Assembly: GCF_000521865.1 (NCBI RefSeq)
Contig: NZ_JAME01000001.1
Coordinates: 1 to 64,000 of the forward strand
Origin: Roseivivax isoporae LMG 25204
GTDB lineage: Bacteria; Pseudomonadota; Alphaproteobacteria; Rhodobacterales; Rhodobacteraceae
Direction: 5' to 3'
Length of the DNA stretch: 64,000 nt
Below are positions 1 through 64,000 of this stretch, one piece after another. Below the pieces are notes generated by a model, which saw nothing but the letters and a program-made list of their open reading frames with translations, was not told the DNA's origin and made no database searches. A program made the translations under genes and the position numbers. Numbering within the stretch: the first letter of the stretch is position 1; each line of letters starts with the position of its first letter.

Positions 1-509
1 ACTTTTCAGGGGAGCAGGTCAGCAGTGCTGAACTGGTTGGCAAGACCCTCGAGAAACTGAACGGGGCAGGAGTGAGGATCGCGCCGGACGATTTCGGGAC
101 CGGCTACGCTTCGCTTTTTCACTTGCGAAATTATCCCGTAGATGTCGTCAAAATCGATCGCAGCTTCGTGCAGGGTATCGGTTCCGGTAAGGGGAACCGG
201 GCGATCATCAGCGCGGTCATCGGTCTTAGTGAGAGTTTCGGCGTGCAGGTGGTCGCTGAGGGGATCGAGACGAAGGAGCAGGCGGATTTCTTGCGGCAGG
301 CTGGCTGTATGGTCGGGCAGGGTTTTCTCTTCTTTAGTCCCGTGGCCGCGAAGCGGGTCCCCGGGTTGATGGATGAACTCCCGGCGAGGCAGGTGATGCC
401 GACCAGTTTCTCGTCAAATACCGTCTCATTGGTTGACAAATCGTCGCCCGGCGACGGCGCGGGGCTGTCCGCTCTCCGCAACGACGGAACTCGTGTGTCA
501 AGGCGCTGA
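1..509 (+). CDS. EAL-domain cyclic-di-GMP phosphodiesterase, C-terminal part (5' end outside window)
   Basis: The reading frame is open from base 3 and runs to a TGA at 507-509, so the gene enters from the left edge and only its last roughly 168 codons are here. The motif DDFGTGYASL, followed by VVKIDRSFV and VVAEGIET and then GQGFLFF, is the second half of an EAL domain, the family that linearises cyclic-di-GMP. About 45 residues of unstructured-looking tail follow the domain. EAL proteins often carry GGDEF, PAS or membrane parts upstream; none can be judged here. It converges on the fumarase gene across 142 bases. Whether the whole protein is an active phosphodiesterase cannot be told, since the EAL signature itself lies outside. 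Confidence 0.9.
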   Translation, partial: FSGEQVSSAELVGKTLEKLNGAGVRIAPDDFGTGYASLFHLRNYPVDVVKIDRSFVQGIGSGKGNRAIISAVIGLSESFGVQVVAEGIETKEQADFLRQAGCMVGQGFLFFSPVAAKRVPGLMDELPARQVMPTSFSSNTVSLVDKSSPGDGAGLSALRNDGTRVSRR

Positions 510-651
510 CAGCTTTGGCGCTAGGCCGGATCGGGCTGCTCAGCCTCGGGGCTCAAACATGTTTCGGGTGTGAATGCCTGCTGGTTGCACCGGCTGGCGC
601 CTTTCGCTGGATGTCACTCAGCTTGAGGATTGGCCAGCCGATCCTTAGCGC

Positions 652-2157
652 TCAACCCGCCCCTTGCGTCCGGCGCCATTGTCGTGGTCCGCTCCGGTGG
701 ATCGAGGTGCCGTTGACGTCGACGGCGACCGTGACGGGCATGTCCTCGACGCGCAGCTCGTAGATCGCCTCCATGCCGAGATCCTCGAAGGCGACCGGCC
801 GGGCGGCGCGGATCGCCTTCGAGACGAGGTAGGCGGCGCCTCCGACCGCGATGAGGTAGGCGGCGCGGTGGCGGCGGATGGCCTCGACGGCGGCGGGCCC
901 GCGTTCGGCCTTGCCGATCATCAGTTTCAGCCCGGTCCCGGCGAGCACGCGGTCGGTGAACTTGTCCATCCGGGACGAGGTGGTCGGGCCCGCGGGTCCG
1001 ATCACCTCGTCGCCCACCGCATCGACGGGCCCGACATAGTAGATCGCGCGGCCCCGCAGGTCGACGGGCAGGGGGTCGCCCGCGTCCAGCATGGCGACCA
1101 TGCGCTCGTGCGCCGCGTCGCGGCCGGTATAGAGCGTGCCCGACAGGAGCACCGTCTCGCCCGGGGTGAGCGCGGCCACGACGTCGTCCGAGAGCGCGTC
1201 GAGGTCGATCCGCCGGGCGCCGGCCCCGGCCTGGTCGAGCAGGATTTCGGGCCAGTCGCCGAGATCCGGCGGGGCGAGCCGCGCAGGGCCCGAGCCGTCG
1301 AGCGTGAAGTGCACGTGCCGCGTGGCGGCGCAGTTCGGGATCAGTCCCACCGGCAGCGACGCGGCATGCGTCGGGAAGGACCGGATCTTGACGTCGAGCA
1401 CCGTCGTCTGCCCGCCGAGCCCCTGTGCGCCGATGCCGAGCGCGTTGACCCGGTCCCAGATCTCGAGCCGCAGCTCCTCGGTCCGGCTCGCGGGGCCCCG
1501 CCGGCGCAGCTCCGCCATGTCGATGGGGTCGTTGAGCGACTGCTTGGCCAGAAGCATCGCGCGGTCCGACGACCCGCCCACGCCGATGCCGAGGATGCCC
1601 GGCGGGCACCATCCGGCGCCGAGCGTCTCCACCGTCTCGACCACCCAGTCGGCGATCGACGCGGAGGGGTTCAGCACGGCGAACTTCGCCTTGTTCTCGG
1701 ACCCGCCGCCCTTGGCCGAGACGTGCACAGACACCTTGTCGCCGGCGACGATCTCGGTCGACAGCATCGCGGGCGTGTTGTCCCCGGAATTGCGCCGCTC
1801 GCCCAGCGGGTCGACCACGACCGAGGCGCGCAGCGGGTTCGTGTCGAGCCGGTAGGCCCGGCGGGTGGCCTCGTCGACCGCCTCCTGCAGCGAGCCCGAC
1901 AGCGCGAGCCGCGCCTCGTGCCCGACCGACAGGAAGATGTTCGCGGTCCCGGTATCCTGGCAGATCGGCCTGTGCCCGATGGCCGCCATGCGGGAATTGA
2001 CGAGGATCTGTGCCATGGCGTCCTTCGCGCCCGGGCTCTCCTCGCGCTGCCACGCGGCGGCCATCGCGCGGATGAAGTCCGGCGGGTGGTAGTACGAGAC
2101 GTATTGCAGCGCGTCGGCGATGCTGTCGATCAGGTCGGCTTCGCGGATCACGGTCAC
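652..2157 (-). CDS. Class I [4Fe-4S] fumarate hydratase family (fumarase or mesaconase)
   Basis: A 501-residue oxygen-sensitive hydro-lyase of the single-chain FumA/FumB type. The three cysteines expected to hold the iron-sulfur cluster are visible: Cys66 in PICQDTGT, Cys184 in GAGWCPPG and Cys276 in IPNCAATRH. The C-terminal beta part has the TTSSRMDKF motif. I chose the GTG at 2157 because it overlaps the citF stop (GTGA) and restores the usual N-terminus; the frame stays open much further upstream but only as shadow of citF. Family members hydrate fumarate to malate, and close relatives hydrate mesaconate to citramalate. Coupling to a citrate-lyase-type gene makes the second substrate, or a citrate/citramalate route, worth considering. 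Substrate is not decided by sequence alone. Confidence 0.92.
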   Translation of the reverse strand: MTVIREADLIDSIADALQYVSYYHPPDFIRAMAAAWQREESPGAKDAMAQILVNSRMAAIGHRPICQDTGTANIFLSVGHEARLALSGSLQEAVDEATRRAYRLDTNPLRASVVVDPLGERRNSGDNTPAMLSTEIVAGDKVSVHVSAKGGGSENKAKFAVLNPSASIADWVVETVETLGAGWCPPGILGIGVGGSSDRAMLLAKQSLNDPIDMAELRRRGPASRTEELRLEIWDRVNALGIGAQGLGGQTTVLDVKIRSFPTHAASLPVGLIPNCAATRHVHFTLDGSGPARLAPPDLGDWPEILLDQAGAGARRIDLDALSDDVVAALTPGETVLLSGTLYTGRDAAHERMVAMLDAGDPLPVDLRGRAIYYVGPVDAVGDEVIGPAGPTTSSRMDKFTDRVLAGTGLKLMIGKAERGPAAVEAIRRHRAAYLIAVGGAAYLVSKAIRAARPVAFEDLGMEAIYELRVEDMPVTVAVDVNGTSIHRSGPRQWRRTQGAG

Positions 2158-3668
2158 GGCGCGGCTTCCTCCACCTGGCGGACCACGTCGGTCACGGTGC
2201 CGTCGCGGTATTCGGACACGGCGACCACCCGGTCGGTCGCGCGCGGCGGGGTCGGCCGGGTCGCGGCGGCGGCGGCCTCGGCGAGAAGCTCCTCGATCCG
2301 CCGGACCGGCAGTCCCGCGCTCTTCAGCCGGTCCTGCAGGTCGGCGCGGCCCGGGTTCACGGCGATCCCGGCATCGGTCACCACCACGTCGACCGTGGCG
2401 CCGGGCGTCGTCAGCGTTCCGACCTCGGGCACGATCTTCGCGTAGCCGCCCGCCGTCAACCGCGTGGTGATGATGGCAAGCCGCGAGCCGGCGGCGGTGT
2501 CCGCGTGCCCGCCCGATCCGCCGATGACGATCCCCCCGGCCTTGGTGGTGACGTTGACGTTGAAGCCGAGATCGATCTCGGTCGCGCCGAGGACCACGGC
2601 GTCGACCCGGTCGACCACTGCGCCGCCCAGATGCGGCGCGGCATAGGTCGCGGCGGACATGGACAGGTGACGCGGGTCGCGCTGGTAGGAACGGACCGCG
2701 TCCAGATCGAAGCACTGCACGTCCATCAGGGTGCGGAACAGGCCCTCGTTCAGCATGCCCACGTGGAACCCGGTGATGCCCCCCGAGCAGAAGCTGCCGG
2801 TGATCTGCCGCCGCGCCATCTCGCGCCCGACGGCGCCGGCGGTGGCGAGCGAGATGCCGCCCGCACCCGTCTGGAACGAGAAGCCCTCGGTCAGAAGCCC
2901 GCTCGCCGCGATCACCGAAGCGGCCTGCGCGCCGATGGCGAGGCTCGGGCCGTCCTCGGCGGGCTTGGTGGTGCCCGATGCGATGCCGTTCGGATCGCCG
3001 ATCCGGTCGACGACGACCACGTGGTCGACCTTGCCCTGCGGGATGTCGATGGGGTGCGCGGGGTAGGGCATCAGGCTGTCGGTCACGGCCACCACGCGGC
3101 GCGCGACCTCCACGTCGGTCATCGGGTAGCCGAGCGTGCCGCAGGCGGTCTTGCCGGCACGTCCCGAGACGTTGCCGAGATCGTCCGCGGCCGGCGCCGC
3201 GACGAAGGCCGCGTCGACGACCAGTTCGCCCGTGTCGAGCGCGCGGGCCCGTCCGCCGTGGGTCCTGAGGACGACGACCTCGGGCACCAGCCCGCGGCTC
3301 ACCGCCTCGCCCACCGGGCCCGAGATGAAGCTGGCCGAGATCCGGCCGACCGTCCCCGAGCGGATATGGTCGATCAGCGGCGCGTGCACCGGAAAGATCG
3401 AGGTGGCCGCCACGTGCAGGTTCTTCAGCCCGCGCCGCGCCAGCGCGTCCATCACCCTGTTCAGCACGCCATCGCCGTTGCGCAGGTGATGGTGGAACGA
3501 GACCGTCGCGCCGTCGGTCAGCTCGCAGGCCGAGATCGCCGCGTCGAGATCGGGAAGCACCTTGGAGGCGCGCGCGGCCTTCTTCCGCGACGCGGACTCC
3601 GTCGCGCGGGACGGCACATGTGCCCGGATGGCGCCATAGCCGTCGACGGTCACCGGAAGGTTCAACAT
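2154..3668 (-). CDS. citF: Citrate lyase alpha subunit (CitF-type acyl-ACP:citrate CoA/ACP-transferase)
   Basis: The 504-residue product matches the usual length of CitF (about 510). Motifs such as SFHHHLRNGD near residue 60, FQTGAGG, FCSGGITG and NVNVTTKAGG are those of the citrate lyase alpha chain. That subunit swaps the acetyl group on the ACP thioester for citrate (or citramalate) before the beta subunit cleaves it. The start ATG at 3668 is preceded by an AGGAGAAC-like site. Its stop overlaps the fumarase GTG by four bases, so the two are translationally coupled. No citE (beta lyase), citD (ACP) or citX/citG is adjacent, so this cluster is incomplete as a citrate lyase. The partner subunits may be elsewhere, or the protein may act as a stand-alone CoA-transferase. 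Confidence 0.9.
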   Translation of the reverse strand: MLNLPVTVDGYGAIRAHVPSRATESASRKKAARASKVLPDLDAAISACELTDGATVSFHHHLRNGDGVLNRVMDALARRGLKNLHVAATSIFPVHAPLIDHIRSGTVGRISASFISGPVGEAVSRGLVPEVVVLRTHGGRARALDTGELVVDAAFVAAPAADDLGNVSGRAGKTACGTLGYPMTDVEVARRVVAVTDSLMPYPAHPIDIPQGKVDHVVVVDRIGDPNGIASGTTKPAEDGPSLAIGAQAASVIAASGLLTEGFSFQTGAGGISLATAGAVGREMARRQITGSFCSGGITGFHVGMLNEGLFRTLMDVQCFDLDAVRSYQRDPRHLSMSAATYAAPHLGGAVVDRVDAVVLGATEIDLGFNVNVTTKAGGIVIGGSGGHADTAAGSRLAIITTRLTAGGYAKIVPEVGTLTTPGATVDVVVTDAGIAVNPGRADLQDRLKSAGLPVRRIEELLAEAAAAATRPTPPRATDRVVAVSEYRDGTVTDVVRQVEEAAP

Positions 3669-3808
3669 GTCGTTCTCCTGCACCTCGTTCGCCCCGGCGG
3701 GATTGCGGCGGCCGGGGCGGCCTGCATGGGATGGATCGGCCTTCGGGCACGGGCCGCCCCTGCGCGCCGCGGTCGCGGCGGGGCAGGGACTGGGCCGTGC
3801 ATCGGCCG

Positions 3809-4558
3809 TCAGACGGTCCGTCCGCCGTCGACCTCGAGCACCACGCCGGTGATGAACCCGGCCTCGTCCGAGGCGAGGTAGAGGCAGGCGCCGGCGACGT
3901 CGCCGGGCTCGGCCAGGCGGCCGAGCGGTACCGTGGCGATGAAGCGCGCGCGGTTCTCCGGCGTGTCCGGCACGCCCATGAAGGATTCGAGCAGCCCCGT
4001 CGCCCCCATGACCGGCGCCACGCAGTTGACCCGGATGCCGTCGGGGGCGAGTTCGACCGCCATCGACCGCGAGAGCAGGTTCACCGCGCCCTTGCTGGAA
4101 TTGTACCACGTGAGGCCGGGCCGCGGCCGGATCCCGGCGGTCGATCCCACGTTGAGGATCACGCCGCCCCCCTGCGCGCGCATGACCGGGACCGCGGCGG
4201 CGCTCATGTGGAAGATCGACTTGACGTTGACCGCGTAGACGCGATCGAACTCGTCCTCCGTGACCTCCAGCATCGGCTTGTTGCGGTGGGTCCAGCCGGC
4301 ATTGTTCACCACGATGTCGAGGCGCCCTCCAAACCGTTCCGCGGCCTCGACCGCGCGGGCGACATCGGCGGCGCTGGTCACGTCGCCGACCACCGCCTGC
4401 GCCGCCTCGCCGATCGCGGCGGCGGTGGCCGTGGCGGCCTCGGCGTTCAGGTCGAGAACCGTCACCCGGGCGCCCTCGCGGGCGAAGACCTTCGCGATCT
4501 CCGCCCCGAAGCCCGCGCCGCCGCCGGTGATCAGGGCGCTCTTTCCGTCAAGTCGCAT
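3809..4558 (-). CDS. SDR-family NAD(P)-dependent oxidoreductase
   Basis: Classical short-chain dehydrogenase of 249 residues. The cofactor loop TGGGAGFG is at residues 11-18, NNAG at 85-88, and the catalytic set is Asn111, Ser139, Tyr152 and Lys156 (YNSSK). Asp36 at the end of the second strand (VLDLN) favours NAD over NADP. The C-terminus IGV-type ending (GVVLEVDGGRTV) is the normal FabG-like finish. It lies 10 bases downstream of the SnoaL-like gene and 140 bases upstream of citF in the same orientation, so it is probably part of one catabolic operon. It likely oxidises a hydroxy intermediate. The substrate cannot be read from the sequence. Confidence 0.9.
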   Translation of the reverse strand: MRLDGKSALITGGGAGFGAEIAKVFAREGARVTVLDLNAEAATATAAAIGEAAQAVVGDVTSAADVARAVEAAERFGGRLDIVVNNAGWTHRNKPMLEVTEDEFDRVYAVNVKSIFHMSAAAVPVMRAQGGGVILNVGSTAGIRPRPGLTWYNSSKGAVNLLSRSMAVELAPDGIRVNCVAPVMGATGLLESFMGVPDTPENRARFIATVPLGRLAEPGDVAGACLYLASDEAGFITGVVLEVDGGRTV

Positions 4559-4568
4559 CGCCTTCCCC

Positions 4569-4994
4569 TCAGCCCAGCATGCCGATCTGCTGTTGGAGAC
4601 CGATATTGTCGATCGCGGGCCATTGTTCGGCGATCTTGCCGTCCTCCATGCGGAAGAGGTCGAGCACGGCGACGTCGAACCGCTTGCCGGTGGCCGCGTG
4701 GTCGCCGAAGGCGCCGGAATGCACGCCCCGGAACTGCAGCCGGACGAGCACCTTGTCGCCTTCGGCCACGGTGTCCTGGATGTCGAGCTCGATCTCCGAG
4801 AAGGCGCCGAGCAAGAGGTCGCCCAGCTGCAGCACGCCTTCGGGGCCGATCACCTCGAAGGGCAGGGTGGAATCGCGGCGCACGTAGGTCGGCGCGACAT
4901 TGGCCTCGAGCCAGTCACGGTCCTTGGACGCGAAGGCCTTGAAGTAGTCCTGCGCCCGCTTGCGGTTGGCCTCGAGGGTGGCGGTATCGGTCAT
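4569..4994 (-). CDS. SnoaL-like / ester-cyclase family small protein
   Basis: A 141-residue NTF2-fold protein. It shows the features of the SnoaL-like polyketide-cyclase/ester-cyclase family: an N-terminal helix pair, VAPTYVRRDS, a central LELDIQD-type strand, GxxF and the C-terminal KIAEQWPAIDNIGLQQQIG. Such proteins catalyse cyclisation, isomerisation or hydrolysis in various catabolic pathways, and many have unknown substrates. I start at ATG 4994 because an AAAGGT ribosome site lies 8 bases upstream; an in-frame ATG at 5009 would add five residues but overlaps that site. It sits between the GST (upstream, 32 bases) and the SDR (10 bases downstream), so it is part of the same transcription unit. 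Confidence 0.82.
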   Translation of the reverse strand: MTDTATLEANRKRAQDYFKAFASKDRDWLEANVAPTYVRRDSTLPFEVIGPEGVLQLGDLLLGAFSEIELDIQDTVAEGDKVLVRLQFRGVHSGAFGDHAATGKRFDVAVLDLFRMEDGKIAEQWPAIDNIGLQQQIGMLG

Positions 4995-5026
4995 GGCGGT
5001 ACCTTTCATGTCCCTGGATATGGGGG

Positions 5027-5974
5027 TCAGGCCGCGGACTGCGCGGCGCTCGACGCGGGCAGGGTCTCAAAACCAGCCCGCGGGAAATGCACGTGGATGC
5101 GCCCGGTCTCGGGCCTTTCGACGGCGACGACGACCTCCTGCTTGTCGGCCGAGACGAGCGTTCCCGACACAGGCACGCGGGCGTTGTCGTCAGGGGTCAC
5201 CGTGACCTGCGTTCCGAGCTTCAGGCCGCTCGGGTCGGCGTCGGCGGCGAAGGTGCTGTCGGGCGTGGCGGCATGTGCCGCGGCCACGGCCTCTTCCGGC
5301 GTCATCTCGGACAGCGTGCCGTGCCCGACTGCCGCGACCCGGTCCATCCAGGCCGTCACGGCGGGGCTCAGCCCGAGCTGGGCGTCGATGGTGTCGGCGC
5401 CGGCATTGGCGCGCAACAGCCACAGCGAGTGATAGCAGGTCAGGTCGGCGGCGCCGAGCGCGTCCCCCGTCAGGTAGGCGCCGGTGCGGCCCAGCATCGA
5501 GTCGAGCCATTCCGCGAACGCGGCCATCTGCTGGACATAGACCGGCAGCATGGGCGCCATCCCCGCCTTCGAGATGTCGTAGCCCAGGTAGTGCTCCTTG
5601 CGATCCTTGAGGAAGGCCTCGGGCAGGTGCTCGCCGATATGCGCGACGAGGACGCCGATGGCCGGCTTCCAGGTCGCCCGGTCCCACCAGAGCGACAGCG
5701 CCTTCGACAGGCCCTCGCCGGTCGGGTAGAGCGTGGGCTCGGGCTGCAGGCGTTCGAGCGCGCGAAAGATCACTTCGGTGTCGCAGTAGACGTCGGCGCC
5801 GATCTGCAGCACGGGCACCCGGCGGTAGCCGCCGGTCAGCGCGTCGAGCAGCGGCCGCGGCGGAACGGCCTCCACCTTGACCGATCTCCACGCCAGCCCC
5901 TTGTGGCCGAGCGCGAGCCGGATCTTCTCGGAAAACGGCGACAGGTCGTAGTGGTGCAGAATGATGTCCGTCAT
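5027..5974 (-). CDS. Glutathione S-transferase with an extra C-terminal beta-rich domain
   Basis: The N-terminal 80 residues form the thioredoxin-like GST domain: HHYDLSPFSEK gives the likely catalytic Ser/Tyr region, RVPVLQIG is the cis-Pro loop and DTEVI binds the glutathione gamma-glutamyl part. The alpha-helical GST-C domain covers residues about 90-225. Unusually, about 75 more residues follow (GLKLGTQVTV to HVHFPRAGF), which look like a small SH3-like beta barrel. A GGGAGGAGGA ribosome site 8 bases before ATG 5974 supports this start. It is the first gene of the operon running down to the fumarase and is divergent from the LysR regulator, which probably controls it. Confidence 0.87.
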   Translation of the reverse strand: MTDIILHHYDLSPFSEKIRLALGHKGLAWRSVKVEAVPPRPLLDALTGGYRRVPVLQIGADVYCDTEVIFRALERLQPEPTLYPTGEGLSKALSLWWDRATWKPAIGVLVAHIGEHLPEAFLKDRKEHYLGYDISKAGMAPMLPVYVQQMAAFAEWLDSMLGRTGAYLTGDALGAADLTCYHSLWLLRANAGADTIDAQLGLSPAVTAWMDRVAAVGHGTLSEMTPEEAVAAAHAATPDSTFAADADPSGLKLGTQVTVTPDDNARVPVSGTLVSADKQEVVVAVERPETGRIHVHFPRAGFETLPASSAAQSAA

Positions 5975-6195
5975 CTGTTGGCTTCCTCCTCCCTCCGGGC
6001 GCCGTTCCGCGCCGCGATACCCCTTGGATAGCAGGCCGCGCGGCGCGGGCGGTAAGACGGGATTGATCACACGGCCATAGGAATTCGTTTTGACCGGCCC
6101 GCGGGGCCCGCCGGCAAGGCGCACGGATCCGCGCGGAAAATTGTCGTTTCTCATCCCGCCAGAGGAAACTACTATCGCTCGCGGGGGAGAGAGCG
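5975..6195. promoter_or_regulatory. Divergent control region between gst operon and LysR regulator
   Basis: The 221-base spacer holds the start signals of both divergent units, the usual place for LysR binding sites. It contains a locally AT-richer patch at 6060-6100 around an EcoRI-like GAATTC dyad, and a strong GC palindrome around 6095-6115 (CCGGC/GCCGG arms). I could not single out a convincing T-N11-A box or sigma-70 promoter. Confidence 0.4.
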
Positions 6196-7146
6196 ATGGA
6201 CGTCAGGCAGCTGAGATACTTCGTGGCGATCGCGGAGGAGGGGTCGCTGTCCGCGGCCGCGCAGCGGGTGAACGTGGCGCAGCCATCGCTGTCGCAGCAC
6301 GTCATCGCGCTCGAGCGCGAGCTCGACGTCAAGCTCCTGGAACGCAGCCCGCGCGGCGTATCTCTCACGCAGTCGGGCGAGGTCCTGCTCAGCCATGCCC
6401 GCGACGTCATCGACGCGCTCGACCGTGCGGCGACCGCCGTCCGGCAATCGGGAACCGAACCGCAGGGCGAGGTCACGTTCGGGCTGCCCAGCTCGATCGC
6501 GATGGTCCTCTCGGTCCCGCTGGCCGAGACGGTCCGGCTTGAACTGCCCAAGGTCCGCCTGCGGGTGATCGACGCGATGAGCGGCTTCATCAAGTCCTGG
6601 CTCGAGGACCAGTCGATCGACCTCGGCATGCTCTACGATCTCGGGTCGGTCCGGCACCTGAGCCACCGCCAGCTGATGACCGAGGAGCTTCATTTCTTCT
6701 CCGCCCCCGATGCCTGGCCGTTCGAGAGCCGCGCGGGCTCTGCGGTCACGCTGGCCGAGCTGGCCGAGGCCGAACTCGTCCTGCCCTCGCCCCATCACGG
6801 GCTCCGGATCATGATCGACCGGGTCCTGAAGTCGCAGGGCGTCGCGCTGAACGTCGCGACCGAGATGGATGGGCTCGGCCAGATCAAGACGCTGGTGGCG
6901 CGGGGCAGCAGCTACACGATCCTCGCCCCGGCCGCCGCGATCGACTTCGTCGAGCGGGGCGAACTGATCATGGCGCCCATCGTGGAGCCGCGGCTCATCC
7001 GCCCGGTCTACCTCGTGCGCAATCCCGCCAAGCCGGTCAGCCGCGCCAGCCAGGAGGTCGAGAGGATCTGCCACGACGTGATCCGGGATCTCGTCGACCG
7101 CGGCATCTGGCAGGCGCTCGAGCCGTCGCAAAGCCTGTCGGGCTGA
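6196..7146 (+). CDS. LysR-family transcriptional regulator
   Basis: A 316-residue LysR-type regulator. The winged helix-turn-helix occupies residues 1-60 (GSLSAAAQRVNVAQPSLSQH is the HTH core), followed by the linker helix and the two-lobed periplasmic-binding-protein-like effector domain from about residue 90. The effector domain resembles regulators of nitrogen/aromatic compound genes (Nac/CynR type) with the motif GEVTFGLPSS. A GGGGGAGAGAG stretch precedes the ATG by a few bases. It is transcribed away from the gst-snoaL-sdr-citF-fumarase set and converges, 9 bases apart, on the end of the Liv-type operon. By position it most likely regulates the divergent catabolic operon; the coinducer is unknown. 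Confidence 0.92.
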   Translation: MDVRQLRYFVAIAEEGSLSAAAQRVNVAQPSLSQHVIALERELDVKLLERSPRGVSLTQSGEVLLSHARDVIDALDRAATAVRQSGTEPQGEVTFGLPSSIAMVLSVPLAETVRLELPKVRLRVIDAMSGFIKSWLEDQSIDLGMLYDLGSVRHLSHRQLMTEELHFFSAPDAWPFESRAGSAVTLAELAEAELVLPSPHHGLRIMIDRVLKSQGVALNVATEMDGLGQIKTLVARGSSYTILAPAAAIDFVERGELIMAPIVEPRLIRPVYLVRNPAKPVSRASQEVERICHDVIRDLVDRGIWQALEPSQSLSG

Positions 7147-7155
7147 CCCAGGGCG

Positions 7156-7521
7156 TCACTCGGCGTCGAAATCGTGGGTAACCACGACCATGTCGCGCGC
7201 CGGCGCGCTGACCTCGAGCCTGAGCGCCCACCGTCCGTGCATGTCGAGCGTCAGGGGCACTGTGTAGCTGCCGGGCGCGTCCCCGGCCTCGGCCGGCACC
7301 GGCGCGATGTTGTGGGCCATCGGCATCGACGGCATGTCGGGCGCGACGGTGAAGACCGCGTCCTCGACCGGCGCGCCGTTGCGGCTGAGCTCGATGGTGC
7401 AGTCGTAGCTCAGCGCGGCGTCGGTCGGGACGCAGTCCGCGACGGCCTCAAGGCGGTCGGCGGCGAGGGCGGGCGCGGCAAGGGACAGCGCCAGCGCCGT
7501 GGCGGTGAAGGTCTTCATCAT
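7156..7521 (-). CDS. Periplasmic FixH/YtkA-like domain protein
   Basis: A 121-residue exported protein. It has a signal peptide (MMKTFTATALALSLAAPALA, cleavage after AxA near residue 20) and a YtkA/FixH-like beta-sandwich. Hallmarks are the MPSMPM motif around residue 68 and PGSYTVPLTLDMHGRW near residues 85-100. Two cysteines (in DCVP and DCTI) could form a disulfide. The Met/His-rich loop suggests metal, possibly copper, contact, which is inference. Its ATG overlaps the TGA of the upstream ATPase gene (ATGA), making it the tenth and last gene of the Liv-type transport operon. Such a protein is not a known transporter subunit, so its role there is open. Confidence 0.75.
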   Translation of the reverse strand: MMKTFTATALALSLAAPALAADRLEAVADCVPTDAALSYDCTIELSRNGAPVEDAVFTVAPDMPSMPMAHNIAPVPAEAGDAPGSYTVPLTLDMHGRWALRLEVSAPARDMVVVTHDFDAE

Positions 7522-8234
7522 GGTGCAACTCCTTCGCGTCGGTCGGTGAAAAGCATCTCTTCCAGCGCCGCGGGATCCCCGAGGTCGCGCGCCGCGCCCT
7601 GGTGCACCGCGCGTCCGTGCCGCAGCGCGAGCACGCGATCGGCGAGGCCGACGGCGCGGCGCAGGTTCTGTTCGACCAGCAGGAGGCCGAGCCCGTCCTG
7701 CCGCAGGGCCGCAAGGATGTCGAAGACACGCGCGGCGGCCGCCGGTGAGAGGCCGAGCGTCGGCTCGTCCAGCAGCAGGAGCCGCGGACCTGCCATCAGC
7801 GCGCGGCCGAGCGCGAGCAGGGTCGCCTCGCCCCCGCTCAGCGTGCCGGCCCGCTGATCGAGCCGGCCGGCGAGCTCCGGCAGCCGGTCGAGCACGTCGG
7901 CCGTGCGGGCGCGGCGCACCGGGCGCCGGGTATTCCGCGCACCGAGCCGCAGCGTCTCGGCCACCGTCAGCGACGGCGCGAGCACCCGGCCCTCGGGCAG
8001 GAGCGCGATGTCGTCCAGCCGATGGAGCGGCATGCCCGTGATGTCGCGGCCTGCCAGGTCCACCCGGCCTCCGGCCGCCGGGGTGAGGCCTGCGATGGCG
8101 CGCACCAGGCTCGACTTGCCGGCGCCGTTCAGACCTGCGAGCAGCAGCACCTCGGCGCGCGATAGGCTCAGCGACACGGCGCGCAGGGCGTGGATGCGGC
8201 CGTACCGCACCGAGAGGTCCGTGACCGTCAGCAC
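7518..8234 (-). CDS. LivF-type ABC transporter ATP-binding protein (set A)
   Basis: A 238-residue nucleotide-binding subunit of the branched-chain amino acid (HAAT) importer family. Walker A is GLNGAGKSS, the signature is LSGGEATLL (the common LSGGEQQ is altered after the glutamate), Walker B is LLLLDEPTLG, and the switch region VEQNLRRA is typical of LivF. The GTG at 8234 is chosen because it overlaps the preceding livG-like stop by seven bases and gives the LivF N-terminus LTVTDLSVRYG. It pairs with the set A LivG, LivM and LivH just upstream. Substrate is unknown: HAAT systems also import aromatic acids, amides and urea. Confidence 0.92.
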   Translation of the reverse strand: MLTVTDLSVRYGRIHALRAVSLSLSRAEVLLLAGLNGAGKSSLVRAIAGLTPAAGGRVDLAGRDITGMPLHRLDDIALLPEGRVLAPSLTVAETLRLGARNTRRPVRRARTADVLDRLPELAGRLDQRAGTLSGGEATLLALGRALMAGPRLLLLDEPTLGLSPAAAARVFDILAALRQDGLGLLLVEQNLRRAVGLADRVLALRHGRAVHQGAARDLGDPAALEEMLFTDRREGVAP

Positions 8235-8980
8235 GTGCCGGCCCCGAAATAGCTCTGCCGGACCGCGCTGCCGGCCAGCACGTCGGTCGCTCGCCCGTCG
8301 GCGATCTTGCGTCCCGCGTCGAGGACCGCGATCCGCTTGCAGAGCGCGGTGACGAACGTGACCTTGTGTTCGATGATGATGGCGCTGCGCCCGGGCAGGA
8401 GATGGGTCGCGACGGTCCGCGCGAGCCGGTCGGTCTCGGCCTCCGTCATGCCGGCCGCGGGTTCGTCCAGCAGGATGAGGGCGGGATCCGCGGCCAGAAC
8501 GCGGGCGATCTCGAGCTCGCGCAGTTCCATGAGGGTCAGCGCGTCGGGCATGTCGTGCGCCTTGCCCTCGAGCCCGAAGAGCGCCAGCAGGGAGAGGAGC
8601 CTCTCGCGCTCGCGGCGCCGTGCGGCGCGGGCCTGCCACAGCATCTCGATGCCGGGCGCGCGGGCGTGCCGGGCGGCGCGCAGGTTCTCGAAGACCGTCA
8701 GGCGCGTCAGCACGCGCGGGGTCTGGAAGGTGCGCGCCACGCCGAGGGTCGCGATGCGGTCGCTTGGCAGGCCGGCGATCTCGCGCCCCCCGAGCCGCAC
8801 GCTGCCGGTCTCGGGCGCGTGATGGCCGCTCACCACGTTGAGGAGGCTGGTCTTGCCCGAGCCGTTCGGGCCGATCAGGCCCAGCGCCTCGCCCCGGGCC
8901 AGCGCCAGGTCGACCCGGTCGAGCGCCGTCACGCCGCCGAACCGGCAGGTGAGGCCCGCGACCTCTAGCGCCGCAGCCAT
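8228..8980 (-). CDS. LivG-type ABC transporter ATP-binding protein (set A)
   Basis: A 250-residue LivG-like ATPase. Walker A is GPNGSGKTS, the Q-loop is ARTFQTPRVL, the signature region is LTLMELRELEIAR in place of the classical LSYGQ, Walker B is LILLDEPAAGM and the H-switch is IIEHK. The LTLMEL form of the signature helix is shared by a subgroup of HAAT ATPases, so it need not mean loss of activity. The gene overlaps livM-A by 16 bases and livF-A by seven bases, in tight translational coupling. It forms a heterodimer with the LivF-type subunit on the inner face of the LivHM channel. Confidence 0.92.
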   Translation of the reverse strand: MAAALEVAGLTCRFGGVTALDRVDLALARGEALGLIGPNGSGKTSLLNVVSGHHAPETGSVRLGGREIAGLPSDRIATLGVARTFQTPRVLTRLTVFENLRAARHARAPGIEMLWQARAARRRERERLLSLLALFGLEGKAHDMPDALTLMELRELEIARVLAADPALILLDEPAAGMTEAETDRLARTVATHLLPGRSAIIIEHKVTFVTALCKRIAVLDAGRKIADGRATDVLAGSAVRQSYFGAGTC

Positions 8981-9855
8981 GCCGCCACCCGGTGCATCAT
9001 CCGCTCGTCCAGCACGCCGCGCGGGCGCAGGATGAGCACGACCGCCACCAGACCGCCGAACACGACCATCCGGTAGCCCGCGAAGATGCGCAGCGATTCA
9101 AGCAGTCCGATGTCGATCAGCACGCCCAGGATCGGTCCGAACACGGTGCCGAGCCCGCCGATCAGCCCGTAGGCCAGCGCGTGCACCCCGGTCATCACGG
9201 AGAACTGCGCGGGTTCGACATAGGTCGCGAGATGGGCGTAGAGGGCGCCGCCCAGCGCCGCGATGCCCCCCGCGAGCGCGGCCGCAGCGATCCGCGTCCG
9301 CGCGACCGGAAGGCCCATCATCGCCGCGAGGATCGGGTCCTCGCCGACGATCCGCAGCCGCGCCATGAACCGGCCGCGGGTCAGCAGCGCCACCAGCCCG
9401 ATCACCCCCGCAAGGCAGCCCGCGATGACCAGGAGATACGCGCCGGGCGGGAGGCCCGCCTCGTAGACCCACCGGATGTCGCGGAAGCCGTTGGCGCCGT
9501 CCGGGCCGGTCGCGACGCCGCCCACGTCCCGTCGGTAGGTGAAGACGTTGAGCGTGGCCCGCACCAGTTCCGCGAAGGCGAGCGTGGCGATGGCGTAGTG
9601 CAGCCCGGACAGTCGCACCGCGGGCCACGCGACGAGCCCGCCGACCAGCGCGCCGAGGCCGATGCCGAAGGCCACGCCGAGCGCGAACGGCCATTGCCAG
9701 ACGGCCGTGGCGATGCCCGCGCCATAGGCCCCGAGGGCGAAATAGGCCTGCTGGCCGAAGCTGATCTCGCCCGCGATCAGCAGCACCCAGGCCGAGATCG
9801 CCAGGAACGAGAAGAGGGCGATGTTCGACAGGACCGAGATCGTGAAGCCGTCCAT
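8965..9855 (-). CDS. LivM-type ABC transporter permease (set A)
   Basis: A 296-residue inner-membrane permease with about eight hydrophobic segments. It has the LivM hallmarks ISFGQQAYFALGAY near residue 35 and EDPILAAMMGLPVARTR in the cytoplasmic coupling loop, followed by YGLIGGLGTVFGPILG. The start ATG at 9855 overlaps the livH-A stop (ATGA). An open frame continues further upstream but only as shadow of livH. With LivH-A it forms the translocation channel. The length is on the short side for LivM (often 300-420), matching the compact HAAT variants used for non-amino-acid substrates. Confidence 0.92.
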   Translation of the reverse strand: MDGFTISVLSNIALFSFLAISAWVLLIAGEISFGQQAYFALGAYGAGIATAVWQWPFALGVAFGIGLGALVGGLVAWPAVRLSGLHYAIATLAFAELVRATLNVFTYRRDVGGVATGPDGANGFRDIRWVYEAGLPPGAYLLVIAGCLAGVIGLVALLTRGRFMARLRIVGEDPILAAMMGLPVARTRIAAAALAGGIAALGGALYAHLATYVEPAQFSVMTGVHALAYGLIGGLGTVFGPILGVLIDIGLLESLRIFAGYRMVVFGGLVAVVLILRPRGVLDERMMHRVAAWLRR

Positions 9856-10754
9856 CAGATCCTCCGCACCGCCTCGGCGCGTGCGAGCGTGTCCTTCCGG
9901 CCGACCAGGCCCTGCGGCAGCAGGATCAGCGCCGCGAACAGCAGCGCGAAGGTGCAGATCTCGCGCCCCGAGGCGCCGAGATACCATTGTGCCTGCGCCT
10001 CGACGACGCCCAGGACCAGCCCGCCCACCAGCGCACCCCGCAGGCTGCCGAGCCCGCCGATCACCATGGCGATCAGGCCCTTCATGGTCGCCCACATCCC
10101 GAGCTTGGTGCTGATCTGCCCGTCGGTCGCGGCGATCAGGAACCCCGCCACGCCGCCGATGGCCGCCGCGAGGCCGAAGGTCAGGACCGCCACCCGCCCG
10201 ACGTCGACGCCCGAGACGCGGGCGGCATCGCGGCTGTCCGAGAGGGTGCGCACGCGGAGGCCGAAGAGCGTGCGCGTCAGCAGCCAGTGCAGCGCTGCCA
10301 CGAGGACGGCCGCGGTCAGGAACATCGCCGCGTGTTCGGGCCGCAGGAAGAACGGGCCGAGTTCGAGCATCGGCAGCGCCTCGAAGGTCGGGAAGGCATA
10401 GCTTCGCTGCGGGAAGGCGCGCGCCACGAGTTCCTCGAGCTGCATCCAGATGGCAAAGCTCGACGCCATCGAGGCGAGCGCGGCGTCGCCGCGAATCCAC
10501 GCGAACGACATCCGCTCCACGTAGGCCGAGGCGACGACCGCGCCGGCAACGGTGGCCGCGAAGATCGGGATCATCCCGGCCGCCCATTGACCGTGCAGCC
10601 ATGCGCCCGCGAAGATGCCGACGAGGATCGACGATCCGAACGCCATGTTCAGCCGCCGCATCACCCCGAAGATCAGCGTGAAGCCCAGGGCGAGGAGGCC
10701 ATAGGCCGAACCGATGGCGAGGCCGTCCAGCATGTTCTGAACGAGGTCGATCAT
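9855..10754 (-). CDS. LivH-type ABC transporter permease (set A)
   Basis: A 299-residue membrane protein of the LivH family. The N-terminus (NMLDGLAIGSAYGLLALGFTLIFGV) and the following NMAFGSSILVG motif are diagnostic. The EAA-like loop is RDAARVSGVDVGRV, and the last third carries IGGLGSLRGALVGG. About eight transmembrane helices are predicted by hydrophobicity. It begins 16 bases after the stop of the set B LivF gene, so set A appears to be read from the same message as set B. No separate binding protein accompanies this set. Confidence 0.93.
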   Translation of the reverse strand: MIDLVQNMLDGLAIGSAYGLLALGFTLIFGVMRRLNMAFGSSILVGIFAGAWLHGQWAAGMIPIFAATVAGAVVASAYVERMSFAWIRGDAALASMASSFAIWMQLEELVARAFPQRSYAFPTFEALPMLELGPFFLRPEHAAMFLTAAVLVAALHWLLTRTLFGLRVRTLSDSRDAARVSGVDVGRVAVLTFGLAAAIGGVAGFLIAATDGQISTKLGMWATMKGLIAMVIGGLGSLRGALVGGLVLGVVEAQAQWYLGASGREICTFALLFAALILLPQGLVGRKDTLARAEAVRRI

Positions 10755-10770
10755 CGGCCCGGCCCGGGTC

Positions 10771-11482
<712 letters not shown>

Positions 11483-11490
<8 letters not shown>

Positions 11491-12250
11491 GGATCAGCTC
11501 CTCGTCCTTGTGCTTGCTGCCGAGATAGGCGGCCCGCACGTCCGCATTGGCCTGCACCTCGGCGGGCGAGCCCTCGGCGATCTTGCGGCCGAAGTTCAGC
11601 ACCGCGACCCGGTCGGAGATGCCCATCACCAGCTCCATCATGTGCTCGATCAGCAGGACGGTGACGCCGCGGTCGCGCGTTTCGCGGATCCGCTCGGCGA
11701 GGATCTGGCCGTCCTCGCGGCTCGCCCCGGCGGCCGGCTCGTCGAGCAGCAGGACACGCGGCCGCGAGGCCAGCGCGCGTGCCATCTCCAGCCGGCGCAT
11801 CTCTCCGAAGGACAGGGCAGAGGCCTGCACGTCGCGCTTGGAGTGGAGCCGCGAGAACTTCAGCAGCTCCCCGATCTCGGGGGAGTGCTCGCCGCCGGCC
11901 CTGAACCAGCGTCCGAGGAAATGCGCCCGGCGTTGCTCGTGTCCGTTCTGCGCGACCCAGAGGTTCTCGGCCACGGTCAGGTTGCCGAAGAGCCGGATGT
12001 TCTGGAAGGTCCGCGCCACCCCCATGGCGGTCCGCTCGTGCTGCGCCATGGCCGTCAGGTCGCGGCCGTCGAGCCTGACCGTCCCGGTCGTGGGGGTGTA
12101 GAGGCCGGTGATGAGGTTGATCGTGGTCGACTTGCCGGACCCGTTGGGACCGATCAGGCCGAAGATCTCGCCTTCCTTGAGCGTCAGGCTGATGCCGTCG
12201 ACCGCGCGCACGCCGCCGAAATGCTTGGAGAGGGAGTCCAGCGCAAGCAT
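11483..12250 (-). CDS. LivG-type ABC transporter ATP-binding protein (set B)
   Basis: A 255-residue ATPase. Walker A is GPNGSGKST, the Q-loop ARTFQNIRLFGNLTV, the signature LSFGEMRRLEMARAL, Walker B VLLLDEPAAGAS and the H-loop LIEHMMELV. The loop after the Q-loop is longer than in LivG-A (HFLGRWFRAGGEHS). ATG 12250 overlaps the set B livM stop (ATGA), which fixes the start; upstream open frame is shadow of livM and livH. It pairs with LivF-B under the LivHM-B channel. Confidence 0.94.
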
Positions 12251-13182
12251 CACTTCGCCTCCTTCGTGGACAGGGGATCGGAGGGCCGCGCCGGACCGGC
12301 GCCGAAGAGGTTCTTGAGCCGCGGCGCATGCTCGCCGAGAAGCCCGTGCGGCCGGAGGTTCATCGCCAGCACGATCAGCGCGCCGAAGAGCAGCGAGCGC
12401 CATTCGCCCATGAAGCGCAGGCCCTCGATCAGGAACCCCTGGATGAACAGCACCGCGATCAGCGTGCCGAAGACCGAGCCGAGCCCGCCGAGGATCGGGT
12501 AGGCGATCGCGAAGGTGGCCAGCAGGACCCCGAAGACGCCGTGCTCGATGTGGGTCACGGTATGGGCGTAGATGCCGCCGCCAAGCCCGGCGATGAAGCC
12601 GCCCGCGGTCATCGCCCCGACCTTCACCGCAGTGAGATTGAGCCCGATCGACTGCGCCGCGGTCTCGTCGTGCCCCACGGCGCGCAGGACGGCGCCGGCG
12701 CGGGTGCGGTCCATCCACCAGAGCGCGCCCATCACGACGACCACGACGAACCAGATGAAGACCGTGACGTGCCAGACCTCCCAGCCGTTCTCGGGGAAGT
12801 AGCGGATCGAGCGGAAGCCCTCGGCGCCGTTCGGTCCCACGCGATCGCCGTTCCGCTCCACCTGCCAGGTGAGGTTGAAGAAGAACAGCCGCACCATCTC
12901 GCCGAAGGCGAGGGTGGCGACCACCAGCATCAGGCCCTTCACGCGCAGCGCCGGAAAGCCCACGATGCAGGCGATGGCCGCGCTGACGAGGCCCGCGATC
13001 ACGATGGCGGGCAGGATGTGCAGCCCGAACATCGCCGTCATGGCCCCGGCAGTGTAGGCGCCGATGGCGTAGAAGCCGGCCTGCGCCATGCTGACCTGCC
13101 CGGTCAGGAGGACGACATAGGCGGAAAGGCCCAGCAGCGTGTGGACGCCGAAGATCTGGGCGAGCCCGAGGTAGAAATCCAT
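12250..13182 (-). CDS. LivM-type ABC transporter permease (set B)
   Basis: A 310-residue permease with about eight to nine hydrophobic helices. It shows the LivM motifs VSMAQAGFYAIGAYT near residue 32 and VGHDETAAQSIGLN in the coupling loop, then PILGGLGSVFGT. The charged C-terminal tail ends in PLSTKEAK. It lies 12 bases downstream of livH-B. It shares the family fold with LivM-A but little close identity. HAAT systems of this layout commonly carry amino acids, short-chain amides or aromatic acids across the inner membrane. Confidence 0.94.
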   Translation of the reverse strand: MDFYLGLAQIFGVHTLLGLSAYVVLLTGQVSMAQAGFYAIGAYTAGAMTAMFGLHILPAIVIAGLVSAAIACIVGFPALRVKGLMLVVATLAFGEMVRLFFFNLTWQVERNGDRVGPNGAEGFRSIRYFPENGWEVWHVTVFIWFVVVVVMGALWWMDRTRAGAVLRAVGHDETAAQSIGLNLTAVKVGAMTAGGFIAGLGGGIYAHTVTHIEHGVFGVLLATFAIAYPILGGLGSVFGTLIAVLFIQGFLIEGLRFMGEWRSLLFGALIVLAMNLRPHGLLGEHAPRLKNLFGAGPARPSDPLSTKEAK

Positions 13183-13194
13183 CGTGGCCTCCGG

Positions 13195-14085
13195 TCAGTC
13201 GCGGCCTGCGGTCGAGCCGAAGAGGCCGCCGGGACGCAGGGTGAGAAAGAGGAAGAGCAGCAGCATCACGTAGATGTCGCGCTCGGTCACGCCGCGCAGC
13301 ATGAGGAACACGTTCTCCGCCGCGCCGACGAGCAGCCCGCCGATGATCGCGCCAGGGATCGAACCGAGCCCGCCGATGACCACGGCGATCAGCCCCTTCA
13401 CCGTCAGGCCCATAGCGATGATCGGCGAAAGCACGCCCACCGCGGCCGCGGTCATCGCGCCGGCGATGCCGCCCAGGATCCCGGCAAGGCCGAAGGTCAG
13501 CAGGTTCACCCGGGTCGGGTCGATGCCGCAGAGCGCGGCCGCGCGGGGCTGCTGGCTGACGGCACGCGTGGCGAGCCCGAGCGGCGTGCGGTAGAGCAGC
13601 CAGAACAGCACAGCCATCGCCACCACGCAGATGAAGAAGACGAACAGCAGGTCTCCGCGCACCCAGATGTCGCCGAGCTCGATGGTCGCCTCGCGGAACA
13701 CCGACGGGTAGGGCAGGGGCATGCCGTGGCTCGCATGGATCACCACCTCGTCGATGAAGAGCAGCATGCCGACCGATGCCAGCAGGGACGCCATCGGGTA
13801 GTGCGTGGGCGTGAAGCGGAAGCAGCAGTAGTAGACGACGATCCCGATGGCGCCCGAGCCCAGCGCCGAGAGCAGGAACACCACCGGCGGCGGCGCGTCG
13901 AAGGCGAAGGTGGCCGCGACCCCGATATAGGTCCCGGCCAGGGCGGCCGCGCCGTAGGCGAGGTTCAGCTTGCGCATCACGCCGAAGATCAGCGTGAAGC
14001 CGATGCCGATCAGCGCGTAGGTCGTCCCGAACAGCAGCCCGTCGAGGAGCGACTGCACGAAGTCGATGATGAGGAAATAGTCCAT
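13195..14085 (-). CDS. LivH-type ABC transporter permease (set B)
   Basis: A 296-residue permease. The N-terminal helix SLLDGLLFGTTYALIGIGF, the motif NLAYGAAALAGTYIG and the loop PRAAALCGIDPTRVN identify LivH. The end FLTLRPGGLFGSTAGRD is typical of the family. It is the first membrane gene after the binding-protein gene and is separated from it by a 103-base spacer with a perfect stem-loop (14153-14182). That spacer probably lowers expression of the membrane genes relative to the binding protein. Confidence 0.94.
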   Translation of the reverse strand: MDYFLIIDFVQSLLDGLLFGTTYALIGIGFTLIFGVMRKLNLAYGAAALAGTYIGVAATFAFDAPPPVVFLLSALGSGAIGIVVYYCCFRFTPTHYPMASLLASVGMLLFIDEVVIHASHGMPLPYPSVFREATIELGDIWVRGDLLFVFFICVVAMAVLFWLLYRTPLGLATRAVSQQPRAAALCGIDPTRVNLLTFGLAGILGGIAGAMTAAAVGVLSPIIAMGLTVKGLIAVVIGGLGSIPGAIIGGLLVGAAENVFLMLRGVTERDIYVMLLLFLFLTLRPGGLFGSTAGRD

Positions 14086-14152
14086 GACGGGGCTGCCTCG
14101 AAGTCATCCGGCATCGCCGCCGGGGGCGGCTGGGCCGTGGAAATGTCGGGAA

Positions 14153-14182
14153 GGGGCGCGCCTGACCGGGCGGGCGCGCCCC
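14153..14182 (-). terminator. Perfect 10-bp stem-loop between binding-protein and permease genes
   Basis: Arms GGGGCGCGCC (14153-14162) and GGCGCGCCCC (14173-14182) enclose a 10-base loop. It starts just six bases after the binding-protein stop. There is no clear T-run, so partial termination or protection of the upstream message is more likely than full termination. This is the standard arrangement for producing excess periplasmic binding protein. Confidence 0.6.
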
Positions 14183-14188
14183 GCAGGA

Positions 14189-15388
14189 TCAGCTGCCGGG
14201 GTTGTGCAGGACTTCCCAGCCGCCATCGCGGGCATGGACGAAGACGTAGGGCTTCACCGCCTCGCCGTCGGGCATGCGCTGGTTGGTGCCGAGCAGCCCG
14301 GGCGCGCTTTCCATCGCGGCCAGCCCGTCGCGGATCTTGCGGCGGTCCTCCTCGAGCGATTCCGCGGTGCCCTCGACGCCGACCTGTTCGATCACGTCCT
14401 TGAGGATCATCGCGTTCTCCCAGGCCGATGCGCTGTGCAGGTCCATCTGCCCGCCTTCGGCGACGACGGCTTCGGCGGCTGCCCGGGCCTCGTCGTTGAC
14501 CGGGGCGAAGCTCGTGGGGATGGTCAGGCCCTCGGCCTCGGTCGCGCAGCCGGACAGCGTCTCGAGGCTCGAGGACGAGGTCAGGCCCACGAGGACCTCG
14601 GGCTCCACGCGCTGGCGCGCCATCTCGCGCAGGACGCCGCAGGTGGTGAAGGGATGCGCCGAGATCGCGACGATGTCCGGCTCGGCCCGGCGCATGCCGC
14701 GCACCTGGTTCGAGAAGTTGGTGTCAGAGAGCAGCCACTGCGCCTCGCCCACGAGTTCGAAGCCGTGCTTGTCCGCGGCGGTCTTCATCACGTCGTACCA
14801 GGAGGCGCGGGAATGGGCGAAATCCTCTTCCACGCCGCCGAAGATGGTGGTGGCGTCGGGATGTGTCTCGCGCAGCCAGCCGAAGAGCTCGTCGTACATC
14901 GCCGCCTCGGACGGCGTGTTGCGGAAGACCCAGTCCGAGATGCCGGCGAGCCCGCCCTTGATCGCCACGTCGGTGAAGACCGGGAACTGGAGGCCGGTGT
15001 CGCTCTCGTCGTCGACCCGCGCCTGCATGATGCCGAAAAGCGGCTCTGCCACGTTCGAGCAGGTGGGGCCGATGGCGACCAGCGCATCGGTCGAGGCGAT
15101 GCGCCGCAGGACCGAGATGCCTTCCTCGGCATTGCAGCGGTCGTCGTAGTACTCGGTGACGATGCGGGCCTGCGAGCCGTCGGCGAGCGTGACGCCCCCT
15201 TCGGCGTTGATCTTCTCGAACGCCGCGGACATCGCCGCGGTCGAGTTCTGGCCGAAGATGCCGACCACGCCCGAAGAGGCGCCGAATCCGACGATGCGGA
15301 TGGTCTTGTCCTGCGCCGCGGCCGCGGTGGCCAGCGCCAGGGACGACGCTCCGACCAGCCCGGCCGCCACTAGTGCTTTGAGTTTCAT
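14189..15388 (-). CDS. LivK-type periplasmic substrate-binding protein
   Basis: A 399-residue type I periplasmic binding protein. The signal peptide covers residues 1-25 (hydrophobic VAAGLVGASSLALATAAAAQ). The mature part opens with IRIVGFGASSGVVGIFGQNS, and the segment FEKINAEGGV and the paired Cys (DDRCNAEEG, GPTCSNVAE) resemble LivK/AmiC-like receptors. It is the only binding protein for the two permease/ATPase sets downstream. It is the promoter-proximal gene of the operon, with a 368-base divergent spacer upstream. The ligand is unknown. Divergent aldehyde dehydrogenases and SDR suggest an alcohol, aldehyde or acid that enters catabolism there. Confidence 0.92.
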   Translation of the reverse strand: MKLKALVAAGLVGASSLALATAAAAQDKTIRIVGFGASSGVVGIFGQNSTAAMSAAFEKINAEGGVTLADGSQARIVTEYYDDRCNAEEGISVLRRIASTDALVAIGPTCSNVAEPLFGIMQARVDDESDTGLQFPVFTDVAIKGGLAGISDWVFRNTPSEAAMYDELFGWLRETHPDATTIFGGVEEDFAHSRASWYDVMKTAADKHGFELVGEAQWLLSDTNFSNQVRGMRRAEPDIVAISAHPFTTCGVLREMARQRVEPEVLVGLTSSSSLETLSGCATEAEGLTIPTSFAPVNDEARAAAEAVVAEGGQMDLHSASAWENAMILKDVIEQVGVEGTAESLEEDRRKIRDGLAAMESAPGLLGTNQRMPDGEAVKPYVFVHARDGGWEVLHNPGS

Positions 15389-15756
15389 GTTTCTCCTCCA
15401 GGTGACTTCCGTGGGCCGGCGTCGCGATGGGGATGACCCTCGCGCCTCCGCCGCCGACCTGCGGGCAAAGGCTGCCCGACTCGCTGTGGTCGCCGTAAAT
15501 AGCGTTTTGCCATCGCCCCTAGAGGATTCCGCTATATCCCCTGCCGAACGCCCGGCCGTGGCGCCCGGAACCGACCTGCGCAGCGCCGCAATCCGTTGCA
15601 GGACCGCGGGAAAAGCCGTTCCGGCCGGGATGGATGCAAGGCACCGCGGCCGTGGTATATCGCAATCCTATTGCCCGTAGAGCGCGTTCATATTTGTTAC
15701 AGCCGCCGGCTTCCGGTGATCTGCGGGGCAACGACAATGCGTGTGGAGGTGACGCG
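15389..15756. promoter_or_regulatory. Divergent promoter region, Liv-type operon versus SDR-GST-ALDH operon
   Basis: These 368 bases carry no convincing gene. The stretch 15500-15540 is AT-richer than its surroundings and includes TTGCCA (15507-15512) followed 18 bases later by GCTATA, a possible plus-strand promoter. A second AT-rich patch at 15685-15702 (TTCATATTTGTTACA) lies about 55 bases before the SDR start. An ideal GGAGGTGA ribosome site at 15745-15752 precedes the ATG at 15757. No regulator gene is adjacent. Promoter assignment is tentative. Confidence 0.4.
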
Positions 15757-16554
15757 ATGGCTGACCGTCTCAGGGACAAGGTGGTCTTCTTCTCCGGCGC
15801 CGGCTCGATCGGGCCGGGCTGGGGCAACGGCAAGGCTGCCGCGGTGGCGATGGCGCGCGAGGGCGCGAAGGTCTTCGCGCTCGACGTGAACCCCGATGCG
15901 GTGGAGGAGACCGCGCAGATCATCCGGGACGAGGGCGGAACGGTCGAGACCGCCGTCTGCGACGTCTCCAGGGGCGACGAGGTCGAGGCCGCGGTCCGGA
16001 AGTGCATGGACACCTTCGGCCGCATCGACGTGCTCGACAACAACGTGGGCATCATCGACCCCGGCGGTCCCGAGGAGCTCACCGAGGCGCAGTGGGACCG
16101 GCTGATGGCGATCAACGTCAAGTCGATCTACCTCACCTGCCGGAACATCCTGCCGATCATGACCGCGCAGGGCGGCGGGTCGATCATCAACATCTCGTCC
16201 ATCGCCTCGACCCACAGCCTCGGCTACAGCTGCATCAGCTACTCGGCCTCGAAGGGCGCGGTGAACGCCTTCACCCGCGACATCGCGCTGAACTACGGGC
16301 CGAAGGGCGTGCGCTGCAACTCGATCCTGCCGGGCCTGATGAACACGCCGCTCATCCACAAGGGAAACGTCACGGGCGTCTACGGCTCCACCGAAAAGAT
16401 GGTGGCGGCGCGCGACGCGCTGGTGCCGCTCGGCAAGATGGGCGACGGCTGGGACGTCGCCTGGGCGTCGGTGTTCCTGGCCTCCGACGAGGCCAAGCAC
16501 ATCACCGGCATCGAACTCGTCGTCGACGGCGGCATCACGCTGAAGGTGAAGTGA
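15757..16554 (+). CDS. SDR-family oxidoreductase
   Basis: A 265-residue short-chain dehydrogenase. The cofactor loop is an unusual glycine-rich GAGSIGPGWGNG instead of TGxxxGIG. The Asp in ALDVN after strand two favours NAD. The NNAG motif reads DNNVG, and the catalytic Ser-Tyr-Lys is in SSIASTH and YSASK. The ATG at 15757 has a perfect GGAGGTGA site 5 bases upstream; an open frame continues further 5' but has no such signal. It is the first gene of a plus-strand operon with a GST and two aldehyde dehydrogenases, so alcohol-to-aldehyde oxidation upstream of those enzymes is a sensible inference. Confidence 0.92.
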   Translation: MADRLRDKVVFFSGAGSIGPGWGNGKAAAVAMAREGAKVFALDVNPDAVEETAQIIRDEGGTVETAVCDVSRGDEVEAAVRKCMDTFGRIDVLDNNVGIIDPGGPEELTEAQWDRLMAINVKSIYLTCRNILPIMTAQGGGSIINISSIASTHSLGYSCISYSASKGAVNAFTRDIALNYGPKGVRCNSILPGLMNTPLIHKGNVTGVYGSTEKMVAARDALVPLGKMGDGWDVAWASVFLASDEAKHITGIELVVDGGITLKVK

Positions 16555-16556
16555 CC

Positions 16557-17153
16557 ATGCATCTCTACGTCAACACCACCTCGCCCTTCGTCCGTCTCGT
16601 CCGGCTGGCCATCGAGGAAAAGGGGCTGTCGGACCGGGTCGAGCTCGAGATCGTCGATCCCTGGAAGGACCCGGACGCGTTCCTCGAGGCCAACCCGGCG
16701 GGCCGGGTGCCGGTCCTGACCACCGACGACGGCCATGTCATCGCCGAGGCGCACCTCATTCTGCGGTATCTCGACGAGATCGCGGCGCCGTCGATCTACC
16801 CGGCAGAGGATCTGGCGCGGACCCTCGCCATCGCTGCGCCGGCGCTGGGCGCGACCGAGGCCGCCACCGCGATCATCATCGGGCGCAAGTCCAGCGACGG
16901 TTTCGACACCGACATGGTGGGCTCGAAGCGCTACCGCACCATGGCCGAGGGGCTGGCGCGTCTCGACGCCCACCTGCCGCGCGACTTCGACGACCGGCCG
17001 GACATTGCCAACTTCGCCGCGGTCACGGCGCTCGACTACATCGTGTTCCGCTTCACCGACCGCGACTGGCTGGCCGACCTGCCGAACCTGCGCGCCTGGC
17101 GCGAGCGGCAGAAGGGCCGCCCGTCGCTCGAAGCGACCATGCCCTACATCTGA
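16557..17153 (+). CDS. Glutathione S-transferase family protein
   Basis: A 198-residue GST. The thioredoxin fold opens with LYVNTTSPFVRLVRLAIEEKGL, where Ser8 is the likely glutathione-activating residue. ANPAGRVPVL contains the cis-proline and DGHVIAEAHLIL the gamma-Glu contact. The C-terminal helical domain covers residues 85-195. Two bases separate it from the SDR stop, so translation is coupled. GSTs in catabolic operons can be isomerases or remove toxic electrophiles; here detoxification of an aldehyde or epoxide intermediate is possible but unproven. A second, different GST is encoded at 5027-5974 in the neighbouring catabolic set. Confidence 0.9.
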   Translation: MHLYVNTTSPFVRLVRLAIEEKGLSDRVELEIVDPWKDPDAFLEANPAGRVPVLTTDDGHVIAEAHLILRYLDEIAAPSIYPAEDLARTLAIAAPALGATEAATAIIIGRKSSDGFDTDMVGSKRYRTMAEGLARLDAHLPRDFDDRPDIANFAAVTALDYIVFRFTDRDWLADLPNLRAWRERQKGRPSLEATMPYI

Positions 17154-17188
17154 CCGCGCCGCGCGGTCCCGAAATACCGGAGCCTCCC

Positions 17189-18640
17189 ATGAACGATCAT
17201 GCCAACGTGTCCCGCGCCGACCTCCGGGTCCTCGACCACTGGATCGACGGCGCCTCGGAGAAACCGGCCGGCGGCGACTATCTCGAGGCCGTCAATCCGA
17301 CGACCGGCCTCGCGCATCTGCGCGTGGCCTCGGGGACGGCGGACGATGTCGCGCGGGCGGTGGCAGCCGCGCAGCGGGCCCGCGACGCGTGGCGCCGCCA
17401 CGTCGCCGCGGAGCGGGGGCGCCTGATGCTCGCGCTCGCTGCCGCGATCCGCGCCAACCGCGACCGCCTGGCCGAGATGGAATGCGCCGACAGCGGCAAG
17501 CCGGTCGCCGGCGCACTGGCCGAGATCGAGGGCAGCGCGCAGTATTTCGAGTTCTACGGCAGCCTCGTCTACCTGCCGTCGGGCGACGTGCTGGACGTCG
17601 CGCCCGACCAGCACGTGTTCACCCGGCGGGAACCCTACGGCGTGATCGGCGTCATCACCCCTTGGAACCTGCCGCTGAACCAGGCTGCCCGCGCCATCGC
17701 GCCCGCGCTCGCGGCCGGCAACGTGGTCGTCGCCAAGCCGTCCGAGATCACCTCGCAGACCACGATCGAGATGGCCCGCCTCGCGACCGAGGTCGGCTTT
17801 CCGGACGGCGTGATCAACATCGTCCTCGGCACCGGACCGGAGGTGGGCGAGGCCATCGTGCGCCACGACGCGGTGCGCAAGGTCGCCTTCACCGGCTCGG
17901 TCGGCGTGGGGCGCGCCATCGGCCGCATCGCGGCCGAACGGATCATTCCGCTGACGCTGGAGCTCGGCGGGAAATCGGCGAACATCGTCTTCGAGGACGC
18001 CGACCTCGACGTGGCCGCCGCCGAGGCGGTCAAGGGCTTCACCCTGAACGCGGGCCAGGTCTGCTCGGCAGGCACGCGCATCCTGGTGCAGCGCTCGATC
18101 TATTCCGAGTTCACCGAGAAACTGCGCGCCGAGGTCGCCAAGATCACGCCCGGAGACAATCTCGGGCCCATCATCACGCCCGCGCAGTTCCAGCGCGTGC
18201 AGGGCTATTTCAAGATCGCGCAGGAGGATGGCGCCCGTGTGCTGGCCGGCGGCAAGGTGGCCGAGGTGAAGGGGCAGGAAGGCGGCTTCTACATCGAGCC
18301 CACGATCTACGCCGATGTGGACAACGCCATGCGCATCGCGCAGGAGGAGGTCTTCGGCCCGGTGGGCGTGGCGATCCCCTTCGACACCGAGGAGGACGCG
18401 ATCCGCATCGCAAACGACAGCGAATACGGCCTGATCGGCACCTTGTGGAGCCGCGACATCAGCCGTGCGCTGCGTGTCGCCGACCGGATCGAGGCGGGTC
18501 AGATCTTTGTCAACGTCTGGAACACCATGTCCGTCCAGACCCCGTTCGGCGGCCACAAGAACTCGGGCTACGGCCGCGAGAAGGGGATCGAGGCGATCCA
18601 CCACTACTCGCACCTGAAGACGGTGACCGTGAAGATCTGA
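17189..18640 (+). CDS. Aldehyde dehydrogenase family protein (first copy)
   Basis: A 483-residue NAD(P)-dependent aldehyde dehydrogenase of usual length. The catalytic Cys292 lies in GQVCSAGTR, the general base Glu258 in LELGGKS, and the nucleotide-binding FTGSVGVG at about 235. Asn160 in PWNLP stabilises the thiohemiacetal. Similarity is to the betaine-aldehyde/aromatic aldehyde branch. A short RBS-like GGAG precedes the ATG. It is 35 bases after the GST and 34 bases before the second aldehyde dehydrogenase. Confidence 0.93.
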   Translation: MNDHANVSRADLRVLDHWIDGASEKPAGGDYLEAVNPTTGLAHLRVASGTADDVARAVAAAQRARDAWRRHVAAERGRLMLALAAAIRANRDRLAEMECADSGKPVAGALAEIEGSAQYFEFYGSLVYLPSGDVLDVAPDQHVFTRREPYGVIGVITPWNLPLNQAARAIAPALAAGNVVVAKPSEITSQTTIEMARLATEVGFPDGVINIVLGTGPEVGEAIVRHDAVRKVAFTGSVGVGRAIGRIAAERIIPLTLELGGKSANIVFEDADLDVAAAEAVKGFTLNAGQVCSAGTRILVQRSIYSEFTEKLRAEVAKITPGDNLGPIITPAQFQRVQGYFKIAQEDGARVLAGGKVAEVKGQEGGFYIEPTIYADVDNAMRIAQEEVFGPVGVAIPFDTEEDAIRIANDSEYGLIGTLWSRDISRALRVADRIEAGQIFVNVWNTMSVQTPFGGHKNSGYGREKGIEAIHHYSHLKTVTVKI

Positions 18641-18674
18641 CCGGCCGGGTCGCCGCAGGCAGGAGGACGCGGTC

Positions 18675-20153
18675 GTGAACGCCTTCGACAGAACCGGAAC
18701 CGCCGAGGCGGCGACCAGCCGGTCCGGGATATTCATCGACAACGAGTGGCGGCCCGCGGAGTCCGGCAAGACGCTCGACCTCGTCGAGCCGGCGACCGGC
18801 CGTCCCTTCGACCGGATCGCGGCCGGCAACGCCCGCGACGTCGACGCGGCGGTCGCGGCGGCGCGCCGGGCCTTCGACGGGGCCTGGGGACGCATCGCGG
18901 CCGTCGACCGCGGGCGCCTCCTGTCCCGCCTGGCCGCGCGTATCCGCGAGGCGGCCGGCGACCTCGCGGTGCTGGAGGCGCGCGATACCGGCAAGCCCCT
19001 CTCGCAGGCGCGCGCCGACCTCGACCTCTCGGCGCGCTATTTCGAGTTCTACGGCGGCGCGACCGACAAGGTGCACGGGCGCAGCATCCCCTACCAGCCC
19101 GGGACCCTTGCCCTCACCGAACGCGTGGCGCACGGGGTGACCGGCCACATCATCCCGTGGAACTACCCCGCGCAGATGGTGGGACGCACGCTGGCGCCCG
19201 CGCTCGCCATGGGCAACGCGACCGTCCTGAAACCCGCCGAGGATGCCTGCCTCACCGCGCTGCGCCTGGCCGAGCTCGCCCGCGACGCGGGCTTCCCGGC
19301 GGGGGCGATCAACGTGGTGCCCGGGCGGGGCGAGGTCGCGGGCGCCGCGCTCTCGCGCCATGCCGGCGTCGATTTCCTGTCCTTCACCGGCAGCCCGGAG
19401 GTCGGCACGCAGGTGCAGGTCGCGGCCGCGCGGCGGCATGCGGGCTGCGTGCTCGAACTGGGCGGCAAGTCTCCGCAGGTGGTGCTCGCCGATGCCGATC
19501 TCGACGCGGCGGTCCCGGTGATCGTCGCGTCCGTCGTGCAGAACGCCGGCCAGACCTGTTCGGCCGGGTCCCGCGTGCTCGTCGACGCGGCGATCGCCGG
19601 AACGCTCACCGAGCGGCTCGCCGCCGCCTTCGCCGCGCTCGTCGCGGGCCCGCCCGAGGCCGATCTCGACCTCGGGCCCCTCATCAACCTGAAGCAGAAG
19701 CGCAGGGTGGCGCGGTTCTGCGACCTCGCCTCGGCCGCGGACGTGCCGCTCGTGGCCGAGGGCCGCCTCGATCCGCGCGCGGACCCGGACGGCTTCTACG
19801 TCCTTCCGCGTCTCTACGGCCCGGTGCCGCGGGACCATCCGATGGCGCTGCAGGAAATCTTCGGGCCGGTGCTGTCGCTCCTGACCTTCACCGACGAGGA
19901 CGACGCGGTGCGGCTGGCCAACGGCACCGAATACGGCCTCGTCGCGGGCGTGTGGTCGCGGGATGGCGCCCGCGCGTTGCGCATCGGGCGGCGGATCGCC
20001 GCGGGCCAGGTGTTCATCAACGGCTACGGCTCGGGCGGCGGCGTCGAGCTGCCCTTCGGCGGCGTCGGAAAGTCGGGCCACGGGCGCGAGAAGGGCTACG
20101 AGGCGCTGTTCGAGTTCAGCGCGAGCCGCACCATCGTGATCGCCCACGGCTGA
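18675..20153 (+). CDS. Aldehyde dehydrogenase family protein (second copy)
   Basis: A 492-residue aldehyde dehydrogenase with catalytic Cys295 (GQTCSAGSR), Glu261 (LELGGKS), Asn163 (PWNYP) and FTGSPEVG near 237. It differs from the preceding copy in its N-terminal extension of about 15 residues and in substrate-pocket segments, so the pair probably act on different aldehydes or on the two ends of one molecule. The AGGAGGA site nine bases upstream supports ATG/M at 18675. It ends the SDR-GST-ALDH-ALDH operon; the next plus-strand gene (DUF533) has its own ribosome site after 113 bases and looks unrelated. Confidence 0.93.
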   Translation: MNAFDRTGTAEAATSRSGIFIDNEWRPAESGKTLDLVEPATGRPFDRIAAGNARDVDAAVAAARRAFDGAWGRIAAVDRGRLLSRLAARIREAAGDLAVLEARDTGKPLSQARADLDLSARYFEFYGGATDKVHGRSIPYQPGTLALTERVAHGVTGHIIPWNYPAQMVGRTLAPALAMGNATVLKPAEDACLTALRLAELARDAGFPAGAINVVPGRGEVAGAALSRHAGVDFLSFTGSPEVGTQVQVAAARRHAGCVLELGGKSPQVVLADADLDAAVPVIVASVVQNAGQTCSAGSRVLVDAAIAGTLTERLAAAFAALVAGPPEADLDLGPLINLKQKRRVARFCDLASAADVPLVAEGRLDPRADPDGFYVLPRLYGPVPRDHPMALQEIFGPVLSLLTFTDEDDAVRLANGTEYGLVAGVWSRDGARALRIGRRIAAGQVFINGYGSGGGVELPFGGVGKSGHGREKGYEALFEFSASRTIVIAHG

Positions 20154-20266
20154 TCCCGCCGGCGCCGCGGAACATCGTGCATGCGGCCGACGTTCTGGCG
20201 GGAAGGAGCGACCGCGCGAGGCTGGTCGCAGCTGTGCCCCGCGCGACGGGGCTGGAGGACGACGTC

Positions 20267-21025
20267 ATGAGCATGAAGCGGATTCTCGGCACGATGCTGG
20301 CCACCCGGATGGCGGGGCGGGGCCGCAGCAAGGGCGCCCTCGGGACCGCCTCCGCCCTCGGGCTGCTCGGCTCGCGGCGCCGCGTGCGGCGCGGGGGGAT
20401 GGGCTCGAAGCTCGGCCTCGCGGCGCTGGGCTACATGGCCTACCAAGCCTACCAGTCGCACCAGTCGAGCCAGGGCACCGCGTCGCGCGGCACCGGCGGG
20501 AGCGCCTCGCAGGGCTCCTCCGGCGGCGGCCTTTTCGACAAGGTGCGGGATGCCGCGAACGAGTTCCTGGGCGGCCCCGCCTCGCAGTCGCCGTCGCCGG
20601 CCTCTGCCGCGTCGGGTGCCCATGGCGGCGGCGTCGACGACGAGGATGTCCGCGCAGGGGAAGCGGCGGCCGAACGTTTCAGCGAGGACGAGGCGCTGCT
20701 GATGATCCGCGCCATGATCACCGCCGCCTACGCCGACGGGTCGCTGTCGCAGGAGGAACGCGGCCGCATCGTGCAGGCGATCAACGACGCGGATGCGACG
20801 CCCGACGAGCGGGCCATGATGGAGCGCGAGATCGCGAACCCCAGACCGCTCGACGAGCTGCTGACTCAGGTGGGCGACGAAGAGACGGCCGAGGAATTCT
20901 ACCTCGCGTCCCGCGCCGCCATCGACGGCGACAGCGAGGGGGACCGGCGGTACCTGCAGACCCTTCGCGACCGGCTCAACCTGTCGGCCGAGCAGGCCGA
21001 GGAGGCCGACGCCATCGCCTCCTGA
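20267..21025 (+). CDS. DUF533 (YebE-type) protein with TerB-like domain
   Basis: A 252-residue protein. A basic N-terminus (residues 1-50, RSRRRVRRGG) leads to a short hydrophobic segment (GSKLGLAALGYMAYQAY). A low-complexity Ser/Gly/Gln linker (about 65-120) follows. The C-terminal acidic helical DUF533 domain (EDEALLMIRAMITAAYADG to the end) resembles the TerB/DjlA fold. These proteins are probably anchored at the inner membrane; function is not established. The ATG at 20267 has GGAG nine bases upstream. A strong hairpin at 21049-21073 follows the stop and separates it from the convergent 347-aa gene. Confidence 0.82.
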   Translation: MSMKRILGTMLATRMAGRGRSKGALGTASALGLLGSRRRVRRGGMGSKLGLAALGYMAYQAYQSHQSSQGTASRGTGGSASQGSSGGGLFDKVRDAANEFLGGPASQSPSPASAASGAHGGGVDDEDVRAGEAAAERFSEDEALLMIRAMITAAYADGSLSQEERGRIVQAINDADATPDERAMMEREIANPRPLDELLTQVGDEETAEEFYLASRAAIDGDSEGDRRYLQTLRDRLNLSAEQAEEADAIAS

Positions 21026-21048
21026 ACTGCCGGGACCCCACCCGGACT

Positions 21049-21073
21049 GGCGCGCCCCCGTCAGGGGCGCGCC
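21049..21073. terminator. Bidirectional terminator-like hairpin between convergent genes
   Basis: Arms GGCGCGCCCC (21049-21058) and GGGGCGCGCC (21064-21073) with a five-base loop form a perfect stem between the DUF533 gene and the convergent 347-aa gene. There is no T-run, but the position fits termination in both directions. The arm sequence is the same 10-mer as in the hairpin at 14153-14182, with arms in reverse order. Confidence 0.65.
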
Positions 21074-21087
21074 TCGAGGCGGACCCG

Positions 21088-22131
21088 CTAGGCGCGGTTC
21101 GTGGTCATGTACTTGCCGACCTCGGGGTCCGGTTCGGCCACCTTCACCATCGTGTTGATGCTGACATGCGGCCACCGGATCGGCCCCGGCATGCCGTCGG
21201 GCCGCGGGATGAAGAAGTCCAGCATCACCACTTGCAGATACTGCATCCTGAGCAGGGTCGAGCCGTCGTCCTGCGCGATCTCCTGGATCCAGAACGTCGA
21301 CCTCATGCTCGCGGCGTTGGCTTCGCGCACGATGAAGGGGATGTTGACGATTCCCGCCTCCTCGAGCGTCGTGTCGAAATCGAGCACGGTGGTGCGCGTC
21401 ACGTTCAGCTGGTCGTTGCCCAGCCGCAGGAGCCGCGTGGCATCGAGAGGGTTGAACCCCGGGAAGCCCGGCACCTGCACCGGATCGACGGTGCCGGTGA
21501 AGACGTTGTCGCGGAAATGCTTGTACGGGGCGAGGTAGGGGCTGTTCTCGATGTCGGTGCCCACGCCCACGGCAAGCGCGGTCACCGTCTCGGGGATCGG
21601 GGCCAGGCCGTCGACGACCGCGCTGGTCCCGAGCCCGAGCGCCGAGTCGCCGTGCGGGATCGTGGCGAGGCGCCCGATGTCGATCCCGTTCGTCTCATGG
21701 CTGAGCATGTGCAGGAACAGCCCCGGCTCGTGGTGGATGGCGAGACCCGCACCGCCCGCCTCCCCGCTCTCGGGAAAGTCCGCGGCCGCCACCTGGTGGA
21801 TCGACTGCTGGTAGTCGAGCGTGACGATGCGCTGGTCCGTGGAATTGACGTCCGGGTCCAGCCGCACCCCGCGGTTCGGAACGCCCTTGTCGACCAGCGT
21901 GAACATCAGGCTCTCGTTGTACTGGTTCAGCAGCACCCGGAAGGGCGGTCGCGCACCCCCGAAAGGCAGCGCGATCATGTTCCAGCCGCGCCCGTCCTGC
22001 ACCCCCGGCGCCACCTCGGCATTCGTCCAGGTGCCCGGCAGCAGCTTGAACGGTCCGAGATCGTCGTCACCGGTCTGTGCCACCTCGATGTGGCGGCGTT
22101 CGTTTTTCTGATAGATCCGAGGACTGGCCAT
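21088..22131 (-). CDS. Unrecognised conserved-looking 347-residue protein
   Basis: I do not recognise the family with certainty. The soluble 347-residue sequence has no signal peptide or membrane helix. It is rich in beta-strand patterns with motifs LGPFKLLPGTW (residues about 25-35), FRVLLNQYNESLMF, HHEPGLFLHM near 155, RLATIPHGD near 175, and a Met/Phe-rich end (VVMLDFFIPRPDG). GTW after a short N-terminus and a barrel-like strand pattern recall lipocalin or heme-binding beta-barrel proteins; the HxPG and PHG histidines could be ligands. The ATG at 22131 has an excellent GGGAGG site; in-frame codons upstream lack one. It stands alone, convergent with DUF533. Confidence 0.7.
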   Translation of the reverse strand: MASPRIYQKNERRHIEVAQTGDDDLGPFKLLPGTWTNAEVAPGVQDGRGWNMIALPFGGARPPFRVLLNQYNESLMFTLVDKGVPNRGVRLDPDVNSTDQRIVTLDYQQSIHQVAAADFPESGEAGGAGLAIHHEPGLFLHMLSHETNGIDIGRLATIPHGDSALGLGTSAVVDGLAPIPETVTALAVGVGTDIENSPYLAPYKHFRDNVFTGTVDPVQVPGFPGFNPLDATRLLRLGNDQLNVTRTTVLDFDTTLEEAGIVNIPFIVREANAASMRSTFWIQEIAQDDGSTLLRMQYLQVVMLDFFIPRPDGMPGPIRWPHVSINTMVKVAEPDPEVGKYMTTNRA

Positions 22132-22812
22132 GCATCCCTCCCATGATGAATTTTCGTGAAGCACTTTCGTCCAATGCGAGAATCCTATCATCTTGGGGGT
22201 GATTGATCGACGTTCCGATCGCGCGGAACGCGTGACGTGCCGGCAGCGCCCGCGGCGGCTGCGCACAACGTGCGACCTGTTCGGAAGAGTGTCGAAAATC
22301 GAATGGCCACAAGGGCTTCGGGCGCGGGTTCCAAGCGCGTCAGGCGCACGCGGAACCGCGGACCGCGGGCGCCCTGTCCCGCCTGTCGGTTCGCCTCGGC
22401 CATTTCCTGCTGACGTAAGGGCAACCACTCCCTGCGCGGTCGCGTTCGCGGCGCCTCGGGCAACGAGGCGGCCGCCGGCGTGGCGAAGGTCCGCGTAGCG
22501 CCGTGCGGTCCCCGTCGGCCATCCGCGCCAGCACGTGGGCGTCGTTCTCGGACGTTGCCATCGCCCCTGCGCCCCGTGTGGGTCCCTCGGACCGTGTCGC
22601 GGTCAGGGACGGGTCAGGGCGATCGTGCCGCGCTCGCGCGGCTCAGCGTGCGGGGCCGCACGCGCACGAAGGCCGCCGCGAGTGAGGCGACGGCCTTCGG
22701 AAGCATCTCATGCGTCGACTACCAGGCATATGCTGTGAACGAGACGCCGTAGACCTGCTTCCATGTACTTAGCATAACACGGATCGGACCGAGTCGCTTG
22801 TCACGAATCCGG
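22132..22812. other. Gene-poor 681-base stretch
   Basis: No frame here shows convincing coding character. The minus-strand frame from 22561 starts like a sigma-70-family or ECF regulator (VLARMADGDRTALR) and then loses sense, so a decayed gene fragment is possible. A 13-bp hairpin (22667-22699) and an AT-richer patch (22760-22790) are the only other structures. The stretch presumably holds the promoter of the 347-aa gene (near 22140-22200) and the terminator of the SurA-N-like gene. Confidence 0.45.
22667..22699. terminator. Hairpin downstream of the SurA-N-like gene
   Basis: Arms CGAAGGCCGCCGC (22667-22679) and GCGACGGCCTTCG (22687-22699) pair with one mismatch around a seven-base loop. No T-run is present on either strand. 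It lies about 115 bases past the stop at 22813 and may end that minus-strand message. Confidence 0.5.
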
Positions 22813-23526
22813 TCACCGGTCCGCGGTGTCGCCGTCGGTGGTCTCCTGCTTCGATCCGGCGTTCGCGGGATCGGTACCGGCAGCGCGTGGCTCGCCGTCG
22901 GGGCCGTAGAACACGATCCGCGTGCCCTCCTGCAGCTCGCTCTGCAGCTGTCCGTAGGCCTCCTGGCGCAGCTGGTTCTCGATCTGCGGCCGGACATCCT
23001 CGAGCGGCGGGATTTCGGCGTCGGCGTTCGCCTTGATCTCCTCGTAGGTGGACCGGACCGCCTCGTCGGTGACCGCGCCGTCGAGCTCGCGCTGCAGGAA
23101 GACGCGCACCATGGCATCTTCCTCGCGCATGCGCGCGTCTTCCTCGACGGCGGCCTGCACCTCCTCGTCCTCCGACAGGCCGGCCTCGGCGGCGGCGGCG
23201 AGGACGAGTTCGTGCATGATGAGCTGCTCGACCGCCATCGGGATCAGCGTCTCCGCCGGCTGCTGGCGCATGCGCTCGGGCATCGCCTGGATCATCGCCA
23301 TGACGTCGGCCTGCGTGATGTCGGCGTCGTCGACGCTGGCGATCCGCGCCTCGGGGTCAATCTGTCCCTCCGCGCCCGGCGCGCCTTGGGAGCTTGCGGT
23401 GGTGTCCTGGTTCTGGCGGGTGTCGGGGGCCTCGGCCGCACCGTCCTGCGACTGGGCGAAGGCGGCGGAGGTCAGGGCGATCGCCGCGGCTGCGGCGGAG
23501 GTCGTGAGGCGCGTCGCGAAACGCAT
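22813..23526 (-). CDS. Periplasmic SurA-N-domain-like protein without recognisable PPIase domain
   Basis: A 237-residue exported protein. The signal peptide covers residues 1-24 (TSAAAAAIALTSAAFAQ), followed by an acidic, low-complexity stretch. Residues about 60-165 (DADITQADVMAMIQAM, PMAVEQLIMHELVLAAAAEAGL, EEDAMVRVFLQREL, VTDEAVRSTYEEI) match the helical N-terminal chaperone domain of SurA/PrsA-type peptidyl-prolyl isomerases. The C-terminal helix LEDVRPQIENQLRQEAY follows directly. The parvulin domain that normally sits between is absent. Start at 23526 is set by the signal peptide and an AGGAGA site six bases upstream. It probably acts as an outer-membrane or periplasmic holdase; this is inferred from the family. 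Confidence 0.78.
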   Translation of the reverse strand: MRFATRLTTSAAAAAIALTSAAFAQSQDGAAEAPDTRQNQDTTASSQGAPGAEGQIDPEARIASVDDADITQADVMAMIQAMPERMRQQPAETLIPMAVEQLIMHELVLAAAAEAGLSEDEEVQAAVEEDARMREEDAMVRVFLQRELDGAVTDEAVRSTYEEIKANADAEIPPLEDVRPQIENQLRQEAYGQLQSELQEGTRIVFYGPDGEPRAAGTDPANAGSKQETTDGDTADR

Positions 23527-23573
23527 GGGGTGTCTCCTGTGGTGATTGCCGTCTGCAGGACCAACAGGTGCGG

Positions 23574-23598
23574 CTGCCCGACGTTCCATGTCGGGCAG
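23574..23598 (-). terminator. Hairpin terminator after the spermidine-synthase-like gene
   Basis: Arms CTGCCCGAC (23574-23582) and GTCGGGCAG (23590-23598) form a perfect 9-bp stem with a seven-base loop, 20 bases beyond the stop at 23618 and before the SurA-N-like gene. No strong T-run is visible. Confidence 0.6.
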
Positions 23599-23617
23599 GC
23601 CCGCGCACCTCGCGGCG

Positions 23618-25102
23618 CTACCGGTGGCCGACCCAGCCGCGGTCGTCGGTGAAGGCCCGCGCCGGCGCCGGACGGTAGCGCGCGTAGCCCTCGGGCAGCG
23701 TGTCGAGCGCCGCGAGCGGCGTGCGGGAGGCGGCCAGGAGGACGTTGCCGCGCCCGCGCGCGCTTGTCGGTCCGCGGACCGCCACCACGTGCGGGTAGAG
23801 CCCGTCGAGGATCGCGTGGACCCCGCGCGCGAGGGGGCCGTCGGGTGCGTCGATGAGATTGACGTAAACCGGGCCTGCGACGATCTCGCGCAGCCGCGCG
23901 TAGGTCTCGACGGTGACGAGGTGGGCGGGCACCGACCCGGACGAGAACGCGTCCATCACCGCCGCGTCGAAGCGTCGGCTGGTCTCGTTCAGGTAGACCC
24001 GGCCGTCCGCGTGCACGATGCCGAGCCGGCCTGACGACGGTTCGGTTCCGTCCGCATCGTAGCCGGTCCGGTCGATCATTGCCGAGGCTGCGGGCATGTG
24101 GGCCTGCACGACCTGCGTCACCAGCGGGTCGATCTCCACCGCGACCGCCTGCGCCTCGGGCCGCGCCGCGAGGAGCCGCGTGGGCAGGGTGTACCCGCCG
24201 ACGCCCACGAAGAGCACGTCCGGATCGGCCCCGAGGTCGCGGTCGAGCCGCGCCCAGAGCCATCGCGTGTAGGAGAGGGCGAGCGCGCCGTCCGCGGCCG
24301 CCGGATCGCCTGCGCGCGGCACCCGTTCGGCCGCCTGTTCGGTGCCGTCGGACAGCAGCCGGACCATGCCGCCGGTGCGCAGGACATGCAGGCAGGACAG
24401 GCCGGATTCGTACATGCAGGCGGGGGTGCCGACGACGCCCGCGAAGGCGACGAAGGCCGCGGCGGCGACCGTCACGACCGGGCGCGGGCCCGTCCCGTCG
24501 CTGGAACCCCCGGCGCCGTCGCCCGGCGGGGGCCGGCGCAGGAAGGGCAGGCAGAGCAGGCACACCGCGCCGCAGGCCGCGAACGTGGCCGTCGAGCCGA
24601 TGAGCGGCAACGCGACGAAGCCCGCGAGGATCGCGCCCACGATCGCGCCCACCGACCCCGCGGCGAGGACGATTCCGAGCGACGATCCCTCGCGCCCGGG
24701 TCGCGCCTCGACCGCGAGCTTGGCGAGGTAGGGCGAGGGCAGCGTCACGGTGACGGAAGCCGGGAAGAAGGTGACGAAGACGCTGAGCAGCATGCCCCCG
24801 GTGCCGCGCGCCCCGGATGCGTGCACGAGCCCGAGCAGCGTCGGCGAGAGCGCCATCAGGACCGCCGTCGCCACCAGCGCATTGCGCACGGTGCCGGCGG
24901 CCGCGGCGCGCGGACGCTCCGCCACGAAGCCGCCGAACGCGCTGCCGAGCGAGAACCCCGCGAGCACGGTCGCGATGACCGCGGTCCAGGTCAGGAGCGA
25001 GGTGCCGAAGAACGGCGCGAGCACCCGGCCCGCGGCGATCTCGTAGGTCAGACCCACGCCCGACAGGACGAGGATCAGCGCGATGGCGATCGGGAACCGG
25101 AT
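23618..25102 (-). CDS. Membrane-fused spermidine synthase-like protein (start codon uncertain)
   Basis: About 494 residues. The N-terminal half has six to seven hydrophobic helices (FPIAIALILVLSGVGLTYEI, then RVLAPFFGTSLLTWTAVIA and so on), as in fused MFS/spermidine synthases. The C-terminal half is a Rossmann aminopropyltransferase-like domain: VLFVGVGGYTLP, VAVEIDPLV, VHADGRVYL and VMDAFSSGSVPAHLVT. No ATG or GTG lies near the expected N-terminus. A strong AAGGGAGG site is followed five bases later by ATC (25102-25100), which I use as provisional start; CTG codons upstream are alternatives. Family members act as polyamine synthases or have unknown small-molecule transferase roles. It lies 82 bases after dhaKL, apparently unrelated to the tetritol pathway. 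Confidence 0.8.
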   Translation of the reverse strand: MRFPIAIALILVLSGVGLTYEIAAGRVLAPFFGTSLLTWTAVIATVLAGFSLGSAFGGFVAERPRAAAAGTVRNALVATAVLMALSPTLLGLVHASGARGTGGMLLSVFVTFFPASVTVTLPSPYLAKLAVEARPGREGSSLGIVLAAGSVGAIVGAILAGFVALPLIGSTATFAACGAVCLLCLPFLRRPPPGDGAGGSSDGTGPRPVVTVAAAAFVAFAGVVGTPACMYESGLSCLHVLRTGGMVRLLSDGTEQAAERVPRAGDPAAADGALALSYTRWLWARLDRDLGADPDVLFVGVGGYTLPTRLLAARPEAQAVAVEIDPLVTQVVQAHMPAASAMIDRTGYDADGTEPSSGRLGIVHADGRVYLNETSRRFDAAVMDAFSSGSVPAHLVTVETYARLREIVAGPVYVNLIDAPDGPLARGVHAILDGLYPHVVAVRGPTSARGRGNVLLAASRTPLAALDTLPEGYARYRPAPARAFTDDRGWVGHR

Positions 25103-25184
25103 GGAAGCCTCCCTTGCGTTGCCCGGCGCCAGATAGTCCGTTCGCCGCGTCGCGCGACGGGATACGCGTCCGGCGTCCGGGGGT

Positions 25185-26939
25185 CTAGGCTTCGGACGGC
25201 CGGAGGCTGCGCGCCCAGGCCGCGAGGATTGTCGCGGCGGAGGCCGCGCCCGGGTCGACATGGCCAAGCACCCGGTCGCCGAGCTTCTGCGACCGGCCGC
25301 GCGCGCTGCGCATGTCGGCGGTCGCGGCGGCACCAGCCTGCGCGGCCGCCGCCGCGGCCTCGAGGCAGTCGCGGCTGGTGGCGCCGCTATCGGCTCGCGC
25401 CGAGGCCGCGTCGGCTGCCGGGCGCCAGGCGTCCAGCATGGTCTTCTCGCCCACCCGGGCCTGGCCGCGCGTCGCGATGCCGTCCGCGAACCCGTCGAGC
25501 CAGCGGGCCAGCGCCCGGCCATCGAGGTCCACCCGGTCCGCGACCGCCTCGCCCGCCGCCCGGAACCCCGAGGCGTAGAGCGGCCCCGCCGATGCGCCGA
25601 CGGCGTCGAGGAAGGCCTCCGCGACGACGTCGCAGGTCCCGGTGATCGTCGTGTCGGCGGGAACGCCGCCCAGCGCGGTCAGGACCGCCTTCCAGCCGAT
25701 CTCCATTGTGATGCCGTGATCGCCGTCGCCGATCGCGCCGTCGAGCGCGCAGAGATGGTCGCGCTCGGCAAAGATCGCTTCGGCGCCCGCGTGCATCATG
25801 GCGCGGAACTCGGCCGGCCCGAGATCGCCCCCGGATTTCAGCGCCGCGCGATCGACCGCCCGCGCGGTGCGCGCCGCCGGCCGGGCGGCGGCGCGGCGCG
25901 GGCGCGCCGTCGCCTGCGGGCCCGGCTCGCCGACGCGCAGGGCGGGTGTCTTGCAGGGATGGTCGAGCCAGGCCTCGAGATCGGCGTCGAGGCGCATGAG
26001 CGTGACCGACGCCCCCTCCATGTCGAGGGAGGTGCAGTATTCGCCGACCCAGCTGCGGTGGATTGCCACGTCGCGGGCGGAGAGCACCGCCGCGACCCGC
26101 CGGTGCAGCAGGTAGAGTTCGAGGAGCGAGGTCGACCCGAGGCCGTTCACCAGCACCGCGACGCGGTCCCCGGCGCCGAGGCGCAGCTCCTCCAGGATGG
26201 GCTCGAGCAGGCGGTCGGCGACCGCGTCGGCGCCTTCGGCGGGCCCGCGCTCGATGCCGGGTTCGCCGTGGATGCCCATGCCGATCTCCATCTGGCCGAC
26301 CGGCAGGTCGAAGTTCGGCCGTCCGGTCTGCGGCAGGACGCAGGCCGACAGCGCCACCCCCATGGTGCGGGTGGCGGCGTTGGCGCGGGCCGCGGCGGCC
26401 TCGACCGCGTCGAGGTCAAGGCCCCGGTCGGCCGCGGCGCCCGCGACCTTGAACACGAAGAAGTCGCCGGCGATGCCGCGCCGTTCCCCCGCCCGGTCGG
26501 CGGGGGCCGAGGCGACGTCGTCCGTCACGACGAAGCACCGCGCGGGGACGCCCTCGCGTGCCATGTCCTCCGCCGCCATGCCGAAATTCATCACGTCGCC
26601 GGTATAGTTCCCGAAGAGGAAGAGCACGCCCGCGCCGCCGTCCGCCGCACGGCCCGCATCCGCGATCTGCGCGGGCGAGGGCGAGGCGAAGATGTTGCCG
26701 AGCGGCGCCGCGTCGGCGAGCCCCCGGCCGACATAGCCCGCGAAGGCCGGCTCGTGCCCCGACCCGCCGCCGACGACGATGCCGACCTTGCCGTCGCGCG
26801 GCCCGTTCCGCGCAACGATCGCGCGCCCGGTTCCGCCCTCGACGTGCAGGAGATCGGGATGCGCCGACACCATGCCCTCGATCAGGTCCTCGATCAGCGT
26901 ATCCGGATCGTTGATGAGCTTGCGGTGGTGGTCGGACAC
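25185..26939 (-). CDS. DhaK-DhaL fusion kinase (dihydroxyacetone or erythrulose kinase)
   Basis: A 584-residue ATP-dependent ketose kinase. The DhaK domain (1-335) has GGGSGHEP (residues 57-64) and His224 in MGIHGEPG, the residue that binds the ketose carbonyl covalently. A 25-residue Ala/Arg/Pro linker follows. The DhaL domain (370-584) has the Mg-ATP aspartates in DGAIGDGDHG (400-409). Bacterial homologues phosphorylate dihydroxyacetone, and in polyol loci D- or L-erythrulose (known for DerK-type enzymes). Being the last gene of the deoR-eryH-eryI-kinase-dehydrogenase operon, an erythrulose kinase feeding erythrulose phosphate to EryH/EryI is the best inference; supply of DHAP to the nearby aldolase is an alternative. 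Confidence 0.92.
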   Translation of the reverse strand: MSDHHRKLINDPDTLIEDLIEGMVSAHPDLLHVEGGTGRAIVARNGPRDGKVGIVVGGGSGHEPAFAGYVGRGLADAAPLGNIFASPSPAQIADAGRAADGGAGVLFLFGNYTGDVMNFGMAAEDMAREGVPARCFVVTDDVASAPADRAGERRGIAGDFFVFKVAGAAADRGLDLDAVEAAAARANAATRTMGVALSACVLPQTGRPNFDLPVGQMEIGMGIHGEPGIERGPAEGADAVADRLLEPILEELRLGAGDRVAVLVNGLGSTSLLELYLLHRRVAAVLSARDVAIHRSWVGEYCTSLDMEGASVTLMRLDADLEAWLDHPCKTPALRVGEPGPQATARPRRAAARPAARTARAVDRAALKSGGDLGPAEFRAMMHAGAEAIFAERDHLCALDGAIGDGDHGITMEIGWKAVLTALGGVPADTTITGTCDVVAEAFLDAVGASAGPLYASGFRAAGEAVADRVDLDGRALARWLDGFADGIATRGQARVGEKTMLDAWRPAADAASARADSGATSRDCLEAAAAAAQAGAAATADMRSARGRSQKLGDRVLGHVDPGAASAATILAAWARSLRPSEA

Positions 26940-26964
26940 GGGCGGAGATCCTTGCTGGCGGTCG

Positions 26965-28635
26965 TCAGGCCAAGTCTAGGTGCACGCCGTGGCGCTCGGC
27001 AAGGAGCGCGGCCAGCTCCCGAAGCTCCGTCTCCGCGCGTCCTTCGGGCCAGTCGAGCGCCGCGGCCGCGAGCGCCGCGACCCGGCGGCAGAGCGGCGGG
27101 GTCAGCCGGCCGCCGATCGCGAGCGGGGTGCGGCGCAACAGGACGTCGGACAGGTGCACGACGCTTTCGTGCCGCAGGATCCAGTCGATCTCGGCCTCGG
27201 TGAAGTCCGGCGCGTCCGGCAGGGGGGCCGGGTCTGGTCCCTCGTGCCGCGCGATGGCGCGCGCGGTGGTGCCGTATCGCTCGAGGAGCGTGGCGAGGCG
27301 CGCTGTCCCCGCGCCCGTCTCGCGTGCGGCCTCCGCGATCCAGCCCGCGCGTGCGGCCGCGTCGCGGGGCAGGTCGCGCCCGCCGCCGATCGCCATGGTG
27401 TCGGTCGGCCGGCGCCTTGCCGTGCCGAGTTGGGCGAGCACGCTGTCGCTCACCTCGGCGGCGAAGGCGCGGAAGGTCGTCCACTTGCCCCCGACGAGCG
27501 AGATGACCGGGAAGGGCCGCGCGGCCGTCGCGGGCTCGGTCGGGGCCGAATGGTCGCGGCTGATGAGGCCGGGCGCCACGCCCTCGGAATTCGGCAGGGG
27601 CCGGATGCCGGCATAGGCGTAGACGATCTGATCGCGGTCGAATGCCAGTCCGGGCAGGAGATCGCGCAGCGCCTGCAGGAAATACGCGGTCTCCGCGTCG
27701 GTGCAGAAGGCGGCGTCCGGGTCGTCGTCGGGAATGTCGGTCGAGCCGACGAGCGCGCGGCCCTCGAACGGCACGACGAGCAGGATGCGCCCGTCATCGG
27801 CCTCGAAATAGAGCATCCGGCCGTCGAGCTGGCGCAGGAGCTCCGGGTGGTCGAGCAGGACATGCGCGCCCTTCGTGCCGCCGATCAGCCGCGTGTCGAG
27901 GCCGAGCGCCGCGTTCACCCGGTCGATCCAGGGTCCCGCGGCGTTGACCGCGACGCGCGTGCGGACCGTGCGCGCACTGCCCGCCTGCGGCTGCAGCCGC
28001 AGCGCGCCATCGGCCATCCCGGTGACGGCGCACCAGTTCAGCGCCTCGGAGCCGGGCGACAGGGCGAGACCGTCCTGCACGAGTTCCAGAACCAGCCGTT
28101 CCGGCGCGGTCACCTTGGCGTCGTGGTAGGTGCCGAGCGCCACGATGCGCGGGGTCAGGGCAGGCAGGTCCGACAGCGCCCGGCGGCGCCCGACCATGCG
28201 GTGCCGCGGCATCTGCCGTGCGCGCGCACCGTAGATGTCGTAGAGCGCGAGCCCGATCTTCACGAGGAGGGCGCCGCGGCTCCGCGGCGCGGTCGTCGAG
28301 CCGAGAAGCGTGCGCAGCGCCGCCGCGACGCCCTTGGTCCAGGACAGGATCGGGATGGCGGTCGGCAGCGGGCGGACGAGATGCGCGGCGTTCCGCAACA
28401 GCAGGTTGCGCTCGTAGGTCGATTCGGCGACCAGCCGGAGCTCGCCCGTCTCGAGATATTTCAGCCCGCCATGGATCAGCCGCGACGGCGCCGCGCTGGT
28501 GCCCGAGCCGAAATCGCCCTTGTCGACGATCAGGCATTTCAGCCCCTGCGCGCAGAGGTCGCGGAAGACGCCCGCGCCGTTGATGCCGGCGCCGATGATG
28601 ACGGCGTCGAAGGTATCGCCGGAGCGCTCAGTCAC
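26965..28635 (-). CDS. GlpD-type FAD-dependent polyol-phosphate dehydrogenase (first copy)
   Basis: A 556-residue flavoprotein of the glycerol-3-phosphate dehydrogenase family. The FAD motif is VIIGAGINGAGVFRD (residues 11-25), followed by SGTSAAPSRLIHGGLKYLE, then GSTDIPDDDP and GGKWTTFRAFA near 395. It is longer than the second GlpD-like copy at 37687-39195 (502 residues), with extra residues near 100-150 and at the C-terminus. It overlaps the end of the upstream FGGY kinase by eight bases, so kinase and dehydrogenase are co-translated. That kinase-dehydrogenase order is the first two steps of glycerol or tetritol catabolism. Probably membrane-associated, passing electrons to quinone. Substrate may be a stereoisomer (threitol phosphate) or glycerol 3-phosphate. 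Confidence 0.9.
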   Translation of the reverse strand: MTERSGDTFDAVIIGAGINGAGVFRDLCAQGLKCLIVDKGDFGSGTSAAPSRLIHGGLKYLETGELRLVAESTYERNLLLRNAAHLVRPLPTAIPILSWTKGVAAALRTLLGSTTAPRSRGALLVKIGLALYDIYGARARQMPRHRMVGRRRALSDLPALTPRIVALGTYHDAKVTAPERLVLELVQDGLALSPGSEALNWCAVTGMADGALRLQPQAGSARTVRTRVAVNAAGPWIDRVNAALGLDTRLIGGTKGAHVLLDHPELLRQLDGRMLYFEADDGRILLVVPFEGRALVGSTDIPDDDPDAAFCTDAETAYFLQALRDLLPGLAFDRDQIVYAYAGIRPLPNSEGVAPGLISRDHSAPTEPATAARPFPVISLVGGKWTTFRAFAAEVSDSVLAQLGTARRRPTDTMAIGGGRDLPRDAAARAGWIAEAARETGAGTARLATLLERYGTTARAIARHEGPDPAPLPDAPDFTEAEIDWILRHESVVHLSDVLLRRTPLAIGGRLTPPLCRRVAALAAAALDWPEGRAETELRELAALLAERHGVHLDLA

Positions 28636-30157
28636 GGGGCCCCTCCCGTCCCATGGCCTCGAGTGCGTTCAGTCGGTCCCAGGTGGGTCCGAGCGCCTCG
28701 GCCACCTCGCGGTAGAGTGCGAAGCGGTGGGAATAGTGCGCGGCGCGGTCGGGCGCGGGGCGCCAGGTCGTGGCCTCGCCGTCGATGTCCCGCGGATCGG
28801 CGTCGAAGCGGGCAAAGGCCCCGATGGCGGCCCCGGCGCAGAGCGCGGCACCCCAGGCCGCGGCCTCGTCGGTCGCGGTCACGGTCACCGGCATGTCGAG
28901 GATGTCGGCGAAGAGCTGCGCCACCGTCGGGTTGCGCGAGGCGCCGCCGGTCAGACGGACCTCGGTCGCCTCGAATGGGCCGCGCAGCGCGTCGACATGC
29001 TGGCGGTGGTTGAAGGCGATGCCCTCGAGAAGCGCGGCCAGCATGTCTCCGCGGCCGTGCCAGCCGCGCAGTCCGAGGAACCCGGCGCTGGGCGCGGCCC
29101 CCATGGGCGAGCCGAAGAGGTAGGGGTGGTAGAGAAGCGGGGAGGGCCGTGCCAGCGCCGCGTCGATCTCGGACCGGAGCAGGTCGTGGATGCCCGGCCC
29201 GGCGTCGCGGCGTTCGGCGGCGCAGAGCGTGTCGAGGAACCAGTCGTAGTTCGTGGCCGAGGCGGGCGAGATCGCCATGCTGTTCCAGAAGCCCGGCGCG
29301 ACCGCGTTGCGGCAGAACCATCGGGCGTCGATGCGCGGCGCGGTCGAGACGCATTCGTTGATCGAGTAGGTGCCGGCGACGACGCCGACGACGCCCGGAC
29401 GGTGCGCGCCGATGCCGAGCGCAGAGGCCGTCACGTCGTGCAGGCCCGCCGCCACCGGCGTGCCCTCGGCGAGGCCGGTCGCCCGCGCAGCCGCGGCCGT
29501 CACGTGGCCCACGATCTCGGCCGAATGCGCCATGTCGGGCAGCGCGCCGGACAGGGCGGAGAGGCCGAAGAGGTCGAGCGCGGCGCCGCTGAACGCCTGC
29601 GTGCCGGGCTCGGTGAAGGAGGTGCTGGCCTCGGTCCGGTCGGTGCCGATCCGCCCGCTCAGGCAGAAGCACAGCCAGTCCTTGCAGGCCAGCACGTGGC
29701 CGATGCGCGCGAATCTCTCGGGCTCCTCGCGGCGCATCCAGGCGAGCAGCGCGGAGGGCGCCGAGACGTGCGGGACCTGCCCGGTCAGCGCCAGCGCGCG
29801 CTCGGCGGTGCCGTCGCGGGTCCAGTCGTCGACGACGCCGATGGCCCGGCTGTCCAGCGACAGGATCCCGGGCCCGAGCGGCGCGCCTTCGGGATCGAGC
29901 AGGTAGACCCCGTCGCCATGCGCGGTGGCGGCGACCGCCACGACCCGCGACGGGTCGGTGGCTCCGGCCGACAGGACCTCGCGGATCGCCGCGGCGGTCT
30001 CCTGCCACAGCGTGTCCATGTCGCGCTCCACGCGCCGGGGACCGGGCTTCTGCTGCGGCACGGTGCGCCGGCTGACCGCGACCTGCGTGCCCTCGAGGTC
30101 GAAGAGCACGGCCTTGGTCACGGTCAGGCCGTTGTCGATTGCGAGGATCCTGTCCAT
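28628..30157 (-). CDS. FGGY-family polyol/sugar kinase (first copy)
   Basis: A 509-residue FGGY carbohydrate kinase. N-terminal phosphate-binding loop is LAIDNGLTVTKAVLFD; the FGGY_N core has CKDWLCFCLSG. The C-terminal domain includes GVVAGTYSINE and the adenosine loop LTGGASRNP. Start ATG 30157 follows the eryI stop by 32 bases. It resembles EryA/xylulokinase-like kinases and is paralogous to the kinase at 39199-40767. With its overlapping GlpD-like partner it would phosphorylate a polyol and hand it to the dehydrogenase. Having two such pairs in one locus suggests different tetritols or glycerol. Confidence 0.9.
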   Translation of the reverse strand: MDRILAIDNGLTVTKAVLFDLEGTQVAVSRRTVPQQKPGPRRVERDMDTLWQETAAAIREVLSAGATDPSRVVAVAATAHGDGVYLLDPEGAPLGPGILSLDSRAIGVVDDWTRDGTAERALALTGQVPHVSAPSALLAWMRREEPERFARIGHVLACKDWLCFCLSGRIGTDRTEASTSFTEPGTQAFSGAALDLFGLSALSGALPDMAHSAEIVGHVTAAAARATGLAEGTPVAAGLHDVTASALGIGAHRPGVVGVVAGTYSINECVSTAPRIDARWFCRNAVAPGFWNSMAISPASATNYDWFLDTLCAAERRDAGPGIHDLLRSEIDAALARPSPLLYHPYLFGSPMGAAPSAGFLGLRGWHGRGDMLAALLEGIAFNHRQHVDALRGPFEATEVRLTGGASRNPTVAQLFADILDMPVTVTATDEAAAWGAALCAGAAIGAFARFDADPRDIDGEATTWRPAPDRAAHYSHRFALYREVAEALGPTWDRLNALEAMGREGPRD

Positions 30158-30189
30158 CTGCCGCCTTCGCTGGTCGCCGCCGCCTGCAA

Positions 30190-30645
30190 TCAGGCCTTGT
30201 GGTACTTTGCGTCGACCGCGTCGATCGCCTTGACGTTGCCCGCAGAGCGTCCCTCGGGATCGAAGGATGCCGAGAGAAAGGCATCGGCGATGTCCTTGGC
30301 CAGTTCCGGCCCGATCACGCGCGAGCCCATGGTGATGATCTGCGCGTTGTTCGAGGTAGCGGCCTTGCCGGCGGAATAGGTGTCGTGGCACTGCGCGGCG
30401 CGGATGCCCGGCACCTTGTTGGCCGAGAGGCAGACGCCGATCCCCGTGCCGCAGCACAGGATCGCGCGGTCGTAGTCGCCCGCGAGCACCGCCGATGCCA
30501 CGCGGTCGGCCATGTTCGCGTAGAACGCGTCGGGCCCGTCCTCGGTGCGCGAGATTTCCGACACGTCGTGCGTGTCCTTCAGGTGGTCGGCGAGAATCTT
30601 GGCGAGCCCTTCGCCCGCGCTGTCGCCTGCGATCGCAATCTTCAT
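30190..30645 (-). CDS. eryI: RpiB-family isomerase, D-erythrose-4-phosphate isomerase (EryI)
   Basis: A 151-residue RpiB/LacAB-fold isomerase. Asp8 (AGDSAGEG), Cys65 in CCGTGIG (the catalytic base) and [10 protein letters not shown] are the family hallmarks. ATG 30645 has AAGGAAGA upstream. In Brucella and rhizobial erythritol pathways the RpiB homologue EryI converts the D-erythrulose phosphate made by EryH to D-erythrose 4-phosphate. The location between EryH and a polyol kinase supports this role over ribose-5-phosphate isomerisation. Twenty bases separate it from eryH. Confidence 0.9.
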
Positions 30646-30664
30646 GACGTCTTCCTTTCCTTTT

Positions 30665-31432
30665 TCAGAGAACCGCGGCGCAGCGCGCGAGGATGTCGAG
30701 GTAGCCCTCGACGGTCCACGCGGAGCGCCCGATGAACAGCCCGTCGACATGCGGGCAGCGGATGAGTTCCTCGCAATTGCCGGGATTGACCGACCCGCCG
30801 TAGAGGCAGGGCATCCGGCGGCCGAGCACGTCCTCGGCGACCGCGATGATCTCGGCCTGACGCGCATCCGCATAGTCGGAGGTCGCGGGGATGCCGTTCT
30901 CGCCGATCGCCCACACGGGTTCGTAGGCGAGGAGGATCTCGGCGTCCTTCCAATCGTCGCCGAGCCGGGCGAGGGCCCCGCGCACCTGCGCCGCGAGCAC
31001 CTCCTGCGCGCGCCCGGCCTCGCGTTCCTCCAGCGTCTCGCCGATGCAGATCAGCGGGATCAGCCCGTGGCGCACCGCGGCCTCGGTCTTGAGCCCGACG
31101 GTCTCGTCGGTCTCGCCGAAATGCGCGCGGCGCTCGGAATGGCCGAGCTCGACGATGTCGAGCTCGCAATCCCGGAGCATGAGCGGCGAAACCTCGCCCG
31201 TCCACGCGCCGCTGTCCGCCCAGTGCATGTTCTGCGCGCCCACCTTGACCGAGCTGTCCGCGAGCATGGACGCGACTTCGCGCACGGCGGTGAAGGGCGG
31301 GATCACGAAGCGCTGGATGCGCGGGTCGCGCGCGGCGTCGGCGGCGGCCAGTGCCGCCGCGAAGGCCTGCGCCTCGGCGAGCGTCTTGTTCATCTTCCAG
31401 CTGGTGCCGATCCAGAAGCTCGGTCGGGTCAT
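30665..31432 (-). CDS. eryH: TIM-family isomerase (EryH, tetrulose-phosphate isomerase)
   Basis: A 255-residue triose-phosphate-isomerase-fold enzyme. Lys13 (SWKMNKT), His98 (LGHSERR) and Glu171 (AYEPVWAIG) are the catalytic residues, and the C-terminal phosphate loop is [10 protein letters not shown]. EryH/TpiA2 in Brucella isomerises tetrulose phosphate instead of triose phosphate. The start overlaps the DeoR stop (ATGA). It is probably not the housekeeping tpiA, because of this context and departures such as [10 protein letters not shown] and [12 protein letters not shown]. That assignment is inference from neighbours. Confidence 0.9.
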
Positions 31433-32217
31433 GCGGGGATCTCCTGCAGGTCGGGATCGTCGGACAGCGTCAGCGGCAGGCCGGCCGCACGCAGCGCGGC
31501 ACAGGTCTCGGGATCGGGGGCGCTGTCGGTGATGATGTGGTCGAACTCCGCCAGCGTCGCGAGGCGGTGCAGCGCGGCGTGGCCGAAGCGGGCGTGGTTG
31601 ACCAGGAGCACGCGGCGCGCGGCGCGGTCCATCATCGCCCGCTTGGCCCGCAGCACGCTGTCGTCCATGTGGAACACCTCGAGCCCCGAGACGGCCGGCG
31701 ACGAGATGAAGGCGATGTCGGCGCGCAGTCCCGCCAGCGCGTCCTCGGTCACCTTGCCGAGATAGGCGTTGAACTTGGCGGAATGCACGCCGCCGAGCGC
31801 GATGAGCGTCACGCCCGCCTCGGCGCGCAGCGCGTCGATCACGGCCGCGTTGTTGGTGATGACCGTCAGCGGGCGCCGCGCGACCAGCATCTGCCCGAGG
31901 ATCGCGGCCATCGACCCGTCGTTGATCATGACGGACATGCCGGGCTCGACCAGCCGCAGCGCCGCGCGCGCCATGGCGGTCTTGGCCTCGCTGTCCTGCC
32001 GCTCGCGGAAGCGGAAGTCGCTTTCGAACTGGGTGCCCGACCGGATGGTGGCGCCGCCGCGGATCTTGCGCAGGAGGCCCGCGCCCTCGAGGTCGTCGAG
32101 GTCGCGGTGGATGGTCATCTTCGACACGCCGAAGCGTTCCGAGAGCGCGTCCAGCTCGACCTCGCCCTCGGCCACCAGCATGTCCATGATGGCCTGTTGC
32201 CTGTCGTCACGTTTCAC
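31429..32217 (-). CDS. DeoR/GlpR-family transcriptional regulator
   Basis: About 262 residues. N-terminal winged HTH with DALSERFGVSKMTIHRDLDDLE, then the hinge KIRGGA and the DeoR-C sugar-phosphate sensor domain (ITNNAAVIDAL, ALGGVHS, DIAFISSPA). I start at GTG 32217 because AGGAGG lies eight bases upstream. The ATG at 32244 would add nine residues encoded by the ribosome site itself. It is first in the operon deoR-eryH-eryI-kinase-dehydrogenase-dhaKL and divergent from fbp-fba. Inverted repeats in the 123-base spacer are candidate operators. It probably represses both units until a phosphorylated intermediate accumulates. Confidence 0.9.
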   Translation of the reverse strand: MKRDDRQQAIMDMLVAEGEVELDALSERFGVSKMTIHRDLDDLEGAGLLRKIRGGATIRSGTQFESDFRFRERQDSEAKTAMARAALRLVEPGMSVMINDGSMAAILGQMLVARRPLTVITNNAAVIDALRAEAGVTLIALGGVHSAKFNAYLGKVTEDALAGLRADIAFISSPAVSGLEVFHMDDSVLRAKRAMMDRAARRVLLVNHARFGHAALHRLATLAEFDHIITDSAPDPETCAALRAAGLPLTLSDDPDLQEIPA

Positions 32218-32340
32218 GCCGCGTCCTCCTGCGCATAACATCACACGTCACAAAGTTCACGTCAATGGTGTTATATTGAGATTCAATATTGTGATGTTTC
32301 CGCATTTGCGCTAGCGCTTCCACAGCTGAGGAGGACACCC
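32218..32340. promoter_or_regulatory. Divergent deoR / fbp control region with operator-like palindromes
   Basis: A markedly AT-rich island in a GC-rich window. Two dyads are visible: ATATTGA-GAT-TCAATAT (32273-32289, perfect 7-bp arms) and, flanking it, AACATCAC (32237-32244) with its exact complement GTGATGTT (32291-32298). Both fit operator sites for the adjacent DeoR or for EryD. Promoters for deoR and for fbp-fba must lie here. Confidence 0.6.
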
Positions 32341-32436
32341 ATGCCGACAGAATCGCTCTTCGGGGACATCGCCGGGTGCGCCCTCGATCCCGCGCGCGCG
32401 GCGCACGCCGAGACGCAGGGGCCGAACCATGCCTGA
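32341..32436 (+). CDS. Possible 31-residue leader ORF overlapping fbp
   Basis: An ATG at 32341 sits six bases after a perfect AGGAGG (32329-32334). The frame gives 31 codons (starting MPTESLFGDIAG) before TGA at 32434-32436, eight bases into the fbp coding region, so termination would couple to the fbp start at 32429. No homology is recognisable. It may be a translated leader that couples expression, a remnant of a lost N-terminus, or chance. The strong ribosome site is the reason to list it. Confidence 0.4.
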   Translation: MPTESLFGDIAGCALDPARAAHAETQGPNHA

Positions 32437-33457
32437 GCCGATCGCCGCGCCCCTCCGGCTCAGCCGGGACGGCGCCATCACGGCGCCGACACTGGCGCAT
32501 CACCTCGAGCAACGGGCGGGCGACGCGCCGCAGCGCGTGGCGCTCGCCGCCCTCGTCGCGGCCCTGGCCCAGGGCAGCATCCCGCTTGCCGGCCGGCTGG
32601 CGCAGGGACACCTGACCGGCGATCCGACCGCGGTGGTCGGGACCAACGATTCCGGCGACCGGCAGAAGGCCCTCGACATGGCCGCGCACGACCATTTCGT
32701 CGCGCTCCTGCGCGGGCTGTCGGTCGCGCGGGTCCTGTCCGAAGAGGCTGAGACGGTCATCGACCTCGACCCCGAGGGCCTGTTCGACGTGGCCATGGAC
32801 CCGATCGACGGGTCGGGCAGCATCGGCATCGGCGCGCCGCTCGGCGCGCTCTTCGCGATCTTCCCGGCGGGCGGATCGTTCCTGCGCTCCGGACGCGAGA
32901 TGATCGGCGCGGCCTACGTGTCCTTCGGGCACTCGGTCGATTTCGGCTTCAGCATGGGGGACGGGGTGTCCATCGCGACGCTCGACCCGGTGACCGGCAT
33001 CTTCCACGTGGACAGCGTCGACGTGCGGGTGACGGACGAGACCTCGACCGTCGCGTTCAACGCCTCGAACCGGAAGCGCTGGCTGCCCGGGCTGCAATCC
33101 TACGTGCTCGACCTGCTCGAAGGGGCGGACGGGCCGCGGGGGCGCGATTTCAACATGCGCTGGATCGCGGCGGCGGTCGGCGACCTGCATCGGATCCTGC
33201 GGCGCGGCGGGCTGTTCATGTATCCCGCGGACACCCGTCCGGGCTATGGCGGCGGGTTCCTGCGGCTCGCCTACGAGGCCTTTCCCATCGCGTACCTCGT
33301 CGAGCAGGCGGGCGGCGCCGCGTCCGACGGGCGGCGGCCGATCCTCGATCGCATCCCCGCGCATCCCCACGACCGCGTGCCGCTGGTCTTCGGCAGCCGT
33401 GCCGAGGTCGCCGTGGTCGCAGACTACCTTTCAGACCCCGAGCACCAGGAGACCTGA
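32429..33457 (+). CDS. fbp: Class 1 fructose-1,6-bisphosphatase (possibly sedoheptulose-bisphosphatase)
   Basis: A 342-residue class I FBPase. The Mg-binding sequence [12 protein letters not shown] lies near residues 120-135, preceded by SEEAE. The C-terminal [28 protein letters not shown] and RVPLVFGSR segments are the family signature. An AGGGG eight bases upstream supports ATG 32429. Class I enzymes of autotrophs and methylotrophs also dephosphorylate sedoheptulose 1,7-bisphosphate. In this locus, where erythrose 4-phosphate is the product of EryI and an aldolase follows immediately, the sedoheptulose-bisphosphatase role is attractive. It is inference; gluconeogenic FBPase activity on triose-derived FBP is equally possible. 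Confidence 0.93.
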
Positions 33458-33458
33458 C

Positions 33459-34493
33459 ATGGCCCGCATCACGCTTCGCCAACTTCTCGACCATGCGGCG
33501 GCCCACGACTACGCGGTGCCCGCCTTCAACATGTCGAACATGGAGCAGGGACTGGCCATCATGGCGGCGGCCGATGCCACCGGGTCGCCGGTGATCCTGC
33601 AGGCGAGCCGCGGTGCGCGGGCCTATGCCAACGACGTCGTGCTGGCAAAGCTGATCGACGCGCTCGTGGACATCTACCCGCATATCCCGGTCTGCATGCA
33701 CCTCGACCACGGCAACACGCTCGCCACCTGCGTGACCGCGATCCAGCACGGCTTCACCTCGGTGATGATGGACGGCTCTCTGATGGAGGACGGCACGACG
33801 CCCGCGGATTACGCCTACAACGTGCGGGTGACGCGGTCGGTGGTGGAGGTCGCGCATGCCGCGGGCGTGTCGGTCGAGGGCGAACTGGGTGTCCTCGGAT
33901 CGCTCGAGACCGGCATGGGCGACCAGGAGGACGGACACGGCGCCACCGAAAAACTGAGCCACGCGCAGCTTCTGACCGATCCCGAGGAGGCCGAGAGGTT
34001 CGTGGCCGAGACCGGCGTCGACGCCCTCGCCGTCGCCATGGGCACGAGCCACGGCGCCTACAAGTTCACCCGCCAGCCGGACGGCGACGTGCTGGCCATG
34101 GACGTGATCGAGGCGATCCACAGCCGGCTGCCCGACACGCACCTCGTGATGCACGGCTCGTCCTCGGTTCCCGAGGCGCTGCGGCTCCTGATCAACGAGT
34201 ACGGCGGCGACATCCGGCCGACCTGGGGCGTGCCGCTCGAGGAGATCCGGCGCGGCATCCGCCACGGCGTGCGCAAGGTGAACATCGACACCGACCTGCG
34301 CCTCGCGGCCACCTCGGCGATCCGCCGCACGCTCGTCAGCGCACCGTCGGAATTCGACCCGCGCAAGTACCTCAAGCCCGCGATGGACAGCATGAAGGCG
34401 CAATGTGTCGAGAAGTTCGAGGCGTTCGGCACCGCCGGGCAGGCCGAGCGCATCCGCGCCCGCCCGCTGCGCGAGATGGCGCGCGCCTACTGA
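33459..34493 (+). CDS. fba: Class II fructose/sedoheptulose-bisphosphate aldolase
   Basis: A 344-residue zinc aldolase of the CbbA/Fba type. Zinc and catalytic motifs are MHLDHGN near 85, the DGSLMEDG loop (about 105-112), the Glu of VEGELG near 140, and the phosphate loop GSSSVP near 235 with NIDTDLR. One base separates the fbp stop from the ATG at 33459. CbbA-type aldolases condense DHAP with glyceraldehyde 3-phosphate or with erythrose 4-phosphate. Next to eryHI the second reaction, giving sedoheptulose 1,7-bisphosphate, would draw the tetritol product into the pentose phosphate pool. Confidence 0.94.
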
Positions 34494-34508
34494 CCGCGCG
34501 CGCGACGG

Positions 34509-34529
34509 CCGGCGGTCACGCGCCGCCGG
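34509..34529. terminator. Hairpin between convergent fba and eryD
   Basis: CCGGCGG (34509-34515) and CCGCCGG (34523-34529) form a 7-bp stem with a seven-base loop. It begins 15 bases after the fba stop and overlaps the last codons of eryD, so it could stop transcription from the fba side. Confidence 0.5.
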
Positions 34530-35484
34530 TCACCAGCGCCCGCGCGGTGCGCTCGTCGGTGATGAGCCCCGAGAGCCGCCCGCTGTTCAGCACGGCGCGG
34601 ATCGCGTCGACCTTGCCCATCCCGCCGGCCAGCGCGACGATGCGGTCGGTGCGCGCCGTCCCCTCGCCCAGGGAGGCTGCGATGGTTCGCTTCGTCAGGG
34701 GGGAATCAAGGATCTTTCCGTCCGCGTCGAAGAAGTGGCCGAGGATTTCGCCGCGTCCGCCCTCGGCCGAGATCGCCTCGATCTCGTCCTGTCGGATCAG
34801 CCCGGCGACGACCAGCTGCGCCTCGTAGGTCGCGGTGCCGATGCCCACGAGCTTGAGCGGCGCCGCCTCGGCCATCTGCAGCACCTCCGAGATGCCGCGC
34901 TGGGCCAGCAGGACCTCGCGGTCCTCGACCGAATTGGCGTAGAACGGAACCGGCATGACATAGGCCTGCGCGCCGGTCTTCTCCGCCAGGAGGTGCATCA
35001 CGTCGTGCGGGTTCGCGGCGAAGTTCCGCGTGAGCCCGCCCAGCAGCGACACGAAGCGCCAGTCCGGCCGCGACATGTGCGGCATCGACCGCACGGCCGC
35101 GGTCAGAGTCCGTCCGTGACTGATGGCGATGACGCGGCCGTCGTCGTTCTCGAGGCAGCGGCGCAGCCAGGACGCCCCGGCCGCCCCGAGCGCCTCGAGC
35201 GGCAGGCCGTCCTCCTCGAGGTCGGGCGCGACCTCGCAGGTCTCGAGGCCGTACCGCTGGCAGAGCGCCTGCTCGAGCTCGATGCACTCGATGATGTCGC
35301 CCTCGATCGACACCTTCACGGCGCCCTCGGCCACGGCGCGCGCGATCAGCCGGTGCGCCTTCACCGAGGGCACGCCGATGCGCTTGGCGACCTCGGCCTG
35401 CCTAAGGCCGCCCACGTAGTGCAGCCAGGCGGCGCGGATCGCCAGCGAATGCTCGGCATCCGCGGTCCCGCGGTCCCTTGCCAT
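34516..35484 (-). CDS. eryD: SorC/DeoR-type repressor of the tetritol locus (EryD)
   Basis: A 322-residue sugar-responsive regulator. The HTH lies in residues 15-50 (GGLRQAEVAKRIGVPSVKAH). The effector domain, residues 60-318, is of the SorC sugar-phosphate-binding type, with ISHGRTLTAAV, MPVPFYANSVEDREVLLAQ, VGIGTATYEAQ and RGEILGHFFD. Length and context match Brucella EryD, the erythritol-responsive repressor of eryABCD. It is last in the eryA-eryB-eryC-adh-eryD unit, 24 bases after the dehydrogenase, consistent with autoregulation. Its effector domain is strikingly similar to the extra C-terminal domain of the transporter ATPase at 41799-44117. Confidence 0.9.
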   Translation of the reverse strand: MARDRGTADAEHSLAIRAAWLHYVGGLRQAEVAKRIGVPSVKAHRLIARAVAEGAVKVSIEGDIIECIELEQALCQRYGLETCEVAPDLEEDGLPLEALGAAGASWLRRCLENDDGRVIAISHGRTLTAAVRSMPHMSRPDWRFVSLLGGLTRNFAANPHDVMHLLAEKTGAQAYVMPVPFYANSVEDREVLLAQRGISEVLQMAEAAPLKLVGIGTATYEAQLVVAGLIRQDEIEAISAEGGRGEILGHFFDADGKILDSPLTKRTIAASLGEGTARTDRIVALAGGMGKVDAIRAVLNSGRLSGLITDERTARALVTGGA

Positions 35485-35508
35485 GTTGCGTCCTCCGCTT
35501 CGCGGCGC

Positions 35509-36654
35509 CTAGCGCGCGCTGTCCAAGATCCCCGCGAGCGCCGCCGCGTCGAGCGGCACGGGATTCGCCTTCATCGACGAGGAACTCGCCGCCATCTCCG
35601 CCGCCTCGGCCCGCTGGTCCGCCGTCACGCCCTGCGCGTCGAGCCCGGGCAGACCGGCCGCCCGCGCCCAGTCCGCGAGCGACGAGAATGCGGCGTCGGG
35701 CGCGATCGACAAGGCCTGCACGAGCGCGCGGCGCACGTTCCCGATCCGGTGGGCCGTCTCGCCGTCCGCGCGCGCGGCATTGGCGGCCAGGCCATGCGGC
35801 AGGAGCGCGCCGCAGATCGCCCCGTGCGCCGCGCCCGAAAGTCCGCCGAGCGGTCCCGCGAGCCCGTGCACGACGCCGAGCCCCGCATTGGCAAGGGCGA
35901 GGCCGCCGCAGAGGCTGGTCCAGGCCAGCGTGTCGCGCGCGTCTTCGTCCTCGTTCTGCATGAGCGTCATCAGTGCGGCCGGGCCCGCCGCGATCGCGGG
36001 CAGGCAGAGCGCGTCGGTCATCGGGTTCGCGCGGGTGCAGAGATAGGGCTCGATCACCTGCGTGATGGCGTCGAGACCCGAGGCGAGCGTCACCGACCGC
36101 GGGCAGCCGTCGGTCAGCGAGGGGTCGACGACCGCTATCCGCGGCAGCATGCGCGCATCGCGCAGCGACACCTTGCGCCGCGCCTCGGGCACCGCGATCA
36201 CGGCGTTGCGCGTCACCTCGGCGCCCGTTCCGGCGGTGGTGGGCAGGGCAGCGAAGGGGAGGGGATCGGCATCGAGCGGCAGGCCCCGCCCGACCACCTC
36301 GAGATGGTGGAGGAGCGGCCGGGTCGCGGGCACCAGCGCCGCGATGGCCTTGCCGGCATCGATCACCGCGCCGCCGCCGATCGCGACGACCGCGCGGGCG
36401 CCGGCCTGCCGCGCCGCGTCCACCCCGGCGGCGACCAGCGCGACGTCGGGCTCGCCGGGCACGGCAAAGGGCGCGACGTCGCAGCCCTCGGCCGCAAGCG
36501 CGTCCCTGAGCCAGGCCGCGCGCGCCCCGGTCGCGCCGTGCACCAGAAGGATGCCGGGACCGAGCCGGGCGAGGTCCGGCACCGCGGCGCGCGCCTCCCC
36601 GCGTCCGAAACGGATGTCGCCGGCGGTGGCAAAGCGGAAGGCGGGCAGGGGCAT
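35509..36654 (-). CDS. Iron-containing (group III) alcohol dehydrogenase
   Basis: A 381-residue Fe-ADH-fold enzyme. The NAD-binding GGGAVIDAGKA lies near residues 90-105, and TTAGTGAEVTRNAVI near 145. Metal-ligand regions are GLDAITQVIEPY and GVVHGLAGPL...AAHGAICG. In the first, the usual His (DAxTHAIE) is Gln, leaving Asp and two His as ligands, so metal content may differ. It probably oxidises a polyol or reduces an aldehyde/ketose linked to erythritol, threitol or erythrulose, which would also explain the DhaKL-type kinase in the locus. It sits between eryC (100-base spacer with hairpin) and eryD. Confidence 0.88.
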   Translation of the reverse strand: MPLPAFRFATAGDIRFGRGEARAAVPDLARLGPGILLVHGATGARAAWLRDALAAEGCDVAPFAVPGEPDVALVAAGVDAARQAGARAVVAIGGGAVIDAGKAIAALVPATRPLLHHLEVVGRGLPLDADPLPFAALPTTAGTGAEVTRNAVIAVPEARRKVSLRDARMLPRIAVVDPSLTDGCPRSVTLASGLDAITQVIEPYLCTRANPMTDALCLPAIAAGPAALMTLMQNEDEDARDTLAWTSLCGGLALANAGLGVVHGLAGPLGGLSGAAHGAICGALLPHGLAANAARADGETAHRIGNVRRALVQALSIAPDAAFSSLADWARAAGLPGLDAQGVTADQRAEAAEMAASSSSMKANPVPLDAAALAGILDSAR

Positions 36655-36717
36655 CGTTCAGACCTCCGGTGCGGCGACCGCGGCGGGCCCGCCGGCAGGG
36701 CCGGGCGCCGGGGGGTG

Positions 36718-36740
36718 CGGCTGGCAGGCGCCGCCAGCCG
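36718..36740 (-). terminator. Stem-loop between eryC and the Fe-ADH gene
   Basis: CGGCTGGC (36718-36725) pairs with GCCAGCCG (36733-36740) around a seven-base loop, in the 100-base spacer after the eryC stop. It may attenuate expression of the alcohol dehydrogenase and eryD relative to eryABC. Confidence 0.5.
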
Positions 36741-36754
36741 GCATCCGCGGGCGG

Positions 36755-37687
36755 TCAGACACGGAGGTCCCCGGCGCCGCTGTCGATGTGCGGCGCCCAG
36801 AAGGCGACGCTTTCGGCGATCTGCGGGATCACCTGCCGGTCGTTCGGTTCGCGTTCCTTGAAGGATAGTTCGAGGCAGATCTCGTTGTCCACCGCGCCGC
36901 CCTCGGCGAAGGCTCGCAGCAGCGGTCCGGGCTGGATCGCGCCCTTCGCGTTGAACTCGGCGGTGAAGGGGCGGTGGCCGGACTTGTCGCGCATCGACTG
37001 CTTGATGTGGATGATCGGGCTCACCTTCGGCACCGCGCGCGCCCACGCATAGGGATCGGTGTCGCGGGGGTCGGGCGAGGTCACGTCGCCATGGTCGATG
37101 TCGGCCATCATCCACATGGGGATCGCCATGTCGGCGGCACTCAGGCGGTCCTGCAGCTTCAGGCATTCCGCGATGGTCTCGCCGAATTCGCGGCCGACCG
37201 ACATGGGTTCCCAGAACACGTAGGACAGCCCCGCGGCCTTCGCGTGCTCCGCCACTTCGGCCCAGCAGTCGATGGCGATCTTCAGCAGCTCTTCCCGCCG
37301 GGCAGGATCGTCGTAGTCGCGGAAGGTGAAGATCGCGAACTGCGTGCCGACCGACGTGCCGCCGAGATCGCCGATGATGTCGGCGAAGGTCTTGAACCAG
37401 TCGACGTAGTAGCGCCGCACGTCCCGGTCGGGATGGCCGAAATGGTTGAGCCGCCCGTAGGGCCCGGTCATGCCCGAGGTGACGCGCGCGCCCGTGCGTT
37501 GCAGCGCCGCGCCCGTGTCGCGGGTCAGCCGCCGGACCACGGGGGCGGGCCACGACGGGTTGATGAACTCGTGCGTGAGCTGGATGTCGCGGATGCGGAT
37601 GTCGCGGGCGATGGCATCGACGAGGTCGTCCGGTTCGGCGAAGCGGTTCACCAGCGGGTTCGTGTTCAGCGAGAGCGTCAGCGCCAT
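36755..37687 (-). CDS. eryC: Sugar phosphate isomerase/epimerase (EryC, tetrulose-phosphate racemase)
   Basis: A 310-residue TIM-barrel enzyme of the xylose-isomerase-like superfamily. It has metal-site regions SYVFWEPMSVGREFGET near 155, MMADIDHGDV near 195 and IIHIKQSMRDKSGHRPF near 230. EryC of Brucella has this length and interconverts L- and D-3-tetrulose 4-phosphate. ATG 37687 overlaps the eryB stop (ATGA), fixing the start. With eryA and eryB upstream it completes the oxidation-racemisation part of erythritol breakdown, before EryH and EryI. Confidence 0.93.
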   Translation of the reverse strand: MALTLSLNTNPLVNRFAEPDDLVDAIARDIRIRDIQLTHEFINPSWPAPVVRRLTRDTGAALQRTGARVTSGMTGPYGRLNHFGHPDRDVRRYYVDWFKTFADIIGDLGGTSVGTQFAIFTFRDYDDPARREELLKIAIDCWAEVAEHAKAAGLSYVFWEPMSVGREFGETIAECLKLQDRLSAADMAIPMWMMADIDHGDVTSPDPRDTDPYAWARAVPKVSPIIHIKQSMRDKSGHRPFTAEFNAKGAIQPGPLLRAFAEGGAVDNEICLELSFKEREPNDRQVIPQIAESVAFWAPHIDSGAGDLRV

Positions 37688-39195
37688 CAGGCGGCCTCCC
37701 GGCGGTCTTCGAACCACTTGGCAAAGGCCGCCTGCTCCGCCTCGGTCAGGTGCAGGCGGTGCTTGGTGCGGCGCCAGAGGATGTCCTCGGCGGTGCGGGC
37801 CCATTCGTGCTTCACGAGGTAGGTCACCTCTGCCTCGTAGAGCGTGCCGCCGAAATGCCGGCCGAGCCCCTCGAGCGAGGTCGCGCCGGCGACGATGCGG
37901 TCGATCCGCGTGCCGTAGAGCCGTCCGTAATGCCGGCGCAGTTCGCGCGGCATCCACGGATAGTCCTGCTTCATCCGGTTGCGGAATTCCTCGTAATCGG
38001 CGCCAGCCATGTCGCCGCCGGGCAGGGGGGCGTTCCCGGTCCAGTCGCCGCCCATCTCGGGAAAGTACTTGTGCACCTTCTGCAGGCCGCGCTCGGCCAG
38101 TTCGCGGAAGGTGGTGATCTTGCCGCCGAAGATGTTCAGGAGCGGCGCGCCGCCCCGGTCGTCGATGTCGAAGACGTAGTCGCGGGTGACGGCCGAGGGG
38201 TTGCCCTGCCCGTCGTCAAAGAGCGGCCGCACGCCCGAGAAGGTCGTGAGCACGTCGTCGCGCGTCAGCTGTTCCTTGAAGTAGCGGTTCACCGCGTCGA
38301 TCAGGTACTGCACCTCGGCCTCGTCGGCGGTCACGTCCTCGGCGCGGCCCTCGTAGGCGATGTCGGTGGTGCCGATCAGCGCCTTGTCGCGCTCGTAGGG
38401 GTTTATGAAGATCACCCGCTTGTCGTGGTTCTGGACCAGGTAGGCGTTCTCGCCCTTCCAGAACTTCGGCACGATGATGTGGCTGCCCTTCACGAGGCGC
38501 ACGTTGCGGGACGAGTTCGACCCCGCGACGCGGGTGACCACGTCGGTGACCCAGGGGCCGGCCGCGTTCACCAGCATCCGCGCCTCGAACTCCGAGGTCT
38601 CGCCGGTCAGGGTATCCCGCGTGGTGACGCGCCAGATCGCGCCGTCGCGCCGTGCCGAGATGCAGGGCGAGCGGGTCAGCACGGTCGCGCCGCGCTCGGC
38701 CGCGTCGACGGCGTTCAGCACCACGAGCCGCGCGTCGTCGACCCAGCAGTCGGAATATTCGAAGCCGCGGGTGTAGCTGTCCTTGATCGCCGCGCCCTCG
38801 GGCGCGCGGTGCAGGTTCAGCGTGCGGGTGCCGGGCAGCTTCCGGCGCCCGCCGAGATGGTCATAGAGAAAGAGCCCGAGCCGGACCAGCCAGGCGGGGC
38901 GGTCCTGCGGGCTGTGCGGCAGGACGAACCGCATGGGCCAGATGATGTGCGGCGCGTTCCGCATCAGCACCTCGCGTTCGATCAGCGCTTCGCGGACGAG
39001 CCTGAACTCGTAATATTCGAGGTAGCGCAGCCCGCCATGCACGAGCTTGCCCGACCGCGACGACGTCCCCTCCGCGAGATCGTCCTTCTCGCACAGCACG
39101 ACGCTGAGGCCCCGCCCGGCCGCGTCGCGCGCGATGCCCGCACCGTTGATCCCGCCGCCGATCACGAAGAGGTCGACCTTCCGGATGTCAGTCAT
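37687..39195 (-). CDS. eryB: GlpD-type dehydrogenase (EryB, erythritol-4-phosphate dehydrogenase)
   Basis: A 502-residue FAD-dependent dehydrogenase very close in layout to GlpD. It has LFVIGGGINGAGIARDAAGRG at residues 9-29, SGKLVHGGLRYLE, RGFEYSDCWVDDARLV, KGSHIIVP, IGTTDIAYEG and the C-terminal HEWARTAEDILWRR. EryB proteins have the same size. It lies three bases after eryA and overlaps eryC. It would oxidise L-erythritol 4-phosphate to L-3-tetrulose 4-phosphate at the inner membrane, reducing quinone. A role as ordinary glycerol-3-phosphate dehydrogenase cannot be excluded by sequence, but the eryA/eryC neighbours argue against it. Confidence 0.9.
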   Translation of the reverse strand: MTDIRKVDLFVIGGGINGAGIARDAAGRGLSVVLCEKDDLAEGTSSRSGKLVHGGLRYLEYYEFRLVREALIEREVLMRNAPHIIWPMRFVLPHSPQDRPAWLVRLGLFLYDHLGGRRKLPGTRTLNLHRAPEGAAIKDSYTRGFEYSDCWVDDARLVVLNAVDAAERGATVLTRSPCISARRDGAIWRVTTRDTLTGETSEFEARMLVNAAGPWVTDVVTRVAGSNSSRNVRLVKGSHIIVPKFWKGENAYLVQNHDKRVIFINPYERDKALIGTTDIAYEGRAEDVTADEAEVQYLIDAVNRYFKEQLTRDDVLTTFSGVRPLFDDGQGNPSAVTRDYVFDIDDRGGAPLLNIFGGKITTFRELAERGLQKVHKYFPEMGGDWTGNAPLPGGDMAGADYEEFRNRMKQDYPWMPRELRRHYGRLYGTRIDRIVAGATSLEGLGRHFGGTLYEAEVTYLVKHEWARTAEDILWRRTKHRLHLTEAEQAAFAKWFEDRREAA

Positions 39196-39198
39196 GTC

Positions 39199-40767
39199 TC
39201 AGGCTCCTTGCGATTTGCGCGCCGCCGCCAGCCCGTCCCAGACGGGGGCGAGGCTGTCGCGCGCGTGCCGATAGTTGGCGAAGAGGGTGTCGTAGACAGG
39301 CACGAGGTCGGGGCAGGGCGGCTCCGGCGCGCCGAGGAGCGGCGTCGTCCAGCGCGCGATGCAGGCATCCATGCTGTCGAAGGCGCCGATGGCGACCGCG
39401 GCCATCATGGCGCAGCCGGCCGCCCCCGCCTCGTCGCGGGAAGAAACGCGGACCGGCGTGTCGAGCGCGGCGGCCAGCACCCGGCGCAGCGCCGGCGACC
39501 GCGCGGCGCCGCCGGTCAGGCGCAGTTCGCGGGGCATGTCGCCCATGGCCGCGTAGCAGTCCCGCGCCGCCATGCCGAGGCCCTCGACAACCGCGCGGAT
39601 CACGTCCGGAAAGCGGTGCGAGGCGTTGAGGCCGACGAGGCTCGCGCGCGCGTCGGCATTCACGAAGGGGCCGCGTTCGCCCGCCTCGGAGATGTAGGGA
39701 TGGTAGACCAGCGCGCCCGGCCGCGACCGCGCCATCCAGCCGTCGATCCGGGCGACGAGGTCGGCATGCGACGGCGCGGCGCCCGTCTCGGCCATCAGGT
39801 CCTCGACCAGGGACAGCGCCCAGTCGATGTTGAGCGTCGCGGCCATGTTGGTCTGCACCTGCGTCACCAGATCGGGGACGGGCAGGCAGATGACGTAGCC
39901 CGTGCCCTCGGCGTTGAGGTAGACGTCGTCCGACCGGACGGCCCGCATGTGCACCCCGGTCGAGCCCACCGTGGAACAGGCCGCGCCAGCGTCGCCCGTG
40001 TGCACGCCCGCGCCAAGCGCGGTCATCACCATGTCCACGTAGCCGAGCGAGACCGGCGTGCCCTGCAGGAGGCCGGTCTGCGCCGCCGCGGCCGCGGTCA
40101 GGGGCCGGGTGTCGCGCGAGCCGTCGAGGATCTCGGGCAGGAGCGCGCGCCGGTCCTCGAGGCCGAGCGTCGCGATCACCGCGTCGCTGTAGGACCGCGT
40201 GCGGAAATCGCCGAAGGTGAAGCTCGCCTCGGACGGGTCGGTCGCCCGCACGCCGGTCAGGTTGAGGAACAGCCAGTCCTTGCAGTGGAGCGCGACCTCG
40301 GCGCGGTCGAGAAGATCGGGGCAGACGCGCGCCATGTGCGCCATCTGGCTGCCCTGCTGGCAGGTGTTGAGACCGGTGCCGGTGGCCTCGAACCGCGCTC
40401 GTTCGTCCGGTCCGCGGGCGAGGCCGCGCACGGTCGGGGCGGCGCGCGCGTCGAGCCAGAGCCAGGCATCCGCGACGGGGACGTCGCCCGGTCCCACGAG
40501 CCAGGTGCCGTCGCCCTGTCCGGTCAGCGCCACCGCGGCGGTGCGCTGCGCGAGGCCCTCGACCTTTTCCGCGAGCCCGCGCAGCGCGGCGGCGCAGTCG
40601 GCCCAGGTCTGCGACAGCGACTGCGTCGCCGATCCGTCCGCACCCATGACGTAGGAGTTGCGCACCGAGGATGACGCGAGCTGCGCGCCGCCGAGGTCGA
40701 AGGCGACCGCCTTGATGACCGATGTGCCGGCATCGACGCCGATGATCAGGTCCGACGAATCGGCCAT
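39199..40767 (-). CDS. eryA: FGGY-family kinase (EryA, erythritol kinase)
   Basis: A 522-residue carbohydrate kinase. It has the phosphate loop GVDAGTSVIKAVAFDL (residues 9-24), QGDGTWLV, CKDWLFLNLTG, GYVDMVMTALGAG, CSTVGSTGVH and the ATP-site LTGGAARSP. Brucella EryA has about 520 residues. The start ATG 40767 is preceded by a GGGAGAGAG region. As first gene of eryA-eryB-eryC-adh-eryD it is divergent from the ABC importer, so import and phosphorylation are set by one control region. The first FGGY kinase of the locus (28628-30157) is a distant paralogue. Confidence 0.92.
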   Translation of the reverse strand: MADSSDLIIGVDAGTSVIKAVAFDLGGAQLASSSVRNSYVMGADGSATQSLSQTWADCAAALRGLAEKVEGLAQRTAAVALTGQGDGTWLVGPGDVPVADAWLWLDARAAPTVRGLARGPDERARFEATGTGLNTCQQGSQMAHMARVCPDLLDRAEVALHCKDWLFLNLTGVRATDPSEASFTFGDFRTRSYSDAVIATLGLEDRRALLPEILDGSRDTRPLTAAAAAQTGLLQGTPVSLGYVDMVMTALGAGVHTGDAGAACSTVGSTGVHMRAVRSDDVYLNAEGTGYVICLPVPDLVTQVQTNMAATLNIDWALSLVEDLMAETGAAPSHADLVARIDGWMARSRPGALVYHPYISEAGERGPFVNADARASLVGLNASHRFPDVIRAVVEGLGMAARDCYAAMGDMPRELRLTGGAARSPALRRVLAAALDTPVRVSSRDEAGAAGCAMMAAVAIGAFDSMDACIARWTTPLLGAPEPPCPDLVPVYDTLFANYRHARDSLAPVWDGLAAARKSQGA

Positions 40768-41145
40768 GTCCTCTCTCCCTTGCCGCCGTCCGTCGCCGCG
40801 GCCTCTCCCCTTCGGCCCCGGGTGCGACGGGCCTGCACGTGCGGCCGGTCGCCCCGCGCCCGGCTGGACCGGGTCTATCACAGAAAAACGACAGCGTGTG
40901 AAATTTTTTGCAGACAGAGAAATTTATTTCCATTACGGTAGGCGCAATCGGTCGCACCCCTCGCGGTGCGGAAGGCCGCCGGCCCGGACGCGGAATTGAG
41001 GAGTTCCAGGGGCGCGGCGGCAGGGGAGGAACGGTTCGACGCCAGGCGTCTGGCCATTCCCGCAACAGCAGCGCGCCGGGTTTTCCCGGCACAGATCCAT
41101 CGCGGTCCGGATCGCCGGGCCGCCCAGCACAGGGGCATGTCCGCC
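40768..41145. promoter_or_regulatory. Divergent eryA / ABC-importer control region
   Basis: About 370 bases without a clear gene. An AT-rich core at 40878-40935 contains the direct repeat GAAATTTTTT (40900-40909) and GAAATTTATT (40919-40928), the second also part of the dyad GAAAT-TT-ATTTC (40919-40930). TTGCAG (40908-40913) with CATTAC 17 bases later is a possible plus-strand promoter overlapping these repeats. They are likely EryD operators. The leader to the importer is then about 200 bases long; I see no riboswitch-like structure in it. Confidence 0.5.
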
Positions 41146-41802
41146 ATGGCAACAACCGGTACCGTCTCCGCCCACTCCTCGAGGGCGACGCGCCGCAACG
41201 CGATCATCGCGGTGGTCGCGGTCGCGGTGCTGGGGGCGATCGCCTTCGACACGACGGTCGTGTCGATCGGCGGCGAGGGAGACCTGCGCCAGCAGGCCTT
41301 CGACCCGGACCGCTACGGCGCCGAGCAGTTCCCGCGGATCCGCGACTTCGTCAGCGGCAAGGCGCCCGAGGCGGTCGCGCTGGCCGAGGAGCTGGAGGCG
41401 GACAGGGCAGCGGCGGTCGAGGCCTACGGTACCATGGCAGGCGCGTTCCCGGTGATGCCGGTCACCTTCACCGGCACGGTGGGCGAGGGGACGTCCGGCA
41501 TCTTCAACGTCGCCGTCGAGGGTCTGCCGGAGGGCACAGGCGTGCGCGTCCAGACCGGGCCCGCGATCAACGGCACCGAGCTGCGCGACATCGTCGGCGA
41601 CATCTCCTTCGGCGCCTTCAAGAACCAGATCGAGTACCAGGACGCGGGATCGGGCATCAACCGCGCCATGGCGGCCGAGGTGCTTTCGGATCTCGATCGC
41701 GAGGCGCTGACCGGCCGGACCGTCACCGTCACCGGCGCCTTCACCATGATCAACCCGAAGAACTGGCTGGTCACCCCGGTCGCGTTCGAGGTGCAGGGAT
41801 GA
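41146..41802 (+). CDS. DUF2291-family protein, membrane-anchored, of the tetritol ABC importer cluster
   Basis: About 218 residues. A single N-terminal membrane helix (NAIIAVVAVAVLGAIAF) is followed by a periplasmic DUF2291 domain with GTVGEGTSGIFNVAVEG, GTELRDIVGDISFGAFKNQIEYQD and INPKNWLVTPVAFEV. DUF2291 proteins regularly accompany CUT2-type sugar ABC importers for erythritol or ribose; their role is unknown, perhaps assisting the binding protein. AGGGG at 41131-41135 fits ATG 41146 better than the in-frame ATG 41137, which is only one base from it. The stop overlaps the ATPase start (ATGA). Confidence 0.85.
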   Translation: MATTGTVSAHSSRATRRNAIIAVVAVAVLGAIAFDTTVVSIGGEGDLRQQAFDPDRYGAEQFPRIRDFVSGKAPEAVALAEELEADRAAAVEAYGTMAGAFPVMPVTFTGTVGEGTSGIFNVAVEGLPEGTGVRVQTGPAINGTELRDIVGDISFGAFKNQIEYQDAGSGINRAMAAEVLSDLDREALTGRTVTVTGAFTMINPKNWLVTPVAFEVQG

Positions 41803-44117
41803 CGGCGCCGCTGCACGACGAGACGCCGACCCTCGCGCCCGACCGGGCGGAGGTGGTCCTGGCGGCCCGCAACATCTCGAAGAGCTACGGCGCGGTGCAT
41901 GCGCTCAAGAGCGTGAACTTCGACGTGCATCGCGGCCAGGTCACCACGCTCTTCGGCGAGAACGGCGCGGGCAAGTCGACGCTGATGAAGATCCTCTCGG
42001 GCGTGGTCGCGCCAACCGCGGGCGAGCTGATCCTCGACGGCCGGCCGGTCGAGATCCGCTCGACCGTCGAGGCGCGCGAGCTCGGCGTCTCGATCATCCA
42101 CCAGGAGCTGTCGCTCGCCCCCAATATGAACGTGCGCGACAACATCTTTCTCGGGCGCGAGATCATGGGCCCCCGCGGCGTGAACTTCGCCGAGGAGGAG
42201 CGCCAGTGCCGTGCCCTCATGGAAGATCTCGAGGAAGACATCGATCCGCTGACCCCGGTCGAGGAACTGCGCCTCGGCCAGCAGCAGATCGTCGAGATCG
42301 CCCGCGCGCTGAGCGTCAATTCCCGCATCCTCATCATGGACGAGCCGACCTCGGCGCTGTCCGCCTCGGAGGTCGAGGTGCTGTTCAAGGTCATCCACGA
42401 CCTGAAGGCGCGCGGGGTCTCCATCGTCTACATCTCGCACCACCTCGAGGAGGCGCTGACCATCACCGACCACGCGGTGGTGCTGCGCGACGGCGTGATG
42501 ACCGCCTACGCGCCGCGCGCCGAGATCGACCTCGAATGGATCGTGCGCAACATGGTGGGCGAGAACTTCGATCTCGGCTCGCCGCCCGACACCACGTTCG
42601 GCGAGGTCGCGCTGTCGCTGCGGAACCTGTCGGTGCCGGCGCCCGGGGGATCGGGCTATTCCGTGGTGGACCGGCTGTCGCTCGACGTGCGGCAGGGCGA
42701 GATCGTCTGCATCTACGGCCTGATGGGCGCGGGGCGCACCGAGATGATGGAATGCGTGGCCGGGCGGCTGCCGGCCTCGGGCGGGCAGGTGCTGCTGCAC
42801 GGACGCGACGTGGCCGGCATGACCATCGCGCAGCGCATCGACGCGGGTCTCGTGCTGACCCCCGAGGACCGCCAGCGCGACGGGCTGGTCCAGACCATGA
42901 CGGTCGGGCAGAACCTGTCGCTCGCCTCCATCGGCGCCTTCACCCGGCGGCTTCTGACCTCGCGGGCCGCGGAGCAGGAGATCATCGAGCGCTCGATCCG
43001 GGAGGTCACGATCAAGACCGACGGCGGCGGGGCGGCCATCGGCTCGCTCTCGGGCGGCAATCAGCAGAAGGTCGTGATCGGCAAGATGCTGGCCACGAAT
43101 CCCTCGGTCGTCCTGCTCGACGAGCCGTCGCGCGGCATCGACATCGGCGCCAAGGCCGAGGTGTTCCGCCTGCTGGCCGAGGGCGCGCGAAAGGGGCTCG
43201 CGGTGGTCTACTCGACCTCCGAGGTCAGCGAGTGCCTGTCCATCGCGCACCGCATCATCGTCATGCACAAGGGCAAGATCTCGGCCACGTTCGGGCCCGA
43301 CGCGACCAAGGAACAGATCATGGCCGCCTCGGGCGAGGTGGACCTCGAGCAGAGCCTGCGCGCGGCCTTCGGGCTCGAGCAGTGCGAGGTCGTGACCGAC
43401 CTCCACGAGGACGATCTGGCGCTCGGGCCGCTCGGCGCGGCGGGGGGCAGGTTCCTGTCGGCCGAGATCGCCGGCGGCCGCAACGCCATCATCGGCGCGG
43501 GTCATGGCCGGACGCTTCTGGCCTGCGTGGACGCGCTCGAGCCCCGGCACGCGCCCGCACTCAGGGTCGTGTCGCTGATGGGCTCGCTCACGAGCGGCTC
43601 GGACGTGAACCCGCATGCCATCGTCGCGCGGCTGGCCGAGGCGACGGGCGCGGAGCCCGCGTCGATGCCGGTGCCGTTCATCGCCAATACCGCCGCCGAC
43701 CGCGACGTCCTGCTGAGCCAGAAGGCCGCGGCGCACGCGGCGGACCTCGCGCGGCGGGCGGACCTGATGGTCGTCGGCATCGGCACGACCGCCCCCGAGG
43801 CCGAGCTTGTCGCCACCGGCATGATCGAGCCGGCCGAGATGGCCGCCATCGCCGGGGCCGGCGGCGTGGGCGAGATCCTCGGGCACTTCTTCGACCGGCG
43901 CGGCCGGCCTGTCGGGCAGGAGGTCAGCGGGCGGATCCTGACGCAGCCGCTCGAGGCGCTGAAGGGCCGCCGCATCGTTGCCGTGGCCGGCGGCACCCTC
44001 AAGACCCACGCGATCAAGGCCGTCCTCGAAAGCGGCCTCCTGAGCGGCCTGATCGTCGACGAGCCCACCGCCCGGGCGATCGTCGACATGGACAAGCCGT
44101 CCTCGGCCCAGCACTGA
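41799..44117 (+). CDS. CUT2-type sugar ABC ATPase fused to a SorC-type effector domain (EryE-like)
   Basis: A 772-residue protein, about 260 longer than usual two-domain sugar ATPases. NBD1 (residues 20-255) has Walker A GENGAGKST (53-61), signature LRLGQQQ (157-163) and Walker B LIMDEPTSA (D181, E182). NBD2 (270-512) has the CUT2-typical degenerate Walker A GLMGAGRTE (307-315), signature LSGGNQQK and Walker B LLDEPSRG. Residues 514-765 then form a complete SorC/EryD-like sugar-phosphate-binding domain, with MPVPFIANTAADRDVLLSQ, VGIGTTAPEAELV, GEILGHFFDRRG and SGLIVDEPTARA. These align end to end with EryD residues 60-318. There is no HTH. One continuous frame with no stop, slippery run or internal ribosome site at the junction. 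A feedback sensor in the transporter is the natural inference. Confidence 0.95.
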   Translation: MTAPLHDETPTLAPDRAEVVLAARNISKSYGAVHALKSVNFDVHRGQVTTLFGENGAGKSTLMKILSGVVAPTAGELILDGRPVEIRSTVEARELGVSIIHQELSLAPNMNVRDNIFLGREIMGPRGVNFAEEERQCRALMEDLEEDIDPLTPVEELRLGQQQIVEIARALSVNSRILIMDEPTSALSASEVEVLFKVIHDLKARGVSIVYISHHLEEALTITDHAVVLRDGVMTAYAPRAEIDLEWIVRNMVGENFDLGSPPDTTFGEVALSLRNLSVPAPGGSGYSVVDRLSLDVRQGEIVCIYGLMGAGRTEMMECVAGRLPASGGQVLLHGRDVAGMTIAQRIDAGLVLTPEDRQRDGLVQTMTVGQNLSLASIGAFTRRLLTSRAAEQEIIERSIREVTIKTDGGGAAIGSLSGGNQQKVVIGKMLATNPSVVLLDEPSRGIDIGAKAEVFRLLAEGARKGLAVVYSTSEVSECLSIAHRIIVMHKGKISATFGPDATKEQIMAASGEVDLEQSLRAAFGLEQCEVVTDLHEDDLALGPLGAAGGRFLSAEIAGGRNAIIGAGHGRTLLACVDALEPRHAPALRVVSLMGSLTSGSDVNPHAIVARLAEATGAEPASMPVPFIANTAADRDVLLSQKAAAHAADLARRADLMVVGIGTTAPEAELVATGMIEPAEMAAIAGAGGVGEILGHFFDRRGRPVGQEVSGRILTQPLEALKGRRIVAVAGGTLKTHAIKAVLESGLLSGLIVDEPTARAIVDMDKPSSAQH

Positions 44118-44133
44118 CACGGAGACACCCGAG

Positions 44134-45198
44134 ATGACTGATGTCACCACCACCAAGAAGCAGGGGTCCGGCGGTCCGATGGCCGGCATGTTCGGCGAAG
44201 GCGCCGGCATCGTGCAGATCCTGCTCGAGGGGCGCGCCTTCTTCGCGCTCATCGCGATCATCCTGATCTTCTCGTTCCTGTCGCCGAACTACGCGACGGT
44301 GTCGAACTTCCTGATCATGGCGAACCACGTCGCGATCTTCGGCCTCTTGTCCATCGGCATGATGCTGGTGATCCTGAACGGCGGCATCGACCTGTCGGTG
44401 GGGTCGGTCCTCGGGCTGACCGGGGTCTTCGCCGGCTTCCTGATGCAGGGGGTCGAGATCGAGGCGGCGGGCGTCATCCTCTACCCGCCGGTCTGGGCCG
44501 TGGTGGTGCTGACCCTCGCACTCGGTGCCCTCGTCGGCGCGGTCAACGGCGTGCTCGTCGCCTTCTTCCGGGTGCCGGCCTTCGTCGCCACGCTGGGCTC
44601 GCTCTACGTGGCGCGCGGCGTCGCGCTACTGATGACGAACGGGCTGACCTTCAACAACCTCTCGGGCGATCCCGCGCTCGGCAATACCGGTTTCGACTGG
44701 CTGGGCTTCAACCGCATCGGCGGGGTGCCGATCGGTGTCATCGTGCTGGCCGTCGTCGCCATCGCCGCGGGGCTCCTGCTGTCGCGCACCGCCTTCGGCC
44801 GCTGGCTCTACTCGTCGGGCGGCAACGAGCGCGCGGCCGAGCTGTCCGGCGTGCCGGTCAAGAAGGTGCAGATCGCGGTCTACGTGCTCTCGGGCATCTG
44901 CGCCGCGATCGCGGGGCTCGTGCTCAGCTCGCAGCTCACCTCGGCCGGCCCGACCGCCGGCACCACCTACGAGCTGACCGCCATCGCCGCGGTCGTCGTG
45001 GGCGGCGCGTCGCTGATGGGCGGGCGCGGCACGGTGCGCGGCACGCTGCTCGGCGCCTTCGTCATCGGCTTTCTCAGCGACGGCCTCGTCATCATCGGCG
45101 TGTCGTCCTACTGGCAGACCGTCTTCACCGGCGCGGTCATCGTCCTCGCGGTGATGCTCAATTCCATCCAGTACCGGGGCAAGGCCCGCAAGGGCTGA
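44134..45198 (+). CDS. CUT2-type ABC transporter permease (EryF-like)
   Basis: A 354-residue permease of the ribose/xylose family with about ten hydrophobic helices. Recognition features are SIGMMLVILNGGIDLSVGS near residue 88, VPAFVATLGSLYVARG near 150, NERAAELSGVPV in the cytoplasmic loop, and VVVGGASLMGGRGTVRGT near 290. Sixteen bases separate it from the fused ATPase. Its N-terminal 25 residues are a polar cytoplasmic extension. It works as a homodimer with the fused ATPase and the binding protein downstream, probably importing erythritol or a related tetritol. Confidence 0.93.
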   Translation: MTDVTTTKKQGSGGPMAGMFGEGAGIVQILLEGRAFFALIAIILIFSFLSPNYATVSNFLIMANHVAIFGLLSIGMMLVILNGGIDLSVGSVLGLTGVFAGFLMQGVEIEAAGVILYPPVWAVVVLTLALGALVGAVNGVLVAFFRVPAFVATLGSLYVARGVALLMTNGLTFNNLSGDPALGNTGFDWLGFNRIGGVPIGVIVLAVVAIAAGLLLSRTAFGRWLYSSGGNERAAELSGVPVKKVQIAVYVLSGICAAIAGLVLSSQLTSAGPTAGTTYELTAIAAVVVGGASLMGGRGTVRGTLLGAFVIGFLSDGLVIIGVSSYWQTVFTGAVIVLAVMLNSIQYRGKARKG

Positions 45199-45293
45199 CC
45201 CCGTCCCCGTTTCGCGCAGTCCGGGCGAGGAGACCCGACGCGAAGACCCGCCGGACAACCGGCAACCACCAGACCCCTAGGGAGACCATTTAG

Positions 45294-46241
45294 ATGATCG
45301 CATTCACCAGACGCGCGCTCTTGGCGGCCGCGGCCTCGCTGCCCCTCATGGCGGGCTCGGCCTGGGCCGAGGGCCTCATTTCCATCATCGTGACCGACCC
45401 GGCGAACCCCTACTGGTTCACCGAGGGCGAAGTGGCCAAGGCGACCGCCGAGGAACTCGGCTACGAGGCCACCGTCGCTGCCCACAAGGGCGACACCAAC
45501 GTCGAGTCGAACCTCATCGACGCGGCCATCACCAACGGCGCCAAGGCGATCATCCTCGACCCCGCGAACGCCGACGGCTCGGTCGGCGTGGTGCGCAAGG
45601 CCACCGAGGCCGGCATCCCGGTGTTCCTCGTGAACGCCGAGATCAACGAATCCGGCATCGCGATCGCGCAGCTCGTGTCGAACAACGCGCAGGGCGCCGC
45701 CATCGGCGCGGTGCAGTTCCAGTCGCTGGTGGGCGACACGGCAAAGTACGTCGAGTTCTTCGGCAACCCCGCCGACAACAACGCCGCCACCCGGTCGAAC
45801 GGCTACGAGACCGTGCTGAGCCAGTATCCCGGCCTCGAGAAGGTGGCCGAGGAGGTCGCCAACTGGGACCGCACGCAGGGCTACAACAAGATGCAGTCGA
45901 TCATCCAGGCGAACCCCGAGATCGACGCGGTGATCTCGGGCAACGACGAGATGGCGCTGGGCGCGATCGCGGCCCTCAAGGAGGCCGGCATGCTCGACGG
46001 CATGATCGTCGGCGGCTTCGACGGCTCGCCCGACGCGGTCGAGGCGGTGAAGGCCGGCGAGATGGCCTACACCGTGCTGCAGCCCGTCGCCGTGTTCGCG
46101 CGCGAGGCCGTCATCCAGGCCGACCACTACATCAAGAACGGCGAGCCGATGGTCAGCGAGGAAAAGCAGCTCTTCGACTGCCTGCTGATCACCCCCGACA
46201 ACGTGGACAAGTACACAGCCGCGTTCACGCTTTCCGAGTGA
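45294..46241 (+). CDS. CUT2-type periplasmic sugar-binding protein (EryG-like)
   Basis: A 315-residue type I periplasmic binding protein. A twin-Arg-like signal peptide (FTRRALLAAAASLPLMAGSAWA) precedes a mature protein starting EGLISIIVTDPANPYW. The ribose-binding family features are AIILDPANADGSVGVVRKA, SNNAQGAAIGAV, AVISGNDEMALGA and GGFDGSPDAVEAVKAGEM. In place of the RbsB lid residues it has PYWFTEGEV. It is last in the importer operon, 95 bases after the permease; that spacer includes a small GCCGG/CCGGC stem. A 10-bp hairpin terminator follows the stop. Confidence 0.93.
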   Translation: MIAFTRRALLAAAASLPLMAGSAWAEGLISIIVTDPANPYWFTEGEVAKATAEELGYEATVAAHKGDTNVESNLIDAAITNGAKAIILDPANADGSVGVVRKATEAGIPVFLVNAEINESGIAIAQLVSNNAQGAAIGAVQFQSLVGDTAKYVEFFGNPADNNAATRSNGYETVLSQYPGLEKVAEEVANWDRTQGYNKMQSIIQANPEIDAVISGNDEMALGAIAALKEAGMLDGMIVGGFDGSPDAVEAVKAGEMAYTVLQPVAVFAREAVIQADHYIKNGEPMVSEEKQLFDCLLITPDNVDKYTAAFTLSE

Positions 46242-46285
46242 CCTCCCGGACGGACGCGCCCCGCGCGCGCCCGTCCTCCTCCCGG

Positions 46286-46309
46286 CGGCGCGAAGGCAAC
46301 TTCGCGCCG
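46286..46309. terminator. Strong rho-independent-like hairpin after the importer operon
   Basis: CGGCGCGAAG (46286-46295), loop GCAA, CTTCGCGCCG (46300-46309), then TTCGTATGT. The stable GNRA-type tetraloop and position between the convergent importer operon and the CoA-linked operon mark it as a terminator, probably used from both sides. Confidence 0.75.
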
Positions 46310-46352
46310 TTCGTATGTCCGCCGGAAAGGCGCGGCGACCGGGCGCAACGGG

Positions 46353-47870
46353 TTAGCGCCACTCGGCCGGCGCGTCGAGCGGCAGCCCCAGTGTCACGCG
46401 TCGGCGCAGCCAGGGGCTCGCTCGGTAGCGCGGATCGCCGGTGAGCGTGTGAAGCGCGTCGAGGATACGCAGGATGTGGGCCGCGCCGATTGCGTCGCCC
46501 CACCGCAGGGGCCCGCGGGGATACCCGAGGCCGAGCGTCGTTCCGAGCTCGATGTCCCCGGGCGAGGCGATCCCCTGCTGGGCAATGTCGCAGGCGATGT
46601 TCACGATGGTGGCGAGCGTGCGCTGCGCCACGAACCCGGGGCTGTCGGCGATCACCGTGACCGGCCGGCTGGCGGCAAGCCACGCCACCACCCGGTCGCC
46701 CATGACGGCACGCGTCATGGGCGTGCCCATCACCGTCAGCCGCCCGCCCTCTATCGCAGGTCCGAAGAGCGGATCGATCGCGACGACGCGTGCGGGGTCG
46801 AGCCCGTGGGCCGCCGCTTCCGCCGTCGCGTCGCGGCCGAGGGGGGCCGCGATCACGGCGCTTGAAGCGGAGGGTTTTGCGCCCTCGTCCCGCGCCTCGG
46901 AAGGAAAAAGCGCCGCGATCCGGTCGCGCCATGGCGTATCGAGCGCGCCCAGCCAGACCTTTCCGCCGTCGCCGTTCGGCACGGCGGAGGCCGTCGGGTC
47001 CTGTCGCACACCGTTGTCATAGCGGTAGAAACCCTCGCCGGACTTGCGGCCGAAAAGCCCGGCCGCCACCCGGATCGGCAGGATCGGCGAGGGGCGGAAG
47101 CGCGGCTCCTGGTAGAATCCGTCGTAGATCAGGTCGAACACCTTCGAGGATACGTCGAGCCCGGTCAGGTCGAGGAGCGCGAAGGGCCCGAGCCGGAATC
47201 CTGCCGCTTCTTCGAGGATCGCGTCCACCTGTTGGGGCGTGGCCACGCGATCCTGGACGATGCGCAGCCCCTCGGTCGTCAGACCGCGCGCGGAATGATT
47301 CACGAGGAAGCCCGGGGCGTCTGCCGCGCGCACCGGCGCGTGCCCGAAGTCGCGCGCGTAGGCGTCGAGCCGGTCCAGAACCGCGTCCTCGCTGCGCAGC
47401 CCGCCGATCACCTCGACCACCTTCATCAGCGGCACCGGGTTGAAGAAGTGGAACCCCGCGACCCGTCCGGGACGCGCGCATCCCGCGGCGATCTCGCTCA
47501 CCGACAGGGACGAGGTGTTGGTGGCAAGGATGCAATCCGGACCCACCACCGCCTCGAGGTCACGGAATAGGGCGCGTTTGACCTCGAGGTCCTCGGCGAC
47601 TGCCTCGACCACGAGGGCGGCGCCCGCGACGTCGGAGAGATCGGTCGCGACCACGATGCGGTTGGGAGCGTCGGCCGCGAGATCGGGCTCGAGCCGCCCC
47701 TTGGCCGCGAGCTTCTCGATCATGGCGAGGGCATGGGCGCGCGCGGCCTCGGCCGCCTGGCGGCTGGCATCGAGCGCGATCACCCGGCTTCCGGCCTGCG
47801 CGAAGACCTGGACGATGCCGCGGCCCATCGTGCCGGTGCCGATGACCGCGACCGGAGAGAGGGTGGTCAT
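46353..47870 (-). CDS. 3-hydroxyacyl-CoA dehydrogenase
   Basis: A 505-residue NAD-dependent 3-hydroxyacyl-CoA dehydrogenase of the PaaH/HbdA type. NAD-binding VIGTGTMGRGI is at residues 9-19. The catalytic GFHFFNPVPLMKVVEV has His near 140 paired with Glu. A complete first 3HCDH C-domain (PGFLVNHSARG, then GPFALLDLTGLDV) is followed by a second, shorter one (SPGFVAQRTLATIV, GLGYPRGPLRWGD). No enoyl-CoA hydratase domain is attached. ATG overlaps the CoA-transferase stop (ATGA). It is the last gene of the 13-gene operon and would oxidise a hydroxyacyl-CoA produced by the preceding enzymes. Confidence 0.93.
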   Translation of the reverse strand: MTTLSPVAVIGTGTMGRGIVQVFAQAGSRVIALDASRQAAEAARAHALAMIEKLAAKGRLEPDLAADAPNRIVVATDLSDVAGAALVVEAVAEDLEVKRALFRDLEAVVGPDCILATNTSSLSVSEIAAGCARPGRVAGFHFFNPVPLMKVVEVIGGLRSEDAVLDRLDAYARDFGHAPVRAADAPGFLVNHSARGLTTEGLRIVQDRVATPQQVDAILEEAAGFRLGPFALLDLTGLDVSSKVFDLIYDGFYQEPRFRPSPILPIRVAAGLFGRKSGEGFYRYDNGVRQDPTASAVPNGDGGKVWLGALDTPWRDRIAALFPSEARDEGAKPSASSAVIAAPLGRDATAEAAAHGLDPARVVAIDPLFGPAIEGGRLTVMGTPMTRAVMGDRVVAWLAASRPVTVIADSPGFVAQRTLATIVNIACDIAQQGIASPGDIELGTTLGLGYPRGPLRWGDAIGAAHILRILDALHTLTGDPRYRASPWLRRRVTLGLPLDAPAEWR

Positions 47871-49063
47871 GGATCCGCTTCCTTTCCTGCTGTGTCGAGT
47901 GGACCGAGGACCGACGCGGTGTCGGCGCCGAGATCAGGCGCACGCGCCGCGGCGAGACGGGGATGCGCCGAGAGGCGCAGAGGGGTGCGCGGCGTCAGGA
48001 CCGGGGGCACGCCCGGATGCGCCTGCCGGGCGAACATGGGGTTCCGGGGGCTCGCACGCGCGTCCTCTGCCAAGAGCTGCGCGGCATCGCGATAGGGCGA
48101 CCAGCAGACCGACGTGCCCGCGAAGGCGTCCGCGATCTGCGTCAGGTCGCGCGCACCGGCCCAGTCCTGCACCAGCGCGGCGATCGCATGGCGTGCCCTG
48201 AAGCGCTCCGCGTCGTCGTCGAGCGGGGCGCCGAAGGCCTCGCCGATGCGATCCATGGCGGTGCCGAGCCCGGTTGCGGAGAGAAGCGCGCGCCACTGCT
48301 TGCCGGTGACGGTCGCAAGCATGAACCGCCGCCCGCACCGCGTCTCGAAATCGCGGCCGAAGCTGCCGTAGACCCAGTTCTCCTGCCGGGGGCGGGCCTC
48401 GCCCGAGAGCTCGGCCTCGGGCAGGATGCCCACATTGGCCATTGTCTCCATGGCGATGTCCGAGAGGCTGAGCGCGACGTGCTGGCCGCGCCCGGTGCGC
48501 CGACGCTCCAGTTCGGCGGCGAGGAGTCCCATTGCGAGCGTGCGTCCGGCGATCACGTCCCAGAAGGGCACTGCGTTGTTGACTGGCGAGTCGAGGCCTG
48601 CGGGGCCGGCCATCTGCGCCGCCCCGCATGCGGCGTGCACGGTATAGTCGATGGCGGTGGCGCCGTCGGGACTGCCGTCGAGCGTGACGACGATCACGTC
48701 TTGGCGGCGGTCCAGCAGCGCCTCGGGGGCCAGCGCGCCGCGCGCGGGCAGGTTCGTCACGAAGATGCCGTCGCCCTCGCAGACCAGCCGCGCGGCGGCC
48801 TCGCGTCCTTCCTCGGTGCGCAGGTCCAGCGTCACGGACTTCTTGCCGCGGTTGAGCATGGTCCAGTAGAGGCTCGCACCCTCTTGCGAGAGCGGCCAGC
48901 GCTGGTGGTCGAGCCCTCCCTCGGAAGGGTCGAGCCGGATCACCTCGGCCCCGAGCGCGGCAAGGCTCATGGTCGCGAGCGGCGCCGCGATGAAGGCCGT
49001 GGATTCGACGATCCTGAGGCCTGCGAGCGGCCCCTGGTCCGTGGGTGCGACGGCCGCTGCCAT
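47867..49063 (-). CDS. Class III (CaiB/BaiF-type) CoA-transferase
   Basis: A 398-residue family III CoA-transferase. It has GLRIVESTAFIAAPLATMSLAALGAEVIRLD at the N-terminus and the catalytic aspartate in FWDVIAGRTLAMGLLAAELERR, followed by TGRGQHVALSL. The C-terminal small domain includes SVCWSPYRDA. It would activate a carboxylic acid by moving CoA from a donor such as succinyl-CoA or acetyl-CoA. It overlaps both neighbours by four bases. Together with the ADP-forming synthetase at 58105-60276 the operon has two CoA-activating enzymes, which suggests two acids, or substrate and product, need thioesters. Confidence 0.92.
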   Translation of the reverse strand: MAAAVAPTDQGPLAGLRIVESTAFIAAPLATMSLAALGAEVIRLDPSEGGLDHQRWPLSQEGASLYWTMLNRGKKSVTLDLRTEEGREAAARLVCEGDGIFVTNLPARGALAPEALLDRRQDVIVVTLDGSPDGATAIDYTVHAACGAAQMAGPAGLDSPVNNAVPFWDVIAGRTLAMGLLAAELERRRTGRGQHVALSLSDIAMETMANVGILPEAELSGEARPRQENWVYGSFGRDFETRCGRRFMLATVTGKQWRALLSATGLGTAMDRIGEAFGAPLDDDAERFRARHAIAALVQDWAGARDLTQIADAFAGTSVCWSPYRDAAQLLAEDARASPRNPMFARQAHPGVPPVLTPRTPLRLSAHPRLAAARAPDLGADTASVLGPLDTAGKEADP

Positions 49064-49713
49064 CAGCCGCGCTCCAGCAGCGGCAGGAGTTCGGCAGATT
49101 GCGCCACCACGAAGCGGTTTCGCATGAGCGCGAGCGAAGCTTCGTGGTAGGCGGTGTTGCTGCTGGCCACCGCGTCCTCCACGACGACCGTGTAGTAGTC
49201 GTGGTGCGCCGCGCTGCGGACGGTCGATTCCACGCAACCCTCTGTATTGGCGCCAAGGCACACGACGGTGTCGATGCCGTTGGCGCGCAGGATCAGGTCG
49301 AGTGCGGTGCGGTGGAAGGCGTCGGGGCGCATCTTGTCCACGACAGGATCCTCGGGGCGCGGCGCGATGCCGTCACAGAATTCGGCGCCCCAGCTTCCGG
49401 GCAAGGTGTAGTCGGGGCTCTTGCCGTCCCGAAGTTTGAGTCGAAGCCAGGCCGGGCTGTCGCCTGCCCCGCCCGGAAGTGTGACCTGCCGGACGAACAC
49501 GGTCATGATGTCCGACGCCTGGGCGCGGCGCACGACGTCGACCATGATCGGCAGGTGCGCCTCGGCCAGCGCCATGTCGCGGCCTGCGCGGGCGAAAACG
49601 CCGTCCGGCGCGAAGAAGTCGTTCTGGATGTCGATGACCACCAGCGCCGTCTGCGCGGGGATCAGGATCTCCTCCAGTGTTTGGCGCACGATCTTGCCGT
49701 TATGATTCAACAT
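49063..49713 (-). CDS. Isochorismatase-family cysteine hydrolase (first copy)
   Basis: A 216-residue hydrolase. The catalytic triad positions are Asp in VVIDIQNDFF (near residue 28), Lys in VVDKMRPDAFHRT (near 127) and Cys in GANTEGCVEST (near 160). Members hydrolyse C-N bonds of amides, carbamates or ureido acids (RutB, biuret hydrolase, maleamate amidohydrolase). The start codon overlaps the end of the TRAP permease gene by 14 bases, and the stop overlaps the CoA-transferase start. Its position directly before a CoA-transferase suggests the freed acid is activated next. It shows only distant resemblance to the second isochorismatase in this operon. Confidence 0.9.
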   Translation of the reverse strand: MLNHNGKIVRQTLEEILIPAQTALVVIDIQNDFFAPDGVFARAGRDMALAEAHLPIMVDVVRRAQASDIMTVFVRQVTLPGGAGDSPAWLRLKLRDGKSPDYTLPGSWGAEFCDGIAPRPEDPVVDKMRPDAFHRTALDLILRANGIDTVVCLGANTEGCVESTVRSAAHHDYYTVVVEDAVASSNTAYHEASLALMRNRFVVAQSAELLPLLERG

Positions 49714-51637
49714 GCGTGTTTCCTTGATGGTTTTCCGCTTCTTCCCCGGGACGACGACGCCAGTGCCGGATCGACGTGAGCACGAGCAGCGCCGCGCCCG
49801 TTGCGGCCGCGGCAAGGCCCGGCGCGATGAGCAGAAGGGCGGCCGCAATCAGGAGCAGGCGCTCCGGCCAGGTGAGGGGATGGAACAGGAACCCCGCCAT
49901 CGCCGCGCCGATGACGACAACGCCCAAGAGCCCGGTCCCGGCGTAGAAACCGATCGCCGCCGGGTGGCCCGACATCAGGATTTCGGGGTGAAAGACGAAG
50001 ATGAACGGAATGAGGAAGGCCACGAGCGCGAGCCGCACCGCGAGAAGGGAGGTCGGCAGCCAGTCGGTCCGGGCCATGGTCGCGGCGATGAAAACCGTGG
50101 CGCAGAGCGGCGGGGTCAGCCCCGCGATGATGCTGAAATAGAAAATGAAGAAATGTGCGTTGAGTGGCTCGACACCCAGCCGCACGAGAGCGGGGGCCAC
50201 AACGGCGGCGGCGAGGAGATACGCCGCGGCGGTCGGAAGACCGGTGCCGAGGAGCATGGCCACCAGCATCGCAAGAAGTAGCGAGACCATGAGGTTCGCC
50301 TCTCCGAGCGTGATGATGGCCGAGGTGAAGGACACCCCGAGCCCGGTTGTCGAAATCATGGCGAGAAGGATCTGCGCCCCCGCGATCAGTACTGCGATCG
50401 CCACCAGCCCGACGCCCGCCTCGACCACGGTGCGACCGAGCCCCGACAGCTTGTCCCTGAGGTCCGCAACCGAGGTTGCAGCGAGTAGGTAGAATCCCAC
50501 CAGCAGCACCACCGCCCAGAACGCCGCGAGCGCGGGCGAATACCCCTGCACCATCAGCCCGATGAGGGCAACGAGCGACGCCAGAACCGGCCCCGCGCCG
50601 CGCAAGGTCAACGTGTCGGACAGCCGGGGCATCTCGGCGGGGTTGACGGGGCGGTAGCCGAGCCGCCGGGATTCGAAGTGGATCCCCGCGAGACAGCCCG
50701 CGAAGTAGAGGATCGCGGGGATCAGGCCCGCCGCCATGATCGTCAGGTACGGCACGCCGAGAAGCTCGGCCATGATGAAGGCGCCTGCGCCCATGATGGG
50801 CGGCATGATCTGCCCGCCGGTCGACGCCACGGCCTCGACCGCGGCGGCAAAAGCGGGGCGGTAGCCGAGCCGCGTCATCAGCGGGATCGTGAACGCGCCG
50901 GTGGTCGCGACGTTCGCGGCCGCCGACCCCGACACGCTGCCGAACATGGCGCTCGAGATCGTCGCGACCTTGGCGCCGCCGCCCGTACTGCGTCCGCCGA
51001 TGCGCATGGCGATGTCCATGAAGGTCTGTCCGCCTCCGGTGCGCAACAGGAAGACGCCGTAGATCACGAAAAGCGCGATCACGTTCGCGGAAATGCCGGT
51101 GACCATCCCGTAGAGACCGCGGTTCGACAGGTACAGCACCTCTGCCGCAAGCCGCGGGTCGAGACCGCGATGGGCGACGGCCTGCGGCAGGTGCGGGCCG
51201 AGCAGCGCGTAGGCGAGACCAGCAAGCCCGAGAAGCGGGATGGTGAGACCGATCACCCTTCGGCATCCCTCGAGGACGAGCGCGGTCGTGACGATGGCCA
51301 AAATGAAATCCGCCTCCGTCATTCGGAAGGTGAAGCCCATCACGCGGTCGTAGCTTAGGATGACGTGCGCGGTGCCGAGCGCGGCGCCCAGGATCAGCAG
51401 GCCGTCGAGGACCCCCAGCGGCCGCTCCCGGGCACTGTCCCGGTCGGCGCCGAAGAGCAGGAACGCCAGCATCAGCGTCCCGCCCACGTGGGCGGCGCGC
51501 TGTATCAGGTCCGGGAATGCACCGAACGCGCCGGTATAGAGATGGAAGGCCACCATGACGCCGCTCAGCGCCACGATACCGCCGCGGCGCACGCGCAGGG
51601 CGGCGCGTGGAGTGTCGGTGTCGGCGTCACGTGTCAT
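49700..51637 (-). CDS. TRAP transporter fused small and large membrane subunits (TAXI type)
   Basis: A 645-residue permease with about 17-18 hydrophobic helices. The first four (residues 20-140) correspond to the DctQ-like part, the rest to the 12-helix DctM-like part, with GGGQTFMDIAMRIGGRSTGGGAKVAT, SGSAAANVATTGAFTIP and GLPTAAAYLLAAA. Fused 4TM/12TM proteins of this type work with TAXI-family binding proteins, encoded just upstream (51719-52717). It is a secondary, ion-driven importer for a small carboxylate. The C-terminal tail (RRRPGEEAENHQ) overlaps the isochorismatase start. Confidence 0.93.
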   Translation of the reverse strand: MTRDADTDTPRAALRVRRGGIVALSGVMVAFHLYTGAFGAFPDLIQRAAHVGGTLMLAFLLFGADRDSARERPLGVLDGLLILGAALGTAHVILSYDRVMGFTFRMTEADFILAIVTTALVLEGCRRVIGLTIPLLGLAGLAYALLGPHLPQAVAHRGLDPRLAAEVLYLSNRGLYGMVTGISANVIALFVIYGVFLLRTGGGQTFMDIAMRIGGRSTGGGAKVATISSAMFGSVSGSAAANVATTGAFTIPLMTRLGYRPAFAAAVEAVASTGGQIMPPIMGAGAFIMAELLGVPYLTIMAAGLIPAILYFAGCLAGIHFESRRLGYRPVNPAEMPRLSDTLTLRGAGPVLASLVALIGLMVQGYSPALAAFWAVVLLVGFYLLAATSVADLRDKLSGLGRTVVEAGVGLVAIAVLIAGAQILLAMISTTGLGVSFTSAIITLGEANLMVSLLLAMLVAMLLGTGLPTAAAYLLAAAVVAPALVRLGVEPLNAHFFIFYFSIIAGLTPPLCATVFIAATMARTDWLPTSLLAVRLALVAFLIPFIFVFHPEILMSGHPAAIGFYAGTGLLGVVVIGAAMAGFLFHPLTWPERLLLIAAALLLIAPGLAAAATGAALLVLTSIRHWRRRPGEEAENHQGNTHVES

Positions 51638-51718
51638 GCTGGACTCCGCCTTGCGCCGCGGCCTTCGCGGCGATGGAGCGCACCCGCCCCGCGGGACGGG
51701 TGCGTCGAAGGACTGGGC

Positions 51719-52717
51719 TTACTGCATCTCGGGCGGGATCAGCCGGTCGGGGATCTCATGGCCCCCTTCGCGCAGGTAGCGCACGACGCCCGGGTGCAGC
51801 GGCGTCTGGGCCCGCTCGACAGTCTGCTGCGCTATGTCGAGCCCCGCAACCGCGCCGTAGGATTCGGCCACCTTGTCGACGTTCTCCGCCACGGTACGGA
51901 AGATGTTATAGGCAGTATCTTCGGGCATGTCCTTGGTGGTGCCCATGGTGATGAACACAACGCGCAGGTTCATGGGCCCGGTGTCGTACGGCGTGTCCTC
52001 GACCGCCATGAAGTCGAAGTGCGGATACTCCGCCTGCACCGCCGCAATGTCCTCCTCGGTCCAGTCGAGCAGGCGGATGTCGCGCGCGGTCTGCGCGTTC
52101 AGGATCGCGCTGTCCGGCGCTGCGGGTGGGCCGGCCTTGGTAAAGCCCACGATGCGGCGGTCCTGAAACGCGGTGACGGCGTCGCTCATGCCGGTACGGA
52201 ACCAGTCGGGCTCAACGCCCATGGCGCCGAGAGCCTCGAACGACGCGCGCTCGGTCCCGGACCCGCGGCCGCCGCCGTTGAAGGCCTGCCCGTCGAGGTC
52301 GGCGACCGACCGGACGTCCGAATCCGCGGCCACCACGAACAGGTAGGCGAGGGGGGTCGTGGTCCAGAAAGTGCGGAAATCGGGGTTCGGCTGCCCCTCA
52401 AACGGGCCGAGCCCCTTGTAGTACTCGTAGAGGTCCGGCTCTGCCATCATGCCCCAGTCGACCTGGCCCTCGGACAGGCGGCGCATGTTGTCGAGCCCGC
52501 CGCCGGTCTCGACGACCGAGACGTTCACGTCGTCCAGCGTGCCGTTCAGCAGCTGGGCGACCGCGACGTGGTAGGCGTAGAGCGACGACGCCTGGCTCGT
52601 GGCGCCTATGGACAGCTGCGCGGTGTCCGCGAGCGCAGGGGTGGCGCCGGCGACGCACGCTGCGCTTCCCAGCCCGGCGCAGAGCGCGCGCACGGATTTA
52701 AGTGACATGAGTCCCAT
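51719..52717 (-). CDS. TAXI-family TRAP transporter substrate-binding protein
   Basis: A 332-residue periplasmic receptor. The signal peptide ends near residue 31 (GATPALA). The mature part shows the TAXI hallmarks LSIGATSQASSLYAYHVAVAQLL, VETGGGLDNMRRLSEGQVDWGM, FNGGGRGSGTERASFEALGAMG and, near the end, RTPLHPGVVRYLRE-like QTPLHPGVVRYL. GGGAGG lies seven bases before ATG 52717. It delivers ligand to the fused permease downstream (81-base spacer). TAXI ligands known so far are mostly small acids such as glutamate or 2-oxoglutarate; the ligand here is unknown. Confidence 0.92.
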   Translation of the reverse strand: MGLMSLKSVRALCAGLGSAACVAGATPALADTAQLSIGATSQASSLYAYHVAVAQLLNGTLDDVNVSVVETGGGLDNMRRLSEGQVDWGMMAEPDLYEYYKGLGPFEGQPNPDFRTFWTTTPLAYLFVVAADSDVRSVADLDGQAFNGGGRGSGTERASFEALGAMGVEPDWFRTGMSDAVTAFQDRRIVGFTKAGPPAAPDSAILNAQTARDIRLLDWTEEDIAAVQAEYPHFDFMAVEDTPYDTGPMNLRVVFITMGTTKDMPEDTAYNIFRTVAENVDKVAESYGAVAGLDIAQQTVERAQTPLHPGVVRYLREGGHEIPDRLIPPEMQ

Positions 52718-52775
52718 CGTTTTTCCTCCCTCGGGGATGTCTTGGCCCGCGCTTGGCGGACCCTCGGGCTGCCGA

Positions 52776-53474
52776 TCAGCCGGTCGCGGCCCGCGCGGTG
52801 CCGGAAAATCGGCGGTCGAGTTCGCGCGTCACATCGGCATGACGTTCGACATCGGCGAATTTCATGTCCATGTCGAAGAGGCTGGCCTTGTGCGCCGAGG
52901 GACTGCGGTCGCCGACCGCGTCCTCCACCACGATCACGCGGAAATTGTGCGAGAATGCGTCGGTCACGGCGGCGCGCACGCATCCGCTGGTGGAAATGCC
53001 GACCACCACGAGCGTGTCGACGCGGTCATAGCGCAGGAAGGATTCGAGCGGCGTCTCGAAGAAGCACGACGGCTTGTTCTTCTCGACGACGACGTCGGCC
53101 TCGGTGGGCGCGTATGCCTCGGGCCATTCGTCGGCGCGCGGGTCTCGGGTGTAGCCGTGGCTCTCGGCGACAGAAAGCTTCAGGTTCCAGATGCCCCGGC
53201 GGACCGGGTGATTCCGATTGTCGCGGCGGCTGTAGTAGACTGGCAGACCCAGTCGCCGGAACTGGGCAGTGAGGTCGGTCAGCGCCTGCATCAGTTCCGG
53301 CATCTCGCGGCCGCACATGTCGTAGGCGGGATCGACGAACATCCACGTGGTGTCGATGTTCAGCAGCGCCACGCGCTCCCCAAAGCCGATCCGCTCGCCG
53401 AAGCCGCCCTTGCGGTAGGTCGCCAGCTCGGCGTCCGGGACGTAACCCTGCCATTTCTCCAGCTTGTCGCTCAT
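52776..53474 (-). CDS. Isochorismatase-family amidohydrolase, N-carbamoylsarcosine amidase-like
   Basis: A 232-residue cysteine hydrolase. The N-terminus with YRKGGFGERIGFGERVALLNID is typical of N-carbamoylsarcosine amidohydrolase and maleamate amidohydrolase (NicF). Catalytic residues: Asp in LLNIDTTW (near 40), Lys in VEKNKPSCFFETPL (near 133) and Cys in GISTSGCVRAAV (near 167). The segment FRVIVVEDAVGDRS and KASLFDMDMKFADV completes the family pattern. It overlaps the first lyase gene by four bases. It likely releases ammonia (and CO2, if a carbamoyl group is cleaved) from the imported substrate or an intermediate. Confidence 0.9.
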   Translation of the reverse strand: MSDKLEKWQGYVPDAELATYRKGGFGERIGFGERVALLNIDTTWMFVDPAYDMCGREMPELMQALTDLTAQFRRLGLPVYYSRRDNRNHPVRRGIWNLKLSVAESHGYTRDPRADEWPEAYAPTEADVVVEKNKPSCFFETPLESFLRYDRVDTLVVVGISTSGCVRAAVTDAFSHNFRVIVVEDAVGDRSPSAHKASLFDMDMKFADVERHADVTRELDRRFSGTARAATG

Positions 53475-54409
53475 GTCTCTCCCTTTCCGTCGGTGGCGGC
53501 GAAGCGCGATTCGAGCGCGGTCCAGTCCGGGTAGTCGAACAGGCCCCAGAGGGCGGCATGATCGAGCATCTGGTCGCGCATCCCCTCGGTGGTGCCGGTC
53601 TCGCGCAGCATTTCCATCAGGGCGCGGCCTTGGTGTCCGACGAGGCGGGTCAGCGAATTGGGGTAGATCGCGAGCCGGTAGCCCAGTGTCTCGAGGTCGG
53701 CGGCGGGCAAGACCGGCGTAAGCCCTCCCTCGACCATGTTGGCCAGCGTCGGCGCGTCGATGCGCGCGTTGATCTCGGCCATCTCCTCGCGGCTCTCGGG
53801 GCTTTCGACGAAGATCACGTCGGCCCCTGCCTCGGCATAGAGCGCTGCGCGGTCGAGCGCCGCCTCTAGACCGAGCGCGCTGCGCGCATCGGTGCGCGCG
53901 ATCACAACGAAGTCCGGATCGTCCCGCCCATCTACGGCCGCCTTGATTCGGCCGGTCATCTCGGCCACGTCGACGACGCGCCTGCCGGGTTCGTGGCCGC
54001 ATTTCTTGGGCCAGGTCTGGTCCTCGATCTGCACCGCGCTCAGGCCGGCGCGCTCCATCTCGCGGACTGTACGGATCACGTTGATGGGTCCGCCATACCC
54101 AGTGTCGACGTCGCAGATCACCGGGATGTCGATGCTGTCGGCGATGCGCCGTGCGCGTTCGATGACCTCTGCATAAGAGATCACGCCCATGTCCGGTGCG
54201 CCGAGCGCGCTCATCGAGACGCCGGACCCGGTCACGTAGGCCGCGGGAAAACCTGCCTGGGCCACGAGCCGCGCGGTCAGGCAGTCGAAACAGCCGGGGG
54301 CCATCACGATCCCGGGGCCGGACAGAAGCGCGCGCAGCCGCGCATTGCGGCCGCTCGCGTGAGCGAGGCCGGCCGGGTATCCCGGGCGTCGCGTGATCGT
54401 CTGCGTCAT
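53471..54409 (-). CDS. Isocitrate lyase/PEP mutase family enzyme (first copy)
   Basis: A 312-residue TIM-barrel enzyme. Key features are GCFDCLTARLVAQAGFPAAYVTG near 40-60, the Mg-binding CDVDTGYGG near 100, EDQTWPKKCGH with the lyase-type KKCGH motif near 130, and IARTDARSA near 170. The KKCGH cysteine marks a C-C lyase (methylisocitrate lyase, dimethylmalate lyase or oxaloacetate hydrolase type), since phosphonopyruvate hydrolases and mutases differ here. Overlaps of four bases bind it to the second copy upstream and to the isochorismatase downstream. The substrate is presumably a substituted malate giving pyruvate or glyoxylate. Confidence 0.92.
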   Translation of the reverse strand: MTQTITRRPGYPAGLAHASGRNARLRALLSGPGIVMAPGCFDCLTARLVAQAGFPAAYVTGSGVSMSALGAPDMGVISYAEVIERARRIADSIDIPVICDVDTGYGGPINVIRTVREMERAGLSAVQIEDQTWPKKCGHEPGRRVVDVAEMTGRIKAAVDGRDDPDFVVIARTDARSALGLEAALDRAALYAEAGADVIFVESPESREEMAEINARIDAPTLANMVEGGLTPVLPAADLETLGYRLAIYPNSLTRLVGHQGRALMEMLRETGTTEGMRDQMLDHAALWGLFDYPDWTALESRFAATDGKGET

Positions 54410-55329
54410 CGGTCGGTCTCCTGTCCGGCGGGGGCGGTGCGGTACTTCCGCTCGAGGTGTTCCGGGTCGAGGAAACGCCGTTCGAGCGCGTAGACGTGGT
54501 CCATCCCCACCAGGCGGTGGGTATCCGCGAAGTCGGCGAAGAGATCCGGGTCCGGGCCCGTCCCGTCGCGCGCGCGGATCGTGTCCAGCGCGCGGCGCAT
54601 GGCGTGGATCGAGGCGAGAAGCAGCGACACGGGCAGGCTGACCCGTGCAACACCCATCTTCTGCAGCTCGGTGAATGTCAGCCCGGCTGGCGTCCGGCCG
54701 CCCTCGACCATGTTGACGGCCAGCGGGCCGCCGATCCCGTCCACCAGCCGGGCGACGGTGTCGCGGCGGTCCACCCCGTCAACGAAAACCATGGTGGCAC
54801 CGGCCGCGAAATAGGTGCGGGCGCGGGCGATGGTGGCATCGAGCCCCTCGACCGCCAGCGCGTCGGTGCGTGCGTTGATGACGAAGTCGGGATCGCGACG
54901 GGCCTCGGCGGCGGCCTCGATCTTGCCGGCCATCTCGGCCTCGGACACGACCTCCTTGCCGTCGAGATGACCGCAGCGCTTGGGCATAACCTGGTCCTCG
55001 AGGTTTATGCCGGCAGCACCTGCCGCTTCGATCGCGCGCACGGTGTACCAGGTGTTTACGGCATTCCCGTAGCCCGTGTCGCCGTCGGCCATGAAGGGGA
55101 TCTCGACCGCACCCGCGATCGCCACGGTGCGCTCGGCCATCTCGCGCATGGACAGGATGCTGGCATCGGGCAGGCCCATGCTCGCGGCCGAGATGCCGAG
55201 CCCGCTGGCCTGAACCGCCTCGAACCCCGCTTCCTCGATCAGCCGGGCCGAGAGCGGATCGTGGGCTCCGGGCATGATCAGGATCTCCGGCGCGTCGATC
55301 AGGCGCCTCAGTCGTGTCGTCTTGTTCAT
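54406..55329 (-). CDS. Isocitrate lyase/PEP mutase family enzyme (second copy)
   Basis: A 307-residue member of the same superfamily. It has LIMPGAHDPLSARLIEEAGFEAVQASG at the N-terminus, DGDTGYGNAVNTWYTV near 90, EDQVMPKRCGH with the conserved cysteine near 120, and NARTDALAVEG near 150, then NMVEGGRTP. It has KRCGH where the downstream copy has KKCGH, and the C-terminal lids differ, so the two probably act on different acids or form a heteromer. ATG 55329 with a GAAGGGGGT region upstream. It follows the ABC binding-protein gene by 56 bases. Confidence 0.92.
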   Translation of the reverse strand: MNKTTRLRRLIDAPEILIMPGAHDPLSARLIEEAGFEAVQASGLGISAASMGLPDASILSMREMAERTVAIAGAVEIPFMADGDTGYGNAVNTWYTVRAIEAAGAAGINLEDQVMPKRCGHLDGKEVVSEAEMAGKIEAAAEARRDPDFVINARTDALAVEGLDATIARARTYFAAGATMVFVDGVDRRDTVARLVDGIGGPLAVNMVEGGRTPAGLTFTELQKMGVARVSLPVSLLLASIHAMRRALDTIRARDGTGPDPDLFADFADTHRLVGMDHVYALERRFLDPEHLERKYRTAPAGQETDR

Positions 55330-55385
55330 GGAACCCCCTTCTTGGGAGGCATCCGCGGGTGGCTCGTCCCGCGGATGCGCGGGCC

Positions 55386-56429
55386 TCAGTTCGAGGCCGT
55401 GTCGAAGAGTTCGTTGGTGTAGGCGGAATCGATGTCGAGGCCCTCGAACTTCTCGTCCGAGAACGTCTCGAGGAAGGTCACGACGCGCTCCATCTGCTCG
55501 CGCGTGATCTCGGGCGAGGTCGGGTAGGCCGGCACGACAGAGGTCCATGCGCGGTCGAACAGCTCCTTGTCGAACCGCTCGAAATAGGCTTCGTAAACCA
55601 TGTCGCGCGCCTCTTCCGTGGTGTCGGGGTCGTGCATGGCCTCCTGCGCGCGCTGCAGTGCCGCCATCATCCGCCGCGCGAGATCGGGGTTCTCGTCCAG
55701 CCATGCGCGGCGGGTGTTCACCGAGATGTAGAGGTGGCCGTCAAGATCGGGCAAGGCGCCCGCGGCGGTGTTGAACAGCATGAAGCCGTCGAAATCCGCG
55801 ATGGCCGTGTCGCTCGTCGGGTTCGACAGCGTGAAAGCGTCGATCCGGTCGCGCGAGAAGGCCGCGAGGATCTCGTTCGAGCCGCCGACGAAATTGACCG
55901 TCGCGTCGCGCTCGGGATCGAGACCTGCCTCGGTCAGCATGTAGAGCGCCAGCTGGTGCGTGCCGCTGCCCGCGCCGGTCACGCCGATGCGCGCGCCTTC
56001 GAGTGCCGCGAGGCGGTCCTCGATGCTGCTGTCCTCGGTCAGCCCCTTTTCCTCGGCATAGGCGCCGCGCATCACGACGTTCGATGCGTATTGCGTCATC
56101 AGCGCGCCGGCGATGACCGCGTTCGTGTCCTTCGACGCAGCGCGCAGCGCCGCAGAGGTCGAGCCGATGTAGACGTCCATGTCGCCGCCCAGAACCGCGG
56201 CCATGGACGTGCCGCCGCCGGCCTTGAAGACCTGCAGGTTGGGGTCAATGTTTTCGTCCGCGAAATAGCCCATCTGCTCGGCAACGTAGACCGGCAGGTA
56301 GAGCATCCCGACGCTTGGCATGGCGAAGTTGATGCGGTCCTGTGCCAAGGCCGCGCCGGCTGCCAGCGACAGTGCGCCCGCGGCAGCGACACGCACTGCT
56401 CCCTTCCCGAATTTTCCGAAGAACGTCAT
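55386..56429 (-). CDS. NMT1/SsuA-type ABC transporter substrate-binding protein
   Basis: A 347-residue periplasmic protein with signal peptide (VRVAAAGALSLAAGAALAQ, cleavage near residue 29). The mature part shows the NMT1/THI5-like pattern LYLPVYVAEQMGYFADENID, GGGTSMAAVLGGDMDVYIGS, GARIGVTGAGSGTHQLALYML and FVGGSNEILAAFSRDRIDAF. It pairs with the permease and ATPase encoded just upstream and is set off from them by a 26-base palindrome. Such systems import sulfonates, thiamine precursors, nitrate or aromatic carboxylates. The lyase and amidase neighbours suggest an organic acid or amide. Confidence 0.92.
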   Translation of the reverse strand: MTFFGKFGKGAVRVAAAGALSLAAGAALAQDRINFAMPSVGMLYLPVYVAEQMGYFADENIDPNLQVFKAGGGTSMAAVLGGDMDVYIGSTSAALRAASKDTNAVIAGALMTQYASNVVMRGAYAEEKGLTEDSSIEDRLAALEGARIGVTGAGSGTHQLALYMLTEAGLDPERDATVNFVGGSNEILAAFSRDRIDAFTLSNPTSDTAIADFDGFMLFNTAAGALPDLDGHLYISVNTRRAWLDENPDLARRMMAALQRAQEAMHDPDTTEEARDMVYEAYFERFDKELFDRAWTSVVPAYPTSPEITREQMERVVTFLETFSDEKFEGLDIDSAYTNELFDTASN

Positions 56430-56480
56430 GGTGTTATTCCTCCCTTGGTTGCAATGCGGTCCATCCTCCCGACCGCGGGA

Positions 56481-56506
56481 CGCCCCACCGCCGCGGCGGT
56501 GGGGCG
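56481..56506. repeat. Perfect 26-base palindrome between permease and binding-protein genes
   Basis: CGCCCCACCGCCG (56481-56493) is followed directly by its complement CGGCGGTGGGGCG (56494-56506). It lies just past the permease stop (56514). In RNA it would form a very stable hairpin with a tight loop, likely shielding or attenuating the message between the membrane genes and the binding-protein gene. Confidence 0.65.
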
Positions 56507-56513
56507 GGTTTCG

Positions 56514-57299
56514 TCAGATCGACATCTCGCGCTTCGAGTTCGTCTCGCGCCAGGGCATCGCCCGGATCTCGATGAGCTTGACGGCCGCGTTCAGGCAGAA
56601 GGCCATGGCCATGATGCCGATGAGCGCGGTGAAGACGCCGGTCGTGTCGAACTGGCCGGCGGAGTCGGCCAGCAGGTAGCCAAGACCCCGGTTCGAGGCG
56701 ATGAGCTCGCCCACGATGGCGCCGATCAGGGCGTAGGGGACAGACAGGCGCAACCCGGTGAACACCCAGGTCACCGCCGAGGGCAGCACGACCTTGAAGA
56801 GCACGTGCCGCTCGTTCGCTCCCATGAGCCGCAGGATCGCGATCTGTTCGCGGCTGACCGCGCGCACGCCCGTGTAGGTGTTCAGGAACACCAGAAAGAA
56901 GACGATGGTCGCGGTCAGCAGGATCTTCATGTCGATCCCGATGCCGAACCAAAGCACGAAAAGCGGCGCGAGCGCGACCTTGGGCAGGCTGTAGAACATC
57001 ATGATGAAAGGATCGAGGACCTCGGCCACCAGCTGCGCGCGGCCCAGCCAGACGCCGATCACCATCCCGATCAGCCCGCCGAGCAGGAAGCCCGAGAGGG
57101 CCTCGAGCAGGGTGATCGCCCCGTGGTAGAAGATCTTTCCCGAGAGCGTCCATTCCCAGAACATCTGGGCGATGGCCGAGGGGCGGCTGATGAAGAATTC
57201 CGAGGCCAGTCGGCCCGAGGAGAGTTCCCAGCCGATGATGACGAAGGCGAGGAACATGGCTCGCAGGACCCAGATGCGCGTCTTGCTCAGCTCTTCCAT
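56514..57299 (-). CDS. SsuC/TauC-type ABC transporter permease
   Basis: A 261-residue permease with six hydrophobic helices: WVLRAMFLAFVIIGWEL, LEALSGFLLGGLIGMVIGVWLG, PFIMMFYSLPKVALAPLFVLWFG and others. The EAA loop is RLMGANERHVLFKVVLPSAVTWVFTGL. These are the SsuC/TauC/ThiX features. ATG 57299 is two bases after the ATPase stop. It forms the channel of the importer with the ATPase upstream and the binding protein downstream. Confidence 0.92.
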   Translation of the reverse strand: MEELSKTRIWVLRAMFLAFVIIGWELSSGRLASEFFISRPSAIAQMFWEWTLSGKIFYHGAITLLEALSGFLLGGLIGMVIGVWLGRAQLVAEVLDPFIMMFYSLPKVALAPLFVLWFGIGIDMKILLTATIVFFLVFLNTYTGVRAVSREQIAILRLMGANERHVLFKVVLPSAVTWVFTGLRLSVPYALIGAIVGELIASNRGLGYLLADSAGQFDTTGVFTALIGIMAMAFCLNAAVKLIEIRAMPWRETNSKREMSI

Positions 57300-57301
57300 G
57301 G

Positions 57302-58105
57302 TCAGTCCCCCATTCCGACAGCGGGCGCCAGGACGTCCCACAACGTTGCCGTGATCTCCTGGTAATCGCGGTCCTTGCGCAGCTGCAGGATGTCGCGGTC
57401 GGGCGGCAGCGGCACGTCGACCACCCGCTCGATGGTGCCGGGGCGTCCGGTGAAGACCACGCAGCGGTCGCCGATCGCCACCGCCTCGTCGAGGTCGTGG
57501 GTCACGAACATCACCGTCTTCCCGAGCCGTCGGCAGAGCGCGCGTATCTCGATTTGCATGCGCATCCGCAGCATCGCGTCGAGCGCGGCGAACGGCTCGT
57601 CCATCAGCAGCGTCTCGGGATCGTAGGCGAGGAGCCGCGCCAGCGCGCAGCGCTTGCGCATGCCTCCGGAGAGCTGGTTGGGGTAGCTGCGGCCGAAGCC
57701 GGTAAGCCCGACGGTCTCCATCAGTTCCTCGACGCGGGCAACGACCTGCGCCTTGGGCAGCCCCTTGATCTCGAGCGGGATCGCGATGTTGCCGATCACG
57801 TCGCGCCAGGGCAGCAGGTGATCGCTCTGCGTCATGTAGCCCACGGAATTGTTGTAGGGCTTCACCGGTGCTCCGCGGTAGATCACCTCGCCCTCGGTGG
57901 CCTCGAAGAGCCCTGCGGCCATGTTGAGCAGCGTGGACTTGCCGCAACCCGATGGACCAACCAGCGTGAGGATCTCGCCCTCGCGCACCTTCAGGTCGAT
58001 GTCCCTGACCGCCTGGAGCGGTTCTCCCTTCACCGTGAAGCGCTTGCCCACGCCCCGGAATTCGATCAGGGGCACGTGGCCCTTCGATCCCGCTTGCTCG
58101 GTCAT
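57302..58105 (-). CDS. SsuB/TauB-type ABC transporter ATP-binding protein
   Basis: A 267-residue ATPase. Walker A is GPSGCGKST, the Q-loop GYMTQSDHLLPW, the signature LSGGMRKRCALARLL, Walker B TLLMDEPFAALD and the H-loop FVTHDLDEAV. These identify the nitrate/sulfonate/taurine subfamily. ATG 58105 overlaps the acyl-CoA synthetase stop, setting the start; the open frame continues upstream only as shadow of that gene. Confidence 0.94.
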   Translation of the reverse strand: MTEQAGSKGHVPLIEFRGVGKRFTVKGEPLQAVRDIDLKVREGEILTLVGPSGCGKSTLLNMAAGLFEATEGEVIYRGAPVKPYNNSVGYMTQSDHLLPWRDVIGNIAIPLEIKGLPKAQVVARVEELMETVGLTGFGRSYPNQLSGGMRKRCALARLLAYDPETLLMDEPFAALDAMLRMRMQIEIRALCRRLGKTVMFVTHDLDEAVAIGDRCVVFTGRPGTIERVVDVPLPPDRDILQLRKDRDYQEITATLWDVLAPAVGMGD

Positions 58106-60276
58106 CAGTCCTCCCTTTCCGGCTCCCGTCCGGGCGGTGCATCCTCCCCCTCCTCCTCCGAAGGGGAGCCGCGCCGCACCGCAAGCGCATCCAGGGCACG
58201 CACTCCGCGGCCCTCTTCCAGCATCAGAAGCGGGTTGATCTCCGCCTCTGCCACGTCGTCGCAAAGCGCGAGACGCGACAGTCGCGCGACCGCGTCGGCC
58301 AGCGCGTCGAGATCGCCCCGCGGCCGGTTGCGGAAACCCCGGGCAACACGCAGGAAAGACACCTCGTTGAGCATCCGCCGCGCTTCCTCGGTCGTCACGG
58401 GGGCCACGCGGATGGCAGTGTCGCGCAGAGCCTCCGCGAGAACGCCGCCCGCGCCCAGCATAACCACCGGGCCAAGTTGCGGGTCACGGCGGAAGCCCAC
58501 GAGCGCCTCGGCGATGCCCGTTTCCATCCGCTGCACGAGCACGCCGCGAAGGCGCGCCCTGGGATGCGCCGCGCGTTGAGTCGCCATCAGCCGGTCGAAG
58601 GCCGTCTCCACCGCCGCGCGGTCGGTCAGGCCCAGGATCAGACCGCCAGTGTCGGACTTGTGCGGGATGTCCGGTGACACGATCTTGAGTGCCACCGGAT
58701 CGCTGCCGAGGCGCGCGAAGATCTCGCCTGCCGCCGTGGCGCTGTCGGCAAGGCCTCCCTCGGGCCCGGAGATGCCGAGAAGGTCGCAAAGCCGGCGGGC
58801 CTCGATCTCGTCGAGGGCCGGATCGTCGGCCGCGTTGAAAAGGGCGCGGACCGAACGAGCGAGATGTGCGTCGGGTGCAGCTTCGGCTTCGGGCGGACAG
58901 CGCGTGAGCCGCGCACGCAACCCTTCGGCGCAGGACTCCGCCGTCCGGAACACGGCCAGCCCTTCCTCTGTCAGCAGGAGGCGTGATTCGTCGGCGGCCG
59001 GCACGAGGTAGACCCCGAGGGGTTTCGCGCCCTGCGCGAAGCCACGCAGCGGCGCCACGGCGAGTTCGGGATGGAACTGCGACGACGAGCCGATGACCAT
59101 GGCGATCGCGTCGACATCGTCGCTCGCCCGAAGGGCGTCAAGGACGGCGCGCACAAGCGCCGGCCGCGTGCCGGCCAGCGTCAGGTCGATCAGACCGGCC
59201 GGGCTTCCCGTCACGCCATGTTCAGCGAGGATCGCGTGGACCTCGGACAGGGGCGGCGCCATCTCGAGCCCGAGCGATGCGAGCGCGTCCACCACCATCG
59301 CGCCACCGCCGCCCGTGGTCGTCACGACGGCCACGCGCCGGCCCTTCGGAGCGCCCGATCCGAGAAACAGCGGCGGCGCCTCGAACAGGGTCTCGAGGAT
59401 GCGCACGCGGGCGATCCCGAGATGTGCGAGGAGCGCGTCCGCCACGGCGTCGCTTCCAGCGAGCGCGCCGGTATGGGTCGCGGCTAGCGCCTGTCCGGCC
59501 TCGGACCGACCGAGCTTGTAGGCGAGGACGGGCTTGCCGGTGGCCTGGGCGGCGCGGGCAAAACGCGCCAATGCCGCCCGGTCCTTGATCGACTCGAGGA
59601 ACAGCAGGATCGCCTCGCAGCGCGGGTCCTGCAGCATGACCTCGCCGATCTCGCCCACGGTCAGGTCGATCTCGTTGCCGACCGAGACGAGGCTCGAAAA
59701 CCCTATGCCGCGCGCCGCGCCCTGCGACAGCAGAGCGCCGATCATGCTGCCGCTCTGCGAGATGACGCCGTACCGGCCGCGCGGCAGGGCATCCATCTCG
59801 AGCGTCGCGTTGGCGCTGCAGGTGAAGCCCTCGGTGTCGATGATCCCGATGGAGTTGGGCCCCAGCAGTCGCACGCCTCCCTCGCGCGCCGCCCGGGCGA
59901 CCGCCTCCTGCCGGTCGGCGCCGGTCGCGCCTGCCTCGGCGAAGCCGTCGCTCAGGATCGTGGCGCAGCGGATGCCTCGCGCGGCACAGTCGCGCACGGC
60001 CTGCGCCACCGCGTCGGCGGCCACGAGGATGAAGGCATGATCGATGCCGTCGGGCGCGTCCGCGAGCGACGCACAGGCCGCGAGGCCATCGATCGTTTCG
60101 ACACCCGGGTTGATGGGGAAGATCTGCCCCGCATAGCCGTGTTTCCGAAGGTAGCGCAGCGGGCGTGCCGTGGTCTTGGCCGGGTTCGAGGACGCCCCTA
60201 CAAGCGCCACGGAGCGCGGGGAGAACAACGCCTGCGCCAGCCTTGTATCCGGCGTCCTGGTCCCGGCCAGCGTCAT
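58105..60276 (-). CDS. ADP-forming acyl-CoA synthetase (acetate-CoA ligase family)
   Basis: A 723-residue fused enzyme. The CoA-binding domain is at residues 10-145 (SVALVGASSNPAKTTARPLRYL). The succinyl-CoA-ligase-like domains follow, 150-460 (SQSGSMIGALLSQGAARGIGF, then ATHTGALAGSDA with the likely phospho-His). An ATP-grasp domain (about 490-700) has VALKIVSPDIPHKSDTGG and AEINPLL near the end. It makes an acyl-CoA from acid, CoA and ATP, giving ADP and phosphate, reversibly. The C-terminal acidic tail (SPSEEEGEDAPPG) is unusual. The gene overlaps its neighbours by four and one bases, with the acyl-CoA dehydrogenase upstream, so the thioester is probably its substrate. Confidence 0.92.
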   Translation of the reverse strand: MTLAGTRTPDTRLAQALFSPRSVALVGASSNPAKTTARPLRYLRKHGYAGQIFPINPGVETIDGLAACASLADAPDGIDHAFILVAADAVAQAVRDCAARGIRCATILSDGFAEAGATGADRQEAVARAAREGGVRLLGPNSIGIIDTEGFTCSANATLEMDALPRGRYGVISQSGSMIGALLSQGAARGIGFSSLVSVGNEIDLTVGEIGEVMLQDPRCEAILLFLESIKDRAALARFARAAQATGKPVLAYKLGRSEAGQALAATHTGALAGSDAVADALLAHLGIARVRILETLFEAPPLFLGSGAPKGRRVAVVTTTGGGGAMVVDALASLGLEMAPPLSEVHAILAEHGVTGSPAGLIDLTLAGTRPALVRAVLDALRASDDVDAIAMVIGSSSQFHPELAVAPLRGFAQGAKPLGVYLVPAADESRLLLTEEGLAVFRTAESCAEGLRARLTRCPPEAEAAPDAHLARSVRALFNAADDPALDEIEARRLCDLLGISGPEGGLADSATAAGEIFARLGSDPVALKIVSPDIPHKSDTGGLILGLTDRAAVETAFDRLMATQRAAHPRARLRGVLVQRMETGIAEALVGFRRDPQLGPVVMLGAGGVLAEALRDTAIRVAPVTTEEARRMLNEVSFLRVARGFRNRPRGDLDALADAVARLSRLALCDDVAEAEINPLLMLEEGRGVRALDALAVRRGSPSEEEGEDAPPGREPERED

Positions 60277-61433
60277 GAGCGCGGCCCGCGTTGCGAAAAG
60301 CGGGTGCCGAACACGCCTTCGGCGATGCGGTTGCGCATCATCTCGAGCGATCCGCCGGCGATCTGCCAGCCGCGCGTCTTGCGGAAGCAGTATTCGACGA
60401 GAGTCTCCTGACAGTAGCCCATGCCACCCATGACTTGCATCGCCTCGTTGCTGGCGCGAAAGCCGACCTCGTTGCACATGAGCTTGGCAACCGCGGTGTG
60501 CTGGGCGTCGGGCAGCCCGTGGTCGGCGCTGACCGCCGCCCGGTAGAGCAGGAGCTGCGCTGCCTCCATCTGTGCGTGGATGTCGGCAAACTTCCATTGC
60601 AGGCCCTGGAAGTCGCTGAGCGTGCGGCCGAACTGGCGTCGCTGCGCGGCGTAGTCGCGCGCGGTGTTGAAGGCATGCCGCCCCACGGCGAGTGCACGGG
60701 CGGAGTTGCCGATCCGCTCGGCGTTGAAGCCAGTGATCTGTTTCTTGAAGCCCCCGGGGCCCAGCAACAGGTTCTCTTCCGGGATGAACACGTCATCGAA
60801 GAAGAGCGGGCACCACGTCTCGCCGTTCATGTAGCTGGCTGGTGTGCCGAGGGAAAAGCCCTGCATGCCGCGCTCGACGATGACCGAACCGATCTGGCCC
60901 ACGCCCTCCCCGAAGCGGCAGTAGACGAGGAACACGTTTGCCTCGGCCGAGTGGCTGGTGAAGACCTTTCCACCCTTCAGCAGCCACCCCTGGCCGTCGG
61001 GTGCGGGGCGGGCCGTGGTCCTGAGGTCCGTCACTGCCGAGCCGGCCTCGGCCTCGGTCATGCCGAGCCCGATGACCGTCTCTCCTGCGAGAAGCCCGGA
61101 CAGGTAGCGTGCCTTCTGGTCGGGCGTGGCGTATTCGGCAAAGGTGCGGATCGGTCCGAAATTTCCGGCCTGGATGACATCGGCGGATTTCGGGCAGACC
61201 AGCGCCACCGCCTCGATGGCGATGACGGCGTCCATCAGCGTTCCGCCCTGCCCGCCGTCCGCCTCGGGAATGGTGATGCCGAGCAGTCCCATCTTCGCCG
61301 CCTCGCGCGCCACGTCGAACGGAAAGCTGGGGGCCCGGGCGCGTTCCAGCGCCCCGCCGGCCAGGGTCCGTTCGGCCCACCCGCTTACGGAATCACGGAA
61401 GAGGCGTTGCTCCTGCGTCAGTTCGAAGTCCAT
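60273..61433 (-). CDS. Acyl-CoA dehydrogenase family protein
   Basis: A 386-residue FAD enzyme. It has FELTQEQRLFRDSVSGWAER at the N-terminus, the FAD/substrate site GLGMTEAEAGSAVTDL near 125, and the C-terminal MQVMGGMGYCQETLVEYCFR with GWQIAGGSLEMMRNRIAEGVFG. At the YEG position where medium-chain enzymes have the catalytic Glu it has AGG, as in many FadE-like members with the base elsewhere. It is the first gene of the 13-gene operon, divergent from a GntR regulator. It introduces a double bond into the activated acid. No enoyl-CoA hydratase gene is in the operon. Confidence 0.93.
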   Translation of the reverse strand: MDFELTQEQRLFRDSVSGWAERTLAGGALERARAPSFPFDVAREAAKMGLLGITIPEADGGQGGTLMDAVIAIEAVALVCPKSADVIQAGNFGPIRTFAEYATPDQKARYLSGLLAGETVIGLGMTEAEAGSAVTDLRTTARPAPDGQGWLLKGGKVFTSHSAEANVFLVYCRFGEGVGQIGSVIVERGMQGFSLGTPASYMNGETWCPLFFDDVFIPEENLLLGPGGFKKQITGFNAERIGNSARALAVGRHAFNTARDYAAQRRQFGRTLSDFQGLQWKFADIHAQMEAAQLLLYRAAVSADHGLPDAQHTAVAKLMCNEVGFRASNEAMQVMGGMGYCQETLVEYCFRKTRGWQIAGGSLEMMRNRIAEGVFGTRFSQRGPRS

Positions 61434-61632
61434 GTGCGCGTCGTCACTCCAGTCAGGTCTTAATGTCAGGTTGACTACATATTAATACTTTTGCAATAAA
61501 TTCTTTGCGGCCGCCGCCGAAGACTGCAACGAGGGCGGGCTTGACGCTCGGAGACGAGGATCTCTTTACTGCCCCGATGCCGGCGCCGACTGCGCCAAAC
61601 GGGTGCGAGACAGGAAGTGGGGCCGGTCGTCC
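61434..61632. promoter_or_regulatory. Divergent control region of the CoA-linked operon and gntR
   Basis: An AT-rich island (61455-61505). It has a direct repeat GTCAGGT (61452-61458 and 61465-61471), a TATTAATA dyad near 61480-61487 and TTGACT at 61471-61476, which could be a plus-strand -35 box with a poor -10 about 17 bases on. The dyad is a good candidate GntR/HutC operator, between the acyl-CoA dehydrogenase operon and the regulator. Confidence 0.5.
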
Positions 61633-62397
61633 ATGATGGATCCGACACCGTTGTATCATCGGATCTATCTGGTCCTCCGCGAGCAGATCCTCGACCGCAA
61701 GTTCGATCCGGACAAGCCCATGCCGAGCGAGATCGAGCTGGCGCGTGCCTACAGCGTGTCGCGCGTCACCCTGCGCAAGACGATGGAGCGGCTCGAGCGC
61801 GAAGGGCTGATCCTGCGCCAGCGCGGCCGCGGCACCTTCGCGGTTCCGCCGTCGTCGCAAACGCCTGTGCAGGCCGATGTCAGCGGGCTGGTCGAGAACC
61901 TCCTCGCCATGGGGCTCAGTACCCAGGTCAAGGTGCTGGAGTTCGAGTACACCCAGACGCCGCCCGACGCCGCGAGCGATATGGGCGTGGCGCCCGGCAC
62001 CATCGCGCAGCGCGCGGTGCGCCTGCGCAGCCTGAAGGACCGGCCGTTTTCCTACGCCGAGACATGGGTGCGCGAGGACATCGGACGGACCTACAGCGCC
62101 GAGGACATGGCAACGACGCCGCTCCTGCGGCTCTTCGAGATGGCCGGGGTCAAGATCGCGGGGGCCCACCAGAAGGTGATGGCCCGCTCCGCAGACTATG
62201 TCGTGGCCGACCTCCTCGGCGTCGAGGTGGGCTCGGCACTCCTCTGTATCAAGCGTGTAGTGCGGGACGAGAACGGCGCGGCGGTGGAGCGGATCCGCGC
62301 GCTCTACCGTCCTGATGTCTACGAGTTCGAGCTGAACCTGACCCTGGGGCAGGGTCCCGACGGCACCCTGTGGCAGCCGTCCCAGTGTATGCCGTGA
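61633..62397 (+). CDS. GntR/HutC-family transcriptional regulator (UTRA domain)
   Basis: About 254 residues. N-terminal winged HTH with MPSEIELARAYSVSRVTLRKTMERLE (near residues 30-55) and the wing LRQRGRGTF; then a UTRA effector domain with GVAPGTIAQRAVRLR, FSYAETWV, LLRLFEMAGV and ADLLGVEVGSALL. HutC-subfamily regulators respond to the substrate or an early intermediate of the adjacent pathway. Start: tandem ATG codons at 61633/61636 fit the family N-terminus (PTPLYHRIY); a GTG at 61603 is possible. No strong ribosome site precedes either. It is divergent from the 13-gene operon and 31 bases upstream of the MFS gene. Confidence 0.92.
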   Translation: MMDPTPLYHRIYLVLREQILDRKFDPDKPMPSEIELARAYSVSRVTLRKTMERLEREGLILRQRGRGTFAVPPSSQTPVQADVSGLVENLLAMGLSTQVKVLEFEYTQTPPDAASDMGVAPGTIAQRAVRLRSLKDRPFSYAETWVREDIGRTYSAEDMATTPLLRLFEMAGVKIAGAHQKVMARSADYVVADLLGVEVGSALLCIKRVVRDENGAAVERIRALYRPDVYEFELNLTLGQGPDGTLWQPSQCMP

Positions 62398-62428
62398 CGA
62401 TCGCCCTCCGTCGCCGCGCCCGGCGCGC

Positions 62429-63604
62429 ATGACCGGAATGACCGGTCGGCCGGCACGGCGCCACCCGCTGGTGGCGTTCGCGGCCTTTTTTCACCTTGCG
62501 GGCGTGCTTGGCACGCGACCCATCGTGCCGCTTTACGCCAGCGAGTTGGGGATCGGGCCGGCAGAGATCGGCGTGCTGGTCGCGCTGTTCGCCACGTTGC
62601 CGCTGTTCCTTGCCTTGCGCGCCGGCCGCTGGCTCGACCTGCGCGGCAGCCGCTCGATGCTGATCACGTGCACGATCGTGGCCGCGCTCGGCCTCGCGCT
62701 GCCCGAGCTGATGCCAGGGCGCCCGGGTCTCTACGCCTCGCAGGTCGTGACGGGGAGCGCGTCGACGCTCTTCATCCTCGCGGCTCAGCGCAGTGTCGGC
62801 GCGCTCGCGGCCGAGGCCGGGGCGCGCGAGCGCAACGTTGCGATCTTCAGCCTCGGCGTCGCGCTTGCAAGCTTCGCGGGACCGTTCCCTGCGGGTTTCA
62901 TCGCAGAAACGCTGGGCTACGGGCCGTCCTTCCTGATGCTCGGCGGGGTGACGCTCGCATCGCTCCTCGTCGCGGTCAGGCTGCCAGCGGACAGGCCAGA
63001 CGCGACCCCGGGCGTCGCGCCGTTCCCCGCCGGCAATCCGCTGCGCGTTCTGGGCTACAACCCCTACATGGGCCGCGCCTTCCTGATCTCGTCTCTCATC
63101 CTGATGGCCAAGGATATTTATGTCGCCTATTTCCCGCTCCATGCCGCGTCGATCGGCCTGTCCGCGGGGACGATCGGGGTCATCATCGGGCTCCACAACG
63201 GAGGAGGCGTTGTGATGCGCGTGGCCCTGCTTCCGCTGGTGGAGTGCTTCGGCAAGAATCGCGTGGTGGTCTCGTCGATCCTGCTCGGGGGCATCCTGTT
63301 CCTCGCGCTGCCCATGCTCGACGGCATCGTCCTTCTTACGCTTGCCTCGATCGGCATCGGGCTCGCGCTGGGTCTCGGTCAGCCGCTGTCGATCTCGACG
63401 ACGATCGCACTGTCGCCGCGGGACAAGCTGGGCGAGGTGTTGGGCGTCCGGCTGGGCTTCAACCGCTTCACGCAGGCCGTCGTGCCCCTGGGCTTCGGCG
63501 GCGCCGTGCTGGTGACAGGCGTCGCCGGCGTCTTCGCGGTGGTGGGCGCGGTCCTGTGCGTCGGCGCGACGCGGCTGCGCATCCCGGACGAGCACAGCCG
63601 CTGA
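62429..63604 (+). CDS. MFS-family transporter
   Basis: A 391-residue major facilitator protein with about twelve hydrophobic helices. The loop-2/3 motif is RAGRWLDLRGSRSM, and the second half begins near FLISSLILMAKDIYV. The short length and the YASELGIGPAEIGVLVA segment resemble drug-export or small-metabolite MFS proteins. It follows gntR by 31 bases in the same direction and ends nine bases from the convergent amidohydrolase. It could export a toxic intermediate or import a related substrate; direction cannot be told. Confidence 0.9.
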   Translation: MTGMTGRPARRHPLVAFAAFFHLAGVLGTRPIVPLYASELGIGPAEIGVLVALFATLPLFLALRAGRWLDLRGSRSMLITCTIVAALGLALPELMPGRPGLYASQVVTGSASTLFILAAQRSVGALAAEAGARERNVAIFSLGVALASFAGPFPAGFIAETLGYGPSFLMLGGVTLASLLVAVRLPADRPDATPGVAPFPAGNPLRVLGYNPYMGRAFLISSLILMAKDIYVAYFPLHAASIGLSAGTIGVIIGLHNGGGVVMRVALLPLVECFGKNRVVVSSILLGGILFLALPMLDGIVLLTLASIGIGLALGLGQPLSISTTIALSPRDKLGEVLGVRLGFNRFTQAVVPLGFGGAVLVTGVAGVFAVVGAVLCVGATRLRIPDEHSR

Positions 63605-63613
63605 CGCGCGGAA

Positions 63614-64000
63614 CTAGCGGCGCGAGCCCGAGGGGGCGTAGCCGCTGCCGGTGCGGCGGGCGGCGGACCAGGTTTCGGATCCCTCCCGGCGGGTGTCCGC
63701 CATGCCGCAGGCCGCGAAGACGCGGTCGGCCTCGGCCGCGGCCGCGCCCAGGATGTCGTCGGCCGAGACGTGCTGCGGTATCCGGTCGCGCAGGACCACG
63801 CGGCCGTCGACGATCACCGTGGACACGTCGGCGGCGCCGGCGAAATGGGTGACGCGGTTGAGCGGCATGACCGGTGGCCAGAGATGCGCGCTCCGGCCGT
63901 TGAGCAGCACGATGTCGGCCTTCTTGCCCACCTCGAGCGAGCCGATCTCGGCCTCGAGCCCGAGCGCCCGGGCGGCGTCGCGGGTGCACATCTCGAGCAC
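63614..64000 (-). CDS. Amidohydrolase family protein, C-terminal part (5' end outside window)
   Basis: The last 128 residues of a metal-dependent hydrolase that continues beyond the right edge. The segments MCTRDAARALGLEAEIGSLEVGKKADIVLLN and VIVDGRVVLRD are the C-terminal beta-sandwich of the SsnA/TrzN/chlorohydrolase branch, which includes guanine and adenosine deaminases and s-triazine hydrolases. The tail (ADTRREGSETWSAARR) is polar. The active-site His and Asp residues are not in the window. It is on the same strand as the CoA-linked operon but separated from it by gntR-MFS on the opposite strand, so it belongs to another unit. Confidence 0.88.
   Translation of the reverse strand: MLEMCTRDAARALGLEAEIGSLEVGKKADIVLLNGRSAHLWPPVMPLNRVTHFAGAADVSTVIVDGRVVLRDRIPQHVSADDILGAAAAEADRVFAACGMADTRREGSETWSAARRTGSGYAPSGSRR

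Follow-up and report, generated by a model that had tools for sequence, protein, structure and literature searches.

The last part of nicotinate fermentation in Eubacterium barkeri employs a dimethylmaleate hydratase, DmdAB, and a dimethylmalate lyase, Dml. Lyases of the ICL/PEP-mutase type and CoA transferases of the Mct family act on hydroxy- or unsaturated diacids that carry no amine, and Mct, mesaconyl-CoA C1-C4 transferase, is best known from CO2 fixation. One account of Mct names Asp165 as catalytic, assigns Arg47 and Tyr136 to the free carboxylate, and lists R75, R104, L43 and Phe101 for a sealed tunnel (PMC9813914). For anaerobic naphthalene degradation, another account describes an intramolecular CoA transferase and an acyl-CoA dehydrogenase (ThnP/ThnO) in the handling of an unsymmetrical diacid (PMC11659651). 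The operon of Roseivivax isoporae considered here combines enzymes of known kinds, and no pathway with this combination is described in the titles and opening parts of abstracts among the matches listed.

Layout and conservation of the operon

The window, the whole 64,000-nt stretch of DNA that was analysed, contains thirteen genes running on the minus strand from 61433 down to 46353, all of them present as a sequence-only reading had claimed. Family scans covered ten of the 13 and agree with the gene types given in that reading, including both isochorismatase-fold hydrolases, the acyl-CoA dehydrogenase and the 3-hydroxyacyl-CoA dehydrogenase. Its two importers (TAXI-TRAP and NMT1-type ABC) also stand, the solute-binding proteins by scan and the ABC ATPase, ABC permease and TRAP permease as read from sequence. 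The statement that the genes overlap almost throughout was slightly too strong: seven of the 12 junctions overlap, by 1-14 nt, and five have gaps, one of 2 nt and four of 56-84 nt that sit exactly around the two solute-binding-protein genes. A promoter and terminator scan returned no promoter-like sites (1.1 expected) and six terminator-like sites (6.3 expected). The features are as follows.

46353..47870, minus: HAD, 3-hydroxyacyl-CoA dehydrogenase, PaaH-like (family scan)
47867..49063, minus: MCT, Mct-like family III CoA transferase (family scan, residue alignment)
49063..49713, minus: ISO2, second isochorismatase-fold amidohydrolase, RutB/biuret hydrolase side (D28, K127, C160)
49700..51637, minus: fused TRAP permease (sequence; homologues adjoin TAXI in relatives)
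51719..52717, minus: TAXI solute-binding protein of TRAP transporter (family scan, over cut-off)
52776..53474, minus: NCS, isochorismatase-fold amidohydrolase, N-carbamoylsarcosine amidase/NicF side (D41, K132, C165, R190)
53471..54409, minus: LY2, ICL/PEP-mutase-superfamily C-C lyase (family scan; KKCGH; pocket IYPNSLTR)
54406..55329, minus: LY1, ICL/PEP-mutase-superfamily C-C lyase (family scan; KRCGH; pocket SLPVSLLL)
55330..55385, minus: hairpin without T run, in the gap after the NMT1 gene (z -3.2)
55386..56429, minus: NMT1-type solute-binding protein (family scan, fold prediction)
56430..56513, minus: hairpin without T run, in the gap before the NMT1 gene (z -2.8)
56514..57299, minus: ABC importer permease (sequence)
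57302..58105, minus: ABC importer ATPase (sequence; 68-91% in nine NCS loci)
58105..60276, minus: ACS, NDP-forming acyl-CoA synthetase (family scan)
60273..61433, minus: ACAD, acyl-CoA dehydrogenase (family scan)
61603..62397, plus: divergent GntR/HutC-type regulator (profile match below all cut-offs)
62429..63604, plus: MFS-type transporter behind the regulator (by eye)

The operon had been taken for a single unit, with the conserved neighbourhood of the lyases and the amidase as the check. That check found the full set of 13 in unchanged order in Pararhodobacter sp. SW119 (L014; 43-83% identity, HAD being the least conserved at 43%), which upholds the unit. Two more genomes carry all 13 in changed order (L022 with L091; L038 with L093); the arrangement is more than chance. 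Three further loci (L013, L016, L027) hold 8-10 of the 13 genes within the stretches examined. Gene sets of this kind were found in Alpha- and Betaproteobacteria, and the operon is rare, LY1 being detected at E<=1e-70 in four of 390 genomes of the order, R. isoporae included.

Gene neighbourhoods were compared between 53 NCS loci, which come from related species, are non-independent and contain NCS by construction since it was the query, and 38 control stretches, which are hand-picked positions, some short, in the genomes of 13 relatives and R. isoporae. Homologues of the GntR regulator occur in 13 of the 53 NCS loci and in none of the 38 controls, and the regulator-MFS pair is kept in locus L012 (MFS 75%, GntR 85%). 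The predicted fold of the NMT1-type protein is of the ThiY/TauA/SsuA class, and the model indicates no ligand. For the TAXI model (mean pLDDT 76), the top match is 4ddd, followed by glutamate-binding TAXI proteins with 23-25% identity; these neighbours are too distant for ligand transfer.

Enzymes and their neighbourhoods in relatives

NCS has the Asp-Lys-Cys triad of the N-carbamoylsarcosine amidase/NicF-type amidohydrolases, its R190 aligns with the Arg of their GDR motif, and D41, K132, C165 and R190 are kept in 53/53 loci. It scores higher with N-carbamoylsarcosine amidohydrolases (115.8 and 105.8 bits) than with 3ot4 (95.5 bits), which we take to be, like 3uao, the maleamate amidohydrolase NicF; this order counts against a half-amide substrate. 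The ISO2 triad is kept in all 11 relatives, and biuret hydrolase and RutB are among its best named matches—ISO2 falls under the NCBIfam cut-offs for both, TIGR03614 (89.6 vs 377.95) and NF050097 (82 vs 370).

The KRCGH and KKCGH motifs ascribed earlier to the two lyases are seen in LY1 and LY2, respectively. Both proteins keep the catalytic set of E. coli PrpB (KxCGH, D58, D85, D87, E115, R158 and N210). Identity to PrpB is 34-35%, pocket residues differ, most of all in LY1, and both score below the TIGR02317 cut-off for methylisocitrate lyase (prpB), at 255.5 and 299 against 354.4 bits. Petal death protein is the best solved match of both, and both also match 3fa3 by sequence, in the comparison with the 2,3-dimethylmalate lyase Dml. 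Two earlier predictions are supported: that the substrate would be an amide- (or carbamoyl-) bearing acid, and that the lyases would be of the kind that splits a substituted malate.

By score, LY2 lies near NCS in 19/53 loci against 0/38 controls, with orthologues (56-72%) in 18. LY1 and LY2 cross-match, and the 18/53 loci counted for LY1 by score include true orthologues (57-71%) in only five. ISO2 lies near NCS in 11/53 loci against 0/38. Other amide or imide hydrolases do so in 26/53 against 1/38, a contrast to be read with the fact that these families were partly, like all enzyme families besides the window's own genes, chosen after the loci had been inspected. In 31/53 loci no match (>=40% identity, >90 bits) to LY1, LY2, ISO2, MCT, ACS, ACAD or HAD is present in the stretch examined, several stretches being short; this suggests that NCS also works in other settings and lowers confidence in a half-amide reading.

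ACAD carries E239 at a helix-G position, which we take to be the one named after isovaleryl-CoA dehydrogenase, with Gly at the usual Glu site. E239 is kept in 6/6 relatives, and the protein scores below the NF042439 cut-off for 3-sulfinopropanoyl-CoA desulfinase (254.6 vs 600). The operon was said to encode two CoA-activating enzymes; one of them, at 47867-49063, proves to be a near full-length homologue of Mct. MCT D169 corresponds to the catalytic D165, and R55, Y140, R82, R108 and L51 correspond to R47, Y136, R75, R104 and L43; L105 replaces F101 of the sealed tunnel, so that six of the seven residues named in the Mct account are present (PMC9813914). Its score lies far under the equivalog cut-off for 2-methylfumaryl-CoA isomerase (TIGR04253; 375.9 vs 725 bits). 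As an Mct-like protein, MCT probably moves CoA within a diacid, as an intramolecular CoA transferase.

The reported lack of an enoyl-CoA hydratase and a thiolase holds for positions 46353-61433 and fails for the operon family: an enoyl-CoA-hydratase-family gene adjoins MCT in three relatives, in one of them along with a thiolase-domain protein. To argue from a missing hydratase that the lyases have to stand in for a thiolase is too strong. The R. isoporae genome carries Ccr and a mesaconyl-CoA-hydratase-family gene. Ccr is found in 6/7 genomes with MCT in the cluster (the exception, G395, is a MAG) against 1/7 other genomes searched, a co-occurrence confounded by phylogeny.

Relatives have an enoyl-CoA hydratase, a second LeuCD or both next to operon genes. 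The hydratase link is drawn from the three relatives with LeuCD beside operon genes and from sister clusters. One such cluster lies on another contig of R. isoporae and joins an accessory LeuC with a KRCGH lyase, an isochorismatase and HyuAB; this LeuC groups in the tree with the operon-linked copy of L099 (support 97/98), and KRCGH is present in 4/4 sister lyases checked. In 9/9 cases (8 genomes), secondary LeuC copies have an isochorismatase-fold hydrolase, a lyase of this type or both nearby, against 0/7 for the "housekeeping" copies (Fisher 8.7e-5). Housekeeping here denotes the best-scoring copy; a HyuA-like piece stands at the end of one of the control stretches (L157). This suggests what the second LeuCD copies of these genomes may be for. 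A general aconitase-type link to close NCS homologues was dropped (1/53 loci vs 1/38 controls), as were the plasmid loci in which lyases have AcnA, MmgE/PrpD and LeuCD as neighbours, their NCS-like proteins having only 31-38% identity. The PuuE-like gene of Elioraea-type loci, which among solved structures is most like a polysaccharide deacetylase, offers a hint of an imidase rather than proof.

Proposed route and its alternatives

The operon probably serves to import a small amide-bearing acid, strip its ammonia and break up the remaining branched diacid. Our tentative reading, with close to even chances, is a catabolic operon whose substrate is a substituted C4-dicarboxylic acid in half-amide form, or as the amide left when a cyclic imide or lactam is opened. 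The two importers would bring in the acid; NCS, judged by family and active-site residues, would hydrolyse the amide to ammonia and the diacid, and ISO2, on like grounds, might serve a second amide or regioisomer. A lyase branch would begin with hydration of a substituted maleate by a LeuCD-type enzyme, whose genes adjoin the operon in some relatives and lie on another contig in R. isoporae. LY1 and LY2, with their catalytic residues in place, may then cleave the alkylmalate so formed, giving a 2-oxo acid and a short acid. In a CoA branch, ACS would make an acyl-CoA that ACAD desaturates, and MCT would shift CoA between the two carboxyls. The next step might fall to the mesaconyl-CoA hydratase of the ethylmalonyl-CoA pathway, acting in trans, or to the enoyl-CoA hydratase that neighbours the operon in relatives, and HAD would oxidise a hydroxyacyl-CoA. 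With a mesaconyl-type acid, no step clearly calls for HAD, a point against this reading. Paired amidases, paired lyases and a CoA shuttle would suit an unsymmetrical diacid, both carboxyls of which have to be handled.

The operon might instead hold two pathways for two related substrates, with NCS and one regulator in common: a CoA module (NMT1 importer, ACS, ACAD, MCT, HAD) and a lyase module (TAXI-TRAP, ISO2, LY1, LY2). The two parts are separable: 11 loci have NCS and LY2 (six also ISO2) without an ACS, ACAD or MCT match, and L012 has ABC/NMT1, ACS, NCS and MCT without a lyase, ISO2 or TAXI, all within the stretches examined. Ramlibacter likewise keeps ACAD (62%), ACS (46%), MCT (42%) and the ABC ATPase (43%) together in L096, apart from its NCS-ISO2-LY2 locus L055. 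Against such a division, the full set is collinear in Pararhodobacter, and G394 and G396 reshuffle the genes into mixed blocks (TAXI-TRAP-ISO2-MCT; ATPase-permease-NMT1-LY2; NCS-ACAD-ACS-HAD) that tie both modules together; we consider it unlikely, if a serious contender.

The nitrogen could also sit in a carbamoyl (ureido) group. The substrate would then be an N-carbamoyl acid derived from a hydantoin or pyrimidine, and its hydrolysis would release an amino acid, as happens when creatinine is broken down. N-carbamoylsarcosine amidohydrolases as the best solved matches of NCS, the biuret hydrolase and RutB matches of ISO2, HyuAB beside the sister lyase and a hydantoinase-type gene near an MCT homologue in L095 all fit this. 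The 13 genes, however, include no transaminase, ammonia-lyase or amino-acid oxidase, and the lyase and Mct families generally act on amine-free diacids; a ureido substrate is quite improbable. Ordinary use of a C5 diacid (mesaconate, itaconate, citramalate) with incidental amidases is very unlikely: MCT, ACAD and the ethylmalonyl-CoA pathway genes fit mesaconyl-CoA, and CitE/RipC-like proteins (3/53) and HMG-CoA-lyase-like proteins (4/53, so called for their homology to an annotated L010 gene) occur near NCS, but the amidase triads are intact in all relatives examined and other amide or imide hydrolases, of partly post hoc families, recur near NCS.

An extension of the half-amide reading is a long shot: that the operon and the sister clusters (HyuAB, isochorismatase, LeuCD and lyase) make up an aerobic pathway, so far undescribed, by which substituted maleimides and related five-ring lactams are degraded. 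The ring would be opened first; half-amide hydrolysis, dialkylmaleate hydration and malate-type cleavage would follow, with unsymmetrical diacids handled by the CoA branch and its shuttle transferase. Oxidised tetrapyrroles (chlorophyll, haem, bilins) would be a main natural source of these compounds, giving hematinic acid and methylethylmaleimide; if true, this would bear on the bacterial fate of tetrapyrrole-oxidation end products. The half-amide reading itself offers a testable biochemical frame for these gene sets—half-amide, diacid, alkylmalate and cleavage, with a CoA-shuttle branch—and it places an Mct-like CoA transferase in a catabolic operon.

Comparison with known systems

The dimethylmaleate hydratase and dimethylmalate lyase of nicotinate fermentation, earlier offered as a partial precedent, have gained weight, as LeuCD-type partners adjoin such lyases in relatives and in R. 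isoporae. Both systems would pair a LeuCD-type hydratase with a KxCGH lyase acting on an alkylmalate; unlike nicotinate fermentation, the operon has amidases and a CoA branch, its LeuCD lies outside, and nicotinate hydroxylase, enamidase and mutase genes are absent from the 13. NCS shares the fold, triad and GDR-motif Arg of N-carbamoylsarcosine amidase and NicF, but is distant from them (95-116 bits), and the operon has no pyridine-ring genes. LY1 and LY2 share catalytic residues with PrpB, have petal death protein as their best solved match, and differ from PrpB in overall sequence, pocket (LY1 most) and prpB score. MCT resembles Mct of the 3-hydroxypropionate bicycle over nearly its full length and in six of seven residues, and differs in pathway, in its sub-cut-off score and in Leu for F101. 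A coupling like the one proposed here, of an intramolecular CoA transferase with an acyl-CoA dehydrogenase, is seen in ThnP/ThnO, where ThnP is a family I transferase with another substrate, unlike the family III MCT (PMC11659651).

Layout of the operon

Thirteen genes lie on the minus strand, from 61433 down to 46353, in the following order:
ACAD, acyl-CoA dehydrogenase
ACS, NDP-forming acyl-CoA synthetase
ABC ATPase
ABC permease
NMT1-type binding protein
LY1, C-C lyase with KRCGH motif
LY2, C-C lyase with KKCGH motif
NCS, amidohydrolase on the N-carbamoylsarcosine amidase/NicF side
TAXI binding protein
TRAP permease
ISO2, amidohydrolase on the RutB/biuret hydrolase side
MCT, Mct-like family III CoA transferase
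HAD, 3-hydroxyacyl-CoA dehydrogenase

The thirteen-gene operon proposed by the sequence-only reading is real, and its genes are conserved as a set. Seven of the twelve junctions are overlaps of 1-14 nt, one is a gap of 2 nt, and the remaining four are longer gaps (56, 58, 81 and 84 nt) positioned exactly either side of both binding-protein genes. All four longer gaps can form hairpins, with no T run downstream of them. The hairpins flanking the NMT1 gene are more stable than shuffled sequences (z -2.8 and -3.2), and those flanking the TAXI gene are less distinct from shuffles (z -1.0 and -1.6). We infer that these gaps act as expression-tuning elements around the binding-protein genes rather than as operon ends. 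GC makes up 68.6% of the operon and 70.7% of the window outside it. The operon is rare: LY1 is matched at E<=1e-70 in 4 of the 390 genomes of the order, the source genome counted.

To the left of the operon, at 30190-46241, sugar/polyol-type genes and an oppositely directed sugar-type ABC importer were recognised by eye; they seem unrelated to it. At and past the right end of the window on the same contig (L005, 3614-15517), two TRZ/ATZ-type amidohydrolases and an oligopeptide-type ABC importer are clustered with proteins resembling a racemase, a flavin reductase and a cytosine deaminase, which were assigned by eye and have no NCBIfam match. This cluster is perhaps another N-heterocycle pathway.

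Neighbourhoods of NCS in relatives

A search of genome contigs for NCS yielded 53 loci, and the window genes were then sought within the stretch covered at each. The conserved neighbourhood looked for was found, with all thirteen genes in identical order behind a divergent GntR gene in Pararhodobacter sp. SW119 (L014). Another stretch (L013) carries the TRAP, ISO2, MCT, HAD, ACS, ABC, NMT1 and NCS genes. That of Jannaschia seohaensis (L012) carries GntR, MFS, ACS, ABC, NMT1, NCS and MCT genes with an arylmalonate-decarboxylase-fold protein, and no lyase within it. L016, L022, L027 and L038 contain LY1, LY2, NMT1, ABC genes, NCS and TAXI, along with some of the remaining genes, as rearranged blocks, and L039 is a short piece of this type. 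MCT adjoins TRAP-ISO2 in L091, L093, L098 and L097, the contig of the last starting inside the TRAP gene; once such stretches are counted in, genomes G394 and G396 hold all thirteen genes. Eleven loci, mostly labelled beta-proteobacterial, combine NCS with LY2 (six also with ISO2), with no ACS, ACAD or MCT match. Within the stretch covered, 31 of the 53 loci, including those of Roseomonas/Falsiroseomonas type, lack any other operon enzyme (at least 40% identity, >90 bits); NCS is therefore not exclusive to the operon.

The loci were compared with 38 control stretches from the genomes of 13 relatives and the source genome. LY2 is present at 19 of the 53 loci, GntR and DUF4387 proteins at 13 each, AtuA at 12, ISO2 at 11, asparaginase at 10, NMT1 at 8 and ACS at 6, all against none of the 38 controls. 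LY1 by score stands at 18 against none, a count inflated by cross-matching, with orthologues (57-71%) in only 5. Differences short of p 0.05 were seen for MCT and TAXI (5 against 0 each), HAD (4 against 0), ACAD (6 against 2) and TRAP (5 against 1). All p-values of this comparison are no more than a guide, given the relatedness of the loci and the choice of several families after inspection. Aconitase-type hydratases are not enriched near NCS (1/53 against 1/38).

Several other proteins recur in these stretches. DUF4387 and AtuA-family proteins, found near NCS in L030 (917-2595) and further loci, may be hydratase substitutes; the literature search found no mention of DUF4387. Arylmalonate decarboxylase/maleate-isomerase-fold proteins lie near MCT homologues (L012, 11912-12682; L095, 1064-1825, the latter by eye). 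An HMG-CoA-lyase-like and CaiB-type transferase pair near NCS in L042, L047, L055 and L064, named by eye and from homology to annotated L010 genes, could provide a CoA-dependent route in place of the LY lyases. In the Elioraea-type loci L023, L026, L042 and L047, the PuuE/polysaccharide-deacetylase-type protein immediately behind NCS could be a cyclic imide hydrolase.

Active sites and hydration

Family scans took in ten of the thirteen proteins. LY1 and LY2 belong to the ICL/PEP-mutase superfamily and fall under the prpB cut-off; NCS and ISO2 are isochorismatase-fold proteins scoring far under the cut-offs for RutB and biuret hydrolase; ACS, an NDP-forming acyl-CoA synthetase, reaches no equivalog cut-off; HAD exceeds that of one 3-hydroxyacyl-CoA dehydrogenase subfamily. 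ACAD has Gly where aligned solved enzymes carry Glu, and a Glu (E239), conserved in 6/6 relatives, at the position of the base in isovaleryl-type enzymes. Both lyases retain D58, D85, D87, E115, K121, C123, H125, R158 and N210 of 2-methylisocitrate lyase (PrpB); E188 is Asp in LY1, and positions 234-241 differ (LYPLSAFR in PrpB, IYPNSLTR in LY2, SLPVSLLL in LY1). The catalytic-motif Cys of LY2 is conserved in 17 of the 18 loci covering it. D41, K132, C165 and R190 of NCS, conserved in 53/53 loci, fit a carboxylate-bearing amide, half-amide and ureido acid not being distinguished by these residues.

The hydratase reported missing from the sequence has candidates in relatives, in the form of an enoyl-CoA hydratase family gene and/or LeuCD beside operon genes. 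The former (257 aa) adjoins MCT in L091, L093 and L097. The L097 copy scores 337 bits, slightly under the 355-bit subfamily cut-off, and this locus also encodes a thiolase-domain protein that passes its cut-off and an HMG-CoA-synthase-like protein that does not. LeuC and LeuD adjoin operon genes in L091, in L097 and, within the L014 genome, in L099; no such arrangement was found in G393 or G396.

A LeuC search of eight genomes, selected as NCS carriers, gave 16 copies: seven high-scoring (779-802 bits, one per genome) and nine secondary (577-667 bits); none was found in G393. Within stretches of 11-20 kb, an isochorismatase-fold hydrolase and/or LY-type lyase accompanies 9/9 secondary and 0/7 high-scoring copies (one-sided Fisher 8.7e-5). 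In the 16-row tree, a single clade unites the high-scoring copies from five genomes (100/100). The source genome's accessory copy falls together with those of L099, L144, L145 and L149 (97/98), a group that L091 and L097 join weakly (82/89).

That accessory copy lies on contig C15 (L146, 1671-14715) in a cluster that comprises LeuCD, lyase, isochorismatase, HyuA, HyuB, tautomerase/SnoaL and FAD proteins, a GntR gene and TRAP genes. The lyase is 43% identical to LY2 and the isochorismatase 38% to ISO2. The cluster, seen also in L147 and L148, is repeated in genomes G390 and G391 (the HyuA family scan was run on the L147 copy), and KRCGH is present in 4/4 lyases of L146-L149. It seems to follow the operon logic independently: ring opening, amide removal, hydration and cleavage. 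The earlier proposal of an amide substrate cleaved as a substituted malate is supported and extended.

The CoA branch and comparison with Mct

MCT had been labelled CoA-activating; it is rather a near-full-length homologue of mesaconyl-CoA C1-C4 transferase (Mct). Residues 10-386 of its 398 align with Mct (NCBIfam 2.4e-112, under the 725-bit cut-off), and two solved Mct enzymes match at 1.5e-106 and 1.5e-105. Excerpts of PMC9813914 name Asp165, Arg47, Tyr136, R75, R104, F101 and L43 in Mct; MCT retains six of these seven, with Leu at F101, under a 21-residue offset between chain and published numbering inferred from residues falling into register. Asp165 and Arg47 are also named in excerpts of PMC9196870, along with Arg314, which is absent from MCT in the alignment.

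The source genome encodes Ccr, which at 610.8 bits exceeds its cut-off. A mesaconyl-CoA hydratase family gene (47.2 bits, cut-off 26.5) lies 12 kb from it, with ethylmalonyl-CoA-mutase-like and CitE/malyl-CoA-lyase-like proteins, identified by eye only, between and beside the two. Since both Ccr and this hydratase family gene are present, products of mesaconyl-C1-CoA type could be consumed in trans. Ccr occurs in 6/7 genomes with MCT in the cluster against 1/7 other genomes, a co-occurrence that may be due to phylogeny. The boldest reading left by the evidence, an unlikely one, would take tetrapyrrole-derived maleimides as the substrate; none of the results points specifically to these compounds.

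Excerpts of PMC11659651 provide a precedent: there, an unsymmetrical diacid is handled by an acyl-CoA dehydrogenase and an intramolecular CoA transferase that serves it. Given this precedent and the likeness of MCT to Mct, the operon likely proceeds via the CoA thioester of an unsymmetrical, probably unsaturated diacid.
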